Origin: a virus
Length of the DNA stretch: 44,054 bases
IMG/VR virus record: IMGVR_UViG_3300050821_008300
Span: 1 to 44,054 of that record
Reading direction: 5' to 3' (one strand)
Made by a program: the position numbers and the translations under genes. Within the stretch, counting starts at the first letter, position 1. Each line of letters starts with the position of its first letter. Positions 1 through 44,054 of this stretch are shown one piece after another. A model generated the notes under the pieces. It was not told the DNA's origin. It saw only the letters and a list, made by a program, of their open reading frames with translations, and did no database searches.

Positions 1-97
1 GTTCCTTCGCGTGGTTCATTGCGACACGAACCCCACAGGGTTAGATCCGCCACCACCACCCGACGCGGATTGCAACGGCCCGATATCGATATGTCCA
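1..97. repeat. Terminal direct repeat, left copy (circular join)
   Basis: Identical to 43958-44054 over 97 bp. The repeat lies inside the coding sequence of the beta-helix gene and the start of the next gene, so it is most simply the assembly overlap of a circular molecule and not a packaging repeat. Confidence 0.95.
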
Positions 98-1509
98 GTC
101 CCGCCGATCTGGAGAGCGCCTGGGAAGCCAGCTCCCTTGCAGGCCGTCCCGCCGCCCGCGGTTGAGTTGAGCGCGAAATTATTGCCAGCTCGGTTCACGA
201 ACGGGTCTGCGCTGAGCGTCACGTCTCCAGTGCCAGGCGACAGATTGTTTAACGCTCCGCTGGTGTTTGCCCGGTACGCATTCGATAAGAACGAGATCAT
301 TGCGAGCGCAATCGGCGGGGTACCCGAAGCGTTGATGCCAAAACCCCCGTTCGAATCAATGATGTTGTTCCACGCGACTAAAGAGGCTGGATTCAGACCA
401 ACATTGGCATCAAGAGTCACGCCGTCAGAAGTATTGTTGATAATTGCATTGTTGAGCAAAGTCGCCCATACATATGCTGAGTTGGGCGGGGTACCGGGTC
501 CAGAATTTGCGAGATTGAGCCCTTTTCCGCCGTTTGATTTTATGATCGAGTGCGCGATGAAATAGGGGCCGGTAACTTGCGACGTCCCACCGTCGCTAGT
601 CACGCCGTCTCCCCCGTTGTTGTGAATGTAGCAGCCCAGAATGACCGTTGCCCCATCGTTAAAAATACCTTGAGCTACGGAATTCTTGATCTCCGTGTTT
701 TCGATCACCATTGTTGTGAAAGACCACACCACGGAGAAAGCTCCGAATATCCCAATCTGAAACCCTTGCAAAGAGCAGTTGATTAAATGGATTGCCCCGA
801 CCGTTCCCCCCGAGGTTGCAACGAGTCCGTCACCTGGAGTTCCCGCGGTCGTAGTCAGGATCAGATTTTGAAATATATAGTTATAAGTCCCGCCGTTGAA
901 ATTCATCAAACTAATTGAGTTTGTGGCAGTGGTCCAGGTGAACTGGCCGCCGTCTCCATGCGTGCTTGTGTATCCAATGAAGCTAATCGGCTCAATATTG
1001 GTCCCGTTGAACGCGGTCGAAGTCGTCTCTGTGAAAGATGCCGTCGATTTCAAGTAACAACTGTTTCCCGCGACCGCGTTAAGATTGCATTGCGTGGGGG
1101 TGTTTAGAGCTCCCCCAATGTTCATTGTCATTCCGGTTGACGCTGCGATCGACGCGTCAATTACAATCGTGGTGCCATTCGTGAAAGCCGTAACTTGCCG
1201 CCACTGTGCCGTGATGGAGCCTGTTCCGCCACTAAAGAAGACAACGTTACCGACTATTGCAGCCGTGAAACTCGCCGTGGCACTCGTGATACTCGTCGTA
1301 CCAACCGCCACCGCGTCAGTTGTACTCGAATTGTTGCCGCCTGAGTTTTTGGTGTTTTGCTGCGAGAAGTCTGTACCCGAAGCTCCTGAAACGAATCCGC
1401 CGCCGTTCGTGTCTGCCCCGACTGATGGGCGTACATCCCAATTGATAGCGCTCGAAAGTGTCGCGAATGCGGGCAGGGAAAGGCAAAGAAGTAAAGCGAA
1501 ACGTTTCAT
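16..1509 (-). CDS. Secreted right-handed beta-helix protein
   Basis: 497 residues with a signal peptide (about residues 1-21, hydrophobic FALLLCLSLPAFA). The body is low-charge and rich in Gly, Asn, Thr and Ser, with repeating short strands of the type NxIIDSNGG and NNAIINNTSDGVTL. This is typical of parallel beta-helix (pectate-lyase-like, NosD-like) folds; phage relatives bind or cleave surface polysaccharide. No catalytic set is evident. The start ATG overlaps the stop of the upstream gene (TTAATG), and its own TGA overlaps the next ATG across the circular join. It is the last of three exported proteins in a row. Role as receptor-binding or surface protein is inferred. Confidence 0.8.
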   Translation of the reverse strand: MKRFALLLCLSLPAFATLSSAINWDVRPSVGADTNGGGFVSGASGTDFSQQNTKNSGGNNSSTTDAVAVGTTSITSATASFTAAIVGNVVFFSGGTGSITAQWRQVTAFTNGTTIVIDASIAASTGMTMNIGGALNTPTQCNLNAVAGNSCYLKSTASFTETTSTAFNGTNIEPISFIGYTSTHGDGGQFTWTTATNSISLMNFNGGTYNYIFQNLILTTTAGTPGDGLVATSGGTVGAIHLINCSLQGFQIGIFGAFSVVWSFTTMVIENTEIKNSVAQGIFNDGATVILGCYIHNNGGDGVTSDGGTSQVTGPYFIAHSIIKSNGGKGLNLANSGPGTPPNSAYVWATLLNNAIINNTSDGVTLDANVGLNPASLVAWNNIIDSNGGFGINASGTPPIALAMISFLSNAYRANTSGALNNLSPGTGDVTLSADPFVNRAGNNFALNSTAGGGTACKGAGFPGALQIGGTGHIDIGPLQSASGGGGGSNPVGFVSQ

Positions 1510-1985
1510 TAATTCGCCGCGATCTTGATGTTACCAGATACCCACGTTACCGTTGTAGGGCTGGACATGACAAAACAGACCACAGTGTTAGCCGAAAAAG
1601 TTGTAGTCCAGCCGGTCAGGGTTGAATCCTGGAACCGTACAGCGCTGGCGAGTGCTGGCGTATGAGCATCAGTGATCGAAGATGCCGAGCCGGGGCCAGT
1701 GTAGGAACCGAATGCAACGGTCTGCACGTCAACGGTAACGCTGCCGCTCTGATCCGCCGTTAAGCTCACTTCCTGAATCGTGCCGGCGTAATTCACTTGC
1801 TGGCAGCGCGTCAGAGTTCCAGTAAGTGCCGAGCCTGCCCCGTCGAAAATGAATGACACTGCACGGATATTCTGATTCGTCGTAGGGCCGCTGCCGCTAC
1901 CGCCCGGATTGTTGATTGCCCCTCCGACTTGCCCGAACGCGGAAACGCAGAGACAAAAAAAGAGAGCTACTTTACTGCTGAACAT
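1509..1985 (-). CDS. Exported phage-type beta-sandwich structural protein
   Basis: 158 residues with signal peptide MFSSKVALFFCLCVSAFGQ. The mature part has the pattern ADQSGSVTVDV, then DSTLTGWTTTFSANTVVCF, then SSPTTVTWVSGNIKI. I recognise this as a widespread small phage tail or decoration protein family, normally without a signal peptide. A Gly/Ser-rich linker follows the signal peptide. It overlaps the upstream gene by 14 nt and abuts the beta-helix gene, so it is probably translated as part of that exported set. Function as a virion surface or adhesion module is inferred. Confidence 0.75.
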   Translation of the reverse strand: MFSSKVALFFCLCVSAFGQVGGAINNPGGSGSGPTTNQNIRAVSFIFDGAGSALTGTLTRCQQVNYAGTIQEVSLTADQSGSVTVDVQTVAFGSYTGPGSASSITDAHTPALASAVRFQDSTLTGWTTTFSANTVVCFVMSSPTTVTWVSGNIKIAAN

Positions 1986-2781
1986 ACTGGATCACTCCCG
2001 AGAGTTGCGCTCCGCTCGAAACCAATAAGCATACGTCATGGCTCGCCGCGGCTGTAGCGAATGCCCAGAAAGAAATTGCGCCGGATGTTACCGAGCCATT
2101 CGCGAGAAGATTCCATCCAGTCGCAGCAGTCGCGCCGCCCGCCATTCCCGCGGTTGAAGTGTCGCACGGCGTGCTTACCGTGGTCCCTTCGACCAGTGCA
2201 ACGTTATCAGCCGTCGCGTTCAACGCGAATTGGAGATAACAAACGTACGTCTTCTTGCCAGCAGAGAGCGGAATAATCTTTGTACTAGACGTGATGCTGA
2301 TCGGTGTCGGATTCCGCGCGTTCGTTTGGCAAGGGTCGAAGGTTCCCCCGCCGCCTCCCCCACCGCCGCCTGACGCGCCCGGAAACGTCTTGTACCCGAA
2401 GATAAAGCCGGTAACGAACCCACTCCCAGAAATTCCCGATAGATTCACCCGCACCCACGCGGCCAGGTCTGTGACGGAAGCCGTCGCGCTATAAACCGCG
2501 CCCGTGATCGACGTCGCGGGATTTGAGCCAAGCTCAGTAGTCCCGACAAACGTCTTCCACACTCCTGGAGTATTATTCGCGTCGGGAGCTTGCTGAAGAG
2601 TGAGCGACACACTGCCAAACCCGAAATTCTTGTATGTCATCGTCCAGAAGATGCAGCCCTGGTTTGCGAAGCCAGCGCTTGAACCAGCCGCGCTGAGCGT
2701 AAAACTCGAAATGCAATCAGGCATCGTTTGAGCATTGGCGGATATGACGAGGGCAGCGATCGCGAACAGTAGCTTTTTCAT
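1972..2781 (-). CDS. Exported two-domain structural protein
   Basis: 269 residues from MKKLLFAIAALVISANAQ, a clear signal peptide. The N-terminal domain (about 20-165) is beta-rich. A run of nine Gly (about 166-175) links it to a C-terminal domain containing AGKKTYVCYLQFALNATADNV (split here as AGKKTYVCY and LQFALNATADNVALVEGT), TGWNLLANGSV and a final SGVIQYVQQ. The second domain is a family I have seen in many soil phage contigs next to tail genes. The ATG at 2781 was chosen because the longer frame lacks a signal peptide and GGTGA precedes it at good spacing. Probably surface exposed; function unknown. Confidence 0.75.
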   Translation of the reverse strand: MKKLLFAIAALVISANAQTMPDCISSFTLSAAGSSAGFANQGCIFWTMTYKNFGFGSVSLTLQQAPDANNTPGVWKTFVGTTELGSNPATSITGAVYSATASVTDLAAWVRVNLSGISGSGFVTGFIFGYKTFPGASGGGGGGGGGTFDPCQTNARNPTPISITSSTKIIPLSAGKKTYVCYLQFALNATADNVALVEGTTVSTPCDTSTAGMAGGATAATGWNLLANGSVTSGAISFWAFATAAASHDVCLLVSSGAQLSGVIQYVQQ

Positions 2782-2782
2782 T

Positions 2783-3277
2783 TTATTCACCGTCCCCCAT
2801 TGGCTCGGGCCACTCATAGCCCAGCAATGCCGCGCAAAGGAAGTTGCCCGCTCCAGTTCCAACGTTCTGGTTCGTGGTTCCCTTCACGCGGATTACTTCC
2901 TGGTTGCGATGCCGGAATTCAACTGGCCAGGGCAGATTAGCGAACGTTCCGAGAGGAATCTGAACGTTCCCAAAGTCTTTTTCGAAGTAGCCAGCCATCG
3001 AGCCCAGAGGCCGGTCAATGTCGATTGCCCACGTGATATCACCTGGTAGTGGAGCCGGGGCCGCGCCTTGAAATTGAAGAACTACGTTCGTGATGAGGCA
3101 CGCGTAATTCGCCCGTACAGTGTAGGTCAGAATTGTAACCTGAATACCAAACGCTGGCGATACCACGAAGCCAAGAATGTTGAGCGGTACCGCGTGGATG
3201 GGGATCTTACGATCCGGGGGCGCGTAATCGCCTGCCCATGCCTGCATGTTTTTCTGAACGAGTGAAAGCGCGCCCAT
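2783..3277 (-). CDS. Beta-rich virion protein, unknown
   Basis: 164 residues starting MGALSLVQKNMQAWAGDYAPP. Alternating hydrophobic strands (ILGFVVSPAFGIQVTILTY, ACLITNVVLQF) suggest a jelly-roll-like sandwich. No signal peptide. The start overlaps the stop of the upstream gene as TGATG. It sits between the exported trio and the propeller genes, so a capsid-vertex or fibre component is plausible. I do not recognise the family. Confidence 0.7.
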   Translation of the reverse strand: MGALSLVQKNMQAWAGDYAPPDRKIPIHAVPLNILGFVVSPAFGIQVTILTYTVRANYACLITNVVLQFQGAAPAPLPGDITWAIDIDRPLGSMAGYFEKDFGNVQIPLGTFANLPWPVEFRHRNQEVIRVKGTTNQNVGTGAGNFLCAALLGYEWPEPMGDGE

Positions 3278-3891
3278 CAGTTTCCTTTCATGTCCGGGTC
3301 GGGTACAGCCACCATAAACGATAGCCTCACGAGATTGTTGACAACTCCCACGCCCGCGGATTGCAGGATGTTCCAAAACTCAATCTTGAAAATGCCCGGA
3401 GGCGTAACCGGGTACGGCGCCGGAAGAAGGCGAAGACTCGGGTTAGGGACCACGAGCGAAGTCAGCGCGAGATTTCCGGACGGATTCGCCGTGGGGATAT
3501 CGTTCAGAAAATACGCTTCCGGAACTGGCTTACCAAACCATTTGTATTCTGGCTTGATGTCCGTAATCTGAACACGAAATCCGGATGTCACGGGCGGGTC
3601 TGTTGTGTTTGCGCTCGCCCCCGAACAAAACGAATGCAGGTAGCCGAGAATGAACGATCCGGGCGGGATCGAGAGAGCATATTCAAGGTAGCCGTTCGCT
3701 GGTACGCCGATGTTTTCAACTGACGTATCCGGAGCGTGGTAAATTCTCGGGACGTAACAGCCTGACGCAATGATCGCGTCGGTAAGCTCAGTCAGGAGCG
3801 CGTGCGAATCTCCGTACATGTCGCGGTAATTCGACGCAAGACGAAGCGGATTGAATGGCGGGATTTTTGGAAACGTGCAGTAAGCGCCCAT
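3277..3891 (-). CDS. Beta-rich virion protein, unknown
   Basis: 204 residues, Pro-rich and beta-rich, starting MGAYCTFPKIPPFNPLRL. Strand-like segments (GYLEYALSIPPGSFILGYLHSF, interrupted by loops; SGFRVQITDIK; GIFKIEFWNIL; LVRLSFMVAVPDPDM) and length match the next gene, so the two may be paralogous surface domains. TGATG overlap at both ends indicates tight coupling. No signal peptide, membrane segment or enzyme motif. Probably a fibre or receptor-binding subunit. Confidence 0.7.
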   Translation of the reverse strand: MGAYCTFPKIPPFNPLRLASNYRDMYGDSHALLTELTDAIIASGCYVPRIYHAPDTSVENIGVPANGYLEYALSIPPGSFILGYLHSFCSGASANTTDPPVTSGFRVQITDIKPEYKWFGKPVPEAYFLNDIPTANPSGNLALTSLVVPNPSLRLLPAPYPVTPPGIFKIEFWNILQSAGVGVVNNLVRLSFMVAVPDPDMKGN

Positions 3892-5102
3892 CAGGTATAC
3901 ACCTTCTCGCCTTTCATTGTAAGGGTAACTGGGAGCCCCGAAGATGCCGTACCTGCTAAGTAGTACGCCGCGAAGTTCAGGCTAGCGTCAGTCAGCGTTA
4001 CGAATCCAGACATATTGCCCACTGGATCGATGACTAAAGTGACGTCCTGAACCTCTTGCTGATTGTTCGTCGGGTTGTCCGCGGGGGGATTCAGAGCCGC
4101 GTTATAGAACACCGAAACGGCGCCGTAACCTGACCCTGTATTGGTGGCCATCCGCATCTGAAATGGAGCGATCCCAATCCCGCCGTTTACACTCCAGGTT
4201 GACAGCAACGCAGTTCCATTCACCAGAATATTCGAGTCAAGGATTGTCTCTCCAGCTCCGTTGAGTTGGATATCGAGCACGCTCCACACAGGCGCCGCTA
4301 CGGGATTACCTAAAAACACGGAGGCTCGCGTGTTTGTTCCTCCCGATACTCTGACCACCGGAAGAACTAACTGCCCTTGCCAAATGCCGCCGCGAAACAT
4401 CGTGTCGCCGTTCAACTGAAGCGTGGTCGTTATCGAAGCCGGAGCCCCGAGAACATTACCGCCCGCCGCATTTGAGATCGTGACGTGCTGCCAAGTGTTG
4501 ACGCCGGCCGCCGTGTCGAGATAAATCAAATGCGTCGTTTGCGTCGAGTCCAATATAAGATTCTGGGTAGCGTAGGTATGGCCGGCCGTCTGCGGGGTTG
4601 CCTGAGTTGCTGCACTCCACGTTCCAGCCGTGTTGACTTTGTAGATTAGATGATTCGCATTATTGATGTAAGTTACGATCGCGGAGCCGTCCGCTCTGAC
4701 CACGAGATCAAAAGCGAAGAGCGCGCCTTGCGTGTCTGCTACGGTTGGGTAGAACGTAGCGGTAAAGGCGAGAGTGGTACAGTTGAAAATTCCGAAAGCA
4801 AGTGAGCCAATCGCGGACTGGTAAACAAAATAGATGATTCCTGCAACCGGGTCAAAGACAGTGTTGTACTCGATCGACGATCCCACCACGGAAGGTGCAT
4901 GCGCCGCGTCTTGTTGCGTCCAGGTCTGACCGTTATTTGCCGACATGAACACTTGAAGTCTGGACGGATTCTGCGCGAGCGTCGTAAAAATGCCGAACAG
5001 TTTCCCATTGAAAACGAAAGGCCCAGCGTAAGTATCGTTCGGAGTGCCGGGGAATCCAGACTCTTGCGCTCCACCAATCTTGACTGGGGGACTAGTGATC
5101 AC
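3891..5102 (-). CDS. Sialidase-like (BNR) beta-propeller protein
   Basis: 403 residues from a GTG start whose GTGA overlaps the upstream stop. Repeats of the type SANNGQTWTQQD, GTWSAATQ and FDPVAGIIYFVYQS are typical of BNR/Asp-box six-bladed propellers, found in sialidases and phage fibres. No convincing Arg triad or Tyr/Glu pair is visible, so binding is more likely than hydrolysis. The C-terminus LPVTLTMKGEKVYT is nearly identical to that of the neighbouring propeller and resembles the final strand of the beta-domain proteins upstream. This suggests a common docking tail. Confidence 0.75.
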   Translation of the reverse strand: MITSPPVKIGGAQESGFPGTPNDTYAGPFVFNGKLFGIFTTLAQNPSRLQVFMSANNGQTWTQQDAAHAPSVVGSSIEYNTVFDPVAGIIYFVYQSAIGSLAFGIFNCTTLAFTATFYPTVADTQGALFAFDLVVRADGSAIVTYINNANHLIYKVNTAGTWSAATQATPQTAGHTYATQNLILDSTQTTHLIYLDTAAGVNTWQHVTISNAAGGNVLGAPASITTTLQLNGDTMFRGGIWQGQLVLPVVRVSGGTNTRASVFLGNPVAAPVWSVLDIQLNGAGETILDSNILVNGTALLSTWSVNGGIGIAPFQMRMATNTGSGYGAVSVFYNAALNPPADNPTNNQQEVQDVTLVIDPVGNMSGFVTLTDASLNFAAYYLAGTASSGLPVTLTMKGEKVYT

Positions 5103-6328
5103 GCGTACACCTTCTCACCTTTCATCGTTAGTGTGACAAAGGGATCAGTCAGAGGAGCGATCGCGGGACCTTTAAAGAAGAACACAGCGCCTTCTACTGA
5201 CGCGTTGCCGAACGCCGCGGCGCCTACTGCAATCCATGACGGGGAGCCTGCAATGTCCGCGGTCGCTGAGCCGAAATACGTCAAAGTAACCGGCGTGGGA
5301 GCTGTGAGCTTTTGTGTTTGCGTCCACGTTCCACCGATAAACTGAAACACGTAAGCCGCGCCCGCAAAAGTCTGCCCTCCGACCGTTGCAGCCCGTGCCC
5401 CAATTGCCATCAGGGTACCGTTTACAGCGACACCATAGCCGAACTGATCACCGTTTACGCTGTCCGAACCAACGAGCGTGGTAAGCAAACCCCACGTTCC
5501 ACCGCCAGCAGATTTGTAGACGTACGCCTTTCCCGTGGTGCTGAAGCCGCCACCGATGACAAGCGTTTGGCTATCGCAGGCAACAGAGATTCCAAAGAAA
5601 TCATTGGCCGCGGCGCCGACGATCTTCTGAACTTGCTGGTATTGCCCAGCCACAAGAGTGAAAACGTAGACTGCGCCTTTGTTGCCGGCTTGATCGATCG
5701 CACTCAAGAAAAGTTGGTTTCCGGTAATCGCCCCAATTGAGAGCGAATCACTCACGCCAATGTCAGACGGTTGGAACTGCTGTACCTGAGTCCATGTGTT
5801 CCCTGCACGAACAAAGACGTAACAGGCCGGCCCTGATCCGACAGTCGAGCATACGACGGCGATATTTCCGAAGACCGCGCACGCGACACCAAAGTTTCCC
5901 TGTGGGGCTCCGTCGAGCGGAAGTAATCTCTGTTGAATCGTCCAATTGCCGTTGAGATCGCGGACACACGCAAACACGGCGCCATTCGGGAAGACACCGG
6001 AATTGTAGTAGCCGATTACCGCCGTGTTGCCGCTCAATCCGGGAATGCCCATTGAAGCCGTAGCTTCTACGCCGGTACCGGGGATTAAGTCGAGCTGCCC
6101 GATCCACACTCCTGGTAATCCGGAAGTCTGGACAATCACATCGGCGTAACCTGGAGCACTCGCGCTATTCAACGGCCCGAGTACAGCGATTGAGTTCAGG
6201 ACTGTACCATCTGGAGGATTGGAGCTTCCATCCGGCCCAGTGATCGGAGTCAGGAACGAACCGAAGTCATCACTCGAAGGCGAACCGCCGCGCCCGTTAA
6301 TCGAGTTTGCAAATACGAATCCGCCCAT
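5099..6328 (-). CDS. FG-GAP (integrin-type) beta-propeller protein
   Basis: 409 residues. At least five blades carry the FG-GAP pattern: NFGVACAVFGNIAVV, FFGISVACDSQTLVIGGG, QFGYGVAVNGTLMAIGARA and YFGSATADIAGSPSWIAVGA, each followed by GxVYVF-type strands (AYVYKSAGGGTW, AAYVFQFIGGTW). Such propellers mediate adhesion. There is no signal peptide. The C-terminus DPFVTLTMKGEKVYA matches the preceding protein's tail. Its start ATG overlaps the TAA of the upstream gene, and its stop overlaps the next GTG. Likely a receptor-binding spike; the exact ligand is unknown. Confidence 0.8.
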   Translation of the reverse strand: MGGFVFANSINGRGGSPSSDDFGSFLTPITGPDGSSNPPDGTVLNSIAVLGPLNSASAPGYADVIVQTSGLPGVWIGQLDLIPGTGVEATASMGIPGLSGNTAVIGYYNSGVFPNGAVFACVRDLNGNWTIQQRLLPLDGAPQGNFGVACAVFGNIAVVCSTVGSGPACYVFVRAGNTWTQVQQFQPSDIGVSDSLSIGAITGNQLFLSAIDQAGNKGAVYVFTLVAGQYQQVQKIVGAAANDFFGISVACDSQTLVIGGGFSTTGKAYVYKSAGGGTWGLLTTLVGSDSVNGDQFGYGVAVNGTLMAIGARAATVGGQTFAGAAYVFQFIGGTWTQTQKLTAPTPVTLTYFGSATADIAGSPSWIAVGAAAFGNASVEGAVFFFKGPAIAPLTDPFVTLTMKGEKVYA

Positions 6329-7137
6329 TACGGTAAGGCCACCAGATCGAAGTAGAGCAACTGATTTTTCGGAATGTAAATCTCGGGGTAGATCAGGCCG
6401 GGTGTTTGTTGGTTATTGAAGCCAAAAATCAAATCCAGAGGAACGAAATCGTTCATGAAATACTTTCCGGTCCAGTCCTTTATCTTGATCCCAACATTCC
6501 GGATCGCGCCCACTGGAGAAAGCGTGTTGCCTGGGTTCGAAGTTTGCGCGCTGAACTGCCAGCAGAAATCCGCATCGGGATTCACTGCGAAAGGAACGTT
6601 TAGCAATGGCAGTTTGTTATTGTCGAACTGTACCGAGTACCCAACGAAGGGCCGCGCTGGCTTCGACGGGTCACGCACAGGCCACCACACCGAGCCTTCA
6701 CCATACAATTTTGTCCCCGTGAAAACGACCATCACTAGCTTATCGCCAACAAACGCATTTTCGGATAAATCGAGAATGATAGAAGTTGCGTTTGGGTAGA
6801 AGATGTTTTTCTTGAGCGCCGAAAAGTACGAGTAGTAGGGAGCTGTCTGCGAACCTGCTCCGTTCACTGCCTGGTTATCGAACGGGTTCAACATCTGACA
6901 AGAGTCAAGATGTTTTTGTACCCACGTCTGATCCGGCATGGTGAAACGAAGTGTCAGCCCAATGTTAGGCGCCGCACCAAGCGGAGCACCCGTGGAAGAG
7001 AACACATACACTGCGATTCCGGTCATGCGAAACGGAGCGTCAGTGTCAAGTGTGATTTCCTGACCAAGAGCCGATGCGCCCGCGGTTGCAGCCGGGTTTG
7101 TAAACCGGAAGACGTTCCACTGTGGTCTTTCGATCAT
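6328..7137 (-). CDS. Tandem beta-domain protein (possible double jelly-roll)
   Basis: 269 residues; the ATG at 7137 forms ATGA with the upstream stop. Two successive domains of about 130 residues share the order APFRMTGIAV or DADFCWQFSA, then a strand ending in W or F (LTLRFTMPDQTWVQKHL; VGIKIKDWTGKYFMNDFVPL), then YPNATSIILDL or IPKNQLLYFDL, and VMVVFTGTKLYG. The next two genes carry the same unit. Duplicated beta-sandwiches of this size recall double jelly-roll capsid proteins of membrane viruses, but that is only a structural guess. It may equally be a spike or fibre base. Confidence 0.7.
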   Translation of the reverse strand: MIERPQWNVFRFTNPAATAGASALGQEITLDTDAPFRMTGIAVYVFSSTGAPLGAAPNIGLTLRFTMPDQTWVQKHLDSCQMLNPFDNQAVNGAGSQTAPYYSYFSALKKNIFYPNATSIILDLSENAFVGDKLVMVVFTGTKLYGEGSVWWPVRDPSKPARPFVGYSVQFDNNKLPLLNVPFAVNPDADFCWQFSAQTSNPGNTLSPVGAIRNVGIKIKDWTGKYFMNDFVPLDLIFGFNNQQTPGLIYPEIYIPKNQLLYFDLVALP

Positions 7138-8066
7138 TGGCACGCCCCATATATTTTTTTACCGCGAAGTGAGAAACGCAAAGTCCCGCCCTGTCCAAAG
7201 CTCAGATCAACCAGAACTACACCGCCCCGCGGAATGAAGATTGCCGGCCAATGAGGAGCTGGGCGCCCACCGCCAGAACTGAATACCGATTCCCGAAACA
7301 GCCCCGACACGGGCGAGCCCCACGGATTGATGAGCGGAGATTGAATCATCGAAAGCCCGATCGCATCATAAAAAGTGACGCCCAAGCCGCCCACCGTCGC
7401 GACGTCATTGTTTGCGGTGTTCCAGTCGCCTGACGTCGCACACCACCAGAAATCCGCGTCATTGTCAGTCTGAAGTGGAATTTTCAGAAGATCAACCGCG
7501 GCTGCTTGGGTGAAGGTGAAAGGATACTCGAAGTCTTCGAACTCCTGACCCTTTGCCGGTTTAGGATACGTGCGATACATCGGCGTGTATGGCGGGTTCA
7601 ACGCCGAAATATCCGCGCACTGATTTCTTTTCCAGCCTTTGAGCAAAAGCACTACGCTTACAACCTCACCCACGGTTTGGTTGATGTTCTGGTAATCGAT
7701 CAAGAGCACTGAGCCGCGGCGCAACGGCCAGGGAGGGCAGAGCGGTCCATTCAAATCAGAGATCGGCACAAAGTCCGAAGTGAATAGCCTTCCCTGCCCG
7801 TCCCGGATTCTCACGCGGATATCCGAAGGTAATGCCGTTGTGGTGTTGGGGACTGTATCGACGGTCACGAGTGTAATTGCGGTTTGGATTTCAGCGCACA
7901 GAAAATCTGCATCACTGTCAATCGCAAGAATCTGCCCCATGACGAAAGAGTTTGAAGGAACCAGAACCGTTGGAAGATCCACGTCCCATTCCTGATCCTG
8001 CATCCCCGAGATGACCGGGGTGAAGCCCATCCACGGGGGAGCGAGGGGATTTCCGAAAGTGCTCAT
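7134..8066 (-). CDS. Tandem beta-domain protein, paralogue of the next gene
   Basis: 310 residues. Unit 1 contains DSDADFLCAEI, IRVRIRDGQGRLFTSDFVPI and RRGSVLLIDYQNI. Unit 2 contains DNDADFWWCATSG, GVTFYDAIGLSMI, IPRGGVVLVDLSF and LRFSLRGKKIYG. These align with the domains of the 6328 and 8063 genes, so the three genes hold about five copies of one beta-domain. ATGA overlaps at both ends couple translation. No signal peptide. Likely a structural virion component made in fixed ratio with its neighbours; family not recognised. Confidence 0.72.
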   Translation of the reverse strand: MSTFGNPLAPPWMGFTPVISGMQDQEWDVDLPTVLVPSNSFVMGQILAIDSDADFLCAEIQTAITLVTVDTVPNTTTALPSDIRVRIRDGQGRLFTSDFVPISDLNGPLCPPWPLRRGSVLLIDYQNINQTVGEVVSVVLLLKGWKRNQCADISALNPPYTPMYRTYPKPAKGQEFEDFEYPFTFTQAAAVDLLKIPLQTDNDADFWWCATSGDWNTANNDVATVGGLGVTFYDAIGLSMIQSPLINPWGSPVSGLFRESVFSSGGGRPAPHWPAIFIPRGGVVLVDLSFGQGGTLRFSLRGKKIYGACQ

Positions 8067-8497
8067 GAGTTCACCAAGTCTACCAGGATCACGCCTTCAA
8101 AGTAGATTTCCAAATTGGCCGTTGAACCCACGAGCGAGTTATCGAAGTTCAGCCGGATCTTTGAAGATTTGGGGCAAAGCTTGTGGGGAGTGATCAATCG
8201 TCCGCGGCGCCCGGTTCCAACGAACGAAAAGAAATCGACGCCTGGGTTTGAAAGATACCGGCCATCCGGCCATTGAATCTGTACCAGGGTTCCAGGGGTT
8301 ACGCCGGTCGAACTGACCACCTTACAGATAAAATCGTGCTCGGATGGAGTCGCGATCTCGACGTCGTTCAGGATCGCGCCGTTTGCGATCTGCTGATAAA
8401 CAGGGATTGTATGCGCGATCGCGAGCTTGGTAACATTCCCAAGGCTCCACTTATTGCACGCGCCGAGCTGGTAATCCGTGATGTTCGCAAGCCTCAT
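8063..8497 (-). CDS. Single beta-domain structural protein
   Basis: 144 residues with one copy of the beta unit seen twice in the two following genes: EHDFICKVVSSTG, LVQIQWPDGRYLSNPGVDFFSF, KSSKIRLNFDNS and ANLEIYFEGVILVDL. ATGA overlap with both neighbours. It could be the ancestral single-domain form or a pentameric vertex partner for the double-domain proteins. No enzymatic motif. Confidence 0.7.
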   Translation of the reverse strand: MRLANITDYQLGACNKWSLGNVTKLAIAHTIPVYQQIANGAILNDVEIATPSEHDFICKVVSSTGVTPGTLVQIQWPDGRYLSNPGVDFFSFVGTGRRGRLITPHKLCPKSSKIRLNFDNSLVGSTANLEIYFEGVILVDLVNS

Positions 8498-8706
8498 TGT
8501 GACTTTCTACCGATCCCGAAAATTACCGACTGCATCCACTTGTAAATCAGGCTAACCCGTTCTTCGATCACTGCTAGCCGCTCATCGTTCTTTTTGTGCA
8601 TCTCTTCTTGCCTACGCTTTGACGCCGACGAGTGCCACCAGATTGCGAGCAGCACGGATACTAACTCTATGCCTTCGCGAAACCACTGAAACGCTTTGTC
8701 GTCCAT
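8494..8706 (-). CDS. Small membrane/coiled-coil protein
   Basis: 70 residues: a short N-terminal helix, one hydrophobic stretch (about 15-24, LVSVLLAIWW), then a charged heptad-like helix RRQEEMHKKNDERLAVIEERVSL (residues about 31-53). This layout is like haemolysin-XhlA-type phage membrane proteins, but it could also be a virion linker. The start abuts the upstream stop and the stop overlaps the next ATG. Confidence 0.65.
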   Translation of the reverse strand: MDDKAFQWFREGIELVSVLLAIWWHSSASKRRQEEMHKKNDERLAVIEERVSLIYKWMQSVIFGIGRKSQ

Positions 8707-9369
8707 TCACTCGTTACCGCCCGTCAGTGCGCTGGCTCCAATTATGAGCAGCAGAAGACCCCACAGAAGTGGGGCTGAAAGACCATTGCCAGGTACCGGA
8801 GTCGGATACGTCGGACGTTGCGCGCAATTCGCTGAGCCGGCCGATGTCACTGTGGTTGACGGCTGCCCCGCTCCCGGACTCGATCCGCCTGGAGTTCCTG
8901 CGCCTTGGCCAAGCGCCGCGGGAGAAACGCCGGCAGTACTCGACGGAATCGGCGCGGGGCTACTTGATCCAACCGAATTCACGTTGGTTGAAGCCGGAGC
9001 CGCGGGCGCGCCTGGTGTTGACGGTAGCGCGATCGTCCCGTCTGCCTGGACTATCGGCTGTCCTGTGCCACCGCCCGGAACCCGTATACGCCGGCCGTAC
9101 AATTTCTCACCACCACCGCCCGGTAACACTGCTGTCGAGCAAGCCGGGGAGTTTGCAAAGTTGGGCGTTGTAGTGCGTGGTGTCGTACCCGGAGGATTGC
9201 CGATTCCGATTCCACCCAACTGCTGAACCAGATTGCTCAAAATCGCGTTCCCTGACGTGAACTTGCTTCCGACACGCATCACGCGGTTGTACTGCGCGGT
9301 CACTTGTGCCTGAGTCAGCGGGGTTGCGCTGTTCGGATGACTACAGGCCATGTCAGAAGTTACGTACAT
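8707..9369 (-). CDS. Tail-anchored Pro/Ser/Thr-rich virion protein
   Basis: 220 residues from MYVTSDMACSHPNSAT; the ATG at 9369 has a strong GGAGAGGTA leader and overlaps the TAA of an upstream micro-ORF. The middle (about 90-190) is a disordered Pro/Ala/Ser/Thr/Gly linker. The C-terminus SAPLLWGLLLLIIGASALTGG is a single membrane anchor resembling the anchors of the genes at 15112-20600. The longer reading frame runs through two hairpins and is unlikely. Probably a membrane-anchored virion or surface spike protein; function unknown. Confidence 0.7.
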   Translation of the reverse strand: MYVTSDMACSHPNSATPLTQAQVTAQYNRVMRVGSKFTSGNAILSNLVQQLGGIGIGNPPGTTPRTTTPNFANSPACSTAVLPGGGGEKLYGRRIRVPGGGTGQPIVQADGTIALPSTPGAPAAPASTNVNSVGSSSPAPIPSSTAGVSPAALGQGAGTPGGSSPGAGQPSTTVTSAGSANCAQRPTYPTPVPGNGLSAPLLWGLLLLIIGASALTGGNE

Positions 9370-9446
9370 TACCTCTCCATTTTCCGTTTCGCGCTGAACT
9401 GGGGTTTCAGCGCGCTGAAGCTTTCTCGATACCTCGGTAGTCTCAT
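9369..9446 (-). CDS. 25-residue micro-ORF bracketed by B and A hairpins
   Basis: MRLPRYRESFSALKPQFSAKRKMER. On the coding strand it is preceded by the B hairpin at 9459-9481 plus GGAGAAAGATCGATG, contains the A hairpin at 9391-9413 in its second half, and ends in TAATG, overlapping the next gene. This is the smallest case of the B-gene-A arrangement. The peptide itself is basic with no recognisable domain; it may be a translational-coupling leader and not a functional protein. Confidence 0.5.
   Translation of the reverse strand: MRLPRYRESFSALKPQFSAKRKMER
9391..9413 (-). repeat. Hairpin, A form on coding strand (variant loop)
   Basis: Stem GCGCTGAA, plus-strand loop CTGGGGT (one change). Within the 3' half of the 25-residue ORF, just before the 8707 gene's ribosome site. 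Confidence 0.8.
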
Positions 9447-9458
9447 CGATCTTTCTCC

Positions 9459-9481
9459 GCGCTGCAACTCCAGTGCAGCGC
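9459..9481 (-). repeat. Hairpin, B form on coding strand
   Basis: Stem GCGCTGCA, plus-strand loop ACTCCAG. On the minus strand it is followed by GGAGAAAGATCGATG, the start of the micro-ORF. Confidence 0.85.
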
Positions 9482-9584
9482 AAGACGAATATTTAAGCAA
9501 GGGCTGATGAGGTCCGCGAAGAATCCACCAGCCCCGCCCGGTCGTTGCTTTCGGTATAAGAAGCACGCAACCGTTGATACAGTG

Positions 9585-10451
9585 TTACTGGACCGACCGA
9601 TCTGTCAAGCCATCCAAGACAACGCGTAGGAAGGCAGACTGCCCGCCCGTAGTCCCTTGAGTGCCCGACGTCGATCCGCCGACGTAGTTACCCGCGGTCG
9701 AACCGGTTCCAATGGTCGGGGCCACGATGCCACCGCCGCCGAAGTTCAGCACCATTGAAAACTGCTGAAGGGGAGCGATGTACTTCGCCCAGTCCTGATA
9801 ACGTCTGGAGAACTGAGGCGCCGGAAGAGCGAGCGTGTAGCAAGACTCACCCGAATTCTGGGTTACGCCCGTCACGCCGCCGCCCGAAGGAAATTCAATG
9901 AGCGAGCCTTCGTGGAAAATCTTGTCGTCAATGCGAAACTCCATGTAGGCCGTGTTGACGATCGCGTCAATGTCAGGCTTCAAGAAGTTGGGCGAGAACT
10001 GAAACTCGATCGCGAGTAGCAGGAGGCAACGGGGAGGCGGAAGGCCATTCGAAGCGGATCGCGTGAGGTTGGTTTGCAGTTTCGACTTAGCGACTCCGTT
10101 AGTCGGGCCGCCCACTGCGCCCTGCGTGTTTACCGCGCCGATCTGATTCTGGAAGACTTGAATCTGACTCGGCACGGCCGCTGCGTTTGCGAAATAGATC
10201 GTGTCCCAATATTGCCAGGGGCCACGGTCTACCCAATTTTGCATAATCGCGTTTGTGTTACGCGCTTGCGCGGCTTCGGATGCGCTCATGATTTGGGGAG
10301 CCCCACCCGAATAAGCCATCCCGATCATGCCGAGCGCGCCGATAGCTTCAATCAGCGCTACTGCGGGTCGGGGGGAGTAAGCAACGTAAGCCACAGCGCA
10401 CAAAAGCGCGAGCGGGACTAACGCCGCTAGAAAAAGTTTGCGTGGAATCAT
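9585..10451 (-). CDS. Candidate major virion protein with N-terminal membrane segment
   Basis: 288 residues. An N-terminal hydrophobic segment (about 6-25) is followed by a second weaker one (about 33-50), then a beta-rich body with FRIDDKIFHEGSLIEFPSG and FSMVLNFGGGG, and a Gly-rich C-terminal region. The ribosome site (AAGGAAAAGGAA before ATG) is among the strongest in the operon, and a 10-bp hairpin sits upstream, both fitting high expression. I do not recognise the family. Position and expression signals make it a candidate major capsid or membrane-associated virion protein; this is inference. Confidence 0.6.
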   Translation of the reverse strand: MIPRKLFLAALVPLALLCAVAYVAYSPRPAVALIEAIGALGMIGMAYSGGAPQIMSASEAAQARNTNAIMQNWVDRGPWQYWDTIYFANAAAVPSQIQVFQNQIGAVNTQGAVGGPTNGVAKSKLQTNLTRSASNGLPPPRCLLLLAIEFQFSPNFLKPDIDAIVNTAYMEFRIDDKIFHEGSLIEFPSGGGVTGVTQNSGESCYTLALPAPQFSRRYQDWAKYIAPLQQFSMVLNFGGGGIVAPTIGTGSTAGNYVGGSTSGTQGTTGGQSAFLRVVLDGLTDRSVQ

Positions 10452-10480
10452 TTCCTTTTCCTTCTTTCAAAAGATTTTGC

Positions 10481-10516
10481 CCAGCGGGAATTTGCGTGCG
10501 CGGCCCTTCCCGCTGG
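10481..10516 (-). promoter_or_regulatory. Intercistronic hairpin upstream of the 9585 gene
   Basis: A perfect 10-bp inverted repeat, CCAGCGGGAA and TTCCCGCTGG, encloses 16 nt in the 87-bp gap between two structural genes. No good T-run follows on either strand. On the minus-strand mRNA it would sit at the 5' side of the strongly ribosome-bound 9585 gene, so an mRNA-stabilising or processing hairpin is more likely than a terminator. Confidence 0.6.
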
Positions 10517-10538
10517 ATTACAGAGCCGCGCCCGCTGT

Positions 10539-11414
10539 TTAGTACAGTCCGCTCTTGCCGCCGTACAAGTCGCCCATACCCGAGGCAATGCCCGCCGAAG
10601 CCGGCATAGTCACCGCGGGAGGCGGGGTTACTGCCGACAAGAGACCTTGCGGCCATTGGATGTCAGCATTCTGGTACGGATTGACAAGCACCTGGGGAGT
10701 GAGCCACGCTTGCGCCTGGTAATCTCCCATGCCCAATCCGGACACATACGAACCGAACGGCGTGTAGTCGCTGATCAGCCGTAGGATGATCTCAACTGCG
10801 GTACCTGCGATAATGCCATTGGCTGCGTCTTTGTTGTGCATGACTTTTTCAGCCACGAACCACATTGCGCCGCCCGCGATCGCATTCGCCGCGTATCCGA
10901 CTACGCCCGTGTTGTTCGAACCCAACACCATTTGAGCGAGAAGCTTCGAGCCCACCGCGCCGACAATCACGAAAACTGCGTTGATCGCGATGGACGAGAT
11001 ACGGCCCATGCCTTCGCCGGGATTCCGACGACGGTAATTCATGCGCCGACGTCCAGTGTTGCGCCGACGATGATGAACGTAATTTCTCCGACGCCCAGTG
11101 TTTCGACGACGGTTAACGCGATGCCCACCGGAGCGGGCACGGCGTCTACGATGATGCTTCTTTGTAGCTGCCATCTTCCTCTTACCTCTGTTCTTTCTGC
11201 TTGCCGGTTGAGCAAACGTGTAACCAATGATCTCGCCGGAATTCCTTCTGCGTCTCGATCGATGGCGAGTGTTCGACCGCGAAGAGCTTGAACGCTTGCG
11301 CGTTCCGCGAAGCCGCGCTTTTTGCGCTGGCGTACCGAAGAAGCGGATTTGTTTTGCAGACATCTTCCGCCGTCCTCGGTTTGCGATGATTCTTTCCCGT
11401 GTGGTTTGGGCCAT
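10539..11414 (-). CDS. Arg-rich membrane virion protein
   Basis: 291 residues. Residues 1-130 are extremely basic (runs such as RHRSRRRRNSGE, RRNTGRRRNYVHHRRR). The rest has two to three membrane-compatible helices (AINAVFVIVGAVGSKLLAQM, AANAIAGGAMWFVAEK, IIAGTAVEIILRLI) and ends GMGDLYGGKSGLY. Motif AKQIRFFGT near residue 20 and an internal MAATKKHHRRRR look like the beginnings of two separate proteins, so this may be a fusion. The basic domain could bind packaged DNA while the helices span a virion membrane; inferred. Confidence 0.7.
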   Translation of the reverse strand: MAQTTRERIIANRGRRKMSAKQIRFFGTPAQKARLRGTRKRSSSSRSNTRHRSRRRRNSGEIIGYTFAQPASRKNRGKRKMAATKKHHRRRRARSGGHRVNRRRNTGRRRNYVHHRRRNTGRRRMNYRRRNPGEGMGRISSIAINAVFVIVGAVGSKLLAQMVLGSNNTGVVGYAANAIAGGAMWFVAEKVMHNKDAANGIIAGTAVEIILRLISDYTPFGSYVSGLGMGDYQAQAWLTPQVLVNPYQNADIQWPQGLLSAVTPPPAVTMPASAGIASGMGDLYGGKSGLY

Positions 11415-11431
11415 GTTTTACCTTGCTTCCG

Positions 11432-11908
11432 CTAAACCCTTGGCCGCTGATTTGTCGGAGGCCGCCACACGCACACGTTGAATGTGCCACCAGTGCCCGA
11501 CGTTGAAGCTTTACCGATCGTCATAGCATTGGCCGTATTTGAAAACGTGTACTGCGGTAACGTGGTTCCACCCGAAACCTGGTTGATGATCGCGAACGGA
11601 TAGAGCGCCGCAAGTTCTCCAGCATCCAGGCCAAAATTATGCGTGATGACAATTGAAGCGTCTGTATCCGCCGAATTCACCTGGGCCGTGATTAACCCAA
11701 GCCCATACACTTGCTGAGCCGTGGGCGCGCTAGTCCCCGACACAGGTACCTGATACGTTACCGTCACGGTTCCGAACAGTAAACTTGCGAATCCGAGAAA
11801 CGCCGCTACTTGCCGAATTGAATGCTGATCGTGAACAACTAAGGCGACACTGAAGAACGCGAGCACTAACAATGCCGCCAGAAAACCAATGAGATGTTTT
11901 GTCTTCAT
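11432..11908 (-). CDS. Membrane-anchored structural protein
   Basis: 158 residues from MKTKHLIGFLAALLVLAFF; the ATG at 11908 has GGGAGAAGGT immediately upstream. Two hydrophobic helices (about 5-24 and 36-52) precede a beta-domain with VTVTYQVPVSG, DASIVITHNFGLDA and a final GGTFNVCVWRPP. The pattern is common in phage hypothetical proteins near tail genes. Follows the glycosyltransferase gene by 34 bp. Function unknown. Confidence 0.65.
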   Translation of the reverse strand: MKTKHLIGFLAALLVLAFFSVALVVHDQHSIRQVAAFLGFASLLFGTVTVTYQVPVSGTSAPTAQQVYGLGLITAQVNSADTDASIVITHNFGLDAGELAALYPFAIINQVSGGTTLPQYTFSNTANAMTIGKASTSGTGGTFNVCVWRPPTNQRPRV

Positions 11909-11942
11909 ACCTTCTCCCTTTAGCCCGGTTAACCGGGGCATT

Positions 11943-13316
11943 CTACGCAACTGAAACTGCCTTGACTCTCTCCCGCGGCTCCAAGTTCTGCACCTTTCGA
12001 TGAGGAACATATACCGCCTTGTCAACCATGAATCTGCACCCCACCGCCTTCGCTCTGCGGCAAAACGCGAGATCTTCCGGAACGAAGCCGTACGGAAATG
12101 TTTCATCCGCGATCGGCGCAAATGCGTGACGGCCGGCTTTTTTCAAAGTCTCGCCACGCATCAGAAAGCACGGGAAGCCCGTAAAATCGATCTCGCGCTG
12201 ATTCGGCCCGTTCTTCAATTCCGCTTCCGTCAAGTAGTGCCGCTGGCCGTCCATGTAGACGCCACATGAAATATTCAACGGCCCGTCTTCTTGTCCCCAA
12301 TAGCACCAACCCGCAACGCCGTCGATCTCGGGGAATTCTTTGAGCACTGCAAAGAGCCGCGCGAAGTCGATCGGCGCGACGAGGTTGTCATGGTCGATCC
12401 ACAACACCAGATCCGGCAGAGGATCAATCTGCATTACCTGGTGAGCCATGCCTTCCCGGATAATGTGCGGATTCGGCGCCCAGCCGGGTATTGGAAACAC
12501 GTTCGCTTCGTTCGCAATGTAGTGCGAAAGGGCAAGAGTGTTTGCGAGGTAATCCGGGCCGAAATTGGTTCCTGGTAGACACATCGCGATAGAGTAGCCC
12601 CGCGGAGGCGTGTACTCTTTCGCGAATCCGAGATGATGCAGCCGCCGCCGATAAATTTCTTCACCGATTTCAAAGGCTTCGCGCCTGTGTTGATGCTTGT
12701 GGGTCGCGTCCATCTCACCGTGTCCGTAGAGTGGGTGACGATGTTCGCAGAACAAGTGCCGGGCATCGATCACAACACCGTCACGCCGCGCGACAATCGT
12801 GAATTCATTGTCCGCGTACATGCCGAGATATTCCGGCCAGAACAGATAACCGAACTTTTTGTAGTACGCACGCGTGAGAAGTGAGAACGTAAGTAGTCCG
12901 TGGTTTCCGCCCGTGTCCACTTCTAAGACGTGCTCGCCGTCGAGATCCGGAATCATCTTTAGGAATTCCGTATCCCAGTGAGGGCAGGGAAACCAGTCAT
13001 CCGCAAGCGTGATCAGAAACTTTCCTGTCGATAGCTCTGCGGATTTGTTCCAGCCATCTACCGCGCACTTACGACCGCGATTCACGCCAAACTTTGTATC
13101 CGCGAAGATCGGCGCCGCGGAGATCGGTTCATCAGTCACTAGAACGTGTTCGATGTCGCCGGGGTTGTCCGCTGCGTCGTGCCAGGCTTGCGCCGCGGCC
13201 CTCCAACCGTTAGGGAGCCGCGCTGTCGTGTGGCATAGGCTGAACGTCGGGCGTACGCCAGGATGCCCAATACCTTTAGCTCCGCGAATTAAAGACATAA
13301 ATCGATCTCTGTTCAC
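11943..13316 (-). CDS. Two-domain GT-A glycosyltransferase-like protein
   Basis: 457 residues from a GTG that overlaps the upstream stop (GTGA). Domain 1 (about 20-230) is GT2-like: FSLCHTTARLPNGW, NKSAELSTGKFLITLADDWFP (a DxD-like ADDW). Domain 2 (about 240-450) repeats the layout: SIAMCLPGTNFGPDYLANTL, DLVLWIDHDNLVAP (DHDN acting as DxD), DGVAGWCYWG and DFTGFPCFLMRGETL. Two metal-binding motifs argue for two active sites. Within a structural operon it probably glycosylates virion proteins or modifies a host surface polymer. Acceptor unknown. Confidence 0.8.
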   Translation of the reverse strand: MNRDRFMSLIRGAKGIGHPGVRPTFSLCHTTARLPNGWRAAAQAWHDAADNPGDIEHVLVTDEPISAAPIFADTKFGVNRGRKCAVDGWNKSAELSTGKFLITLADDWFPCPHWDTEFLKMIPDLDGEHVLEVDTGGNHGLLTFSLLTRAYYKKFGYLFWPEYLGMYADNEFTIVARRDGVVIDARHLFCEHRHPLYGHGEMDATHKHQHRREAFEIGEEIYRRRLHHLGFAKEYTPPRGYSIAMCLPGTNFGPDYLANTLALSHYIANEANVFPIPGWAPNPHIIREGMAHQVMQIDPLPDLVLWIDHDNLVAPIDFARLFAVLKEFPEIDGVAGWCYWGQEDGPLNISCGVYMDGQRHYLTEAELKNGPNQREIDFTGFPCFLMRGETLKKAGRHAFAPIADETFPYGFVPEDLAFCRRAKAVGCRFMVDKAVYVPHRKVQNLEPRERVKAVSVA

Positions 13317-13444
13317 CGTTTCACCATCACGGTAAGCCGTCCGTTTTTGCGGACTACTTTTACCGCCTTCGCTTTCATCCAGCGCCCGGTCTTACCTTTT
13401 CGAGTTGCCGGGTTCTTCTTTTTTGCTCTGCGCTTTTTCGCCAT
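13313..13444 (-). CDS. Small highly basic protein
   Basis: 43 residues starting MAKKRRAKKKNPATRKGK; 20 of them are Lys or Arg. The ATG is 6 bp after the stop of the upstream basic protein, and its TGA overlaps the GTG of the glycosyltransferase. The composition suggests nucleic-acid binding, perhaps condensing packaged DNA with the basic proteins at 13450 and 10539. No family recognised. Confidence 0.65.
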   Translation of the reverse strand: MAKKRRAKKKNPATRKGKTGRWMKAKAVKVVRKNGRLTVMVKR

Positions 13445-13449
13445 GTCGT

Positions 13450-14865
13450 TTATTGATCGATCCCCTCGTCTGGAATGGTGTAGCCGCCACCCGCGAATTC
13501 GAGCAGTTCATTCGGGACGTCGTAAATCATAGTGGGCTTGATGCGCCCGAACTTGTGGTGATAGACCGCTGTGCCGCCGTCTTCCGGTCGCAAGTGATCT
13601 TTCGTGGTGAAGTACCACACGTCCGTAACTTCTCCGAGCACTTCCTTTTCGTGGGCCGTCTTGATGCCGAAGTCCTTTAGGCTCACGGATTGATCACCCC
13701 CCTCGATGTAGAGCTGGGTTGCCGCTTCGTTCATTGACAAAATGGGATACGGCTTCGAGAATTTCACGGTCACTTTCCAGTGGCCGTTTTTAGATTTGAT
13801 TCGAAGCTTGCGAAGATCCCCGATTCCCGCTAGCACGTCGTGAGTGTGGAGCGTGGTCCGCACCTTCACGAGTCTTTCGCTGGGCCGTCCGTGAAACGAT
13901 TGATAACGCTCTTCTGCCGCTGGTACGGGGTTCGCCGGATTGCTTTTCACGCCTGGATGCTTACGGAACTGTTTTGGAATCCGCTTTACCTTATCGCCGC
14001 CAGAGTGCCGCCGCAAAACCATTTCGTCGTAGAGGCCCGCGCCTTTCATGCGCTTCTTGGATTTCCGGAAACTGTAGTCGCCTGCGTTCGCTTTTTTAGC
14101 TTCGCGCTTCCGGGCCGTCTTCAGTGCTTTGTCAATTGCTTCGACGTCACGTCGCCCGCGATCTCTCACAAGCCAGTCGTCATCGTATGCACGTGCATTC
14201 GCATACGCCCGCATCGTTTCGAGTTCTCTAACGGACTTGCCACGATAACCACTACTCGGGTTTTTGTGTCGGAATCCGCGGGCGATCTTCTCGCGTTCCT
14301 TCTCGATCGAGCCGAGTACATTGGGCGTCAACGTCGCGGTAAAGATGTCCAATGGTAGAAGCGGATTCCACTTTTCAGCAGGGTTGCTTCGCATGGATTT
14401 AAGCCAAGCCGCATCTGCCTTTTTCTTCGCTTCGCCCAACTTCTTGATTTTGGCAGTTTGGGAGTAGCTGTAACGCATGTCTCCCGCTCTGCCACCGTAC
14501 TCTTTTTCTAGGGCACGTTGATAACGCTCATCCGCCGCCTGTGCTTTTTTGTACAGGCGAAAGTCAGGAGCATTTTTTCGGGAAGCTGTGCAGATTGCGA
14601 ATGCGTTTCCGGCCCGCCCCGCTTTCGCGAGCGACCGCTTTACGTCTGCCACGCATCGGTCAAACTTCGCCGGGTTCTTTCGCTTCACCGCAGTCAGCTT
14701 GATAGCACTGCTAGTATTGCGGGAACTGCGGAATTGTCTCAGGGCATCCGCTTTACTGGTGGCGTATATGTTGCCGATGGACTGCCCTTGCCAACGGATA
14801 TCGTAATCATGCTTCGCTTTTGGTTGGCGCATTCGTGGTGAACCGAACGATGTATTTCTACGCAT
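13450..14865 (-). CDS. Large basic structural protein
   Basis: 471 residues starting MRRNTSFGSPRMRQ. The N-terminal quarter has NPAKFDRCVADVKRSLAKAG then NAFAICTASRKN, a small motif I associate with basic internal proteins of uncultured phages. Residues about 100-300 are charged helices (KIKKLGEAKKKADAAW, KALKTARKREAKKA). The C-terminal 150 residues are more globular (HWKVTVKFSKPYPILSM, VWYFTTKDHLRPEDGG). The start overlaps the upstream stop by 8 nt with GGTGG before it. Likely an internal DNA-associated or scaffold protein; inferred. Confidence 0.7.
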   Translation of the reverse strand: MRRNTSFGSPRMRQPKAKHDYDIRWQGQSIGNIYATSKADALRQFRSSRNTSSAIKLTAVKRKNPAKFDRCVADVKRSLAKAGRAGNAFAICTASRKNAPDFRLYKKAQAADERYQRALEKEYGGRAGDMRYSYSQTAKIKKLGEAKKKADAAWLKSMRSNPAEKWNPLLPLDIFTATLTPNVLGSIEKEREKIARGFRHKNPSSGYRGKSVRELETMRAYANARAYDDDWLVRDRGRRDVEAIDKALKTARKREAKKANAGDYSFRKSKKRMKGAGLYDEMVLRRHSGGDKVKRIPKQFRKHPGVKSNPANPVPAAEERYQSFHGRPSERLVKVRTTLHTHDVLAGIGDLRKLRIKSKNGHWKVTVKFSKPYPILSMNEAATQLYIEGGDQSVSLKDFGIKTAHEKEVLGEVTDVWYFTTKDHLRPEDGGTAVYHHKFGRIKPTMIYDVPNELLEFAGGGYTIPDEGIDQ

Positions 14866-15115
14866 GTTTCGCCACCAGCGCCGCAATTGCAGCTCCCAAT
14901 GCAAACTCGATTACTTCGCCGCCAGTCCGCTCCCACGAGACGCCTTGACCCACCTGAGAAAGTTGGTAGCCCACAAATACCATTGCAATTGCTAAGCCCC
15001 ACGCAGGAGGAACGTAACCGGCCAGGAATCCAATGCCGACATGCGCGGCCGATCCCTCGTCCGTGAAAACTACCGGAAGCGCCGGTACTCCCATCGTTGT
15101 GAGGTTTAGAGTCAT
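14858..15115 (-). CDS. Small two-helix membrane protein
   Basis: 85 residues; the ATG at 15115 forms ATGA with the upstream stop. It contains two or three hydrophobic helices (HVGIGFLAGYVPPAWGLAIAM, FVGYQLSQVG, VIEFALGAAIAALVAKHA). Holin-like or virion membrane protein; it lacks the RGLGQ motif of the next genes. Confidence 0.65.
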   Translation of the reverse strand: MTLNLTTMGVPALPVVFTDEGSAAHVGIGFLAGYVPPAWGLAIAMVFVGYQLSQVGQGVSWERTGGEVIEFALGAAIAALVAKHA

Positions 15116-15456
15116 CGCCTTTTGTCGCTCAACCCACTCATCAAACCAATCGCCCCGATCCCCGCCGCAAGTCCAATCCAGACTGGGAAGGTGAAACCAA
15201 AAACCGTAACGCTGTTCGTCAGGAAGGACAGATCGACTTGGCCGATTCCTTTTTGACACCCACAACCGCAATCACCAGCGCATCCGAGCCCTGGATTACT
15301 CAGCGCCCGCGTTGTCATGCCCATGTAGCGAGCATTCGCGTAATCAGCCGTCACACCATGCGGGCCACGATACGGTGAGGCGAATCGATACGGAGGCGGG
15401 TAATATTCCCAGCCCCACGGCGTTGACGTACGGTTGTAGTCTCCGAGTCCCCTCAT
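15112..15456 (-). CDS. Tail-anchored protein of the RGLGQ family
   Basis: 114 residues beginning MRGLGDYNRTSTPWG, with a Tyr/Pro-rich stretch, a Cys/Gly cluster (GCAGDCGCGCQ), then anchor VFGFTFPVWIGLAAGIGAIGL and a basic end (SDKRR). The anchor has the family signature F-G-x3-P-x-W-[IL]-G. ATGA overlaps on both sides. Likely one of a set of membrane-inserted virion proteins; the Cys cluster could form disulfides or bind metal. Confidence 0.7.
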   Translation of the reverse strand: MRGLGDYNRTSTPWGWEYYPPPYRFASPYRGPHGVTADYANARYMGMTTRALSNPGLGCAGDCGCGCQKGIGQVDLSFLTNSVTVFGFTFPVWIGLAAGIGAIGLMSGLSDKRR

Positions 15457-15872
15457 ATGCTCTCCAATTGACTCATTAGGGATTGGCGCTGTTGACTTCG
15501 CCGCCGCCGTTTTCTGACCGCGCGCTTTACTGATCTGCCCGTCGAAAAAACTCCCTGTACAAGATTCCACGCAAGGAACCCAACCGCGGCAATAACAACC
15601 CACTCACCCACGCCCCACGTTGAAAAGTCGGTCGATGAAAACAGATTGCTAAAAGCGGTGAGTGGATTCGGAATCGAGATCCCGGTTACGGCATCGGTCG
15701 AAGTCGAGTCTTGACCCATCCCGCGTGAACCCCATTGCTGCGGTGAAAGCTTCATGCCCGATGCAGCGAAATCAGCGGGACTCCACGTCTCATCCATCGG
15801 CTTGACTCGCGCATTCAACGCGCCGCACTGTGGCAGCGGAGCTTTCGGGCGAGTGTATTGAACGTAGCTCAA
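15453..15872 (-). CDS. Tail-anchored protein of the RGLGQ family (variant)
   Basis: 139 residues. SRGMGQDSTSTD near residue 50 is the family motif. The anchor FSTWGVGEWVVIAAVGFLAW is followed by a strongly basic tail (VKRAVRKRRRRSQQR), which makes the topology N-out/C-in likely. ATGA overlaps at both ends. It differs from its neighbours by placing the motif 50 residues in and by the long basic tail, which could touch nucleic acid inside a virion. Confidence 0.65.
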   Translation of the reverse strand: MSYVQYTRPKAPLPQCGALNARVKPMDETWSPADFAASGMKLSPQQWGSRGMGQDSTSTDAVTGISIPNPLTAFSNLFSSTDFSTWGVGEWVVIAAVGFLAWNLVQGVFSTGRSVKRAVRKRRRRSQQRQSLMSQLESI

Positions 15873-16351
15873 TGCCGCCCTCCCAAGAGAACTGCACCAC
15901 CGAGAACAATCAACCCGATCAGTAGCCAGGGGATTTGCGGAACTGGATTGTTAGGGTCCGTCACGTCTACCGGAAAGAGCGCTTGAACTGCCGCGGGACC
16001 AATCAGCGCTGAAAGCGTGGGCCAGTTTGCCGCCGCGATTTGTTGCTGGTAGTTTGCCGGGTTCGCCGCTGCATCCGCCGCCACAGCCGCATTGCCCGCC
16101 GCGATCGCTGCTAACTGCGCCGCCGTGGGAGCTGAAGTAGTCGCAAGCTCCGCGGTCTGCGAAGCTGTGATTTGTGCTGGCGTCGGGATCGCGCATGTCG
16201 CCGGGCTGAACGTCTGACCGATCGAAGATCCGCAATACCAGTCCATCACTGAGCTTCCGCCAAGATAACGGCCGCTCGCGTCATATTGAGCGATGCCAGT
16301 TCCGGCCGGCCCAAGCGTAGCTGTAGCGAACTGTCCCACTCCGCGCCGCAT
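15869..16351 (-). CDS. Tail-anchored protein of the RGLGQ family
   Basis: 160 residues from MRRGVGQFATATLGP; the ATG at 16351 was chosen because AGAGGA lies 7 nt upstream. A Thr/Ala-rich helical middle (TAAQLAAIAAGNAAVAADA) leads to VPQIPWLLIGLIVLGGAVLLGG, a clear anchor with the IPWLLIG signature. Two Cys (about 35 and 50) could pair. Coupled to the next gene by ATGA. Probably virion membrane protein. Confidence 0.7.
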   Translation of the reverse strand: MRRGVGQFATATLGPAGTGIAQYDASGRYLGGSSVMDWYCGSSIGQTFSPATCAIPTPAQITASQTAELATTSAPTAAQLAAIAAGNAAVAADAAANPANYQQQIAAANWPTLSALIGPAAVQALFPVDVTDPNNPVPQIPWLLIGLIVLGGAVLLGGRH

Positions 16352-16377
16352 CCGCATTCCTCTGGTGAGGTAAGGCA

Positions 16378-16620
16378 CTATCCGCGCTTCCTCCCCGCTA
16401 AGCCCAGCTCGCGCGCAATATCTTTTCCTGTGATTGGCTTCGATGGGATCGTCCCTTGAATCACGGTCTCTACTAATTCTCCGAGCCCTGCGTTCCAAAC
16501 TTCCTTCAGACCGATCTCGTTTGCAAAGTGTTCCGCGCCACGATAGGCCGCTACGTCCATGCGTCCGCGTGGGTCTGCGTCTTTTAGTCGTTCTACTGGA
16601 GCAGGAGGATTTTTTTTCAT
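16378..16620 (-). CDS. Small soluble protein, unknown
   Basis: 80 residues from MKKNPPAPVERLKDAD; GGAG lies 5 nt before this ATG. An alternative GTG at 16644 would overlap the upstream stop and add 8 residues. The protein is charged and helical (HFANEIGLKEVWNAGLGELVET) with no membrane segment, unlike its neighbours. Possibly an assembly partner of the tail-anchored set. Confidence 0.6.
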   Translation of the reverse strand: MKKNPPAPVERLKDADPRGRMDVAAYRGAEHFANEIGLKEVWNAGLGELVETVIQGTIPSKPITGKDIARELGLAGRKRG

Positions 16621-16640
16621 GCGTACTCCAGTTTTTGGCG

Positions 16641-17003
16641 TCACTTCGTAAACCCCTTATAGAGAACCAGCGCGCTAAGAATCAGCCCAACCGGAACGAG
16701 CCAAGAGGGAACCGACGTACCGAAAATATTCGTAGTTCCAGTCATGCCGGGGAACATGCTCGCGAGTGAATTGGTAGAAATCGCAACGTTGCCAGAGTAC
16801 GTCTGCGAACCCTGCAACGGTCCAGCGAATCCAGGGGGCGCCGTGCCGGATGGAATCGACGGAACTACATTCCCGCTCGGATCAAAGATGGTCTGAGATC
16901 CGTCCGCGGCTGATACGATCTGGTAATCACCGCTCGGTGTTGAAACTGTGGAGTACGTCTGCCCCAATCCCCGAAAGCCGCGCCGCTGCCACATCGGATG
17001 CAT
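16641..17003 (-). CDS. Tail-anchored protein of the RGLGQ family
   Basis: 120 residues: MHPMWQRRGFRGLGQTYSTV at the N-terminus, a Ser/Gly/Pro-rich beta segment with SADGSQTIFDPSGNVVPS, then NIFGTSVPSWLVPVGLILSAL and a short basic end. The segment DGSxxxFDPxGN also occurs in the 19395 protein as DGSVYDPLGNAI, so the two are paralogues over their whole length. Overlaps neighbours by 0-3 nt. Confidence 0.7.
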   Translation of the reverse strand: MHPMWQRRGFRGLGQTYSTVSTPSGDYQIVSAADGSQTIFDPSGNVVPSIPSGTAPPGFAGPLQGSQTYSGNVAISTNSLASMFPGMTGTTNIFGTSVPSWLVPVGLILSALVLYKGFTK

Positions 17004-17750
17004 TTAGCCGGCCCTCCGCATAGGCGTGCTTCTTGGAACGTAGCCGGTTCGCATCGGCGGGCGCCCGCCTGTTCGCAAGTGTTGACGCCCGACGCGCATG
17101 AGTTGCCCAAGGCCGCTGAGCCCTGTAAATCCGGCTTGCCCGAACGCCGTAGCGCGAGCGAGCGTATAATCCGCCGCGGTCATCAGTTGAGAAGAGCTTG
17201 GAAGTTTCTGCGTGTTGTTCGGGTACAGCTCATTGAAAATATAATTCCACTGTTGGGGCGTGTAGACTGCCTGCCCGTTCGGATAACCAGTGGAGGCCGG
17301 CAGTAGATTCGCTGCATGAACACCGTCTGTTATCGCGCGCGCGTTTAAGGTCTGCGCGAAGTTTCCCGCGTTCGCAACGTTCTGCGTTTGAGTTGCAGCG
17401 GACGGAACCGGACACTTCGACCAGCCTTGATCCGGGATAAGATTGCACGCTGGTGGATTCGTCGGCATCTGGGTTATCACGGTTCCATCAGGGCACGTAT
17501 GAGAAACAGGAACGGTACACGTTGGAGGCGGGGGAGGATTGCTGCCACTACCGGAGCCGGTTCCCGAGCCACTACCACTTGAACCGCTACCCGTTCCAGA
17601 TGATCCAGAGCCCGATGACGTTGAGCCCGGAGCAGGGGCCGCGGGAGTGCCGGCCAGCATCGGCGCGATGACGTACTCGTAAGCGAGATATCCGCCGCCG
17701 AGAATCAGAACCCACTTGATCACTTCGCCCATCGTGTCGTCTTTGGCCAT
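17004..17750 (-). CDS. Membrane protein with inverted RGLGQ-family layout
   Basis: 248 residues. The membrane helix is at the N-terminus (EVIKWVLILGGGYLAYEYVI, residues 9-28), followed by a Gly/Ser repeat linker, PPPPPTCTVPVSHTC, four Cys, and at the C-terminus GLSGLGQLMRVGRQHLR, a copy of the family's RGLGQ motif. So helix and motif are in the opposite order to the neighbours. The stop abuts the next ATG and the start overlaps the upstream stop (TAATG). Likely virion spike or stalk. Confidence 0.7.
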   Translation of the reverse strand: MAKDDTMGEVIKWVLILGGGYLAYEYVIAPMLAGTPAAPAPGSTSSGSGSSGTGSGSSGSGSGTGSGSGSNPPPPPTCTVPVSHTCPDGTVITQMPTNPPACNLIPDQGWSKCPVPSAATQTQNVANAGNFAQTLNARAITDGVHAANLLPASTGYPNGQAVYTPQQWNYIFNELYPNNTQKLPSSSQLMTAADYTLARATAFGQAGFTGLSGLGQLMRVGRQHLRTGGRPPMRTGYVPRSTPMRRAG

Positions 17751-18586
17751 TATTTTTTTCCTCCACGCATGAGCAGGTATCCGCCGCCGATTACCACAAC
17801 GCCGATAAGCCAGTAAGGAATCTGCACGCCGAAAATATCCGCGCTCTCAGAGAAGAAGCCGCCACCACTTTGCACTACAACTGTCGTGGGATTCGATCCG
17901 CCTGCGGGAGGATTCGGGCCGCTCAAGAGTTGCTGAAGAAAATTCGTTTGCTGATTCGCGGGCGCCGCTGGCGTTGACGATGACGCCGGCGAACTCGTTG
18001 AACTTAACGATGGGGCGCCGCTAGATGGAGCGATGGAGGCCTGCGAGCCAGCCGGAAGCACAACACCCGAATTCGCCGCAAACACTTTCGTTGGGGTGAA
18101 CGGCGTTGACGGCCCGGTCGGATTCGTGAGATTCGGATTCGGCGTATACGCGACGGACGGCCCGCTTCCAGAGCAAAACGGTAACGTTGGGTCCGCTGCC
18201 TGACCAGGGAACGGCCCGTACTGACAACGCCCATTACCCGTGAGTGAATCGCACTCCTGGATGATGTTGCAACCCGTGATAGTCCCGTCGTCCAACATGC
18301 ATTCGTTCGTTGCGAGGTTCACCACGTTGCATCCGGGCGCGCTCGCGTAGTTCACTGCTTTCGGAGCCGCGGCTTGGACGTTGTTTTTGTTGGGAGCAAA
18401 ACCAGGATCAATGCAGCCGCCGTTTGCAGCCTGCACTAAACCCGCAGGACACGTCACGCCCAGCCCGCGCATGCCGCGCTTCCTCAGTACGATCGGCATT
18501 CGAACGCGGATCATTCGCCCGCCTGGTTGCCGCATCAGAACGGTTTGAGGGAGACCGGAAAGACCCTGCTCAACTTTCAGGAACAT
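17750..18586 (-). CDS. Tail-anchored, Cys-containing protein of the RGLGQ family
   Basis: 278 residues from the ATG at 18586, which overlaps the end of a 31-residue ORF. A basic leader (RMIRVRMPIVLRKR) leads into GMRGLGVTCPAGLVQ, then a domain with eight or more Cys (about 45-145), a Ser/Pro/Ala linker, and the anchor IFGVQIPYWLIGVVVIGGGYLL with MRGGKK at the end. The Cys-rich ectodomain suggests an oxidised, exposed compartment. Longest clear member of the family after the 19395 gene. Confidence 0.7.
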   Translation of the reverse strand: MFLKVEQGLSGLPQTVLMRQPGGRMIRVRMPIVLRKRGMRGLGVTCPAGLVQAANGGCIDPGFAPNKNNVQAAAPKAVNYASAPGCNVVNLATNECMLDDGTITGCNIIQECDSLTGNGRCQYGPFPGQAADPTLPFCSGSGPSVAYTPNPNLTNPTGPSTPFTPTKVFAANSGVVLPAGSQASIAPSSGAPSLSSTSSPASSSTPAAPANQQTNFLQQLLSGPNPPAGGSNPTTVVVQSGGGFFSESADIFGVQIPYWLIGVVVIGGGYLLMRGGKK

Positions 18587-18672
18587 ATCCAACCTAAAAG
18601 AGTCTGATGCCACCACGTATAAGCGAGTTGTAGGAGCGTAGGCGCAAGCACAACTGCTGTGATGAGTCTCAT
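18577..18672 (-). CDS. 31-residue membrane micro-protein
   Basis: MRLITAVVLAPTLLQLAY then TWWHQTLLGWICS. One hydrophobic helix with Trp at the interface. The ATG overlaps the upstream stop (ATGA) and its TGA overlaps the next gene's start by 10 nt, so it fits the operon exactly although it is very short. Holin, lysis-regulator or virion micro-membrane protein are possible; nothing decides between them. Confidence 0.6.
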   Translation of the reverse strand: MRLITAVVLAPTLLQLAYTWWHQTLLGWICS

Positions 18673-19394
18673 TCGTTCACCGCCCAAAGAAGAGCAAGCC
18701 CGCCCGCGCCAATCAACCACAGTGGCAATCCGAAAACAGAAGCCGTGAGCAAACCGGAAACTGACGCGGGAAGAGCGGCCGAAATTGCAGAAGTTACGGA
18801 AGACGTTGCGGCTGCCGCTGGACTCGGAGGCGGGCCTACATCCGGATCGTTCGCAACTGGATCGTAGAAGAAAGACCAGTAATCGCAGAAGCCAATCTGC
18901 CCGCCGCCCATATTCGAATCGTTCAACGTGCTCGGACATGCTCGCCGCGTGAGTCTCTCTGCAATACAGCGCTGTCCCGCTTTCCCCAATGCCGGGTTTC
19001 CGCACATCTGCTGGAGCCAGCCGAAAATCTGATTGCACGCTTGCAAAAAAGCTTGCTGTGCTTCGTAAGGCCGCGGAGTCGGTAACGCGAAGTACTGAGC
19101 TTTCAACGTGTCTAGTTGCGCGCCTGCCTGATTCGCGTACGTTGTAGCCTGCGTGCAAGTCGCGCCGCATCCGGAAAAGATTTGAGCGAAGATACTCACG
19201 AGCTGTGCAGCAGCCTGAACGAATGGCGCGGCCGGCCCAGTGAATGGCGCAATCGCATTTGCAATCCCAGCCCCTTGCTGCCAAGCTGCCTCGGAGCCCA
19301 TGCCCCGCGATCGCTGCACGCCACGTTTGACGATTGCCCGACGCGCTGCAACTCCAGTGCAGCGCGAAACGGAAGATGCTGAAGAAACGTACAC
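18669..19394 (-). CDS. Tail-anchored Cys-rich protein with hairpin-encoded N-terminus
   Basis: 241 residues if translation starts at the GTG that abuts the upstream stop. Residues 9-17 (VSRCTGVAAR) are the translated B hairpin at 19343-19365. After this come RGVQRSRGMGSEAAWQQG, a helical Ala/Gln region, about nine Cys (70-165) and the anchor VFGLPLWLIGAGGLALLW. A later start inside the RGMGS region is possible, which would put the B hairpin in the leader. Member of the RGLGQ/anchor set. Confidence 0.65.
   Translation of the reverse strand: MYVSSASSVSRCTGVAARRAIVKRGVQRSRGMGSEAAWQQGAGIANAIAPFTGPAAPFVQAAAQLVSIFAQIFSGCGATCTQATTYANQAGAQLDTLKAQYFALPTPRPYEAQQAFLQACNQIFGWLQQMCGNPALGKAGQRCIAERLTRRACPSTLNDSNMGGGQIGFCDYWSFFYDPVANDPDVGPPPSPAAAATSSVTSAISAALPASVSGLLTASVFGLPLWLIGAGGLALLWAVNE
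19343..19365 (-). repeat. Hairpin, B form on coding strand
   Basis: Stem GCGCTGCA, plus-strand loop ACTCCAG, 3' flank GAAACGGAAGATGCTGAAG. Lies at the N-terminal end of the 18669 gene. Confidence 0.85.
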
Positions 19395-20600
19395 TCACTT
19401 TTTTCCAATCTCACCAAAGATGAGTACCGCTACAACACCAATTGCAAGCCAAGGAAGTATGCCGGCAAAGCTGGAAGTGAGTTGCGCGTTTGCAAGAGAT
19501 TGCCCCGTGTAAACTGGTTGACCATTCGCACCCATCACGTAACCAGGCGGAAGAGTCGCGAGCTGTGCCGCTTTCAATCCGCCCGACACAAGACTGCTGA
19601 TGACGTTCCCCCAGTTCGTGCCAGGTGTTGCCGGCGTGCTGTTTGCTGTGCTCGCGACTGGATTCAAATCGCTAAGCGCGGAGTTGATTTGATTGGTAAT
19701 CGAAGTTGGAACCGTAGAAAAATCCGTAATCGCATTGCCGAGCGGATCATACACAGAGCCGTCATTGCCAACGGAATAAAACAATCCGGGGGTTCCCGTG
19801 TCGATCGTCTCAAACGTAGTGGAGGTGTCCTGTCCGAGCCCGCGCATTCCACGGCGCCGCATCACTCCGCGCGATTTACGCATCTTCGAGCCGCGGGGCA
19901 GATATCCGTGCAGCGTGTTCTTCGTTTGCGTCGGGAACGCCTGCACTGGATTGCCGTTCAAGTCCCACGCCTGCCAACGTGTAATGTGATCGCGTGGAAC
20001 CATCCAGCCCGGTTGCTTGCCGTGTGAGCAGTCCATCGGAAAGTACCCGCCGTTCACTTGCGCCATTGGGAACACGTGCGACCAGCGTTCAGGGTCGGAC
20101 GGATCGGCCGCCACCGTCACAATTACAGATGGGATACCGAGAATCTTGAGAAGACAACACACAAGCATGGTGAAGCCATCGCAATCTTCTTTAGGAGCCG
20201 GCTCGCGGACAAGCACGGCGGGCGCAATCAACAAGTCCAGCGCTTCCGGTTCTCCGATCTGAAACAACCGCGGCTCATCCTTCGCGAACTTGACGGCGTG
20301 TTTTACCAGCCACCACACGCCCCAACACGGCCCGCCGAGCTGTCCCCACTGAGCATTTGCTTGCGAAGCCCAGTATCGGCACACGTCATCTGTGGCGCCG
20401 GCCGCGATGTACTCGCACATCTTTGCAATCGTCTGCCTGGTTGACGTGTCCGTGTCCGGAGCCGCAGGGATCTTCTCTTTAATGATGGGGCCGGGATTTG
20501 ATGCTACGATCGCCGCGCTCGCCGGCATTGGCGGTGACGGATCTTGCGCGGGAGCGCTATCTAACGAGCCGTACATCGATCCGCTTTCGAGATAGTCCAC
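19395..20600 (-). CDS. Transglutaminase-like Cys protein fused to an RGLGQ/anchor domain
   Basis: 401 residues from GTG 20600 (ATG 20576 is an alternative; GGAGG lies 15 nt before the GTG). Residues about 50-200 carry a transglutaminase-like triad: Cys140 in EDCDGFTMLVCCLL, His175 in RWSHVFPM and Asp190 in GYFPMDCSHG. Such folds act as cysteine proteases, amidases or cross-linkers. From residue 240 the protein is a typical RGLGQ family member: RRRGMRGLGQDTSTTF, DGSVYDPLGN, and anchor FAGILPWLAIGVVAVLIFG. First gene of the operon. It could mature or cross-link the other family members. Confidence 0.75.
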   Translation of the reverse strand: MDYLESGSMYGSLDSAPAQDPSPPMPASAAIVASNPGPIIKEKIPAAPDTDTSTRQTIAKMCEYIAAGATDDVCRYWASQANAQWGQLGGPCWGVWWLVKHAVKFAKDEPRLFQIGEPEALDLLIAPAVLVREPAPKEDCDGFTMLVCCLLKILGIPSVIVTVAADPSDPERWSHVFPMAQVNGGYFPMDCSHGKQPGWMVPRDHITRWQAWDLNGNPVQAFPTQTKNTLHGYLPRGSKMRKSRGVMRRRGMRGLGQDTSTTFETIDTGTPGLFYSVGNDGSVYDPLGNAITDFSTVPTSITNQINSALSDLNPVASTANSTPATPGTNWGNVISSLVSGGLKAAQLATLPPGYVMGANGQPVYTGQSLANAQLTSSFAGILPWLAIGVVAVLIFGEIGKK

Positions 20601-20625
20601 GAAGGTTGAGTGTAACCTCCAAAAT

Positions 20626-20653
20626 TTTTCATACGCAAGCCCGCAGTTATGAT
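20626..20653 (+). promoter_or_regulatory. Predicted promoter for the 20735 gene
   Basis: TTTTCA (20626-20631), 16 bp, TATGAT (20648-20653). It lies in the divergent region and would start transcription near 20660, leaving the parS palindrome in the leader. The minus-strand operon promoter must lie in the same region; I see only a weak TTTACG/CATAAC pair for it. Confidence 0.45.
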
Positions 20654-20695
20654 ATATACTAATGGCCGTAAACCCACAGGGTACCCCCGTACGAA

Positions 20696-20711
20696 GGTTC
20701 CACGTGGAACA
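20696..20711. promoter_or_regulatory. parS site (ParB-binding centromere sequence)
   Basis: GGTTCCACGTGGAACA is the exact reverse complement of TGTTCCACGTGGAACC, a chromosomal parS sequence of Pseudomonas, and differs at one base from the bacterial consensus TGTTCCACGTGGAACA. The central 14 bp are a perfect palindrome. It is the only such site I see, and no ParB gene is recognisable on the element, so a host ParB is the likely partner. Confidence 0.8.
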
Positions 20712-20734
20712 TTGCGTGAAAGGACGCGTGAAAC

Positions 20735-22273
20735 ATGGCGGAAACGACCGCTGAAGCTATCCAAAGTGAACCTGTACAAGAGGTTGAAACACAACTGAAG
20801 CGCGGAAGGGGCCGGCCACGCAAAGAAGAAGACCGCCCGCCTGATATTGGAGCTGGAGATATCGGAGAGACGTTCTTTGACGATCTTAAGACGTTGACAG
20901 AACAGGATTGGAAGGACTTCTACACAGTCTATCTGTACCGTTGTGAGCCTTATTTTGATCGAAAGGCTACCGGGAATGACAGCTTTATTATGAAGTTCAC
21001 CGAGCCAATCGACCACCACAGGGTCATGGAGTTGTATGGGTCCGGAAAGTACCTTGCAATATTAAACCAATTTAATCCTTCCATCCGTAAGAGCAAGGCG
21101 GTACACAGCCACTACTTCAAAATCATGAACGTAGACTATCCGCCGCGCTTGCCGTTGGGCGAGTGGTTGAACGATACAAGAAACAAAGACTGGGCGTGGT
21201 CTAAGCCGATGTTGGAAGCACTGGAGGTAAAACGTTTGCAACAGAACCAGTCTGCGGGCACGTCTGCCGGCATGGATCAGGCCGCTCAAATGTTCAACGC
21301 CGCCGTAAACGCCGTAAAGCAATTGCGGCCCGACGCCGCGCCAGACGAACAACATTCCTTGGCAGGAAAAGTTATCGAGAGCATGGAGAAAAGCGCGGAT
21401 CGTATGCTGGCGATGGCTAATCCAGCCCAGTTCATGGGACTAGTCGAGAAAATTCTGAGCGTCAACAAGTCGGACGGCGGGGGAGTGATGCAGATTGTAA
21501 TGGGGCAACTGACCGCGCTGCAAGCTCAACTTTCTGACGAACAAAAGTTTTCTCGCGAACTGCTGGTGAAGCTCAGCACGCCGCCGCCCGCGGAGCCGCG
21601 TCGATCGCTAAAGGAAGAACTTGGAGACGTGAAAGAGATTGCCGGCATGTTCCGGGGTGGGGGAAGTTCAGCGAACGCGGGAACGGACTGGGCCGGCGTA
21701 CTTGTACCGCTCGGTCAGAAACTCTTGGAAGTCGGGGGAGCAATTGCACAGGTTGCCATTGCCCGCGCAGGCCAGAAGCCACCAATGCGCCCGCCTGTCA
21801 CAGTACAGGGTAACCCTTCCCTTCCTCAGCCGGCCGTAGAGGAGCCTCCACAGGCTCAGCAAGTGAATCCTAATCTGAACCCGGAGCGACAAGCCATGTT
21901 TAACGAACTCGAAATGATCAACCAGACTATGGGACCAATGTTCGACATGGTAACTCCACACCTGGTGGACATGTTCCACAAAGCCACTGGAATGCATTTC
22001 CGAGATTGGTTCTGTGAAGAGTACGGAGAATTTTCGTACCGGGAGACGAAGCGTTTAGGGCCAGAGAAAGTACTTGCCCTCTTCGAACTTCGAAAGCAGG
22101 TTGCGGCGCCCAACATCCAAGCTTTACTTCAGCAGTTGCAGCCGCCTGAGAAGGTGCAAGGATTCATAATGGAATTCTTATCGGATGAACCTGCCGAAGA
22201 AGATGAGGGCGATGATGATCCTGAGAAACCTGGGATACCAGATGAAAGAAAAGCAGTATCGCGAGATTTTTAA
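20735..22273 (+). CDS. AT-hook protein of unknown function, 512 residues
   Basis: AT-hook-like KRGRGRPRKEE (residues about 23-33), then a conserved-looking globular part: FTEPIDHHRVMELYGSGKY, FKIMNVDYPPRLPLGEWL and NKDWAWSKPMLEALE. The middle is Gln/Ala-rich and helical, with a Pro-rich linker (about 345-375). The C-terminal part is helical and ends in an acidic tail (DEPAEEDEGDDDPE). No enzyme motif is visible. It is transcribed away from the structural operon, next to parS. A DNA-organising, transcriptional or packaging role is possible; I recall only uncharacterised phage relatives. Confidence 0.75.
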   Translation: MAETTAEAIQSEPVQEVETQLKRGRGRPRKEEDRPPDIGAGDIGETFFDDLKTLTEQDWKDFYTVYLYRCEPYFDRKATGNDSFIMKFTEPIDHHRVMELYGSGKYLAILNQFNPSIRKSKAVHSHYFKIMNVDYPPRLPLGEWLNDTRNKDWAWSKPMLEALEVKRLQQNQSAGTSAGMDQAAQMFNAAVNAVKQLRPDAAPDEQHSLAGKVIESMEKSADRMLAMANPAQFMGLVEKILSVNKSDGGGVMQIVMGQLTALQAQLSDEQKFSRELLVKLSTPPPAEPRRSLKEELGDVKEIAGMFRGGGSSANAGTDWAGVLVPLGQKLLEVGGAIAQVAIARAGQKPPMRPPVTVQGNPSLPQPAVEEPPQAQQVNPNLNPERQAMFNELEMINQTMGPMFDMVTPHLVDMFHKATGMHFRDWFCEEYGEFSYRETKRLGPEKVLALFELRKQVAAPNIQALLQQLQPPEKVQGFIMEFLSDEPAEEDEGDDDPEKPGIPDERKAVSRDF

Positions 22274-22281
22274 TCCGTCTT

Positions 22282-22304
22282 GCGCTGCACTGGAGTTGCA
22301 GCGC
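22282..22304 (+). repeat. Hairpin, B form
   Basis: Stem GCGCTGCA, loop CTGGAGT. Precedes the 22323 gene by 18 nt. Confidence 0.85.
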
Positions 22305-22322
22305 TGGGAAAGGCCAATCTCT

Positions 22323-22487
22323 ATGGAACGTGAGAGCGAGCCTGCAAAGGTCTATCGTTTGTGGCATGAACACTTCCGCGTGATTCTCATCCCGTGGGAT
22401 CAACTATCGCCGGGAAACCGCGCGAAGTGGACCGCGTTTTACAATGACGTCATACAGACGACCAGGAAGAGCGCGGTACCAAAATGA
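22323..22487 (+). CDS. Small protein after a B hairpin
   Basis: 54 residues, MERESEPAKVYRLWHEHF onward, one globular motif with many aromatics (FRVILIPWDQLSPGNRAKW). The B hairpin at 22282-22304 ends 18 nt before the ATG, and GGGAAAGG provides the ribosome site. The stop overlaps the next ATG (ATGA). No family recognised. Confidence 0.6.
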   Translation: MERESEPAKVYRLWHEHFRVILIPWDQLSPGNRAKWTAFYNDVIQTTRKSAVPK

Positions 22488-22732
22488 ATCATGGAAGACT
22501 CTGGTATTGCATCGACTGTGGCGCCGCGCGAATCTTCAGGGATGACGGCAACGTATTACACGAAGCGAGTTGCCGTTGTGGAGGCGAAATGGTTGCCACT
22601 ACCACGATAATCAAAGCCGTGTGGTCATCCAACACGGAAAGAAAGTTAGCGCTTCAGCGCGCGAACGCGGGAAGGTCTCAACCTTCGATAGACAGCCCAG
22701 AAGAGCGCCAACGGAAAAGGAAACTGAACTGA
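22484..22732 (+). CDS. Small zinc-ribbon protein
   Basis: 82 residues. CIDCG (residues 9-13) and CRCGG (about 31-35) form a four-Cys zinc ribbon. The tail DSPEERQRKRKLN repeats a motif found in the 38460 protein (KDSPEERQQ). ATGA coupling upstream and TGATG downstream. Nucleic-acid or protein binding is likely. Confidence 0.65.
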   Translation: MNHGRLWYCIDCGAARIFRDDGNVLHEASCRCGGEMVATTTIIKAVWSSNTERKLALQRANAGRSQPSIDSPEERQRKRKLN

Positions 22733-23220
22733 TGTCAACTCTAATTCACCAACCCACAAAGTGTACTCTCTGTGGCCACGTCTTCCAATCAGACTTCTTA
22801 CGTGATGCGGCCGTCATCGGTGGAAACCCCGATGCAAAACTTCAGCAAGTTGCAGCACTGATGAAACCACTGATGCAGCACATCAAGAAGCAACACCCGG
22901 AAGCAATCCAGAAATCCCAGCAAGCCGGTGGAGAGTTCGCAGGCTGGTTACTGGTGGCAATGTGCTTCGAGATGGACACGCCGACCGCAGAGAAGCTTGG
23001 AGCGGACTTCACACGATGGAACATCCACAACCTGACGCGACGTAAGGAAGCGCATCCGAGCGACGAACGAATCAGGGAGCGGGTACAAAAACTTTTCCCA
23101 GATGATGCGTATACTACGACACAAGAGGCCGTTGTGAAGTTGCTTTGTGAAATGCGAGACGCTATCGAAGAGAAAGACCGCTACCCCGCGCAACCGGTCG
23201 CGAACGGACAGCCTAGTTAA
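22732..23220 (+). CDS. C2H2-finger protein, unknown
   Basis: 162 residues from MSTLIHQPTKCTLCGHVFQS; Cys11/Cys14 with His near KKQHPE about 40 residues later suggests a C2H2-like finger with a long insert. The remainder is helical. TGATG links it to the zinc-ribbon gene. The stop overlaps the convergent stop of the DnaA-domain gene (TAA against TTA), so the two operons meet without a gap. Confidence 0.6.
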   Translation: MSTLIHQPTKCTLCGHVFQSDFLRDAAVIGGNPDAKLQQVAALMKPLMQHIKKQHPEAIQKSQQAGGEFAGWLLVAMCFEMDTPTAEKLGADFTRWNIHNLTRRKEAHPSDERIRERVQKLFPDDAYTTTQEAVVKLLCEMRDAIEEKDRYPAQPVANGQPS

Positions 23221-23582
23221 ATCGCCCACTCATCCCAAGCAGTGTAGTCTACGGCTCCGAACTCTGTTTGAGGTCCACGCCGTTTCGTGTTTGGAAAATA
23301 TTTCAGCATACGTACCACAGACGTGTGATTCAAACCACCAAGCCAGTAACCGATTAGTGAGGTTGAAAAGCCGAGTGCGTGTAATTGTCTCGCGATCTCG
23401 CGCCGAGCTGCACACGCTAGTTGCCCACGCTGGCGCCCGTCACGGATAAATCGCGCTTCTATTCCGTAGCGCTGAGCCGCGCTCTGAATGATTGCCCTGA
23501 CCCTCGGCGGGGGAATTGCCCGCGGTTGACTCTTCGGACGGTTACGCATCCGCTCCGCGTGTATCTCGTGGGTCCGGGTCAT
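23217..23582 (-). CDS. DnaA domain IV-like DNA-binding protein
   Basis: 121 residues. Residues about 27-97 fit the DnaA C-terminal DNA-binding domain: IIQSAAQRYGIEARFI, CAARREIARQLHALGF, and the signature LGGLNHTSVVRML (81-93), which matches the bacterial FGGRDHTTVLHA. No AAA+ domain is present. It is coupled by ATGA to the DUF1376-like gene. It may bind DnaA boxes at an element origin, compete with host DnaA, or regulate transcription. Confidence 0.8.
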   Translation of the reverse strand: MTRTHEIHAERMRNRPKSQPRAIPPPRVRAIIQSAAQRYGIEARFIRDGRQRGQLACAARREIARQLHALGFSTSLIGYWLGGLNHTSVVRMLKYFPNTKRRGPQTEFGAVDYTAWDEWAI

Positions 23583-24379
23583 GCCGAGGCCGCTTTCTGG
23601 TTTCGTAGCCAGGCTGGAACGGTATGAAGGAATAACCCTGCACTTTCTTGCTTCTTCCCCTTGAAAACCGCGTAGATTGCCTCACAAAGTCTTTCATCCG
23701 TCAGCCCTGGATCTTCAAGCCGCGCGACCGCTGCGAGCTTATCAACGAACCCCACCGTCACGTCTCTGCAATTGTGGGCTGTTGCTATCAGCTTCAAAGC
23801 CTTTGGAAATTCAGTGTCTTGGCGGTTTGGCGGTTTGCGATGCGGGTTTTGGGCAGCAGCATCCGACACCGCTTTGCTGAGTTCCACAACGCTACTAGTT
23901 TCCTCTGCTGCTGCTGTTGCCTCTGTAAGGGGTAGGTTGGGTTGGGTTGGGTTGGTAGCTGAAGCCAGGCTTACGTCCGTTTTTGGGACGCCGCGGCGCG
24001 CATTCCAGGAGTTCTGTCCACCTTTCTTTCCTGCTTCCTGTAACTTAGCGGAAAGTTCCTCAGCTCCAAGCCTACGTTTTTCATCGGCAGTAAAGAACAA
24101 GAAACCGTCGATTTCCGTAAAGAATCTCATCAAAAATTCGAGTTTTTTTCGAAATTTCTGCGCGGAAACTCCAAAACTCTTGCGAAGCCGGAACAGATTC
24201 TCTTCGGTGTTTTCGATGCCGCCGTGGTACCAGGCATGCCAGCGGAGTTGCATCAGGAGGCCGATTTCTTCAGCCGTACATCCTTGGAAATCGGCTATCT
24301 CGTCGGAAGGGAAAACTTGAATAGACCTGGTACGCGTTTTTGGTCTTGACGCAGGTTCAGACTGTTGTATAATGGGCAT
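23579..24379 (-). CDS. DUF1376/YdaU-like replication protein
   Basis: 266 residues. The N-terminal half (25-110) matches the DUF1376 pattern: DEIADFQGCTAEEIGLLMQL, then WYHGGIENTEENLFRLRKSFGV, FFTEIDGFLFFTADEKRRLGAE and KLQEAGKKGGQ. This domain starts many phage replication initiators. The middle is a low-complexity linker coded by a GGTTG repeat on the other strand. The C-terminal 90 residues are helical. A consensus promoter and GGAGG site serve it, and a predicted antisense RNA covers its leader. Likely replication initiator or loader. Confidence 0.7.
   Translation of the reverse strand: MPIIQQSEPASRPKTRTRSIQVFPSDEIADFQGCTAEEIGLLMQLRWHAWYHGGIENTEENLFRLRKSFGVSAQKFRKKLEFLMRFFTEIDGFLFFTADEKRRLGAEELSAKLQEAGKKGGQNSWNARRGVPKTDVSLASATNPTQPNLPLTEATAAAEETSSVVELSKAVSDAAAQNPHRKPPNRQDTEFPKALKLIATAHNCRDVTVGFVDKLAAVARLEDPGLTDERLCEAIYAVFKGKKQESAGLFLHTVPAWLRNQKAASA
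23929..23956 (+). repeat. Telomere-like G-rich pentamer/hexamer repeat
   Basis: GGGG followed by TAGGTT and three GGGTT units; four G-runs with short loops meet the usual quadruplex rule. It lies inside the linker of the putative replication gene, where the other strand encodes NPTQPNLP. Confidence 0.6.
24346..24373 (+). promoter_or_regulatory. Strong predicted promoter for an antisense RNA
   Basis: TTGACG (24346-24351), 16 bp, TATAAT (24368-24373). It lies within the first codons of the minus-strand replication gene and fires away from it, starting near 24380. Confidence 0.7.
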
Positions 24380-24470
24380 GTCGAAGCCTCCATTGGGGTG
24401 GTGCCTGATGGTCTGGTGATATGCAGGTTGGGCCGGGTTTTCTCACGCGGAGATCCGGCCCTTCGTTTTT
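24380..24470 (+). ncRNA. Candidate counter-transcribed RNA controlling the replication gene
   Basis: About 91 nt, bounded by the consensus promoter at 24346-24373 and the hairpin-plus-T terminator at 24430-24470. No ORF with a ribosome site fills it. It is fully complementary to the predicted leader of the replication mRNA (about 24528 to 24380), including the GGAGG site. This is the standard arrangement of plasmid copy-number antisense RNAs. Confidence 0.6.
24430..24470 (+). terminator. Rho-independent terminator
   Basis: GGGCCGG (24430-24436) pairs with CCGGCCC (24455-24461) around an 18-nt loop and is followed by TTCGTTTTT. On the other strand no T-run follows, so the signal is directional. 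Confidence 0.7.
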
Positions 24471-24534
24471 CACAACAAGGAAATTCACCAACGGCCAAGC
24501 GAAGAGAGGGCCGGTGTTTGGTGACATGGTTCCG

Positions 24535-24563
24535 ATTCTACACCCGTCCTCAGAGTATTTCAA
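24535..24563 (-). promoter_or_regulatory. Predicted promoter of the replication operon
   Basis: On the minus strand TTGAAA (24563-24558), 17 bp, TAGAAT (24540-24535). Transcription from about 24528 gives a leader of roughly 150 nt before the ATG at 24379, which has GGAGG 7 nt upstream. Confidence 0.65.
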
Positions 24564-24720
24564 ATAAATTTCACAAGCGTAGTACCTGCCAGTACTTGAC
24601 AAGTGCATCTTTTCGCCGTAGCCTTCTGGAGTGCAATCACCTTTGGAGCCTTCCGCGTTCCGTCTTGGCTGTGTTGGCACGGGAGATCCGTGTCAAGTTC
24701 CTACCCAACAGGTTGAGCGC
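24564..24720. other. Non-coding remainder of the divergent control region
   Basis: No supported gene. It holds a short palindrome ACTTGACAAGT (24595-24605, which contains TTGACA) and CACGG/CCGTG flanking GAGAT, either of which could be an operator. I see no good -10 for a rightward promoter serving the 24721 gene. Confidence 0.4.
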
Positions 24721-24834
24721 ATGAATCACCAGACGGAACGCCGAGGGCTTCAGGTTGCTATCGACAGTCGGGAATGTTGGGCGGGGGTACTCCAGTCCCC
24801 CGCCGTCGTCATCACGCAAAGGCTGAAATCATGA
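24721..24834 (+). CDS. 37-residue ORF ending in an A hairpin
   Basis: MNHQTERRGLQVAIDSRECW then AGVLQSPAVVITQRLKS. Residues about 21-28 are the translated A hairpin at 24780-24804. The TGA overlaps the next ATG (ATGA), and a weak AGG precedes the start. Probably a coupled micro-gene or leader. Confidence 0.5.
   Translation: MNHQTERRGLQVAIDSRECWAGVLQSPAVVITQRLKS
24780..24804 (+). repeat. Hairpin, A form (G-rich stem)
   Basis: Stem GGCGGGGG, loop TACTCCAGT. Translated near the end of the 37-residue ORF. Confidence 0.8.
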
Positions 24835-25118
24835 ACTGGACTCGTGACCGTGTACGCCGTCTCGCTCGAATCTCAGCAAACGCAGCTCTACTCTCAGCCG
24901 ATCTGCAAATGCTAATCCACGAACTCGGGTCGGAAGATCACGGAAAAGAAAAGTTGACCGCGGCGAATGAAGAGATTCACCGAGCGGGAACAGTGATCGA
25001 TGAAACACTGGACTGCGGCAAGACGATTTGGGAACTGACGGACGGGCTTGCGATTGCTGCGTCCCCGTGCGGAGATACCGAGGATATTGAATTCGCCGAA
25101 CGCGTGGGTTTCAAATGA
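24831..25118 (+). CDS. Small helical protein, unknown
   Basis: 95 residues from MNWTRDRVRRLARISANAAL; mostly amphipathic helix with acidic C-terminal half (SPCGDTEDIEFAERV). Coupled by ATGA to both neighbours. First sizeable gene of the rightward accessory operon. No family recognised. Confidence 0.6.
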   Translation: MNWTRDRVRRLARISANAALLSADLQMLIHELGSEDHGKEKLTAANEEIHRAGTVIDETLDCGKTIWELTDGLAIAASPCGDTEDIEFAERVGFK

Positions 25119-25396
25119 ACCAGGAGCCAGTCATCTTCTCGCGCGGCGCCACACTGCGGGATGTACCGCTTAACTTCGAGGGCATCGTTTGCAGTTTTAC
25201 CGAGTGGACATCTTCTGCGTTTCGGGCGCGCGATCTCCACGAACAGTGCTGCGAGTATTTGAAGACTCTTCCGCCCGCAGACACACTGAAGGGGGATCTC
25301 GTGTTACCCCAAGCTCTGGAGAATACGCCGGGTCGTCAGTGGCACAAGAAGCACATTCACGGATCGAGAGATAATTACGGATGGAAAAGCTTGTGA
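25115..25396 (+). CDS. Small protein, unknown
   Basis: 93 residues, MNQEPVIFSRGATLRDVPLN onward, with WTSSAFRARDLHEQCCEYLK and a His/Lys-rich end (WHKKHIHGSRDNYGW). ATGA overlap with the previous gene. Not recognised; perhaps an enzyme inhibitor or nucleic-acid binder. Confidence 0.6.
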   Translation: MNQEPVIFSRGATLRDVPLNFEGIVCSFTEWTSSAFRARDLHEQCCEYLKTLPPADTLKGDLVLPQALENTPGRQWHKKHIHGSRDNYGWKSL

Positions 25397-25410
25397 GTTG
25401 TATTCGTTTT

Positions 25411-25433
25411 GTGCTGCCCTGGAGTGGCAGCAC
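25411..25433 (+). repeat. Hairpin, B form
   Basis: Stem GTGCTGCC, loop CTGGAGT, followed by GTTCGGAGGTCGATG, the start of the 25446 gene. Confidence 0.88.
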
Positions 25434-25445
25434 GTTCGGAGGTCG

Positions 25446-25667
25446 ATGAAAGATCTTACGTGTATTTTCCTCGGAACCGGGTTGCTGATATTGTGGCTCG
25501 CGGGCTGGCTTGGTTTCTGTTGGGGCTTCCATTATAAGCCTGATCCATTCGTGTGTGTTGCGATCAATTTTCCCGTCGTCTTCGGATGCCTGCAAATCGT
25601 TTCAATCCCCGCGCGCCGCGAACGCAGACGAATTCTGGATGAAATCGCCAGGCTCAGAAAGTTTTGA
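25446..25667 (+). CDS. Two-helix membrane protein in a B...A cassette
   Basis: 73 residues with two membrane helices (about 10-25 WLAGWLGFCWGF and 32-50 CVAINFPVVFGCLQIV) and a basic tail (PARRERRRILDEIARLRKF). The B hairpin at 25411-25433 followed by GGAGGTCGATG forms its start. The A hairpin with an identical stem closes the cassette after the next gene. Holin- or toxin-like by size; function unknown. Confidence 0.6.
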   Translation: MKDLTCIFLGTGLLILWLAGWLGFCWGFHYKPDPFVCVAINFPVVFGCLQIVSIPARRERRRILDEIARLRKF

Positions 25668-25906
25668 AGAACCTCTCAATGGAAACCTACTATTCTGTGC
25701 GTGTGAAAGTTGGAGGGCAACGTAATTTCGTCCGGATCGCAACTGCCGATCTCAAAGGTATGCGCGTTGGGGATACGTGCAGATTGTCAGACGGACGTAT
25801 TGGAGTTATACGAAAAATCACTGCGGGCGAAGGGTTTTCGTTAAACCCCCAACGTGCTGCCACTCCAGGGCAGCACGAAACGCAGGATGCTGAAGGAACG
25901 GAGTAG
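25664..25906 (+). CDS. Small beta-rich protein with A-hairpin tail
   Basis: 80 residues from a TTG overlapping the upstream TGA, or 75 from ATG 25679. The body (YYSVRVKVGGQRNFVRIA, MRVGDTCRLSDGRIGVIRKI) looks like a small SH3-like barrel. The last 18 residues, PQRAATPGQHETQDAEGTE, are the translated A hairpin at 25854-25876 with its conserved 3' flank. The same tail ends several unrelated proteins here. Confidence 0.6.
   Translation: MKNLSMETYYSVRVKVGGQRNFVRIATADLKGMRVGDTCRLSDGRIGVIRKITAGEGFSLNPQRAATPGQHETQDAEGTE
25854..25876 (+). repeat. Hairpin, A form
   Basis: Stem GTGCTGCC (same as the partner B at 25411), loop ACTCCAG; encodes the tail of the 25664 protein. Confidence 0.88.
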
Positions 25907-25915
25907 AATAGTCGG

Positions 25916-26341
25916 ATGGAAAATAAAACAGATCAGATCAAACGCAACGGCTTCTTTCTCGCCGCCCTCGCAACACTCTTCCTGTTCATGCAGCGAATCG
26001 TAGACGCCGCCACAAACAAAATTAACGTAAGCCAATTGCTCGGGGGAGGCGTCTCACAAACCGGATTCAACCTGACTACGACACCCGGAGGAGTAGTGGG
26101 CTGGACGCCGACGCCGGCCGCGGGTACGCTCAACTTTGCCGATTTCGTTTCCGTCACAGCGTCAGGCAGCACAATCACACTTGCGAATGCTCCGAGCCCC
26201 GCCACTTCATTAGGGCTGTACAAGAATGGGCAGCTCTTGCAACCAGGGAGTGGAAACGACTACACCGCCGCGGGAGTCACGATCACACTTTCGGTTGCCG
26301 CGCTCGCTACGGATAACTTTCAAGCCAATTACCGATTCTGA
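25916..26341 (+). CDS. Membrane-anchored phage fibre-type protein
   Basis: 141 residues: N-terminal hydrophobic segment (GFFLAALATLFLFMQRIVDA), then a beta-domain ending LGLYKNGQLLQPGSGNDY, AGVTITLSV, DNFQANYRF. The C-terminal pattern is a common module of phage tail-fibre and baseplate-associated proteins. Located in the accessory region, not the structural operon, just after the B...A cassette. Surface or virion role inferred. Confidence 0.65.
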   Translation: MENKTDQIKRNGFFLAALATLFLFMQRIVDAATNKINVSQLLGGGVSQTGFNLTTTPGGVVGWTPTPAAGTLNFADFVSVTASGSTITLANAPSPATSLGLYKNGQLLQPGSGNDYTAAGVTITLSVAALATDNFQANYRF

Positions 26342-26345
26342 AACC

Positions 26346-26840
26346 ATGAAAGATTCACTGGGCACGCTAGGAGCTATATTCGGTGCGTTCGGGCTTCTCT
26401 TTATCGTCGTAGCCTTTGCCTCATCCAACAAAATAAATCTTCAGCAACAAGCCCTCCAGCCCGTGACCAATTCCGCAGTCTTCGCAACTCACAATCAGAT
26501 TCAACAAGCCTCCGACTTGCGATGCGCTTCGCAAAACGGCACGCAAGCGTATACGTGCGCGCCGTGTCCCCTCACAGGATCATGCGTTAGCGGTATCGGC
26601 CCGAATCCGTTCATAAACCAGGTCGTGTATGGGATGGAGTTGCAGTTTATCGTGGATAGTGCGTGCGTCTCCACCAGGGCTCCGTTTCCGTGTACGGTGA
26701 ACGTCGATAACTTTGGACCACTGAGCGTCTTCATTAACAACGGAAGCACGGCGCCTACGCCTGCGACATTCGGACCGGGGTTTCACCGAATTGCAGCAGA
26801 TCAGATCGGATCACAACTGGTATGGCGTCTGGAATACTGA
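26346..26840 (+). CDS. Membrane-anchored beta-domain protein
   Basis: 164 residues from the ATG 5 bp after the previous stop. The hydrophobic anchor (LGAIFGAFGLLFIVVAFAS) is followed by a Cys-containing domain (six Cys at about 60-125) and strands VNVDNFGPLSVFINNGS, HRIAADQIGSQLVWRLEY. Paired with the previous gene in layout. Likely exported to the cell surface or virion. Confidence 0.6.
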   Translation: MKDSLGTLGAIFGAFGLLFIVVAFASSNKINLQQQALQPVTNSAVFATHNQIQQASDLRCASQNGTQAYTCAPCPLTGSCVSGIGPNPFINQVVYGMELQFIVDSACVSTRAPFPCTVNVDNFGPLSVFINNGSTAPTPATFGPGFHRIAADQIGSQLVWRLEY

Positions 26841-26843
26841 CCG

Positions 26844-27044
26844 ATGCCAACGGGACGTTACGACCGCGTGCACTTGCGGGGCCGGGTTCAGCGAAACAGA
26901 AAATGCAACTGCGGAGCGTGTAAGCTATGTCTTCATCGAAGCGTCAACGCCAAATCGTACTTGAAAAGAAAGTCGCGCGTGAAGCCTCCCGCGCGCGTGC
27001 AGCGTTACGAGTGGGACCGAACCAGCCTGCAAGAGAGTTGGTAA
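26844..27044 (+). CDS. Small Cys/Arg-rich protein overlapping DUF3310
   Basis: 66 residues; CNCGACKLCLHR (residues about 22-33) is a short zinc-knuckle motif frequent in tiny phage proteins. Its 3' third overlaps the next gene in another frame by 118 nt. Either the overlap is real or the true protein stops earlier and a frameshift joins the zinc motif to the N-terminal basic helix of the next frame. Confidence 0.45.
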   Translation: MPTGRYDRVHLRGRVQRNRKCNCGACKLCLHRSVNAKSYLKRKSRVKPPARVQRYEWDRTSLQESW

Positions 27045-27286
27045 AACATCCATACCACTACAACGGGGACACGCCGCACGAAGTAATCAAGTGCCTGGAA
27101 GCCTGGGGGCTCGAATTCGACGCGCTTCTGTGGAACGCAGTGAAGTACATTGCGCGCTCTGGGAAGAAAGGCTCCGCGGTTACCGATCTGGAGAAAGCCC
27201 GTTTCTACATCGACCGCCGAATTGAAACACTCCGTGCAGCGGCAGGGCTATCCCAGTGCCCTGCCAAGACGAAAGAGCGTCCATGA
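26927..27286 (+). CDS. DUF3310 protein with A-hairpin tail
   Basis: 119 residues. Residues 40-100, HPYHYNGDTPHEVIKCLEAWG then LLWNAVKYIARSGKKG and DLEKARFYIDRRIE, match DUF3310, a small phage family sometimes called nucleotide kinase-like but of unproven activity. GGAG lies 10 nt before the ATG. The end LSQCPAKTKERP is the translated variant A hairpin at 27241-27265. Its stop overlaps the next ATG. Confidence 0.8.
   Translation: MSSSKRQRQIVLEKKVAREASRARAALRVGPNQPARELVKHPYHYNGDTPHEVIKCLEAWGLEFDALLWNAVKYIARSGKKGSAVTDLEKARFYIDRRIETLRAAAGLSQCPAKTKERP
27241..27265 (+). repeat. Hairpin, A form (variant loop)
   Basis: Stem GGCAGGGC, loop TATCCCAGT; flank AAGACGAAAGAGCG. Encodes the DUF3310 protein's end. 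Confidence 0.75.
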
Positions 27287-27645
27287 AAGCTCTGCTACTA
27301 TTTCTTGGAGTGCTAGCTTTCGCCCAGACAACCAAAGAGCCCATCGACGTGTGCGGGGGAGCGAAGGGACGGCCCTGCACGTGTACGCGCCGCATCGATC
27401 GGCTGAAATCTCAGCGCGTAGCTGAGTGTGAAAAATCTGGCGTACCGGCAATTGATTGCCAAGCACAACTTCCGGTCGATGACTGTACTTTTGTGGACTG
27501 GGGAGAGCAGACCGAAAAACAGCCCGACATGGCCGATTACTGCCGCCGCGTTTGTAAGATCCACGATTGCAAATGTGGAGACAAAGCAACTTGTCACGTG
27601 ATGCATAAGGCATCTGACCATGAGAAGCCGAAAGGAACGAAGTGA
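27283..27645 (+). CDS. Secreted Cys-rich protein
   Basis: 120 residues with signal peptide MKALLLFLGVLAFAQ and eleven Cys in the mature part (CGGAKGRPCTCTRR, DCQAQLPVDDC, YCRRVCKIHDCKCGDKATC). It is small, charged and disulfide-capable, as in secreted effectors or inhibitors. Starts within the stop of the DUF3310 gene (ATGA) and ends in GTGA with the next gene. Function unknown. Confidence 0.65.
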   Translation: MKALLLFLGVLAFAQTTKEPIDVCGGAKGRPCTCTRRIDRLKSQRVAECEKSGVPAIDCQAQLPVDDCTFVDWGEQTEKQPDMADYCRRVCKIHDCKCGDKATCHVMHKASDHEKPKGTK

Positions 27646-27920
27646 GCGATTTTAAGCTGGGCGAGACAGTTAGATTTGGTGGGGAGCATCGGTTAGCCGG
27701 TAAGATCGGTGAGGTCGTATACGTGAATCAAGAGCACGAATTCTTTGAGGTGCGCTTCGAGTCTAAGTTGTATCGTGCACTGGCCAGGCTCGGCAGTTGG
27801 GCTCCGCGGGTAGCCCGAGTGCGACCGCAGAAACTAGCTTTCTCGTTCCGTTGGGCACGTACGAATGTTCAACGCGCTGAAACTCCAGTTCAGCGCGAAA
27901 CGAAAGATGCTGAAGTGTGA
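27642..27920 (+). CDS. Small SH3-like protein with A-hairpin tail
   Basis: 92 residues from a GTG overlapping the previous stop. GETVRFGGEHRLAGKIGEVV and HEFFEVRFESKLYRA resemble a KOW/SH3-like barrel. The tail VQRAETPVQRETKDAEV is the translated A hairpin at 27874-27896, almost the same as the tail of the 25664 protein. No B hairpin precedes it. Confidence 0.6.
   Translation: MSDFKLGETVRFGGEHRLAGKIGEVVYVNQEHEFFEVRFESKLYRALARLGSWAPRVARVRPQKLAFSFRWARTNVQRAETPVQRETKDAEV
27874..27896 (+). repeat. Hairpin, A form
   Basis: Stem GCGCTGAA, loop ACTCCAG, 3' flank GAAACGAAAGATGCTGAAG. Encodes the 27642 protein's tail. Confidence 0.85.
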
Positions 27921-27980
27921 GTAATGGTACTTCCGGGGCTTGACGGCGTGCGGGCGCTGAGGCAGGATTGAACGCATGGA

Positions 27981-28481
27981 GTGCCTGTGACGCCGCCGCG
28001 TTCCCGAGATAGGCTAGACTTTATCAAGACGCTACCGTGTTGTGTCTGTGGACGATCGCGCAACGTGCAGCCATGCCACACACCGCGGTTAGCTGGAGAC
28101 GAAGCCCGCGGGATGGGACAAAAGCGGGACGACTTCCGCGCAATTCCAATGTGTTGGATTCATCACGCCGAACAGCATTCTATCGGATGGCCGCGATTCA
28201 TCCAGACTTACGACTTGGATTTGCAGGAGATCCTACGGGAGTTGAGAGAAAAGCCCGTACTGGTGGTTTGGTCGGGGATTCCAACTCTCGGGCAACTATG
28301 TCCGCGTGATCCCAGGTTCTTCGGATGGGGTCCGCGCTTCGTGGCATTGTACCGAGATCAGGAGTTTATTTTGAAGTCAGTTGATGATGGGCTCGAAGCT
28401 TCGCTTGATCTGGCTTTTCGGGTGTGCGGGGAATACCTTAGAGATCAGCTAAGGGAAAGACACTTGAAGAAGGCGAGCTGA
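27981..28481 (+). CDS. DUF968-like HNH nuclease
   Basis: 166 residues. CCVCGRSRNVQPCHT, QKRDDFRAIPMCWIHH and AEQHSIGWPRF fit the DUF968/recombination endonuclease-like HNH pattern, with a zinc ribbon and central His pair. The start GTG at 27981 lies 60 bp after the previous gene. Probable role in recombination or replication intermediate processing. A helical C-terminal third is of unknown function. Confidence 0.75.
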   Translation: MPVTPPRSRDRLDFIKTLPCCVCGRSRNVQPCHTPRLAGDEARGMGQKRDDFRAIPMCWIHHAEQHSIGWPRFIQTYDLDLQEILRELREKPVLVVWSGIPTLGQLCPRDPRFFGWGPRFVALYRDQEFILKSVDDGLEASLDLAFRVCGEYLRDQLRERHLKKAS

Positions 28482-28493
28482 AATATTCGTCTT

Positions 28494-28515
28494 GTGCTGC
28501 TCTGGAATGCAGCAC
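28494..28515 (+). repeat. Hairpin, B form (variant loop)
   Basis: Stem GTGCTGC, loop TCTGGAAT; followed by GGGAGGTCGATG. Confidence 0.82.
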
Positions 28516-28527
28516 AATGGGAGGTCG

Positions 28528-28803
28528 ATGTCAAACAAAACCGAAGAGGAGAGAGCCGCTACGCCTTCGTTCGTGGGATTGTGCCCAGATTGCAAGATGA
28601 TGCTCGCTTGCGCCGTGGACGAACCCGCATACGCAAAGGACAACGCACGTTCGGTCGCCTCATGGATGAGAGCCGGTCTTATCATCGAAAAACGTTCCGT
28701 GGCTGATGTCAGAATTGCGCAATGGTGCAAATGCCCACGGCGCCGAAAGAAGAATCCCCCACGGGCTGCAACTCCAGTGCAGCCCGAGACGAAAGAAACC
28801 TGA
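28528..28803 (+). CDS. Zinc-ribbon protein in a B-gene-A cassette
   Basis: 91 residues. B hairpin 28494-28515, then GGGAGGTCGATG as start; CPDCK and CKCP (about residues 19-23 and 69-72) form a zinc site; the tail PPRAATPVQPETKET is the A hairpin 28763-28785. The stop overlaps the next ATG (TGATG). A clean one-gene cassette of about 310 bp. Confidence 0.65.
   Translation: MSNKTEEERAATPSFVGLCPDCKMMLACAVDEPAYAKDNARSVASWMRAGLIIEKRSVADVRIAQWCKCPRRRKKNPPRAATPVQPETKET
28763..28785 (+). repeat. Hairpin, A form
   Basis: Stem GGGCTGCA, loop ACTCCAG; encodes the tail of the 28528 protein. Its stem differs from the partner B. Confidence 0.85.
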
Positions 28804-28967
28804 TGCCAACGAAGCGCGGCAACACGCCGACTGGCTTATGGAGCTGGATTGATCTCTGGGTAGCCCGGTACAGTCGGTATCAGCGGCGCAAAGAAGTCCA
28901 CGAAGCCAGGGAGCGCGAAAAGATCGCAGCGCGGGAACGGATACGGCGAGAACAGAGGATGAGGTAA
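28803..28967 (+). CDS. Small basic helical protein
   Basis: 54 residues, MPTKRGNTPTGLWSWIDLW then a long charged helix (RRKEVHEAREREKIAARER). Starts within the stop of the cassette gene. Followed by the oppositely oriented HNH remnant. Unknown. Confidence 0.5.
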   Translation: MPTKRGNTPTGLWSWIDLWVARYSRYQRRKEVHEAREREKIAARERIRREQRMR

Positions 28968-28978
28968 GGTGATTTGGT

Positions 28979-29611
28979 CTAAGGTGCTTGTTCGGATGCT
29001 AACCATGCATTCTTTGTGGCCGCATTTAACGCTGGGGCCAATCCGCGAATAGCTAGCCACGACGTATACTCATCTTCTGTTTTGTCGCACTTTTGTGAGT
29101 TGCAGGGCTTGCAAGATGCCTGGATATTGCTGATTGAATGTTGTCCGCCTCTTGAAAGTGGGCGCACGTGGTCTATTGTTAAAGGACGGCGCAAATTTCC
29201 ACACCAGTAGCAAACGCCTTCCACAATTCGTTTGCAGAATGCTCCAAACATGTGAGCGTCCAATCTATCCCTCCGGGTCGTGTTATCGGAGTCCTTGCGA
29301 GTGTAGTTAGTTCGGATATTGTTAAGAATGCGGCGACGGTCCAGCATTTGCTTTCGTGCAACGTCCTTAGACGTCTGTAATTCGGCCCGCTTGAAAGATT
29401 CTTCAATCAGCAAATTTTGAAAATCTATTCTGCGCTGGCGTTCCCGTTCTTGACGCTGCCGCTGCTGTTCTTGAAGTCTATTCTGTTAGTATGCCCTCTG
29501 TGCGCGGCTACGACTCGTTCTTTTGGCTAGCCGTTTTTGCTCATTATAAAAGACCGCGAAATCGGCAGCGGAGCGCTGGGCCATTGCAAACCATTCCTGT
29601 TCTGTAGCCAC
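28979..29611 (-). pseudogene. HNH homing endonuclease interrupted by a stop codon
   Basis: One frame runs from GTG 29611 to 28979 (211 codons) with a single internal TAA at 29488-29486 (codon 42). Before it: QRSAADFAVFYNEQKRLAK; after it an uninterrupted charged helix (QNRLQEQQRQRQERERQRR) into the C-terminal HNH: CYWCGNLRRPLTIDHV, RPLSRGGQHSISNIQ, SCKPCNSQKCDKT. Its base composition is more AT-rich than that of its neighbours and it opposes their direction, as for an invading homing nuclease. The stop suggests decay, unless the C-terminal part is reinitiated (TTG 29413). Confidence 0.75.
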
Positions 29612-29724
29612 GGGATTGATTATGCCTTAGAGGGAGTAGATTATCCCACGGTACGGTGGTACTAGGACGATATTGGTACTTTTATTTTATTGATTTCGTG
29701 CTCTGTTTCAGAGCAGAATGAATC
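29612..29724. other. Short AT-rich intergenic segment
   Basis: No gene. It contains a perfect small hairpin, TGCTCTG-TTT-CAGAGCA (29699-29715), 9 nt before ATG 29725 and after TTCG. It resembles a shrunken B hairpin lacking the CTGGAGT loop. Confidence 0.45.
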
Positions 29725-30405
29725 ATGAAACACGCTCTCAGCTTCTTGGCAGGTGTCGCCCTCATCTCTCTCTGTATCATCGCGACTCGCTCTTTACCTG
29801 GGTACATGTTTCTGTTAGGCTACATGGTGTCAATTGCTTCCATTGTGATTCTCAGCCGGGCGATTGGATTTAGTCGAATTGCCCGGTTCTTTTTATGGCT
29901 TTCAAAAAGTGAAACAGTATTCGTCTCGTGCGGCCCTGGAGTAGCCGCACGTAGGGAGATCAGGAGTCTCCAGACGGGGCGAGCGTCTAGCGCAGTTCAG
30001 GCATCGGGCCGTAAGTCTGATGTTGGGATTGCGTTTTCGGTGAACCGCGGTCAGCAAGTGAACCCATCTGGAACGCGCGCGGTTCTGATGGCGGATGATG
30101 CTAGGCAGACCGGAAGGCCGCTTGCCCCGCGTGGAGAACTCCCAACGCGCTGCAACTCCAGTGCAGCGCGAAACGCAGGACGCCCCAAGAAAAATAGTGT
30201 ACAATCTTCTAACGGAAATAACGTGCTCCCTACAACTCAACAAGAAGTGCTCTCTGCTCTGATCAATCTTGGCGTGTCGTTTGGCAAGGCAGAAGAAGCC
30301 GTACATGCCGCCGCAAAAGAGCACGGCGGGGAGTCCTTCGATGAGATGTTTCGGACGGCCATAAGCCTCTTGAACGCGGGGAAGAGTCGGAGGGCCGCTG
30401 CGTGA
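29725..30405 (+). CDS. Membrane protein and RuvA C-terminal-like domain joined across a B...A pair
   Basis: 226 residues in one open frame. Residues 1-60 hold two membrane helices (SFLAGVALISLCIIA, FLLGYMVSIASIVILSRAIG). Residues about 67-77 (VFVSCGPGVAAR) are the B hairpin 29928-29950, and 138-150 (LPTRCNSSAAR) the A hairpin 30147-30169, with low-complexity sequence between. The last 60 residues (QQEVLSALINLGVSFGKAEEAVHAAA, MFRTAISLL; shown in parts) match the UBA-like RuvA domain III. A separate gene for that domain could start at GTG 30223. Whether the fusion is translated is open. Confidence 0.55.
   Translation: MKHALSFLAGVALISLCIIATRSLPGYMFLLGYMVSIASIVILSRAIGFSRIARFFLWLSKSETVFVSCGPGVAARREIRSLQTGRASSAVQASGRKSDVGIAFSVNRGQQVNPSGTRAVLMADDARQTGRPLAPRGELPTRCNSSAARNAGRPKKNSVQSSNGNNVLPTTQQEVLSALINLGVSFGKAEEAVHAAAKEHGGESFDEMFRTAISLLNAGKSRRAAA
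29928..29950 (+). repeat. Hairpin, B form
   Basis: Stem GTGCGGC, loop CCTGGAGTA; followed by GTAGGGAGATC but no ATG. Read in frame in the 29725 ORF. Confidence 0.82.
30147..30169 (+). repeat. Hairpin, A form
   Basis: Stem GCGCTGCA, loop ACTCCAG, 5' flank AACTCCCAAC. Precedes the RuvA-like part. Confidence 0.85.
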
Positions 30406-30611
30406 TCGGCCAGCTCTATTACTGCCCACAGTGCAGCATAGTGTATCTGAAGTTCCCAGACACAGTGATTAGCGCCGAGGGCGAGCCGAAACAAACACTA
30501 AGCGATCGAGTCGGGTACTTGTTGTGCCCACACTGTATTAGCAACTTTATTCCCGAACAGGTAGAACTGAGGCCGATCGCGAGTCCATCGCACATCCTGG
30601 TGAAAAAATGA
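30402..30611 (+). CDS. Small zinc-ribbon protein
   Basis: 69 residues from GTG in GTGA overlap. YYCPQCSIVYLKF and LCPHCISNFIPE give a four-Cys ribbon. ATGA overlap with the next gene. Unknown partner. Confidence 0.65.
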   Translation: MIGQLYYCPQCSIVYLKFPDTVISAEGEPKQTLSDRVGYLLCPHCISNFIPEQVELRPIASPSHILVKK

Positions 30612-30883
30612 GACGCGCGTTCGATTACATCGTCCTGGTGATAGCCTTTCCCTTTCTCGCGCTACTCGCGTTTGGTCTCGCTGTTGCCGATCCGTTCCGG
30701 TTGACGCAGTTTCTTTCGGAAGCCGGTCGCGTGCTGAGACCATTGTTTGAGCCGACGAAATGCGGAAACTGTGGCGCTATACTGACCGCGGGCGCAAACG
30801 ATGAACACGCCGGCATGTGTTGCGAGTGTGTCACAGCGCGCACCCATACGCACTCAGTCTGTTGCAAGGGCTGGCCGGAATGA
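30608..30883 (+). CDS. Membrane-anchored zinc-ribbon protein
   Basis: 91 residues: helix YIVLVIAFPFLALLAFGLAV (8-27), then CGNCGA and CCEC (about 52-74) and a His/Cys end (HTHSVCCKGWPE). ATGA overlaps both sides. Likely membrane-associated; function unknown. Confidence 0.6.
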   Translation: MRRAFDYIVLVIAFPFLALLAFGLAVADPFRLTQFLSEAGRVLRPLFEPTKCGNCGAILTAGANDEHAGMCCECVTARTHTHSVCCKGWPE

Positions 30884-31014
30884 GAGCGCTTTTCTATTGG
30901 CTGATGGGCTGGAATCCTTGCCCGAATCTATCTCCGCTGTGGCTATGTGACTTCAGGAAGCGCTTTTGTGTTGTTTGCCGGTTACAGGCTTACCGTCGAT
31001 TGGTCAAGGGGTAA
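30880..31014 (+). CDS. 44-residue Cys/Trp-rich protein
   Basis: MRALFYWLMGWNPCPNLSP onward with CVVCRLQAYRRLVKG. ATGA coupled. A CxxC-containing micro-protein ahead of the dioxygenase gene. Unknown. Confidence 0.5.
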   Translation: MRALFYWLMGWNPCPNLSPLWLCDFRKRFCVVCRLQAYRRLVKG

Positions 31015-31015
31015 A

Positions 31016-31711
31016 GTGATTTTAAGTGACTGGGCAGAGTTTCACGCGGACGGAGTTATGGTACAGCGCGGTTTCTTCGGAGCTGCATTCGTGAGCGGAT
31101 TTGATCACGCAGTATCCCAAGTCCATACGGATATCCGTAACAACCGATTGAAAAGAGTTGGGCGTTTCGTCGAAGGCGGGCCGCTTCCAGATTACTTGGC
31201 GTGCATGCCGCAACGCAACGAGCTACGTGAAGAGCTTCGAGCCCTGATGATCACTCCGCATATCGCGCTCTACAACTCGCGCTTGCTTCTGAAAGATTCT
31301 GGATTCTCCGGGGCCGTCGAACTTCATCAGGATATGCCGTACTTCACAGGCGGGCGGAAAATATCAGTCTTCGTCCCGCTCATGCAGATGCGAGCAAACG
31401 ACGGTGGATTATGCTTTGTCAAAGGGTCCCGCAAATACGGAATGCTGGAACGCGGAGTGATCCAACTCGACAAGTTTCCGCCGATGGAACACTTACGGCC
31501 CGATCTGGAACCGGGTGATGTAATCTTCATGGACTTCTTGACGTGGCATTACTCGGGGCCGTGCTATTCGGAACGTCCGCTGATGCAGATCACGTTTCAG
31601 CCGGCAACGGATGGAAGTTACTTTGATCTTCCAGGACCAACATTAGTTTCAGGAGAATGGCAGACGTCTTACTTTGTTGAGAAGGGGAAGTGTGTTAAAC
31701 CTGATGCCTGA
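31016..31711 (+). CDS. PhyH-like Fe(II)/2-oxoglutarate dioxygenase
   Basis: 231 residues from GTG 31016 with AAGGGG before it. The metal triad is visible: His104 and Asp106 in VELHQDMPYF, and His178 in DFLTWHYSGP, with Arg187 (SERPLMQITF) placed to bind 2-oxoglutarate. FxKGSRKYG and LEPGDVIFMDF are typical of the phytanoyl-CoA dioxygenase family. It could hydroxylate a nucleotide, lipid, sugar or peptide; the adjacent FkbM methyltransferase suggests joint tailoring of one surface molecule. Confidence 0.75.
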   Translation: MILSDWAEFHADGVMVQRGFFGAAFVSGFDHAVSQVHTDIRNNRLKRVGRFVEGGPLPDYLACMPQRNELREELRALMITPHIALYNSRLLLKDSGFSGAVELHQDMPYFTGGRKISVFVPLMQMRANDGGLCFVKGSRKYGMLERGVIQLDKFPPMEHLRPDLEPGDVIFMDFLTWHYSGPCYSERPLMQITFQPATDGSYFDLPGPTLVSGEWQTSYFVEKGKCVKPDA

Positions 31712-31892
31712 AATTGTATTCATCCTTGCGGCATGCCTGATATTTAGCGCGCTGGTGGATCTTGGCCACGCTCACGTTGCGGGCGCTGTGATGTTTATTG
31801 CCGGGTTTTTCATCGGGCGCAAGGATCAGCGGGAAGAGAACTCCCAACGTGCGGCAACTCCAGTGCCGCACGAAACGAAGGATGCCCAATAA
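31692..31892 (+). CDS. Two-helix membrane protein with A-hairpin tail
   Basis: 66 residues from GTG 31692 (AAGGGG upstream), overlapping the dioxygenase end by 20 nt; ATG 31704 is an alternative. Helices IVFILAACLIFSALV and HVAGAVMFIAGFFIG are followed by charged KDQREENS and the hairpin-coded tail QRAATPVPHETKDAQ (A at 31849-31871). Unknown function. Confidence 0.6.
   Translation: MLNLMPEIVFILAACLIFSALVDLGHAHVAGAVMFIAGFFIGRKDQREENSQRAATPVPHETKDAQ
31849..31871 (+). repeat. Hairpin, A form
   Basis: Stem GTGCGGCA, loop ACTCCAG, 5' flank AACTCCCAAC and 3' flank GAAACGAAGGATGC. Tail of the 31692 protein. Confidence 0.88.
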
Positions 31893-31894
31893 AC

Positions 31895-32695
31895 GTGCCC
31901 GAACATCACCCCATCTTTCAAGACTTCATCCCAAGAGACTTTATCCATGATAGCTTTTTAGGAACAGTATCCCGCCGCGAATTCACAAGCGAAGCAATTG
32001 CTCAAACCGTCACGGCGTGCGGTCCAACGGGGCTCCCTGCCTTCAATGAAGAGTATTTTGAATGGCTCGATCTCCTGGAATCGATCCAAGCCTGGAAGCC
32101 CGGAAGCGGGCCGTACACGTTCATGGAGTTGGGCGCCGGATACGGAAGATGGTCCGTGCGCGCCGTGTTTGCCCGCAGGCTCACGCGGATAATCGCCGTC
32201 GAAGCCGAGCCGACTCATTATGAATGGATGAAACAGAACTTTGCGGACAACGGGCTGAAGTCCGATCGGCATAAGTTGATCCAGGCCGCCGTTTCCGATA
32301 TGCCGGGCGGATGCATTTTCATGACTGGGCGGCCGTCAGAATGGTATGGACAACGAATCTTGCAGCCAGGTGAATCCGTCGAATTTGGTTCGATAGTCAA
32401 CACAGTTACTCTCTCAGAACTCTTGGAGCGCGAATTCGTCGATCTGCTTGACATGGACATACAAGGCCACGAATTAGCCGTGCTCCGCGCTGGGCTCGAA
32501 GCGCTCAACCAAAAGGTAAAGCGGATTCATATTGCGACACACGGCGCAGAGATCGAGCGCGAATTGCGAAACCTGCTTGCGCCGAAATGGAAAGCAATCT
32601 GGGATTTTGGATGCGGAGAAATACGATACACGCCCTACGGAGCGATCGAGTTTCAGGATGGGGTGCAAAGTTGGGTGAATTCAAGATTTCTATGA
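31895..32695 (+). CDS. FkbM-family SAM methyltransferase
   Basis: 266 residues from a GTG two bases after the previous stop. FMELGAGYGRWSV (about 72-84) is the SAM-binding glycine motif, VEAEPTHYEWMKQNF follows the second strand, and FVDLLDMDIQGHELAVLRAG is the diagnostic FkbM block. Family members O-methylate sugars or polyketides. The C-terminus (about 225-266) is an addition. Likely modifies a cell-surface or virion glycan along with the dioxygenase and the 11943 glycosyltransferase. Confidence 0.8.
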   Translation: MPEHHPIFQDFIPRDFIHDSFLGTVSRREFTSEAIAQTVTACGPTGLPAFNEEYFEWLDLLESIQAWKPGSGPYTFMELGAGYGRWSVRAVFARRLTRIIAVEAEPTHYEWMKQNFADNGLKSDRHKLIQAAVSDMPGGCIFMTGRPSEWYGQRILQPGESVEFGSIVNTVTLSELLEREFVDLLDMDIQGHELAVLRAGLEALNQKVKRIHIATHGAEIERELRNLLAPKWKAIWDFGCGEIRYTPYGAIEFQDGVQSWVNSRFL

Positions 32696-32712
32696 TGAGC
32701 TGTATTCGCCTT

Positions 32713-32735
32713 GTGCCGATCTGGAGTATCGGCAC
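32713..32735 (+). repeat. Hairpin, B form
   Basis: Stem GTGCCGAT, loop CTGGAGT, then AATCGGAGGTCGATG at the start of the 32752 gene. Confidence 0.88.
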
Positions 32736-32751
32736 AATCGGAGGTCGATGA

Positions 32752-32964
32752 ATGAGATATTTCTTTATCAGTTGTATTGGCTTCCTTTCCGCCCCGCTGT
32801 GGCTGCCTATTCTGTTTGTTGGTATCCTTTACGCCATACTAGCTCCGCTTTGTCGCGCCGCATTCGAGACGGGACAGGAGATAGGGTCCGAACTGTACTG
32901 TGATTCCGAATTTCCTCCCCGCGCTGCAACTCCAGTGCAGCGCAAAACGGAAGATGCCCAGTAA
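32752..32964 (+). CDS. Membrane protein in a B-gene-A cassette
   Basis: 70 residues with two hydrophobic helices (YFFISCIGFLSAPLWLPIL and FVGILYAILAPLC). B hairpin 32713-32735, then GGAGGTCGATGAATG; the second ATG fits this frame. Tail PPRAATPVQRKTEDAQ is the A hairpin 32921-32943. A cassette of about 240 bp with one gene. Confidence 0.6.
   Translation: MRYFFISCIGFLSAPLWLPILFVGILYAILAPLCRAAFETGQEIGSELYCDSEFPPRAATPVQRKTEDAQ
32921..32943 (+). repeat. Hairpin, A form
   Basis: Stem GCGCTGCA, loop ACTCCAG; tail of the 32752 protein. Its stem is unlike the partner B. Confidence 0.88.
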
Positions 32965-33061
32965 AGTGGGACTCGCCGTCTCTTTCTGTGTATACGAAAT
33001 TCCAGAACCGTGGTATTGTACTCTCAAGCGAAAGCTCAATCATAATCTTGGAGAAAAACTA

Positions 33062-33379
33062 ATGACACCAGTCGCAACTTTCAGCCATCCTGCCGGCCAA
33101 TCGCACTTGTACGCGCTGGCCGCGATTGATTCAAACGGTGACCCTGTATCGTTTCAGGGGAACGTCACTTATGTTTCAGATACGCCCTCGGTCGCAACGG
33201 CAACCGCAAATCCGGCCGTCTCACAAGACGCACAAGTGACTGTAGCGTACGCGGCGCCAGGCACAGCAAATATCACATGCTCTGCACTTGACGCCAACGG
33301 GACGCCTTTCAGCGCAGTATTCCAAGTGGTAGTTACAACTGGATTGGCAGTTTCTTTCAAAGTCACCGAGTTGAACTAG
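33062..33379 (+). CDS. Bacterial Ig-like domain protein
   Basis: 105 residues from ATG 33062 (GGAG 8 nt upstream). AIDSNGDPVSFQGNVTYVSD, SVATATANPAVSQDAQVTV and PGTANITCSALDANG are typical of a BIG2-type Ig fold: one domain, no signal peptide. Probably a virion decoration or adhesion protein. Confidence 0.7.
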   Translation: MTPVATFSHPAGQSHLYALAAIDSNGDPVSFQGNVTYVSDTPSVATATANPAVSQDAQVTVAYAAPGTANITCSALDANGTPFSAVFQVVVTTGLAVSFKVTELN

Positions 33380-33392
33380 CATTCTCCGTTTT

Positions 33393-33415
33393 GCGCTGCC
33401 CTGGAGTGGCAGCGC
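33393..33415 (+). repeat. Hairpin, B form, no gene after it
   Basis: Stem GCGCTGCC, loop CTGGAGT; in the non-coding segment after the Ig-like gene. Confidence 0.82.
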
Positions 33416-33568
33416 ATTCGGATTTTGATTTCTCAGGGGTGCGTCTTTCTCCCCAGTCAGGCGCAAGGCCGTGAGGTGCGGTGTTCCTCCGACATCCACA
33501 CTTCGGGGAACGTTCCGGTCGGGAAGGTTCCTCCGTCCCCTGGAAGTTTACGACAGCCTGTAATCTTG

Positions 33569-33593
33569 GGCGGGGGTACTCCAGTCCCCCGCC
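33569..33593 (+). repeat. Hairpin, A form (G-rich stem), non-coding
   Basis: Stem GGCGGGGG, loop TACTCCAGT, 5' flank CTTGG; upstream of the 33611 promoter. Confidence 0.8.
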
Positions 33594-33610
33594 GATAGCC
33601 TCTTTGGTAC

Positions 33611-33638
33611 TTGCTTAAGATGTTAATTGGAGTATGAT
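33611..33638 (+). promoter_or_regulatory. Predicted promoter
   Basis: TTGCTT (33611-33616), 16 bp, TATGAT (33633-33638). Start near 33645 would give a 36-nt leader with the strong site AAAAGGAG before ATG 33681. Confidence 0.6.
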
Positions 33639-33680
33639 AGGTGAGAAACCGGAAACGGGACAACAAAAGGAGAAAAAACA

Positions 33681-34160
33681 ATGGGAAGTTTTGCATTTCT
33701 AGTATCAGCAGAGCCGAGGCTTAACGCCACGCTGATTCAGGGCCATCAACTTATTGCCGTACTTGCACGGGCAGGAGCATCGAATCCGCGCCTGTACGCT
33801 GAGCCGAACGTCACGCAGGGCGCCGAAACGCTCTTTATTCCGGAAACGAAGAGCGAGAAGCCCGCGGAATGGGTAGACTCTTCGCGCGATCTCGCGACCA
33901 TGAACGTTCCTCAAGACTTGGCTATCAACCTGAGTTATGCGGTTGACCAGGATTTGAACGGAGGCGCACTGCCCGCAGAACGTAACGTAGCGGAAGCGCT
34001 GAAGTGGGTTGACAGTCCTGACCCAATTTTTGGAATGCAGGAGTTCCTAAGCGCAAATCCATTTCTCCCCAACCAAAACGCCGCTCAACTTGCGTTGCAA
34101 CTGCCGGGCGTGATCCCTGCGGTCAAGACCGCGCTTGCTGCGTTTGCTAAGCCCCGATAG
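33681..34160 (+). CDS. Abundantly expressed protein, unknown
   Basis: 159 residues, MGSFAFLVSAEPRLNATLIQ onward, largely helical at the C-terminus (AAQLALQLPGVIPAVKTALAAF). It has its own promoter and a near-ideal ribosome site, so high expression is likely. No signal peptide. Heads a group with a lipoprotein, a larger unknown and a membrane protein. Not recognised. Confidence 0.65.
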   Translation: MGSFAFLVSAEPRLNATLIQGHQLIAVLARAGASNPRLYAEPNVTQGAETLFIPETKSEKPAEWVDSSRDLATMNVPQDLAINLSYAVDQDLNGGALPAERNVAEALKWVDSPDPIFGMQEFLSANPFLPNQNAAQLALQLPGVIPAVKTALAAFAKPR

Positions 34161-34167
34161 GAGAAAC

Positions 34168-34704
34168 ATGAACATACTTTTAAAACTTCGCGCGCCTTTG
34201 GCCGTGCTGCTTTGCGTGGCACTGATCAGTTGTGGAACCTCCGGTTTGATTACCGCGCTTGACGTTGCTGAAGTTGCTGCTAATTCAGCGATACCGATTA
34301 TTCAAGCGTTTTCTGTTCAGCTCGGCCCAACCGCCGCGCTCGCGACAGCATATGCTAAAGGGATTTCGCAAGCCTGCGAACAATCCGTTACTGAGCTTGG
34401 GAGCACGGATTCGAAGGCTGTCCAAGACACCAAGATTGCCGGATACTTCGCGGAGGTCGCGGCAGTTTCGCTTCCTGCGGGGACTGTAGCGGAAGTGCTC
34501 GCTGTAATCTCAGCAGTTGGGAGCGCCGTTCAAATCATCCTGACGCAGATCAACGCGCCGACAAGCCCGACTCCCGCGGCGATGGCAAGTCCAGAAGGGA
34601 AAGCCCTGCTCGCGAAGTATCAAACTCAAGTGAAAGCGCTTGGCTCAGACAAAGCGCGGATTCAGGACGTTCTTACCAGAGCGCAGACCGTCAAGAGGCA
34701 ATAA
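34168..34704 (+). CDS. Predicted lipoprotein
   Basis: 178 residues with signal peptide and lipobox: MNILLKLRAPLAVLLCVAL then ISC at the cleavage site (Cys22). The mature part is Ala-rich and helical. TAGGAGAAAC precedes the ATG. It could be a spanin-like or superinfection-exclusion lipoprotein; the sequence itself does not decide. Confidence 0.65.
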   Translation: MNILLKLRAPLAVLLCVALISCGTSGLITALDVAEVAANSAIPIIQAFSVQLGPTAALATAYAKGISQACEQSVTELGSTDSKAVQDTKIAGYFAEVAAVSLPAGTVAEVLAVISAVGSAVQIILTQINAPTSPTPAAMASPEGKALLAKYQTQVKALGSDKARIQDVLTRAQTVKRQ

Positions 34705-34706
34705 AA

Positions 34707-35645
34707 ATGAATCACACCAGCGCGCTTGAAGTGATCATCTGGGACGCGAACGGGTACGCGTCCCTCGATCAAGTGTTCCCTTTGGGAGCGCCGCCGCCTG
34801 TGCCGGTTCCTCCAGGGCCGCCGCCCACGGGCACCCCGACCGCGCCCGCGTGGCCAAGCTTTGCCGGCAACGCGCAATTTGTTGGCACCAGCCCGAGCGG
34901 ACGCGTTACGGTCTGGGTTGATCCGTCGCTTGGTGCTCCTGCGTTACAAAACGCAACTGACTTGCTGAACGATTCTGACCGTATCGTGCAGGCCAATGAC
35001 AAAATATTTGGAACCATTGGAGGTCACGTTGACGCGATCGTGTTCGCGCTCGGTGGGGCAACGGATGGAACGGGCGGGGCCGATCATAACGGCTGTGATT
35101 ATTCGACGGGCGCCGCAATCGAGGTCTGTGCATCGTTCGGAACCTCGGTTCGGTGTTCAGCGCTCTTTGAAGCTGAGCTGTCCGAATGCTCAATGAATGG
35201 GCAGCTCTGCGGGTTATCGACTGGTGAAGCCTTATCGCGCTGGTGTTCAATGGTCATCGGGTTCAATTCGCTTTCGGACTTTGTTAGCGCTCCGACCTGG
35301 GATCAGGACGGGCGCCCGGATTTCGTGGATACTGTCGATCCGACAGACCAGAACTACGATAGCATCGGCTGTGGCATGGCGTTTCTATCCTGGGTGATGA
35401 GCTTAGGGTTCACGCTTGGCCAAGTTGCGGTTACGATGGTGCTGTTGGGCGATTCGGGCACGCTCGCGAATCTCTACGCAACATTGACCAGCAAAGATGC
35501 TGGTACGGCATGGGCAACTTTCACGGCCGCGTTATCAGGGAAAACAATTTCAGACGATGATCCGTTTGGAGCTCTCGCTTCCCAGTTGTCCAAGAAGGTT
35601 CACTTACAGCCGGGATCAAAGCGAATGTTGCCGGCGAAGAAGTAA
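34707..35645 (+). CDS. Unknown protein with Pro-rich leader and conserved Cys/Glu block
   Basis: 312 residues. A Pro-rich stretch (about 28-50) precedes a globular domain: SGRVTVWVDPSLG, CSALFEAELSECSMNGQLCG, LSTGEALSRWCSMVIGF, DFVDTVDPTDQNYDSIGCG and LSWVMSLGFTLGQV. I recall similar blocks in uncharacterised bacterial proteins that look enzyme-like, but know no reaction. No signal peptide. Two nt after the lipoprotein gene. Confidence 0.6.
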   Translation: MNHTSALEVIIWDANGYASLDQVFPLGAPPPVPVPPGPPPTGTPTAPAWPSFAGNAQFVGTSPSGRVTVWVDPSLGAPALQNATDLLNDSDRIVQANDKIFGTIGGHVDAIVFALGGATDGTGGADHNGCDYSTGAAIEVCASFGTSVRCSALFEAELSECSMNGQLCGLSTGEALSRWCSMVIGFNSLSDFVSAPTWDQDGRPDFVDTVDPTDQNYDSIGCGMAFLSWVMSLGFTLGQVAVTMVLLGDSGTLANLYATLTSKDAGTAWATFTAALSGKTISDDDPFGALASQLSKKVHLQPGSKRMLPAKK

Positions 35646-35647
35646 CC

Positions 35648-35866
35648 ATGCATTTCCTGAAGAGTAAAAGATTGTGGCTCTCAATCGCCCATATTGCGGT
35701 GATGGGAGCCGGGGCCGCTGGGGTGATTCTGTTCCCACCAGCCGCTATGTTTATTGCGCCGGCAGCCGGAGCGATCAACGCTCTGATTCCGTCGCCGCTG
35801 TCTAATGTCGCGCCGCAACAAGTTCTCGGAGAAGGTGAAAAGGTAGCGGAGCCGGGCGCGGGGTAG
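35648..35866 (+). CDS. Small holin-like membrane protein
   Basis: 72 residues with two adjacent hydrophobic segments (LSIAHIAVMGAGAAGVILF, AAMFIAPAAGAINAL) and a charged tail. Size and layout fit a class II holin. It begins 2 nt after the previous stop; the A hairpin 35883-35904 follows its stop. Confidence 0.55.
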   Translation: MHFLKSKRLWLSIAHIAVMGAGAAGVILFPPAAMFIAPAAGAINALIPSPLSNVAPQQVLGEGEKVAEPGAG

Positions 35867-35882
35867 TAGCGAAAGCTTCAAC

Positions 35883-35904
35883 GCGCTGCATTCCAGAGCA
35901 GCGC
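35883..35904 (+). repeat. Hairpin, A form (variant loop)
   Basis: Stem GCGCTGC, loop ATTCCAGA; between the holin-like and DUF192 genes, its flank running directly into ATG 35915. Confidence 0.8.
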
Positions 35905-35914
35905 GAGACGAATT

Positions 35915-36265
35915 ATGGCTCACCTTCGAGTATTCAATAAAACCAAGCAAATCCTTCTCTGTTCAGTTTGTAAAGTAGCGTCATCAGATCATGAACGGAT
36001 ACGTGGGCTACTCGATCGGACGTCGATGCAGGACGGCGAAGGGCTGCTAATTCCAAAGTGCAACTCGATCCATACGGTCGGGATGAACTTTCCGATTGAC
36101 GTGCTCTACTTGCGGAATGATGGAGCTGTGATGGCCAGGGCGAGAGATTTGCAGCCGGGAATGAAACAAGCAAAATTCACAAAAGCCGGTTCTGTATTGG
36201 AACTTCCTTCCGGGGGAGCACGGAGTACTGAGGTTGGAGACGTTCTGACGTTTCAACGCATATGA
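35915..36265 (+). CDS. DUF192 protein
   Basis: 116 residues. SIHTVGMNFPIDVLYLRNDG (residues about 50-69) and AGSVLELPSGGA are the conserved DUF192 elements. The ATG follows directly after the A hairpin flank (GAGACGAATT). No signal peptide, unlike many cellular members. Function of the family is unknown. Confidence 0.8.
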   Translation: MAHLRVFNKTKQILLCSVCKVASSDHERIRGLLDRTSMQDGEGLLIPKCNSIHTVGMNFPIDVLYLRNDGAVMARARDLQPGMKQAKFTKAGSVLELPSGGARSTEVGDVLTFQRI

Positions 36266-36279
36266 GCATTCTTCGTTTT

Positions 36280-36302
36280 GCGCTGCACTGGAGTTGCAGC
36301 GC
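36280..36302 (+). repeat. Hairpin, B form
   Basis: Stem GCGCTGCA, loop CTGGAGT, then ATAGGAGTTTCGTG, the HNH gene start. Confidence 0.85.
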
Positions 36303-36313
36303 ATAGGAGTTTC

Positions 36314-36895
36314 GTGAGCACGCAACGGCGTACGCTGGGAGTCTACTCGCGCAAACGCCCGCTCGGTCCAAACGGAGAGAAAATCTGCTACAACTGCGGA
36401 GGGCCGTTACCTAAAGGCCGTCCGTTCAACTGCTCGCCCGAATGCTCTGAAGAATGGCGCTGTAAGACAAGCCCGTCACATATGCGCTTCGCGATTCACA
36501 AGCGCGACAAAGGGGTATGCGCGCTTTGCGGACTCGACACGGACGCTCTAAAACGGGAGTACGATGCAATTCGCAAAACGGACAAATCCGGTTATCACTG
36601 GAACGATCTGGAAGCAGCGGCAGCGTTTCGCGAAAAGCACGGGATTCCTCACGGCCGTTCAAGTTCGGATTGGTGGGACGCAGATCACATTGTCCCTGTC
36701 GTAGAAGGTGGGGGCGAGTGTGATCTTTCAAACTTCCGAACTCTTTGTATTCCCTGCCACAAGAAAGTAACTCGCGAATTGCACGGGCGCCGCGCCGCGA
36801 AGAACCGGGAAGCCCGCATACTTCAGAAGGACGAAGCCAGAACACTGTTTGCATGCTTATCAGCCGAGATAGAGGTACCAGGAGCAAAGCCTTAG
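36314..36895 (+). CDS. HNH endonuclease with extra zinc knuckle
   Basis: 193 residues from GTG 36314, preceded by the B hairpin 36280-36302 and AGGAG. An N-terminal zinc site (CYNCGGPLPKGRPFNCSPEC) is followed by CALCGLD, WWDADHIVPVVEGGGECDLSN and CIPCHKKVT, a complete HNH motif. Relatives occur in phages and in eukaryotic ZRANB3-type proteins. Probably cuts DNA. Intact, unlike the 28979 remnant. Confidence 0.8.
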   Translation: MSTQRRTLGVYSRKRPLGPNGEKICYNCGGPLPKGRPFNCSPECSEEWRCKTSPSHMRFAIHKRDKGVCALCGLDTDALKREYDAIRKTDKSGYHWNDLEAAAAFREKHGIPHGRSSSDWWDADHIVPVVEGGGECDLSNFRTLCIPCHKKVTRELHGRRAAKNREARILQKDEARTLFACLSAEIEVPGAKP

Positions 36896-36949
36896 GGCGT
36901 TCGTACTATTGAGTTCGGTAGCTTTTAAATCGTATCCTAAAACGAACAG

Positions 36950-37456
36950 GTGACCAAAGAAGAACTGATCGCTAAATCGTTTTATGCCGACCTTGGATGG
37001 GTACGTCACTCCAAAGATAATCCTGAAGAGCTGGACGCATGGGCGATTGTCAAAAGCAAGTTTCGGCGTACCGCCTACCAGCGGGAGCGCACCAAGGGAC
37101 TCCATAAGCTGCACCGTCGCTTTGAAGGCAAGTCGCCAAAATCGGGGCTGGCGTATGGGTTCCTGGTGTGGCTGCAAGGCCGCGCTGTCAATTGTTACTA
37201 TTGCGGACAGCGACACACGTCTGCGCAGCGCGACCACCTTGTACCGATAGCCAAGGAAGGCTCTGATTCCATCACCAACCTGCAAGCCGCGTGCAAAAAA
37301 TGTAACTCATCCAAGGGCGACAAGACGGAGTTGGAATACATCTCCAGGCGAATCTGGCACGGGCTTAAGGTCGCAAAGGATACCAGTGCGCGGGTTGAGT
37401 TTCTGAAACTGATGCTCTTCGTTGTCCAAGTACTGCATTTCAGCGAAAAGCCCTAG
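36950..37456 (+). CDS. HNH endonuclease (homing type)
   Basis: 168 residues from GTG. CYYCGQRHTSAQRDHLVPI, SDSITNLQAACKKCNSSKGDK is a classical zinc-HNH (shown in parts). N-terminal 60 residues are basic and helical. It is flanked by AT-richer intergenic bases with no ribosome site of note, and follows directly after another HNH gene. Likely a free-standing homing endonuclease. Confidence 0.75.
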   Translation: MTKEELIAKSFYADLGWVRHSKDNPEELDAWAIVKSKFRRTAYQRERTKGLHKLHRRFEGKSPKSGLAYGFLVWLQGRAVNCYYCGQRHTSAQRDHLVPIAKEGSDSITNLQAACKKCNSSKGDKTELEYISRRIWHGLKVAKDTSARVEFLKLMLFVVQVLHFSEKP

Positions 37457-37533
37457 AAAATGATTACAGGACCTGAGAATAACAGTACCTTTCGTCTATT
37501 GTTCGCTACGTGACCGAGAAATAAAATCCAGTC

Positions 37534-37719
37534 ATGGCAAACCTAAACTGGATGCAACAAGAAGCCCGACAGATCGCACACCAAGACGCTTACCGTTATT
37601 CACGTGACCAGCAGAGACGCTTTGAAGAATGGGAGATCCGCAAGGAACGCGCCGCGGAACCCATTTTGAGCGAAGAACCGGAATTTGAGGAAGACGAGAT
37701 GGAAAGGGGACGCCGGTAA
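37534..37719 (+). CDS. Small charged helical protein
   Basis: 61 residues, MANLNWMQQEARQIAHQD onward: a basic/Gln helix followed by an acidic end (EEPEFEEDEMERGRR). TAATG overlap with the next gene. Unknown. Confidence 0.5.
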   Translation: MANLNWMQQEARQIAHQDAYRYSRDQQRRFEEWEIRKERAAEPILSEEPEFEEDEMERGRR

Positions 37720-37916
37720 TGCAACTGAACGTATCGGTTACTGAACTCGCCAAGATCAACCAGGAGCTTGCCGAAGCGCTTCGCCCGTGTCTTGCGGTCC
37801 TGGAATTCATCGAACTTACCATGTCTATTGAGCCGGCAGATCGTGCGTGCAAATTCAGGGCTTCGATTGAGGCAGCGCGCGCCGCCCTCGGGAAGGCCGA
37901 CACATGCCTATCCTAA
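37719..37916 (+). CDS. Small helical protein
   Basis: 65 residues with coiled-coil-like helices (VTELAKINQELAEALRPCLAV). The ATG overlaps the previous TAA and the end overlaps the next gene by 13 nt. Unknown. Confidence 0.5.
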   Translation: MQLNVSVTELAKINQELAEALRPCLAVLEFIELTMSIEPADRACKFRASIEAARAALGKADTCLS

Positions 37917-38470
37917 AGCTCGAACCCAACAAACCCTACAGCATCGCGCTGAAGTACCCCACGGGCAAGCAGGTTGATGGACTCTCGGGGCCGCAGCTCC
38001 GCTGGATTCTCTCAAACGGGGATCTCCTGTATACTCCAATGGTGGTAGGGCCACAAATCGAAGACCTTGGAATACGGCCCGGACAGCCGTTTACTCTCAC
38101 AAAATACCAGAACGGGCGTGGTTTCAACTGGATAGCTGAACTTTCTGCAAAAACCTCTGATAATATCAGACCGATCGGCAAAGGGCCGGCTGCCCAACGT
38201 GCGGCAACTCCAGTGCCGCACGAGACGAACAAAGCCCCTATAGCCCCTATTGCAGCAATTCTAGACGCCGCAGAGCCCCTAGACGGTATCCCAACGTCTC
38301 TTAGCCCTACCCGACTCGAAGACGCCTTAAAGACCGCCGTAGCCGCGGCTGCTGCTGCTGAGGTTTTTGGGAAGTCAATCGGGTATACCGTTCGTTTTGC
38401 GCCGTCAGATATCAAGAGCCTGGGAATCTCGGTGTACATTGGGCAGCAAGGGGGCCGGTATGCTGCCTGA
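37904..38470 (+). CDS. Two-domain phage protein with a hairpin inserted in its linker
   Basis: 188 residues. The N-terminal domain (1-80; YSIALKYPTGKQVDGLSGPQ, GIRPGQPFTLTKYQNGRGF) and the C-terminal helix-plus-strand domain (about 140-188; LKTAVAAAAAAEVFGKSIGY, SDIKSLGISVYI) are both seen together in soil phage proteins I remember, joined by a variable linker. Here the linker contains AQRAATPVPHETNKA, the translated A hairpin 38199-38221, in frame. A DNA-binding or annealing function is possible but unproven. Confidence 0.65.
   Translation: MPILKLEPNKPYSIALKYPTGKQVDGLSGPQLRWILSNGDLLYTPMVVGPQIEDLGIRPGQPFTLTKYQNGRGFNWIAELSAKTSDNIRPIGKGPAAQRAATPVPHETNKAPIAPIAAILDAAEPLDGIPTSLSPTRLEDALKTAVAAAAAAEVFGKSIGYTVRFAPSDIKSLGISVYIGQQGGRYAA
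38199..38221 (+). repeat. Hairpin, A form inside a gene linker
   Basis: Stem GTGCGGCA, loop ACTCCAG; in frame within the linker of the 37904 protein. Confidence 0.88.
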
Positions 38471-38972
38471 ACTGCCTGGTTGCCCGTCCATCTTCCACAG
38501 TGAACAGGGTTGCACTCTCAAAGCAGGGCATTACGGAGAGCACATTTTCAGACCGAGTAAAGAAATTCTTGCTATAGAAAACCGGATGAACTTCTGTTTC
38601 AACTGTGGAACTAAACTTATACCTTGGCAGCAAGACTGTACCGCTTTTTGGTGTAGCAACTGTTGCTGGGTGATGCGTGATGTTCTGACCACGTACAGCG
38701 TTTGGGGGCATGTTTGGGGGAAGTCTCAGAGCGCGAACCCGGAAGAATCTCAGCCGACGAAAGACAGCCCAGAGGAGCGCCAGCAAATAATAGAAAGGCT
38801 AGATCGAATCATCGAACTGATGACCGAAACGATGACCGAAGCGGGCAAAATGGTTGACCTTATCGATTATGCCGACTACTTGAGCAAGCTTGGTGCTTCA
38901 GCGCGCGCACGCGGGAAAGCGTCGGGACCAGATCGACCGTCGAGAAAAGCGCCGACGAAAACGAAAGCCTAG
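38460..38972 (+). CDS. Zinc-ribbon protein with coiled tail
   Basis: 170 residues. CFNCG (about 46-50) and CSNCC (about 65-69) form a zinc ribbon, followed by KDSPEERQQIIERLDRIIEL, a coiled helix, and a basic end. The DSPEERQ motif recurs in the 22484 protein. Overlaps the previous gene by 11 nt and the convergent gene by 4 nt. Confidence 0.6.
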   Translation: MLPELPGCPSIFHSEQGCTLKAGHYGEHIFRPSKEILAIENRMNFCFNCGTKLIPWQQDCTAFWCSNCCWVMRDVLTTYSVWGHVWGKSQSANPEESQPTKDSPEERQQIIERLDRIIELMTETMTEAGKMVDLIDYADYLSKLGASARARGKASGPDRPSRKAPTKTKA

Positions 38973-39373
38973 GACGTAGCTAAGTAATCGATCGGCCCTT
39001 GTGGTTCCCATCTTCCCGCTTCTTCAGTTTCTTCGAGTACTGATGCTGGGATCGCAATCAGCGTGACGGAGTAGCGGGAATAGTCGTCGAGCACGTCGAA
39101 GAGCCCCATGTGGAGAGCTTCTTCTTCGTCATTCGATTCCGGCGTGATGAGTATCCGTGTTGCGAGATTCAACACTCCCAAGCCAGGCTCAAAGGCGTAG
39201 AGGTAGATCATTTGGGAGCGTGGATAGTTGCGACGGCTTACTGATCCGTGGGTGATGCAGCCTGCATGCCGTTCATGTGGCGTGAGGATTTGAATCGTGT
39301 AGAGTCCCCGAGGGTGCCGGCGTACCTCAACCGAAGCTATTTGAACATCACCAGGAGTGACAGAAATTTTCAC
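38969..39373 (-). CDS. Unknown 134-residue protein
   Basis: Beta-rich N-terminus (MKISVTPGDVQIASVEVRRH, GLYTIQILTPHERHAG) and acidic C-terminal half (SNDEEEALHMGLFDVLDDY). No family recognised. Overlaps the upstream gene by 26 nt and meets the plus-strand operon at its stop. Confidence 0.55.
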   Translation of the reverse strand: MKISVTPGDVQIASVEVRRHPRGLYTIQILTPHERHAGCITHGSVSRRNYPRSQMIYLYAFEPGLGVLNLATRILITPESNDEEEALHMGLFDVLDDYSRYSVTLIAIPASVLEETEEAGRWEPQGPIDYLATS

Positions 39374-39656
39374 CGATACACCACCGGGCCGGGGTTTTGT
39401 GTTTGCCGATATTCCAGGCTGCCTTTCGTCGGTTGCGGCCCTTCCGCGTCCGCGCTTTGAAGCAACGCCGCGGCTGCCATTTGCGTGACGATCTCCATAG
39501 AAGGTGGTCGCCCGAAGAAGTGAGAAAGAGCGAGCCTTGATCGGCCATAAACCGCGCTACGCCGATGCGCTTTGCTTCGTTGTCCGCTTCGACCTGAAAA
39601 CAATCACAGACTAGTTTATTGTCTGGAACTTCCGCCGCGCACTTAGTACACGTCAT
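39348..39656 (-). CDS. Small zinc-knuckle protein
   Basis: 102 residues from MTCTKCAAEVPDNKLVCDCF, with an obvious four-Cys site. The C-terminal half is unusually Arg/Trp-rich, while another frame over the same bases reads MEIVTQMAAAALLQSADAEG, which looks more protein-like. A frameshift, or a second small gene in that frame, is possible. ATGA overlap upstream. Confidence 0.5.
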   Translation of the reverse strand: MTCTKCAAEVPDNKLVCDCFQVEADNEAKRIGVARFMADQGSLFLTSSGDHLLWRSSRKWQPRRCFKARTRKGRNRRKAAWNIGKHKTPARWCIGENFCHSW

Positions 39657-39877
39657 TCTCTGTCCTTTCCAGTGGGGCCGGGTTTTCTGCAAGGTCTTTG
39701 CCCGCGCCCTGCATCCGTTTCCTGAATTGAAGTCTCACCGTTGTCTCTTTTCGCGACGTAGGCTAATGCTGGATAGGTTGCTTCTGTAACTGGGTCGATA
39801 TCCAAGATCTTTCGGCAGCAACGGACGCAGCGCTGTTCTTTCTCTTGGGGAATTGCAGCTACATGAACGATGGTCAT
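39653..39877 (-). CDS. Small Cys-containing protein
   Basis: 74 residues with CVRCCRKILDIDP (residues about 17-29) and a polar C-terminus. ATGA coupling with both the acidic protein upstream and the zinc-knuckle protein downstream supports it. Unknown. Confidence 0.55.
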   Translation of the reverse strand: MTIVHVAAIPQEKEQRCVRCCRKILDIDPVTEATYPALAYVAKRDNGETSIQETDAGRGQRPCRKPGPTGKDRE

Positions 39878-40017
39878 TCGTCGTCCTCGTCCTCATCCTC
39901 CTCATCCTCCTCGTCGTCCTCGTTGTAGCCGTCCTCGCCCGGTAACAAACCGTCTTCGTCTAGTTCGTCGTCTTTCGCATTCGCAATCGTCGATCGACTC
40001 TCCGCAACTCTGGACAC
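39874..40017 (-). CDS. Hyper-acidic 47-residue protein
   Basis: From GTG 40017 with GGAGG 4 nt upstream, ending in ATGA overlap with the next gene. After MSRVAESRSTIANAK almost every residue is Asp or Glu (DDELDEDGLLPGEDGYN, then a run of acidic residues to the end). Such proteins can mimic DNA and block DNA-binding host enzymes. An alternative 31-residue frame (ATG 40055) overlaps its start. Confidence 0.6.
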   Translation of the reverse strand: MSRVAESRSTIANAKDDELDEDGLLPGEDGYNEDDEEDEEDEDEDDE

Positions 40018-40117
40018 AGTTCCTCCGTGTCGTCAAGGTCAAGATCGTCAGGCATGGTAATTAGTCTACTCCCAATTGCTAGTTTAATTCGAGCAAGAAA
40101 GTACTATAGGGGCTATC

Positions 40118-40142
40118 GGCGGGGCACTGGAGTAGCCCCGCC
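40118..40142 (-). repeat. Hairpin, A form on coding strand
   Basis: Stem GGCGGGGC, plus-strand loop ACTGGAGTA; 20 nt after the lytic-enzyme stop. Confidence 0.8.
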
Positions 40143-40161
40143 CAAGAGGTTGGGGTGTCGT

Positions 40162-40701
40162 TTACGCATTCAGTGCCCACGCGATCGCGAGGCCAATTCC
40201 CAGAGTAATCGCTATCGTGGTCGGGTCCGTGAAGTCAATCGAGGATAGATCCATCGATGGCAAAACCGAGGAAAGATCCGCGCTCGCTGGCGTTGATGTA
40301 GAGCCCGCGGCGCCCGCGATCGCAGCAGACAGCGAATCGGACGGAGAGAGCCCCGCCGCGGCTGCAATTTGCGCCGCATACGACGTAGGATTGTTGCCGT
40401 CTGACGCAGGAGCATAGATGCTGGTGAACTGCGTTATGGACTGGCCGCGGGAAGCGTCGAGCGTGATCTGATTGTCGAGCGCTGTTAGCCCAGTCTGATA
40501 GTCCGGGAAGATCGCGAAGCCTTGCGCGTCTTGGCCGGTCGCGCCCGCTTGCCCGACATACATCAGGTTTCCGGGATTGTTATTCCGATACGATCGTGTA
40601 CCGGGCGCCCAGCCTTCAATTTGCTGAATCGTTGCCGCTACGGTCGCGAGATCTCCGACGCCGCGCCTTCGGATTCGCCTTCCCACAAAAACGTAAGGCA
40701 T
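40162..40701 (-). CDS. Membrane-anchored lytic enzyme (P7-like transglycosylase)
   Basis: 179 residues. N-terminal RIRRRGVGDLATVAATIQQ contains the basic RGVGD form of the family motif; Glu29 in QQIEGWAPG and RNNNPGNLMYVGQ (39-51) fit a lysozyme-like transglycosylase; DYQTGLTALDNQI follows. The C-terminus has an Ala/Ser/Pro linker and anchor TIAITLGIGLAIAWAL. It therefore shares head and tail with the structural membrane proteins, as expected of a virion-bound peptidoglycan opener. GGGGA precedes the ATG. Confidence 0.75.
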   Translation of the reverse strand: MPYVFVGRRIRRRGVGDLATVAATIQQIEGWAPGTRSYRNNNPGNLMYVGQAGATGQDAQGFAIFPDYQTGLTALDNQITLDASRGQSITQFTSIYAPASDGNNPTSYAAQIAAAAGLSPSDSLSAAIAGAAGSTSTPASADLSSVLPSMDLSSIDFTDPTTIAITLGIGLAIAWALNA

Positions 40702-40896
40702 TCATTCCCCAGTGGACGGCGGGGGACTGGAGTACCCCCGCCCAAGAGTTTCGAGGTTCGATAACGCCTTCTCGATTCGGTGTCCGATGAACAGAGCGAC
40801 AATGCCTAACACCAGCAGTAATGCGTAGAGCCTCCAAGCAATGCACATTCCGCCGACTACAGACACGAGCGAGTACAGTACCAAGAGGAACCGCAT
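40702..40896 (-). CDS. Two-helix membrane protein in a B-gene-A cassette
   Basis: 64 residues, MRFLLVLYSLVSVVGGMCIA and YALLLVLGIVALFIG, then a charged helix and the hairpin-coded end RGYSSPPPSTGE (A at 40718-40742). The B hairpin 40909-40931 with GGAG precedes the ATG. Lies between two lysin genes, so a holin role is attractive. Confidence 0.65.
   Translation of the reverse strand: MRFLLVLYSLVSVVGGMCIAWRLYALLLVLGIVALFIGHRIEKALSNLETLGRGYSSPPPSTGE
40718..40742 (-). repeat. Hairpin, A form on coding strand
   Basis: Stem GGCGGGGG, plus-strand loop ACTGGAGTA; tail of the 40702 protein. Confidence 0.82.
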
Positions 40897-40908
40897 AGAC
40901 AATGCTCC

Positions 40909-40931
40909 GTGCCGATACTCCAGATCGGCAC
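40909..40931 (-). repeat. Hairpin, B form on coding strand
   Basis: Stem GTGCCGAT (as at 32713), plus-strand loop ACTCCAG; leader of the 40702 gene. Confidence 0.85.
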
Positions 40932-40949
40932 AAGACGCAGGATGCTCAG

Positions 40950-41552
40950 TTATTTGATCCACGTCTTCAAATACTCATCACTCCCGTGGAACCAATCTAA
41001 GTCTACTAAATTCGGCACTCCGTCAACATGTCCGCTCGGTGAGTGCTGCCAAAAATCCCAGGTTGACCAGGCATTCGGTAGTGTCGGGTATGGCTTCGTG
41101 GTGTATTCTGCGATCCACAAAGGATAAACCCCCATGCCTCCCGTCGCTAGAAATTCAGCGGCGAATGACGGAGCCGTGTAAATTAGAGGTTCTCTGCCCA
41201 GTGCTTCGTCAACTACGTCTAGCCAGGCTGCTGCCTGCGGGGTCGTGACGGGTCCAAGTTCGAGATCGAGCGCGGGGGGAAGTGTAGACCTATATCGCTT
41301 CGTCTCCGTCAGAAAGGCTTGAGCCTGTTCTTTTGGGTCCACTGTCGGTCGGAAGAAATGATACAGGCCGAAAGGGATACCAACCCTTCCGCATTCCATT
41401 GCGTTCCAATCCAATTGGGGATCAATAAAACTCGTGCCGTCCGTCGCTTTGATGAACGCGAAGGCGATGCCGGCCGCTTTCACGCGTGCCCAGTCGATTG
41501 CGCCTTGAAAGTGGGAAACGTCAATCCCTGGTAAGTACGGGCTTGGATTCAT
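40950..41552 (-). CDS. GH25 lysozyme (endolysin)
   Basis: 200 residues, ATGA-coupled start. GIDVSHFQGAIDWARVKAAG (9-28), FAFIKATDGTSFIDP and LPPALDLELG with the catalytic Asp96/Glu98 pair are diagnostic of GH25 muramidases (Cellosyl/phage Cpl-1 fold). YTAPSFAAEFL, YPLWIAEYT, WDFWQHSPSG complete the barrel. No signal peptide or binding module. Cleaves the MurNAc-GlcNAc bond; with the neighbouring holin-like protein it forms a lysis cassette. Confidence 0.92.
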   Translation of the reverse strand: MNPSPYLPGIDVSHFQGAIDWARVKAAGIAFAFIKATDGTSFIDPQLDWNAMECGRVGIPFGLYHFFRPTVDPKEQAQAFLTETKRYRSTLPPALDLELGPVTTPQAAAWLDVVDEALGREPLIYTAPSFAAEFLATGGMGVYPLWIAEYTTKPYPTLPNAWSTWDFWQHSPSGHVDGVPNLVDLDWFHGSDEYLKTWIK

Positions 41553-41719
41553 TTTTGTGGGGCCGTCCTTGAATCGATTCCGGTTCCTCGTTTCGGATGG
41601 AACTCTTTCCACTCGCTCTCTTCGTGTGCGCGCATTGCTCTACACGCTGGGCAGTTTGGGTTTGGTGTTCTCTGTACGTCTGCACCATCGTAGCGTTTTG
41701 TGAGCTTAGGGCAGTTCAC
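41549..41719 (-). CDS. Small zinc-ribbon protein
   Basis: 56 residues from GTG 41719 (GGAG upstream, GTGA overlap). Cys3 and CPAC (about 22-25), ending in a basic tail. ATGA-linked to the GH25 gene. Unknown. Confidence 0.55.
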   Translation of the reverse strand: MNCPKLTKRYDGADVQRTPNPNCPACRAMRAHEESEWKEFHPKRGTGIDSRTAPQK

Positions 41720-41943
41720 AATCTCTCCGTACGTTCTTCCGTTTTGGCAGGGCACTGGAGTAGCCCTGCCCCTGAACAGATTTCGCGATCGCGAGTTTTT
41801 TCGAGATCCGCGATCCATTGTTTCATGCCCCAGGGAACGAATTCCCGTTGCTGTTCAGCGATTTCGATCTCCCGTTTAATATACCGCTCCGCGCGATAGA
41901 GCAGATCCCTATACGCTTCTGCGACCGTGTAACCAGGGTTCAT
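41716..41943 (-). CDS. Helical protein in a B-gene-A cassette
   Basis: 75 residues: AYRDLLYRAERYIKREIEIAE and WGMKQWIADLEKTRDREI helices, then the hairpin tail LLQCPAKTEERTERL (A at 41746-41770). The B hairpin 41955-41979 and GGAGGGCGGTCGATG form the start. The tail matches that of the DUF3310 protein. Unknown function. Confidence 0.6.
   Translation of the reverse strand: MNPGYTVAEAYRDLLYRAERYIKREIEIAEQQREFVPWGMKQWIADLEKTRDREICSGAGLLQCPAKTEERTERL
41746..41770 (-). repeat. Hairpin, A form on coding strand
   Basis: Stem GGCAGGGC (as at 27241), plus-strand loop ACTGGAGTA; tail of the 41716 protein. Confidence 0.82.
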
Positions 41944-41954
41944 CGACCGCCCTC

Positions 41955-41979
41955 CGCATCGCTACTCCAGTGCGATGCG
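41955..41979 (-). repeat. Hairpin, B form on coding strand
   Basis: Stem CGCATCGC, plus-strand loop TACTCCAGT; followed on the minus strand by GGAGGGCGGTCGATG. Confidence 0.85.
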
Positions 41980-42018
41980 AAACGAAGAATGTTCATGTGA
42001 AAGAATTATACAGCCATC

Positions 42019-42047
42019 TTGACAACAGCGCCAGATCTAGCGATACT
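42019..42047 (+). promoter_or_regulatory. Predicted promoter of the methylase gene
   Basis: TTGACA (42019-42024), 17 bp, GATACT (42042-42047), starting about 15 nt before ATG 42069. Confidence 0.5.
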
Positions 42048-42068
42048 GGCAGCCGGGGAGGAAGTACC

Positions 42069-43001
42069 ATGTACCCTGGTGGAAAAAACGGCGGGGGAGC
42101 CTACCAAACCCTGATAAACCTGATGCCGCCGCACTCGGTCTACGTTGAGCCATTCTTGGGAAGCGGCGCCGTGATGCGGATGAAACGGCCGGCTCGGGTA
42201 AATATTGGGCTGGATCTGGACGGAGACGCCCTCCAAGCTGCTCGAATCGCCATTCTTCGCGAGCACGCCGGCGAAAACGGTAGAAACGACGATGGGCGCC
42301 GGCGAAGATCGTCAGAATTGGCGATCCCAGCTCCAATCGTCGAAAATGGCGACACGATATCGTCAGAACTGGCGAGCGCGGCCGTTCCCGCCGAAACTGG
42401 CGAGGGCTCCGGATGCATCGCTATAGCGGACGTGGCGCGATCGCTCAACGTCGGGCCGAACGATGCCACCAGGTGGGTTTTCGAGGTCCGGGACGGGATA
42501 AACTACCTCGGCGGCTTGCCGTGGTCAGGTTCCGAGCTGGTGTACTGCGATCCGCCCTATCTGATGAGCACCAGACGATCCGGAAAGCTGTACAAACACG
42601 AATTCACGGCTGGCCAGCATCGCCGGTTACTGCGAGTGGTCCAGGATCTCCCCTGCATGGTGATGATATCCGGGTATCATTCCGAAATGTACGGCCGTAC
42701 ATTGGCGGGCTGGAACGCAATCCAGTACCAGGCCATGACACGCGGAGGAATGGCAGCGACCGAGTGGGTTTGGTTCAACTTCCGGCCGCCCGTGACCCTC
42801 CATGACTACCGATACCTGGGGAAGAACTTCCGGGAGCGCGAACGCATCAAGCGCAAGAAAGCCCGCTGGGAAGCACGCTTAGAGAGAATGCCGGTCCTCG
42901 AGAGGCAATCGCTACTTTCAGCGATACAGGCCTTCAGCGCCCGAACTGGCGATGTCGGATCCGAAATCGTCAAGAGTGGCGAGGCTGCAGGATCGGCGTA
43001 G
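42069..43001 (+). CDS. dam: Dam-type (D12) adenine-N6 DNA methyltransferase
   Basis: 310 residues from ATG 42069, chosen for GGAGG 7 nt upstream. YPGGKNGGG (2-10) and VYVEPFLGSGAV (24-35) bind SAM, and VYCDPPYL (158-165) is the catalytic DPPY. YKHEFT, HRRLLRVVQ and MISGYHSEMY follow in family order. Residues 75-120 are an unusual hydrophilic insert coded by repeated TGGCGA-containing units. Likely protects element DNA or alters regulation. It is monocistronic, opposite to its neighbours. Confidence 0.88.
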   Translation: MYPGGKNGGGAYQTLINLMPPHSVYVEPFLGSGAVMRMKRPARVNIGLDLDGDALQAARIAILREHAGENGRNDDGRRRRSSELAIPAPIVENGDTISSELASAAVPAETGEGSGCIAIADVARSLNVGPNDATRWVFEVRDGINYLGGLPWSGSELVYCDPPYLMSTRRSGKLYKHEFTAGQHRRLLRVVQDLPCMVMISGYHSEMYGRTLAGWNAIQYQAMTRGGMAATEWVWFNFRPPVTLHDYRYLGKNFRERERIKRKKARWEARLERMPVLERQSLLSAIQAFSARTGDVGSEIVKSGEAAGSA

Positions 43002-43024
43002 GTGGCGATGGGATCCAATCGCCA
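42309..43024. repeat. Cluster of TGGCGA-containing direct repeats
   Basis: TGGCGA occurs at 42319, 42347, 42370, 42398, 42947, 42977 and 43004-43009 (as GTGGCGAT), mostly preceded by GTCAGAA or CGAAA. The first four are 28, 23 and 28 bp apart inside the methylase insert. Confidence 0.6.
43003..43024. promoter_or_regulatory. Hairpin between convergent genes
   Basis: TGGCGAT (43003-43009) and ATCGCCA (43018-43024) pair around an 8-nt loop just after the methylase stop and before the opposing stop at 43028. No T-run follows on either strand, so termination is uncertain. Confidence 0.45.
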
Positions 43025-43027
43025 ATG

Positions 43028-43222
43028 TCAGCGATGCAATATAAAAGGGCCGGGAGCCGCGCCCATCAGCGCATACAGAAGCCAGATGACAATGAACACC
43101 ACCACTACCACTCGGATAATCTGCTTGATGCTGGCGTCGATCGGCAGGAAGTTGACGAGCCACAAAAGAAGCCCGATGATGATCAGGCAAATGAGAAGCT
43201 GAATCAGGAACGCGGGAAACAT
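43028..43222 (-). CDS. Small hydrophobic membrane protein (Thivi_2564-like)
   Basis: 64 residues, two long hydrophobic helices around LPIDASIKQIIRVVVVVF. I recognise this as the widespread small phage membrane family often labelled Thivi_2564. Holin-like in size; function unproven. Last gene of the minus-strand operon before the methylase. Confidence 0.75.
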   Translation of the reverse strand: MFPAFLIQLLICLIIIGLLLWLVNFLPIDASIKQIIRVVVVVFIVIWLLYALMGAAPGPFILHR

Positions 43223-43246
43223 AGGCCCTCCCCTTGTTTGAGCTTA

Positions 43247-43630
43247 CTACTTGCCAGGATTCGGCGCTGTACCCTTTTGCTCAGGTGGCTGCTGGACGGT
43301 AATTTCAGAAGTTGTCTTTGTCGTTACGGTCGCCCCGCTTGGGTTCACTTCGGTTTTCTCGCTTGCAGTCTGAGCCGTCATGACTGCCGGAAGTGAGTTC
43401 TGCTTTAGGTAGGCCCACATCTGCCCCAAGCCAGCGACAAGAAAGATGATGGTTGAGAGCTTGACCAGTTTCCAGGGATCATTAAAATTGAATTTTTCCG
43501 GGTCCATGCCCATTACTGCGAATGTCCCCGATGCTGCCGTGGAGCCGCCGCCGATAATCGCGGAGAGCAATCCGTACAGCCATTGATCCCAAGCGAGATT
43601 CTTCCAAAACGATGACAGGGCTATCGGCAT
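43247..43630 (-). CDS. Holin-like/phage membrane protein
   Basis: 127 residues from MPIALSSFWKNLAWDQWLYG. A first helix (YGLLSAIIGGGSTAASG), a linker with DPEKFNFNDPW, a second helix (STIIFLVAGLGQMWAYL) and a Thr/Pro-rich tail. Similar proteins recur in soil phages near lysis genes. The ATG lies inside the end of a 24-residue ORF. Confidence 0.65.
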   Translation of the reverse strand: MPIALSSFWKNLAWDQWLYGLLSAIIGGGSTAASGTFAVMGMDPEKFNFNDPWKLVKLSTIIFLVAGLGQMWAYLKQNSLPAVMTAQTASEKTEVNPSGATVTTKTTSEITVQQPPEQKGTAPNPGK

Positions 43631-43695
43631 AAAAACTTCATCACTTTCGCCAGCGGAAAGAAAAAAGCGGTAAGAATCCAACCTCGAAGCTTCAT
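43621..43695 (-). CDS. 24-residue membrane micro-ORF
   Basis: MKLRGWILTAFFFPLAKVMK then FLCR. Basic ends around one hydrophobic helix. TGATG overlap with the upstream gene and a 10-nt overlap with the next start, the same geometry as the 18577 micro-gene. Confidence 0.45.
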   Translation of the reverse strand: MKLRGWILTAFFFPLAKVMKFLCR

Positions 43696-43976
43696 CACTG
43701 CCCACCGTTTCCTTGAGCTACACTGAAAGGTCGGTCAGACTTGGGCACGGAGGTCTGAGAATGCGACGAAAGTCCAAAGCGCCCACCCATCCCGTGGGCT
43801 ATCCCGACTCTTGATTGTCCCGCTACTCCAGTGCGGGACGAGACGAAGGATGCATCTCGTATTGTAGCTACTGAAGATCGAATAGTATACCCTGCCTGGT
43901 GAGCTGCAAAGTAGTCTCCTAGAAAAAAGAACAGGCTGATGAGAGCCGCGCCGAGCAGTTCCTTCGCGTGGTTCAT
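43695..43976 (-). CDS. Membrane protein read through a B hairpin
   Basis: 93 residues from the ATG that overlaps the beta-helix stop across the join. Helix ELLGAALISLFFFLGDYFAA, then RDASFVSSRTGVAGQ, which is the translated B hairpin 43817-43839, then a polar segment. The B hairpin could instead lead a separate 31-residue ORF starting MGGRFGLSSHSQ at its 3' side. Confidence 0.55.
   Translation of the reverse strand: MNHAKELLGAALISLFFFLGDYFAAHQAGYTIRSSVATIRDASFVSSRTGVAGQSRVGIAHGMGGRFGLSSHSQTSVPKSDRPFSVAQGNGGQ
43817..43839 (-). repeat. Hairpin, B form on coding strand
   Basis: Stem GTCCCGC, plus-strand loop TACTCCAGT, flank GAGACGAAGGATGC; inside the 43695 ORF. Confidence 0.82.
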
Positions 43977-44054
43977 TGCGACACGAACCCCACAGGGTTA
44001 GATCCGCCACCACCACCCGACGCGGATTGCAACGGCCCGATATCGATATGTCCA
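43958..44054. repeat. Terminal direct repeat, right copy (circular join)
   Basis: Exact copy of bases 1-97. The ATG at 43976 equals position 19, where it overlaps the TGA of the beta-helix gene (16-18), so the operon reads through the join. Confidence 0.95.

Follow-up and report, generated by a model that had tools for sequence, protein, structure and literature searches.

Dispersed phage hairpins with a constant loop and covarying arms, and their likeness to REP-type palindromes

The window analysed here, a stretch of viral DNA of 44,054 nucleotides (positions 1 to 44,054 of IMG/VR record IMGVR_UViG_3300050821_008300), carries a family of short hairpins that lie mainly at gene junctions, in both orientations, at a density of about 0.6 copies per kb of phage genome (Table 1). 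The motif ACTCCAG occurs 29 times on the two strands of the window, against a mean of 4.0 and a largest value of 9 in 100 shuffles, and 23 of these occurrences are enclosed by perfect arms of 7-10 bp, the other six (834, 2565, 4191, 8889, 16625 and 24626) being stemless. A scan of the window blind to loop sequence (at least 8 bp, loop of 3-12 nt) returned 28 hairpins, compared with 2-9 in each of ten mononucleotide shuffles. Family members account for 26 of the 28, four of them with variant loops (ACCCCAG and ATCCCAG once each, ATTCCAG twice), and the hairpin at 43817-43839, with a 7 bp stem, was added as the 27th copy. The sequence-only reading had described 27 hairpins here, and both their count and their span (9390-43839) are borne out, with 23 ACTCCAG loops and four variants, far above chance. 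Stems measure 8-9 bp in 25 of the 27 copies, 10 bp in one and 7 bp in one; loops are 7-9 nt long.

Table 1. Hairpin copies in the window, their gene context and the corresponding site in the relative G001.
Position	Strand	Type	Loop	Stem	Context in the window	G001
9390..9414	-	I	ACCCCAG	9 bp	20 nt upstream of start (9369) of gene 8707-9369	
9459..9481	+	I	ACTCCAG		inverted relative to neighbour 9390..9414	
19342..19366	+	I			between genes 19395-20600 and 18669-19301	ortholog 8845
22282..22304	-	I			directly past stop of gene 20735-22273	ortholog 5903
24780..24804	+	II				different, type I-like copy at same locus
25411..25433	-	I			between stop and GGAGGTCGATG start (by eye)	copy is left end of stretch without homology
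25853..25877	+	I			in frame, C-terminal tail QRAATPGQHETQDAE	
27241..27265	+		ATCCCAG		in frame, C-terminus of DUF3310 protein	
27873..27897	+	I			in frame, C-terminal tail QRAETPVQRETKDAEV	
28492..28517	-	I	ATTCCAGA		between stop and start codons (by eye)	
28762..28786	+	I			in frame, C-terminal tail RAATPVQPETKET	
29927..29951	-	I				ortholog 38437, different but paired stem
30146..30170	+	I			inverted relative to neighbour 29927..29951	ortholog 38228
31848..31872	+	I			in frame, C-terminal tail QRAATPVPHETKDAQ	
32711..32737	-	I		10 bp	between stop and GGAGGTCGATG start (by eye)	
32921..32943	+	I			in frame, C-terminal tail RAATPVQRKTEDAQ	36130, ACCCCAG subtype
33392..33416	-	I			follows stop codon	
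33569..33593	+	II				
35882..35905	+	I	ATTCCAGA		ATG 10 nt downstream (by eye)	
36279..36303	-	I			between stop and start (by eye)	variant copy at locus
38198..38222	+	I			in frame within gene 37904-38470 (QRAATPVPHET)	present
40118..40142	-	II			past stop of gene 40162-40701	ortholog 30411
40718..40742	-	II			16 nt upstream of start of gene 40162-40701; also in frame at end of gene 40702-40896	29634, differs by compensated changes
40909..40931	+	I			between endolysin stop and next start	counterpart decayed
41746..41770	-	I		GGCAGGGC	in frame at end of ORF 41719-41943	
41955..41979	+	I			upstream of ORF starting at 41943	ortholog 27789, different, paired stem
43817..43839	+	I		7 bp, GTCCCGC/GCGGGAC		

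By their flanks the copies fall into two classes. Type I, the majority, has an unpaired tag RARACG beside the stem (CGTYTY on the other strand), and this tag is lacking in the nine type II copies among the 52 that were aligned, four of which lie in the window (24789, 33578, 40127 and 40727). The common loop and flanks fit a single element family, as the idea of descent from one element had implied; the flanks quoted with that idea hold as a consensus, although a pattern containing both of them fits one copy only.

Covariation was assessed by counting pair states in alignments and with an Infernal covariance model. Across the window and two relatives the model found 62 copies (27, 32 and 3), all at E<=2e-6, with everything else at E>=0.076. 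It had been built from 52 of these 62 copies, from the three genomes, which therefore fit it by construction; ten copies with a loop of other length or in a decayed state were left out, and loose hits without the family flanks were removed by eye beforehand. Among the 52 copies, double changes were observed in eight of the nine stem pairs, and the covariation score of 0.598 far exceeds both shuffled (0.163 ± 0.016) and slid (<=0.130) controls, in agreement with the covariation first claimed; one of five measures, that of further pair types, did not rise above the shuffles, 142 of 500 reaching the observed value. In the alignment of all 62 copies, which takes in the ten odd-loop or decayed ones and is fitted to the structure, the seven inner pairs make up 434 cells, with 86 double changes, no one-sided change, no G-U pair and three unpaired cells. 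An unfitted MAFFT alignment of the 52 copies gave 363 Watson-Crick pairs, no G-T pair and one mismatch. The stems had been called fully covarying, which holds for the seven inner pairs but not at the ends, the outermost pair being open in 8 of the 52 copies and the innermost pair in 24; G-T pairs occur in two of 52 at each of these two positions. The second stem pair is G-C in 62 of 62 copies.

With neither G-U pairs nor one-sided states among the inner pairs, folded DNA is favoured over RNA. Selection on the fold had been proposed earlier for either RNA or single-stranded DNA; of the two, the pair states point to a hairpin that folds as DNA. Inspection by eye places many copies 10-60 nt before start codons and directly after stops, and several are opposed to transcription and then followed by GGAGGTCG-ATG, with GGAG contained in the loop in that orientation. 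Such positions speak for RNA regulatory hairpins, transcribed near the ribosome-binding site and either bound by a phage or host protein or guarding the mRNA end, with selection acting in RNA. We nevertheless regard this explanation as unlikely, since the copies run both with and against transcription, which would make the RNA loop either ACUCCAG or CUGGAGU, since the inner pairs switch between G-C and A-U with no G-U among them, since one copy lies in frame within a protein linker, and since a scan of the window against Rfam 15 at gathering thresholds gave no match. N4-type hairpin promoters were set aside on account of the 7-9 nt loops and the copies in both orientations.

Conservation is highest in the loop and second highest in the tag adjacent to the stem. 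Pairwise identity over the 52 copies was 0.91 for the loop, 0.63-0.66 for the arms and 0.39 for the outer left flank, and over the 43 type I copies 0.90 for the loop, 0.78 for the tag and 0.68-0.70 for the arms. The 3' end of the loop reads CAG in 50 of 52 copies, and at 1-2 nt from the stem 40 of the 43 type I copies have a tag [AG]ACG, which reads CGTC or CGTT on the opposite strand. This order of conservation bears on template-switch correction, a known mutational process in which replication repairs imperfect palindromes, so that arms co-vary without selection. It could provide an alternative route to matched arms and accounts for their perfection and for the absent one-sided states, yet under it the loop should drift like the arms and its constancy is left unexplained, as are the spread of the elements and their tags. 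As the whole explanation it is very unlikely, though it may operate additionally; selection is the most probable cause of the perfect arms, though not the only one. Dimeric sites for a protein binding double-stranded DNA were rejected, because their half-sites would be expected to change independently and not symmetrically.

Beyond the two relatives, seven other records yielded no convincing copy with the covariance model (best E 0.076). Carriers in IMG/VR, in which the exact flank pattern had no match, were reached by a stem-plus-loop pattern, and nine records were then scanned with the model; one (G018) was left out as an identical piece of another (G013), and three of the nine (G010, G012 and G015) had no match at E<=0.001. 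At E<=0.001 five further virus records hold 22, 10, 2, 2 and 1 copies; three of these five have no detectable gene in common with the window. Their 37 copies at this threshold, weaker ones being left out, comprise 259 inner-pair cells, of which 252 are Watson-Crick, 5 G-T and 2 mismatched; loops reach 11 nt in one carrier, G014. A covariance-model search for relatives, suggested at the outset, has thereby found copies in further viruses, and a relative carries copies at both shared and different loci. Hits scattered at a background rate do not describe this distribution, in which some unrelated viruses hold up to 22 copies (E<=0.001) and others none. Named phages and plasmids gave no match by megablast with the right half of the window or by tblastn with one protein each, a 61-nt blastn query found no element-like DNA in phages and plasmids, and two scans of genome contigs with a conserved structural protein as the query, aimed at the host, found no relative.

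Comparison with G001 showed that many copy positions are common to both genomes, which implies retention or local function and not movement alone. The type I copy within gene 37904-38470 is in frame in the window and in G001 and is missing from the more distant homologues in G002, G003 and G008, in a linker that also varies in length for other reasons. Conversely, the G001 copy before gene 18 is missing from the window, with an empty site that gives a good alignment on one side but not on the other, and no target-site duplication was established. In the window and G001 every one of the 21 neighbours within 500 nt is inverted (by orientation, 16 head-head, 5 tail-tail, 0 head-tail); G014 has one neighbour pair within 500 nt and no overall alternation of orientation (P 0.63).

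The copies are also associated with the ends of homology. The test took in a filtered chain of local alignments and, out of the 27 window copies, the 23 at 22.2-43.3 kb. Of 30 homology-gap ends between the window and G001, 14 fell within 60 nt of a copy, compared with 6.0 expected (P 0.0027); the same test at gene junctions, which were drawn by eye, is weak (12/17 versus 11/31, P 0.034). In G001 one gene and the two copies that flank it occur a second time, inverted; a segment 93% identical between parts A and B of this genome ends near copies, and subtypes switch at loci orthologous between the window and G001. All four observations agree with hairpins that are recombination joints only, like the "mobile regulatory cassettes" (PeSLs) of T4, with homologous recombination between short elements shared by intergenic regions shuffling genes and spreading and homogenising the elements in the absence of any transposase. 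The PeSLs of T4 phages, reportedly described by Arbiol et al. in 2010, are said to be short intergenic hairpin elements that mark modular gene shuffling and to carry an early promoter; the elements studied here differ in their constant loop and in entering reading frames. We think it rather unlikely that joints alone suffice, as this leaves unexplained the compensated arms around a more conserved loop, the in-frame linker copy and the presence of copies in viruses that otherwise resemble each other little or not at all.

The sequence-only reading knew of no named family with this loop, but REP-type palindromes, as described in two papers (PMC3733652 and PMC8266576), have a similar architecture. 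For CGTC-tagged REPs, which include RPE-4 and RPE-6 of Rickettsia, Di Nocera et al. 2013 (PMC3733652) describe several features shared with the phage elements: an 8-9 bp stem, an unpaired tag beside it (CGTYTY in phage type I), predominance of head-head pairs (direct pairs being absent in the window and G001), units read in frame within proteins, subfamilies whose stems differ by complementary changes and the lack of a linked transposase gene. By the same account, CGTC REPs differ in a loop of 4-5 nt, in contrast to 7-9 nt and up to 11 in the phages; in AT pairs as the first two pairs of the stem, which the phage elements lack, their second pair being G-C; in a short CCA tail, where the phage majority has TnGGA in the tag-first reading (complement TCCnA); and in a tag directly at the stem, whereas the phage tag is often CGTT and 1-2 nt away. 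Unlike CGTC REPs as presented there, the phage element sits in virus genomes. For GTAG REPs, Corneloup et al. 2021 (PMC8266576) report that on perfect palindromes TnpA-REP needs loop bases, the tag and a mismatch-free stem and depends partially on stem sequence, a pattern of constraint like that of the phage elements in loop, tag, perfect stem and partly free stem sequence. The GTAG motif placed at the stem foot in that text is not in the 52-copy phage consensus, and the Y1 transposase of that system is found in none of the eight phage carriers; G-T stem pairs, frequent in GTAG REPs according to PMC3733652, are rare in the phage elements. As it departs from both GTAG and CGTC REPs in some of the traits that define them, the phage hairpin is best read as a new REP-like variant outside both.

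No Y1 transposase (PF01797) was detected in the eight carrier records, in a search whose control gave a signal in 10 of 14 records, and an enzyme acting on the elements is thus hypothetical. Among 71 of the 115 ORFs of the window, Pfam and NCBIfam gave no convincing recombinase, polymerase, terminase or ATPase; neither did PHROGs among the 25 of 86 families listed, which included two weak matches to the small-terminase family phrog_4581, and a loose P-loop motif in six frames of the window had three loose matches, none convincing. Predicted structures of genes 11 and 7 (pLDDT 52 and 66) were too weak to use. Integron attC sites, treated in PMC8266576, resemble the elements in being folded single-strand sites with variable arms in a cassette-like context. 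The phage carriers differ in that no integron integrase was found, that paired R boxes are missing by eye and that close copies are inverted. A tyrosine recombinase that reads structure at attC-like sites, or that acts at a core with a constant 7-bp crossover, would suit inverted arms flanking a constant 7-nt spacer, the cassette-like arrangement and some left flanks that match RYYYAAC by eye. This is nonetheless a very unlikely reading, given that Phage_integrase (PF00589) is matched in two of the eight carriers (G014 and G017) and has no match in six, the window included, that by eye no GTTRRRY box lies on the opposite side, and that close copies are inverted, unlike those of integron cassettes, which carry direct attC sites.

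With moderate confidence we favour an explanation in which the hairpins are copies of a mobile phage palindrome of about 45 bp whose mode of action is that of a bacterial REP element. Each unit would consist of Watson-Crick arms of 7-9 bp and a recognised loop (ACTCCAG, with 3' CAG nearly always), to which type I would add the unpaired, stem-adjacent tag RARACG / CGTYTY. One strand would fold while the DNA is single-stranded in replication, and a candidate trans-acting enzyme, most likely of HUH/Y1 type (RAYT-like) and supplied by the host, would read loop and tag, require perfect pairing while tolerating stem sequence, and copy or move the unit; we infer the single-stranded substrate, the enzyme and its origin in the host, and transposition itself. 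Inverted pairs of units could carry an intervening gene. Copies would persist at harmless sites, such as stop/start junctions, C-terminal tails and linkers, where they might also provide a tail or a Shine-Dalgarno/start sequence and serve as joints at which cassettes are exchanged. A more far-reaching version is offered tentatively, as we doubt it more than we believe it: hairpin units read by a host HUH enzyme would form a viral analogue of integron cassettes, exchangeable joints in unrelated phages, with inverted pairs carrying single genes between phages otherwise little alike and each unit bringing a stop, a ribosome-binding site or a tail.

Palindromes of the REP-like kind are familiar from the chromosomes of bacteria. 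A family this dense in a phage genome, and found in unrelated phages as well, would mark phages as a possible vehicle for such palindromes and provide small replicons in which to watch their movement. The hairpins also offer a way to explain, in structural terms, why gene joints in the carrier phages are mosaic, and together they form a natural data set that separates the features of folded DNA that appear to be recognised (loop, tag and perfect pairing) from the one that appears free, the stem sequence.

The motif ACTCCAG occurs 29 times in the window, against 4.0 expected and a maximum of 9 in 100 shuffles; 23 of these sites form the loops of perfect hairpins and 6 have no hairpin. A scan blind to the loop found 28 hairpins of at least 8 bp, compared with 2-9 per shuffle (ten shuffles); 26 of them are family members, and the scan added four further copies with loop variants. 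Motif count and loop-blind scan together confirmed the 27 dispersed hairpins reported by the sequence-only reading, over the span 9390-43839. Two flank classes share one loop: type I copies have an RARACGRA-like sequence after the hairpin, and type II copies read CTTG-GGCGGGGCT-loop-TGCCCCGCC-GA. An Rfam search of the window returned zero family matches.

The covariance-model search which that reading had proposed, with a model built from 52 copies, found the element beyond the window in two IMG/VR virus records. These are G001 (IMGVR_UViG_3300037116_000081, 85,924 bp), whose first ~42 kb are colinear with the window but reversed and circularly permuted, and the more distant relative G003 (IMGVR_UViG_3300017934_000001). 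The model's matches number 27 for the window, 32 for G001 (none beyond 41.5 kb) and 3 for G003, every one at E ≤ 2e-6; 52 of these 62 matches are training copies, matched by construction, 10 are new, and the next-best matches have E of at least 0.076. Seven other records (G002 and G004-G009, two of them short pieces) held no convincing copy by the model. Scanning IMG/VR with a stem-plus-loop pattern gave 9 further records, in 6 of which the model finds copies; leaving out G018, an identical piece of G013, there are five further carriers (see table). Counterparts of the 55 predicted window genes (tblastn E ≤ 1e-5) number two in G016, one in G014 and zero in G011, G013 and G017. G016 is related to the tailed-phage half of G001. 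Terminase phrog_2 is present in G011, G013 and G016; G014 and G017 have an integrase domain. Despite their diversified loops (ACTCCAG, ACCTCAG, ATTACAG, TATGCCAGAT, GGGTTCCAGGA and others), the G014 copies mostly keep CAG, the RARACG tag and a paired stem. G013 and G003 share nine short similar stretches (77-94% identity, 53-89 bp), two of which are the hairpin element, while the other seven resemble further dispersed repeats.

In a gap-free MAFFT alignment of the 52 copies (45 columns), both-sided changes were found in 8 of 9 pairs, and the covariation score of 0.598 exceeded the shuffled (0.163) and slid (≤0.130) controls, bearing out the stem covariation noticed from the sequence; taken by itself, the number of further pair types did not exceed shuffles (142/500). 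A model-based alignment of the 62 copies gives 434 cells for the seven inner pairs, of which 345 hold the commonest pair, 86 are double-changed, 3 are unpaired and none is one-sided or G-U. The unfitted 52-copy alignment agrees (363 Watson-Crick, 0 G-T, 1 mismatch), G-T being confined to the outermost and innermost pairs (2/52 each). The 37 copies of the other carriers gave 252 Watson-Crick pairs, 2 mismatches and 5 G-T, part of the latter stemming from uncertain register. RNA helices normally go through G-U. Since the inner pairs are without it, they are most simply read as a DNA helix, so that of the two folded forms initially suggested, RNA or single-stranded DNA, the second is favoured over the first. 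Sites of a dimeric DNA-binding protein were rejected, as these would not make two half-sites change jointly. Pairwise identity is highest in the loop (0.91), compared with 0.63-0.66 in the arms and 0.39 in the outer left flank; palindrome repair alone is thus insufficient, because it cannot account for a loop that varies less than the arms. Among type I copies, the tag comes second to the loop in conservation (0.78; arms 0.68-0.70), [AG]ACG being found in 40 of 43, and CAG ends the loop in 50 of all 52 copies.

Orthologous loci of the window and G001 often keep the element while the stem changes in paired fashion (see table). The exact stem and loop of the CGCGCTGAA/ACCCCAG subtype recur in 6 of 52 copies, of which G001 has five and the window one, as expected for recent spread or conversion in G001.

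Copies at orthologous loci, further carriers and other features of the window and G001
Feature	Record	Position	Detail
Hairpin locus	window vs G001	41964	stem CGCATCGCT vs CGTGCGGCT
Hairpin locus	window vs G001	29936	stem CGTGCGGCT vs TGCGCCACT
Hairpin locus	window vs G001	40727	stem GGCGGGGGT vs GGCAGGGCT
Hairpin locus	window vs G001	24789	type II copy (window) vs type I-like copy (G001)
Hairpin locus	window vs G001	32929	subtype differs
Carrier	G014 (IMGVR_UViG_3300031715_000001, 106,688 bp)		22 copies at E ≤ 0.001
Carrier	G013 (3300005531_000248, 81,155 bp)		10 copies at E ≤ 0.001
Carriers	G011, G017		2 copies each at E ≤ 0.001
Carrier	G016		1 copy at E ≤ 0.001
HNH endonuclease genes	window	28979-29413, 36278-36895, 36950-37456	three proteins match; third match assigned to 36278-36895 by elimination
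Second dispersed repeat, in coding sequence	window	22648-22712, 38725-38812	
Second dispersed repeat, in coding sequence	G001	31415-31479, 31950-32011	

Most copies lie at joints between genes: of 23 tested, 18 are within 60 nt of a junction drawn by eye. Several that oppose transcription occupy the gap from a stop codon to the GGAGG..ATG that follows it (by eye). Of 15 sense-direction copies, 6 share one reading frame and encode RA.TPV..ET or a close variant of it, in five cases as a C-terminal tail and in one in a protein interior; copies 27250, 40727 and 41755 are in frame at the ends of genes, in other phases, and copy 30155 falls within a long open frame in a third phase. The clearest in-frame case is QRAATP.PHET in a linker of gene 37904-38470 and its G001 orthologue; it is absent from the homologues in G003, G008 and G002, the length of this linker varying for other reasons too. 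G001 has a copy just upstream of the start of gene 18 where the window has none, the two sites aligning well on one flank only. Downstream of the stop of gene 40162-40701, G001 also has an insertion of ~170 nt that includes a copy.

For the window (20 runs, 14.1 expected, P 0.013) as for G001 (27 runs, 16.7 expected, P 5e-5), orientation alternates beyond chance; G014 showed no alternation above chance (P 0.63). By orientation, the 21 neighbours within 500 nt in the window and G001 are 16 head-head, 5 tail-tail and 0 direct. Moreover, 14 of 30 ends where window/G001 homology is lost lie within 60 nt of a copy (6.0 expected, P 0.0027), and at gene junctions only, homology ends at 12 of 17 with a copy vs 11 of 31 without (P 0.034). 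Two segments of G001, 29.17-29.67 kb and 33.72-34.23 kb, duplicate each other in inverted form (80% identity); the similarity extends over a type I copy, a single gene and a type II copy, fading just outside. Furthermore, a 193-bp stretch between two G001 copies is 93% identical to a site in the tailed-phage half, at whose edge an arm and a tag from a copy remain (by eye).

The element combines a paired stem of free sequence, fixed loop bases, a one-sided tag, head-head pairs and in-frame units. Since these constraints resemble TnpA-REP biochemistry on perfect-palindrome REPs (PMC8266576) and the findings of a REP survey (PMC3733652), we propose that it is REP-like and is recognised in the form of a single-stranded hairpin. 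The recognising enzyme would act in trans and probably come from the host, given that a Y1 transposase was found in none of the 8 carrier records; we infer the enzyme, the host and the movement of the element. Membership in the GTAG or CGTC REPs was rejected: the element does not show GTAG, and its loop length, first stem pairs and tail differ from those of CGTC REPs. Titles and abstract openings in the literature searched describe no such hairpin family in phages, and a term search of the text of a 2024 review of MITEs in prokaryotes returned one mention of bacteriophages, in the abstract (PMC10969869).

The window is an entire IMG/VR virus record, and an exact 97 bp repeat at its ends indicates that it is probably a complete circular genome of about 44 kb. 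Exact end repeats of 67-127 bp also occur in the relatives G003, G004, G006, G008 and G009, which have structural-looking genes in common with the window. Pfam and NCBIfam identified an endolysin, methyltransferases, three HNH proteins and a few others among 71 window ORFs, and no terminase, integrase, polymerase or transposase; PHROGs results for these ORFs comprised the best 25 of 86 families. Terminase family phrog_2 was not found in the window or these five relatives, nor a convincing P-loop ATPase, polymerase or integrase in the window. The virus family is possibly tailless. All six records are probably complete circular genomes of 33-45 kb with no recognised terminase large subunit. G001 appears to combine two parts: a window-like phage from 1 to ~41.9 kb and, at 41.6-85.9 kb, a terminase-bearing part that resembles a tailed phage and has ends repeating at 95.6%. 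The record would be either a chimaeric assembly or a real fusion. The product of window gene 6328-7137 has a predicted beta-rich fold (pLDDT 66), for which Foldseek ranks the PRD1 major capsid protein first among PDB matches (E 6e-4); VIA-align Z is ≤ 6.1 against many jelly rolls. The DNA adenine methylase gene at 41970-43001 contains many internal TGGCGA-type repeats (by eye). The second dispersed repeat encodes hydrophilic tails, e.g. DSPEERQ (by eye), and G003 has matches, at 1953-2015 and 16501-16557, to a tail located near 38820-38972 in the window.

Follow-up and report, generated by a model that had tools for sequence, protein, structure and literature searches.

Positions 15112 to 20600 of the window (the whole stretch of 44,054 nucleotides analysed here) hold a row of genes whose products are built from two recurring modules, a basic R-G-[LMVF]-G head and a C-terminal membrane anchor; all the open reading frames listed were found at their coordinates, on the minus strand. 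An earlier note on this DNA had assigned both modules to seven adjacent genes and to an eighth at 40162. The head is present in all eight and seven of these carry a C-terminal membrane anchor, but in the product of 15453..15872 (head GSRGMGQ) a transmembrane segment, FSTWGVGEWVVIAAVGFLAWNLV, is followed by a basic C-terminus, with about 40 basic residues after the hydrophobic segment, so that it is not a short-tail anchor. Head and anchor read HMRGLGD and FGFTFPVWIG...SDKRR at 15112..15456 (frame open to 15603), MPYLTRGMRMRRGVGQ (MRRGVGQ) and QIPWLLIG...GGRH at 15869..16378 (open to 16498), QRRGFRGLGQ and FGTSVPSWLVP...KGFTK at 16641..17003, KRGMRGLGV and FGVQIPYWLIG...RGGKK at 17750..18586 (open to 18616), and QRSRGMGS and FGLPLWLIG at 18669..19394, which has orthologues in 7 viruses. 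The true starts of the first, second and fourth of these (15456, 16378 and 18586) probably lie downstream of the longest-frame start, and that of 18669 is uncertain (GTG at 19394 or 19319).

As had been described, the head is N-terminal in most members, but in the protein at 19395..20600 it is internal and follows a transglutaminase-like domain. The eighth gene (40162..40701; orthologues in 4 viruses) joins the head MPYVFVGRRIRRRGVGD (RRGVGD) to a muramidase-like middle (RNNNPGNL), whose PHROG matches (best E=2.5e-16) fall on tape-measure/endolysin lysozyme domains, those to tape-measure families being confined to their lysozyme regions. Two further genes vary this plan, both in the way that had been read from the letters. 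The protein at 17004..17750 has its modules reversed, with an N-terminal transmembrane helix and, at the C-terminus, GLSGLGQLMRVGR...GYVPRSTPMRRAG (SGLGQ and a basic tail), and has orthologues or analogues in L002, L009 (two copies), L015, L017 and L021; that at 8707..9369, present in 12 viruses, has only the anchor in the window, while its homologue at L010:2587-3165 does have a head, RRGMRGWDQ.

Across 14 related viruses, the motif [RK]G[LMVFI]G was found ahead of the tail in 36/69 tail-anchored proteins (mean 2.1, maximum 8 in 2000 shuffles) against 9/330 non-anchored ones (Fisher P=9e-24), which bears out the family as first proposed. The window by itself gave 6/11 against 0.3 expected, a count that misses 18669 and 15453 as these were masked through overlap of reading frames. 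The IPxWLIG-type tail holds in part: P-x(0-2)-W occurs in 23/49 tails compared with 6.7 in shuffled ones (maximum 15), but 40162 is without it and ends in DFTDPTTIAITLGIGLAIAWALNA. At least two R/K are found among the last four residues of 29/49 tails and of 59/421 other proteins. Tails of short transmembrane proteins do converge, and by itself a relaxed G-x-G pattern shows weak enrichment, so one might suppose low-complexity heads and hydrophobic tails to be merely alike; this is contradicted by the shuffle and Fisher tests and by the conserved position of the cassette in orthologues of 12 viruses, and we consider it scarcely credible.

The head logo, R-[RG]-[RM]-[RS]-G-[MLVF]-G-[DQA]-T, carries its highest information in G-x-G-[DQ]-T and belongs to a shared basic cassette of approximately [PG]Y[VLI]R...R-R-G-[MLVF]-G-[DQA]-T, with [PGNSA]Y[VILF] upstream of the head in 15/49 proteins (3.5 when shuffled). 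The head bears a charge of about +4 per 15 residues, and across the motif charge falls from +0.28 to -0.11 per residue (Wilcoxon P=1e-9); in several proteins paired motifs flank a basic stretch, and the reversed class keeps GLG beside its C-terminal basic peptide. The middles, said to be unrelated, are mostly so, pairwise scores never exceeding 10 bits, with the exception that the middle of 16641 shares a homology cluster with the linker of 19395.

The protein at 19395..20600 is the most elaborate of the set, with a transglutaminase-like domain (approximately 20025-20441), the head RRRGMRGLGQ (approximately 19830-19862), a linker and the C-terminal anchor LPWLAIGVVAVLIFGEIGKK. Its candidate triad, Cys140, His175 and Asp190 in the numbering of the reading frame, is invariant and in the same order across 12 viruses, and the gene is found in 11/11 relatives with contigs of at least 33 kb. 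The Pfam match of the window protein to Transglut_core (PF01841) is weak and under the cut-off (E=0.034), which is exceeded in relative G007 (E=2e-11) and in gp34 of phage SSIP-1; a sequence-profile search against the PDB gave no match.

The cluster adjoins a jelly-roll-like candidate major capsid protein (9585..10319, minus strand), and the two are conserved together in the relatives, the candidate itself being found in about 15 uncultivated relatives; this group of viruses is little known and comes from soil and peat. An AF2 model with the L017 sequence placed first reached pLDDT 63.5 and pTM 0.64, an earlier model from the window sequence having been poor (pLDDT 54). With Foldseek this model, of low to medium confidence, matched the SPV1 capsid among solved structures (probability 0.93, E-value 0.018, TM 0.33) and, as the best full-length viral match in BFVD, I1ZBH9 (probability 1.00, TM 0.46), with all E-values at 0.001 or above; a sequence-profile search against the PDB found no match. 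Nearby on the same strand, the beta-rich proteins 3277, 3891, 6328, 7134 and 8063 (3277..8497) belong to one homology cluster of 49 proteins from 13 viruses and are candidate minor capsid or spike proteins. An arginine-rich polytopic membrane protein (10539..11414, minus strand) has 57 R/K/H before its first transmembrane segment and then an internal G-[MV]-G-D-Y motif, present in 14/14 viruses.

The genome is complete and circular (43,957 bp), as marked by a 97-bp direct terminal repeat (1..97, matching 43958-44054); relative G002 has a terminal repeat too. Pfam searches of the window gave no structural-gene match to terminase, portal, HK97 capsid or tail genes, so that the traits of Caudoviricetes membership appear to be missing from it; among the best 25 of 85 PHROG families listed, the sole structural or packaging family was phrog_4581 ('terminase small subunit'), found among HNH-type matches. 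No family match to an FtsK-type packaging ATPase was detected, nor any convincing Walker A motif within the window, and tblastn of 19395, 9585, 18669, 7134 and 10539 against 50,697 phage records returned zero matches. Terminase and portal genes do occur in contig G001, but were rejected as part of this virus because they sit in the 47-86 kb half of the contig, which is without hairpin elements.

A further comparison is with SSIP-1, a lipid-containing phage with a Salisaeta laboratory host, whose genome is circular dsDNA and about 44 kb long, like that of the window. SSIP-1 is unclassified in the NCBI taxonomy and its genome has hardly any similarity to those in GenBank (2019 review, PMC6356626). 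Its gp34, annotated as a structural (virion) protein, has the architecture of 19395, a transglutaminase-like Cys-His-Asp domain followed by RG[ML]G (in the form RGMG), a linker and a C-terminal anchor, and the two align by hhalign at 96% (E=4e-9). Beyond gp34, SSIP-1 has about eight tail-anchored proteins, including two annotated virion proteins and one lytic enzyme: gp41 and gp53 are, like gp34, both anchored and annotated as structural, and gp54, an SLT domain with a C-terminal anchor, is the counterpart of the muramidase-like 40162. The tail-anchored fraction is 0.21 in SSIP-1, 0.16 in the window and 0.19 in PM2, against 0 in lambda and 0.03 in T7.

The likeness has its bounds. Outside gp34, the G-x-G heads of SSIP-1 (among them QGMG in gp36, RGLG in gp37 and PGMG in gp53) do not reach significance (P about 0.1), and among the matches listed none of the clade families searched against the SSIP-1 proteome with hmmsearch beats reversed controls. 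A relation of the 18669 family to gp53 (hhalign probability 3%, GMG heads aligned) was not used as evidence. SSIP-1 has two jelly-roll major capsid proteins, and for the window there is so far one jelly-roll-like candidate. We infer that I1ZBH9 and I1ZBI0 are gp46 and gp47, since the lengths match (211 and 256 aa) and the accessions are consecutive; on that mapping SSIP-1 structural protein(s) match the capsid candidate in fold, although profile comparison with gp46/gp47 gave no sequence similarity. For the SSIP-1 virion ATPase gp40 no relative was found in the window clade (no match in 11 records, in a search without positive control), and hairpin elements are present in the window and absent from SSIP-1.

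Taken together, we regard it as likely that this virus is a tailless icosahedral phage, distantly related to SSIP-1, and that genes 15112-20600 with 40162, 8707 and 10539 code for its internal-membrane proteins, which would be sorted and cleaved as set out below. The suggestion of a virus with an internal membrane thus gains support from the failure to match terminase, portal or tail genes, from the jelly-roll-like capsid candidate, and from the similar set of C-terminally anchored proteins, including gp34, in SSIP-1; a membrane location of the set in the virion is very probable. For the novel surface apparatus, offered as the other possibility, there was no support: the relatives are contigs of viruses, plus a single 41-kb contig that had been binned in a MAG. 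Host-directed membrane proteins for such an apparatus, for superinfection exclusion or for lysis, in a virus without an internal membrane, would suit a virus known from its genes alone and the muramidase-like domain of one member, but the association with the capsid candidate, the structural annotation of anchored SSIP-1 proteins and the scarcity of anchored proteins in tailed phages make this quite unlikely.

In the proposed mechanism, each protein would enter the host cytoplasmic membrane via its C-terminal helix (the N-terminal helix for 17004), the middle would do the protein's own job, as transglutaminase-like enzyme, muramidase for entry or linker, and the basic cassette, on the membrane-distal side, would tag the protein for incorporation as the capsid assembles on the membrane. 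Positive-inside reasoning for this topology was dropped: RR/KK C-terminal tails would point to N-out, but they are not decisive, since the bacterial tail-anchored proteins YqjD and ElaB have such tails and yet a cytoplasmic N-terminal part. During maturation the Cys-His-Asp enzyme of 19395 may cut at the RG-x-G boundary, freeing the basic peptide. Enrichment of the head in anchored proteins, the charge switch at the motif, the paired motifs that bracket basic stretches and the retention of GLG with a basic peptide in the reversed class all argue for this reading, and the ubiquity of the gene and its invariant triad for a maturation enzyme. That the head is an assembly signal is probable; that the 19395 enzyme cleaves there is putative, and we would place it somewhat short of even.

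A targeting peptide cut by the enzyme is only slightly favoured over an uncut docking motif. The head could be a short linear motif binding one common partner, for example the capsid's inner surface, and thereby tether membrane to shell, comparable to the cargo-loading peptide of encapsulins, the enzyme then serving cell-wall or cross-linking work. The [PG]Y[VLI]R element is conserved ahead of the motif in proteins otherwise unrelated, and close to the C-terminus in the reversed class, which is as compatible with docking as with cleavage; in 19395 the cassette works from an internal position too, and a GxGDY motif lies inside the proteins of the 10539 family; however, the sharp charge boundary and motif pairs resemble processing sites, and the enzyme is always present with its triad intact. 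Docking alone is thus a tentative alternative. A further proposal, that the heads (in the putative orientation) face the packaged DNA and neutralise its charge together with 10539, RG-x-G being the loop motif of a nucleic-acid-binding element, draws on the positive heads, the basic residues of 10539 and the undetected FtsK-type ATPase, but charge alone does not need a fixed G-x-G-[DQ]-T, and we think it improbable.

Because the anchored RG-x-G set matches that of a lipid-containing phage, these results suggest that a row of otherwise different anchored proteins with an RG-x-G tag represents the proteins of a hidden inner lipid layer, with a single shared signal for their sorting or trimming. 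SSIP-1 is now linked to about 15 uncultivated viruses, and its membrane proteins gain a common, testable anatomy; with one short cassette recurring on many virion membrane proteins that are otherwise unrelated, how membrane phages choose these proteins could be tested directly. A candidate virion maturation enzyme emerges as well, its type undescribed for phages in the literature searched. More speculatively, and in our view doubtfully, this may be a family-level phage group with an internal membrane in which an anchored transglutaminase-like cysteine protease cuts a common RG-x-G site on at least eight membrane proteins, removing basic targeting peptides, with a 44-kb genome that has no recognisable packaging ATPase.

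Among known systems, the Portogloboviridae share with the proposed virus circular dsDNA, an internal lipid layer and single jelly-roll capsid proteins, and their member SPV1, which by Foldseek probability matches the capsid candidate best among solved structures, has subcapsomer proteins arrayed between its membrane and its shell (PMC8459092). They are, however, archaeal viruses of about 20 kb with VP4/VP10 capsid proteins, and given the 44-kb genome, the weak fold match and no common sequence found, the window virus does not belong with them. PRD1 (a tectivirus), PM2 (a corticovirus) and P23-77 (a matshushitavirus) are likewise tailless and enclose a membrane, and they have small membrane proteins and lytic enzymes in the virion, but they encode a packaging ATPase and have no head motif in common with the window; PRD1 and P23-77 have zero C-terminal anchors under the same rule, so that anchors are no universal mark of membrane phages. 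The proposed cut and release would follow the logic of adenovirus protease sites and phage T4 capsid-targeting peptides, where one short motif on many unrelated virion proteins borders a peptide at one terminus, in many cases a basic or targeting one, and is cut by a virus protease; in the window the candidate protease, whose cleavage is putative, is instead transglutaminase-like and anchored in the membrane.

A modular set of proteins, in which a basic head motif is combined with a C-terminal hydrophobic anchor, is conserved. The earlier note had assigned both elements to eight genes (15112, 15453, 15869, 16641, 17750, 18669, 19395 and 40162, named by start coordinate; these, 17004 and 8707 are on the minus strand). 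Heads of the form R-G-[LMVF]-G, with extra arginines upstream in most, were present in all eight, and a single hydrophobic helix followed by a very short tail ends seven, the exception being 15453, in which about 40 mostly basic residues extend beyond the helix. Its descriptions of 17004, with motif and helix in reversed order, and of 8707, with an anchor and no head, both held; the 8707 homologue in the related contig L010 has RRGMRGWDQ.

Across 14 viruses, [RK]G[LMVFI]G precedes the tail in 36 of 69 tail-anchored proteins, against a shuffled expectation of 2.1 and a maximum of 8 (2000 rounds of within-protein shuffling), and occurs in 9/330 other proteins (Fisher P=9e-24). Aligned heads give the consensus R-[RG]-[RM]-[RS]-G-[MLVF]-G-[DQA]-T, and mean charge per residue falls from +0.28 in the 15-residue stretch ending at the motif to -0.11 over the next 15 (P=1e-9). 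In the tails, P-x-W and a closing pair of R/K residues recur. A second element belongs to the cassette, since M-[PAS]-Y-[VIL] forms the N-terminus of many unrelated members and [GN]Y[VL] recurs at the C-terminal end of reversed ones; this Y-containing element was found in 15/49 proteins versus 3.5 after shuffling, and in several proteins paired motifs bracket a basic stretch.

A conserved enzyme whose triad is intact belongs to the same gene cluster and membrane class. Its transglutaminase-like domain spans residues 54-192 of the 19395 protein (19395-20600); Cys140, His175 and Asp190 are unvarying across 12 viruses, usually followed within about 15-65 residues by a GxG motif. The 19395 profile matches all 11 relatives of at least 33 kb at E of 1e-57 or better; Pfam Transglut_core falls below cut-off in the window and above it in the relative G007. 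The set proteins are very probably located in an internal virion membrane, and the head is likely to be a common assembly signal. Possibly, it is a targeting peptide ending in a site that the transglutaminase-like enzyme would cleave, a reading slightly preferred over the other candidate, an uncut docking motif, because charge changes abruptly at the motif, motifs occur in pairs, and the head is used at either protein end and also internally beside the enzyme. The known precedents for a short motif shared by numerous virion proteins, T4 and adenovirus, are processing systems too, which again argues for cleavage. An electrostatic role with DNA ranks third.

The first and last 97 bases of the window are identical, giving a complete circular genome of 43,957 bp. 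The capsid candidate (9585-10319) led first to contig L002 and, by successive alignments, to about 15 related contigs, mostly of 33-45 kb; none of five window proteins (19395, 9585, 18669, 7134 and 10539) matched a phage collection of 50,697 records. Where the contigs read in detail cover it, the order of transglutaminase protein, head/anchor cluster, basic membrane protein and capsid candidate is kept. A 41-kb relative (L022, PMAK01000004.1) was binned with a Phycisphaerales MAG recovered from permafrost palsa; as the bin may have taken up a virus contig, this hints only weakly at the host. The 85.9-kb G001 (IMGVR_UViG_3300037116_000081) looks like a chimera: hairpins and genes of the window type lie within about 0-47 kb (L002/L004/L005 versus L006/L007), and the second half, which lacks hairpins, encodes terminase, portal and HK97-type proteins.

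These hairpins are all built alike, GCATCCTTCGTTT preceding a stem of 8-9 bp and loop CACTGGAGT, and are dispersed over about 26 window sites (e.g., 9390-9414, 19342-19366, 25411-25433, 25853-25877, 29927-29951, 30146-30170 and 40718-40742), many as inverted pairs spaced 180-450 bp apart. Their stems show compensatory changes, shuffled sequence yields 0-2 occurrences, and Rfam gave no match. Elsewhere, a glycosyltransferase-like protein (11943-13316) conserved in 13 viruses adjoins the capsid candidate, repeated beta-rich proteins (3277-8497), several ending L-x-G-x-K-x-Y-[GA], have expanded within the genome, and at least three HNH endonuclease genes (27981-28481, 28979-29413 and 36278-37456) occur in 44 kb. 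From their positions, the PhyH-type dioxygenase and FkbM methyltransferase matches in the window probably correspond to genes 30947 and 31895 (within 30947-32695).

SSIP-1, a phage of Salisaeta, has a circular 44-kb dsDNA genome and an internal membrane (PMC6260650, PMC6356626). Searches of the window turned up neither a relative of its ATPase gp40 nor an ATPase of the FtsK type, and no protein with a convincing Walker A motif, so packaging might, speculatively, use a divergent or host motor or none, perhaps assisted by 10539 (10539-11414). The first half of this protein is extremely rich in Arg, whereas the second half spans the membrane and carries a G[MV]GDY motif conserved in 14 viruses; most of its 14 homologues have 49-68 R/K/H ahead of the first TM. 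The capsid candidate model, built from 14 sequences (pLDDT 63.5, pTM 0.64), matched solved structures weakly, many of them jelly-roll proteins, with SPV1 (Portogloboviridae) at the top probability of 0.93. A viral structure library returned I1ZBH9 (211 aa; probability 1.00, TM 0.46) and I1ZBI0 (256 aa; 0.93), which we take to be SSIP-1 gp46 and gp47, as their lengths equal those of these consecutive structural genes. Given the missing gp40 relative and the lack of capsid sequence similarity, the virus is not placed in the SSIP-1 family.

The anchored set and the enzyme architecture are alike. The SSIP-1 genome encodes about nine tail-anchored proteins within its structural region, three of them (gp34, gp41 and gp53) with a structural annotation. 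The enzyme architecture recurs in gp34, a virion protein of this membrane phage: its Transglut_core domain (E=9e-7) is followed by RARGMGEPT and, at the C-terminus, by an anchor, and its profile matches that of the 19395 family (96%, E=4e-9) with Cys, His and Asp aligned. Likewise, gp54, in which an anchor accompanies a weakly matching SLT lysozyme domain, parallels 40162, which joins a muramidase-like domain to its anchor. Under a single rule, the share of genes encoding tail-anchored proteins is 16% in the window, 21% in SSIP-1 and 19% in PM2, against 0% in lambda, PRD1 and P23-77 and 3% in T7. Judged from the anchored set and the gp34 architecture, the virus appears to work like an internal-membrane phage of the SSIP-1 type.
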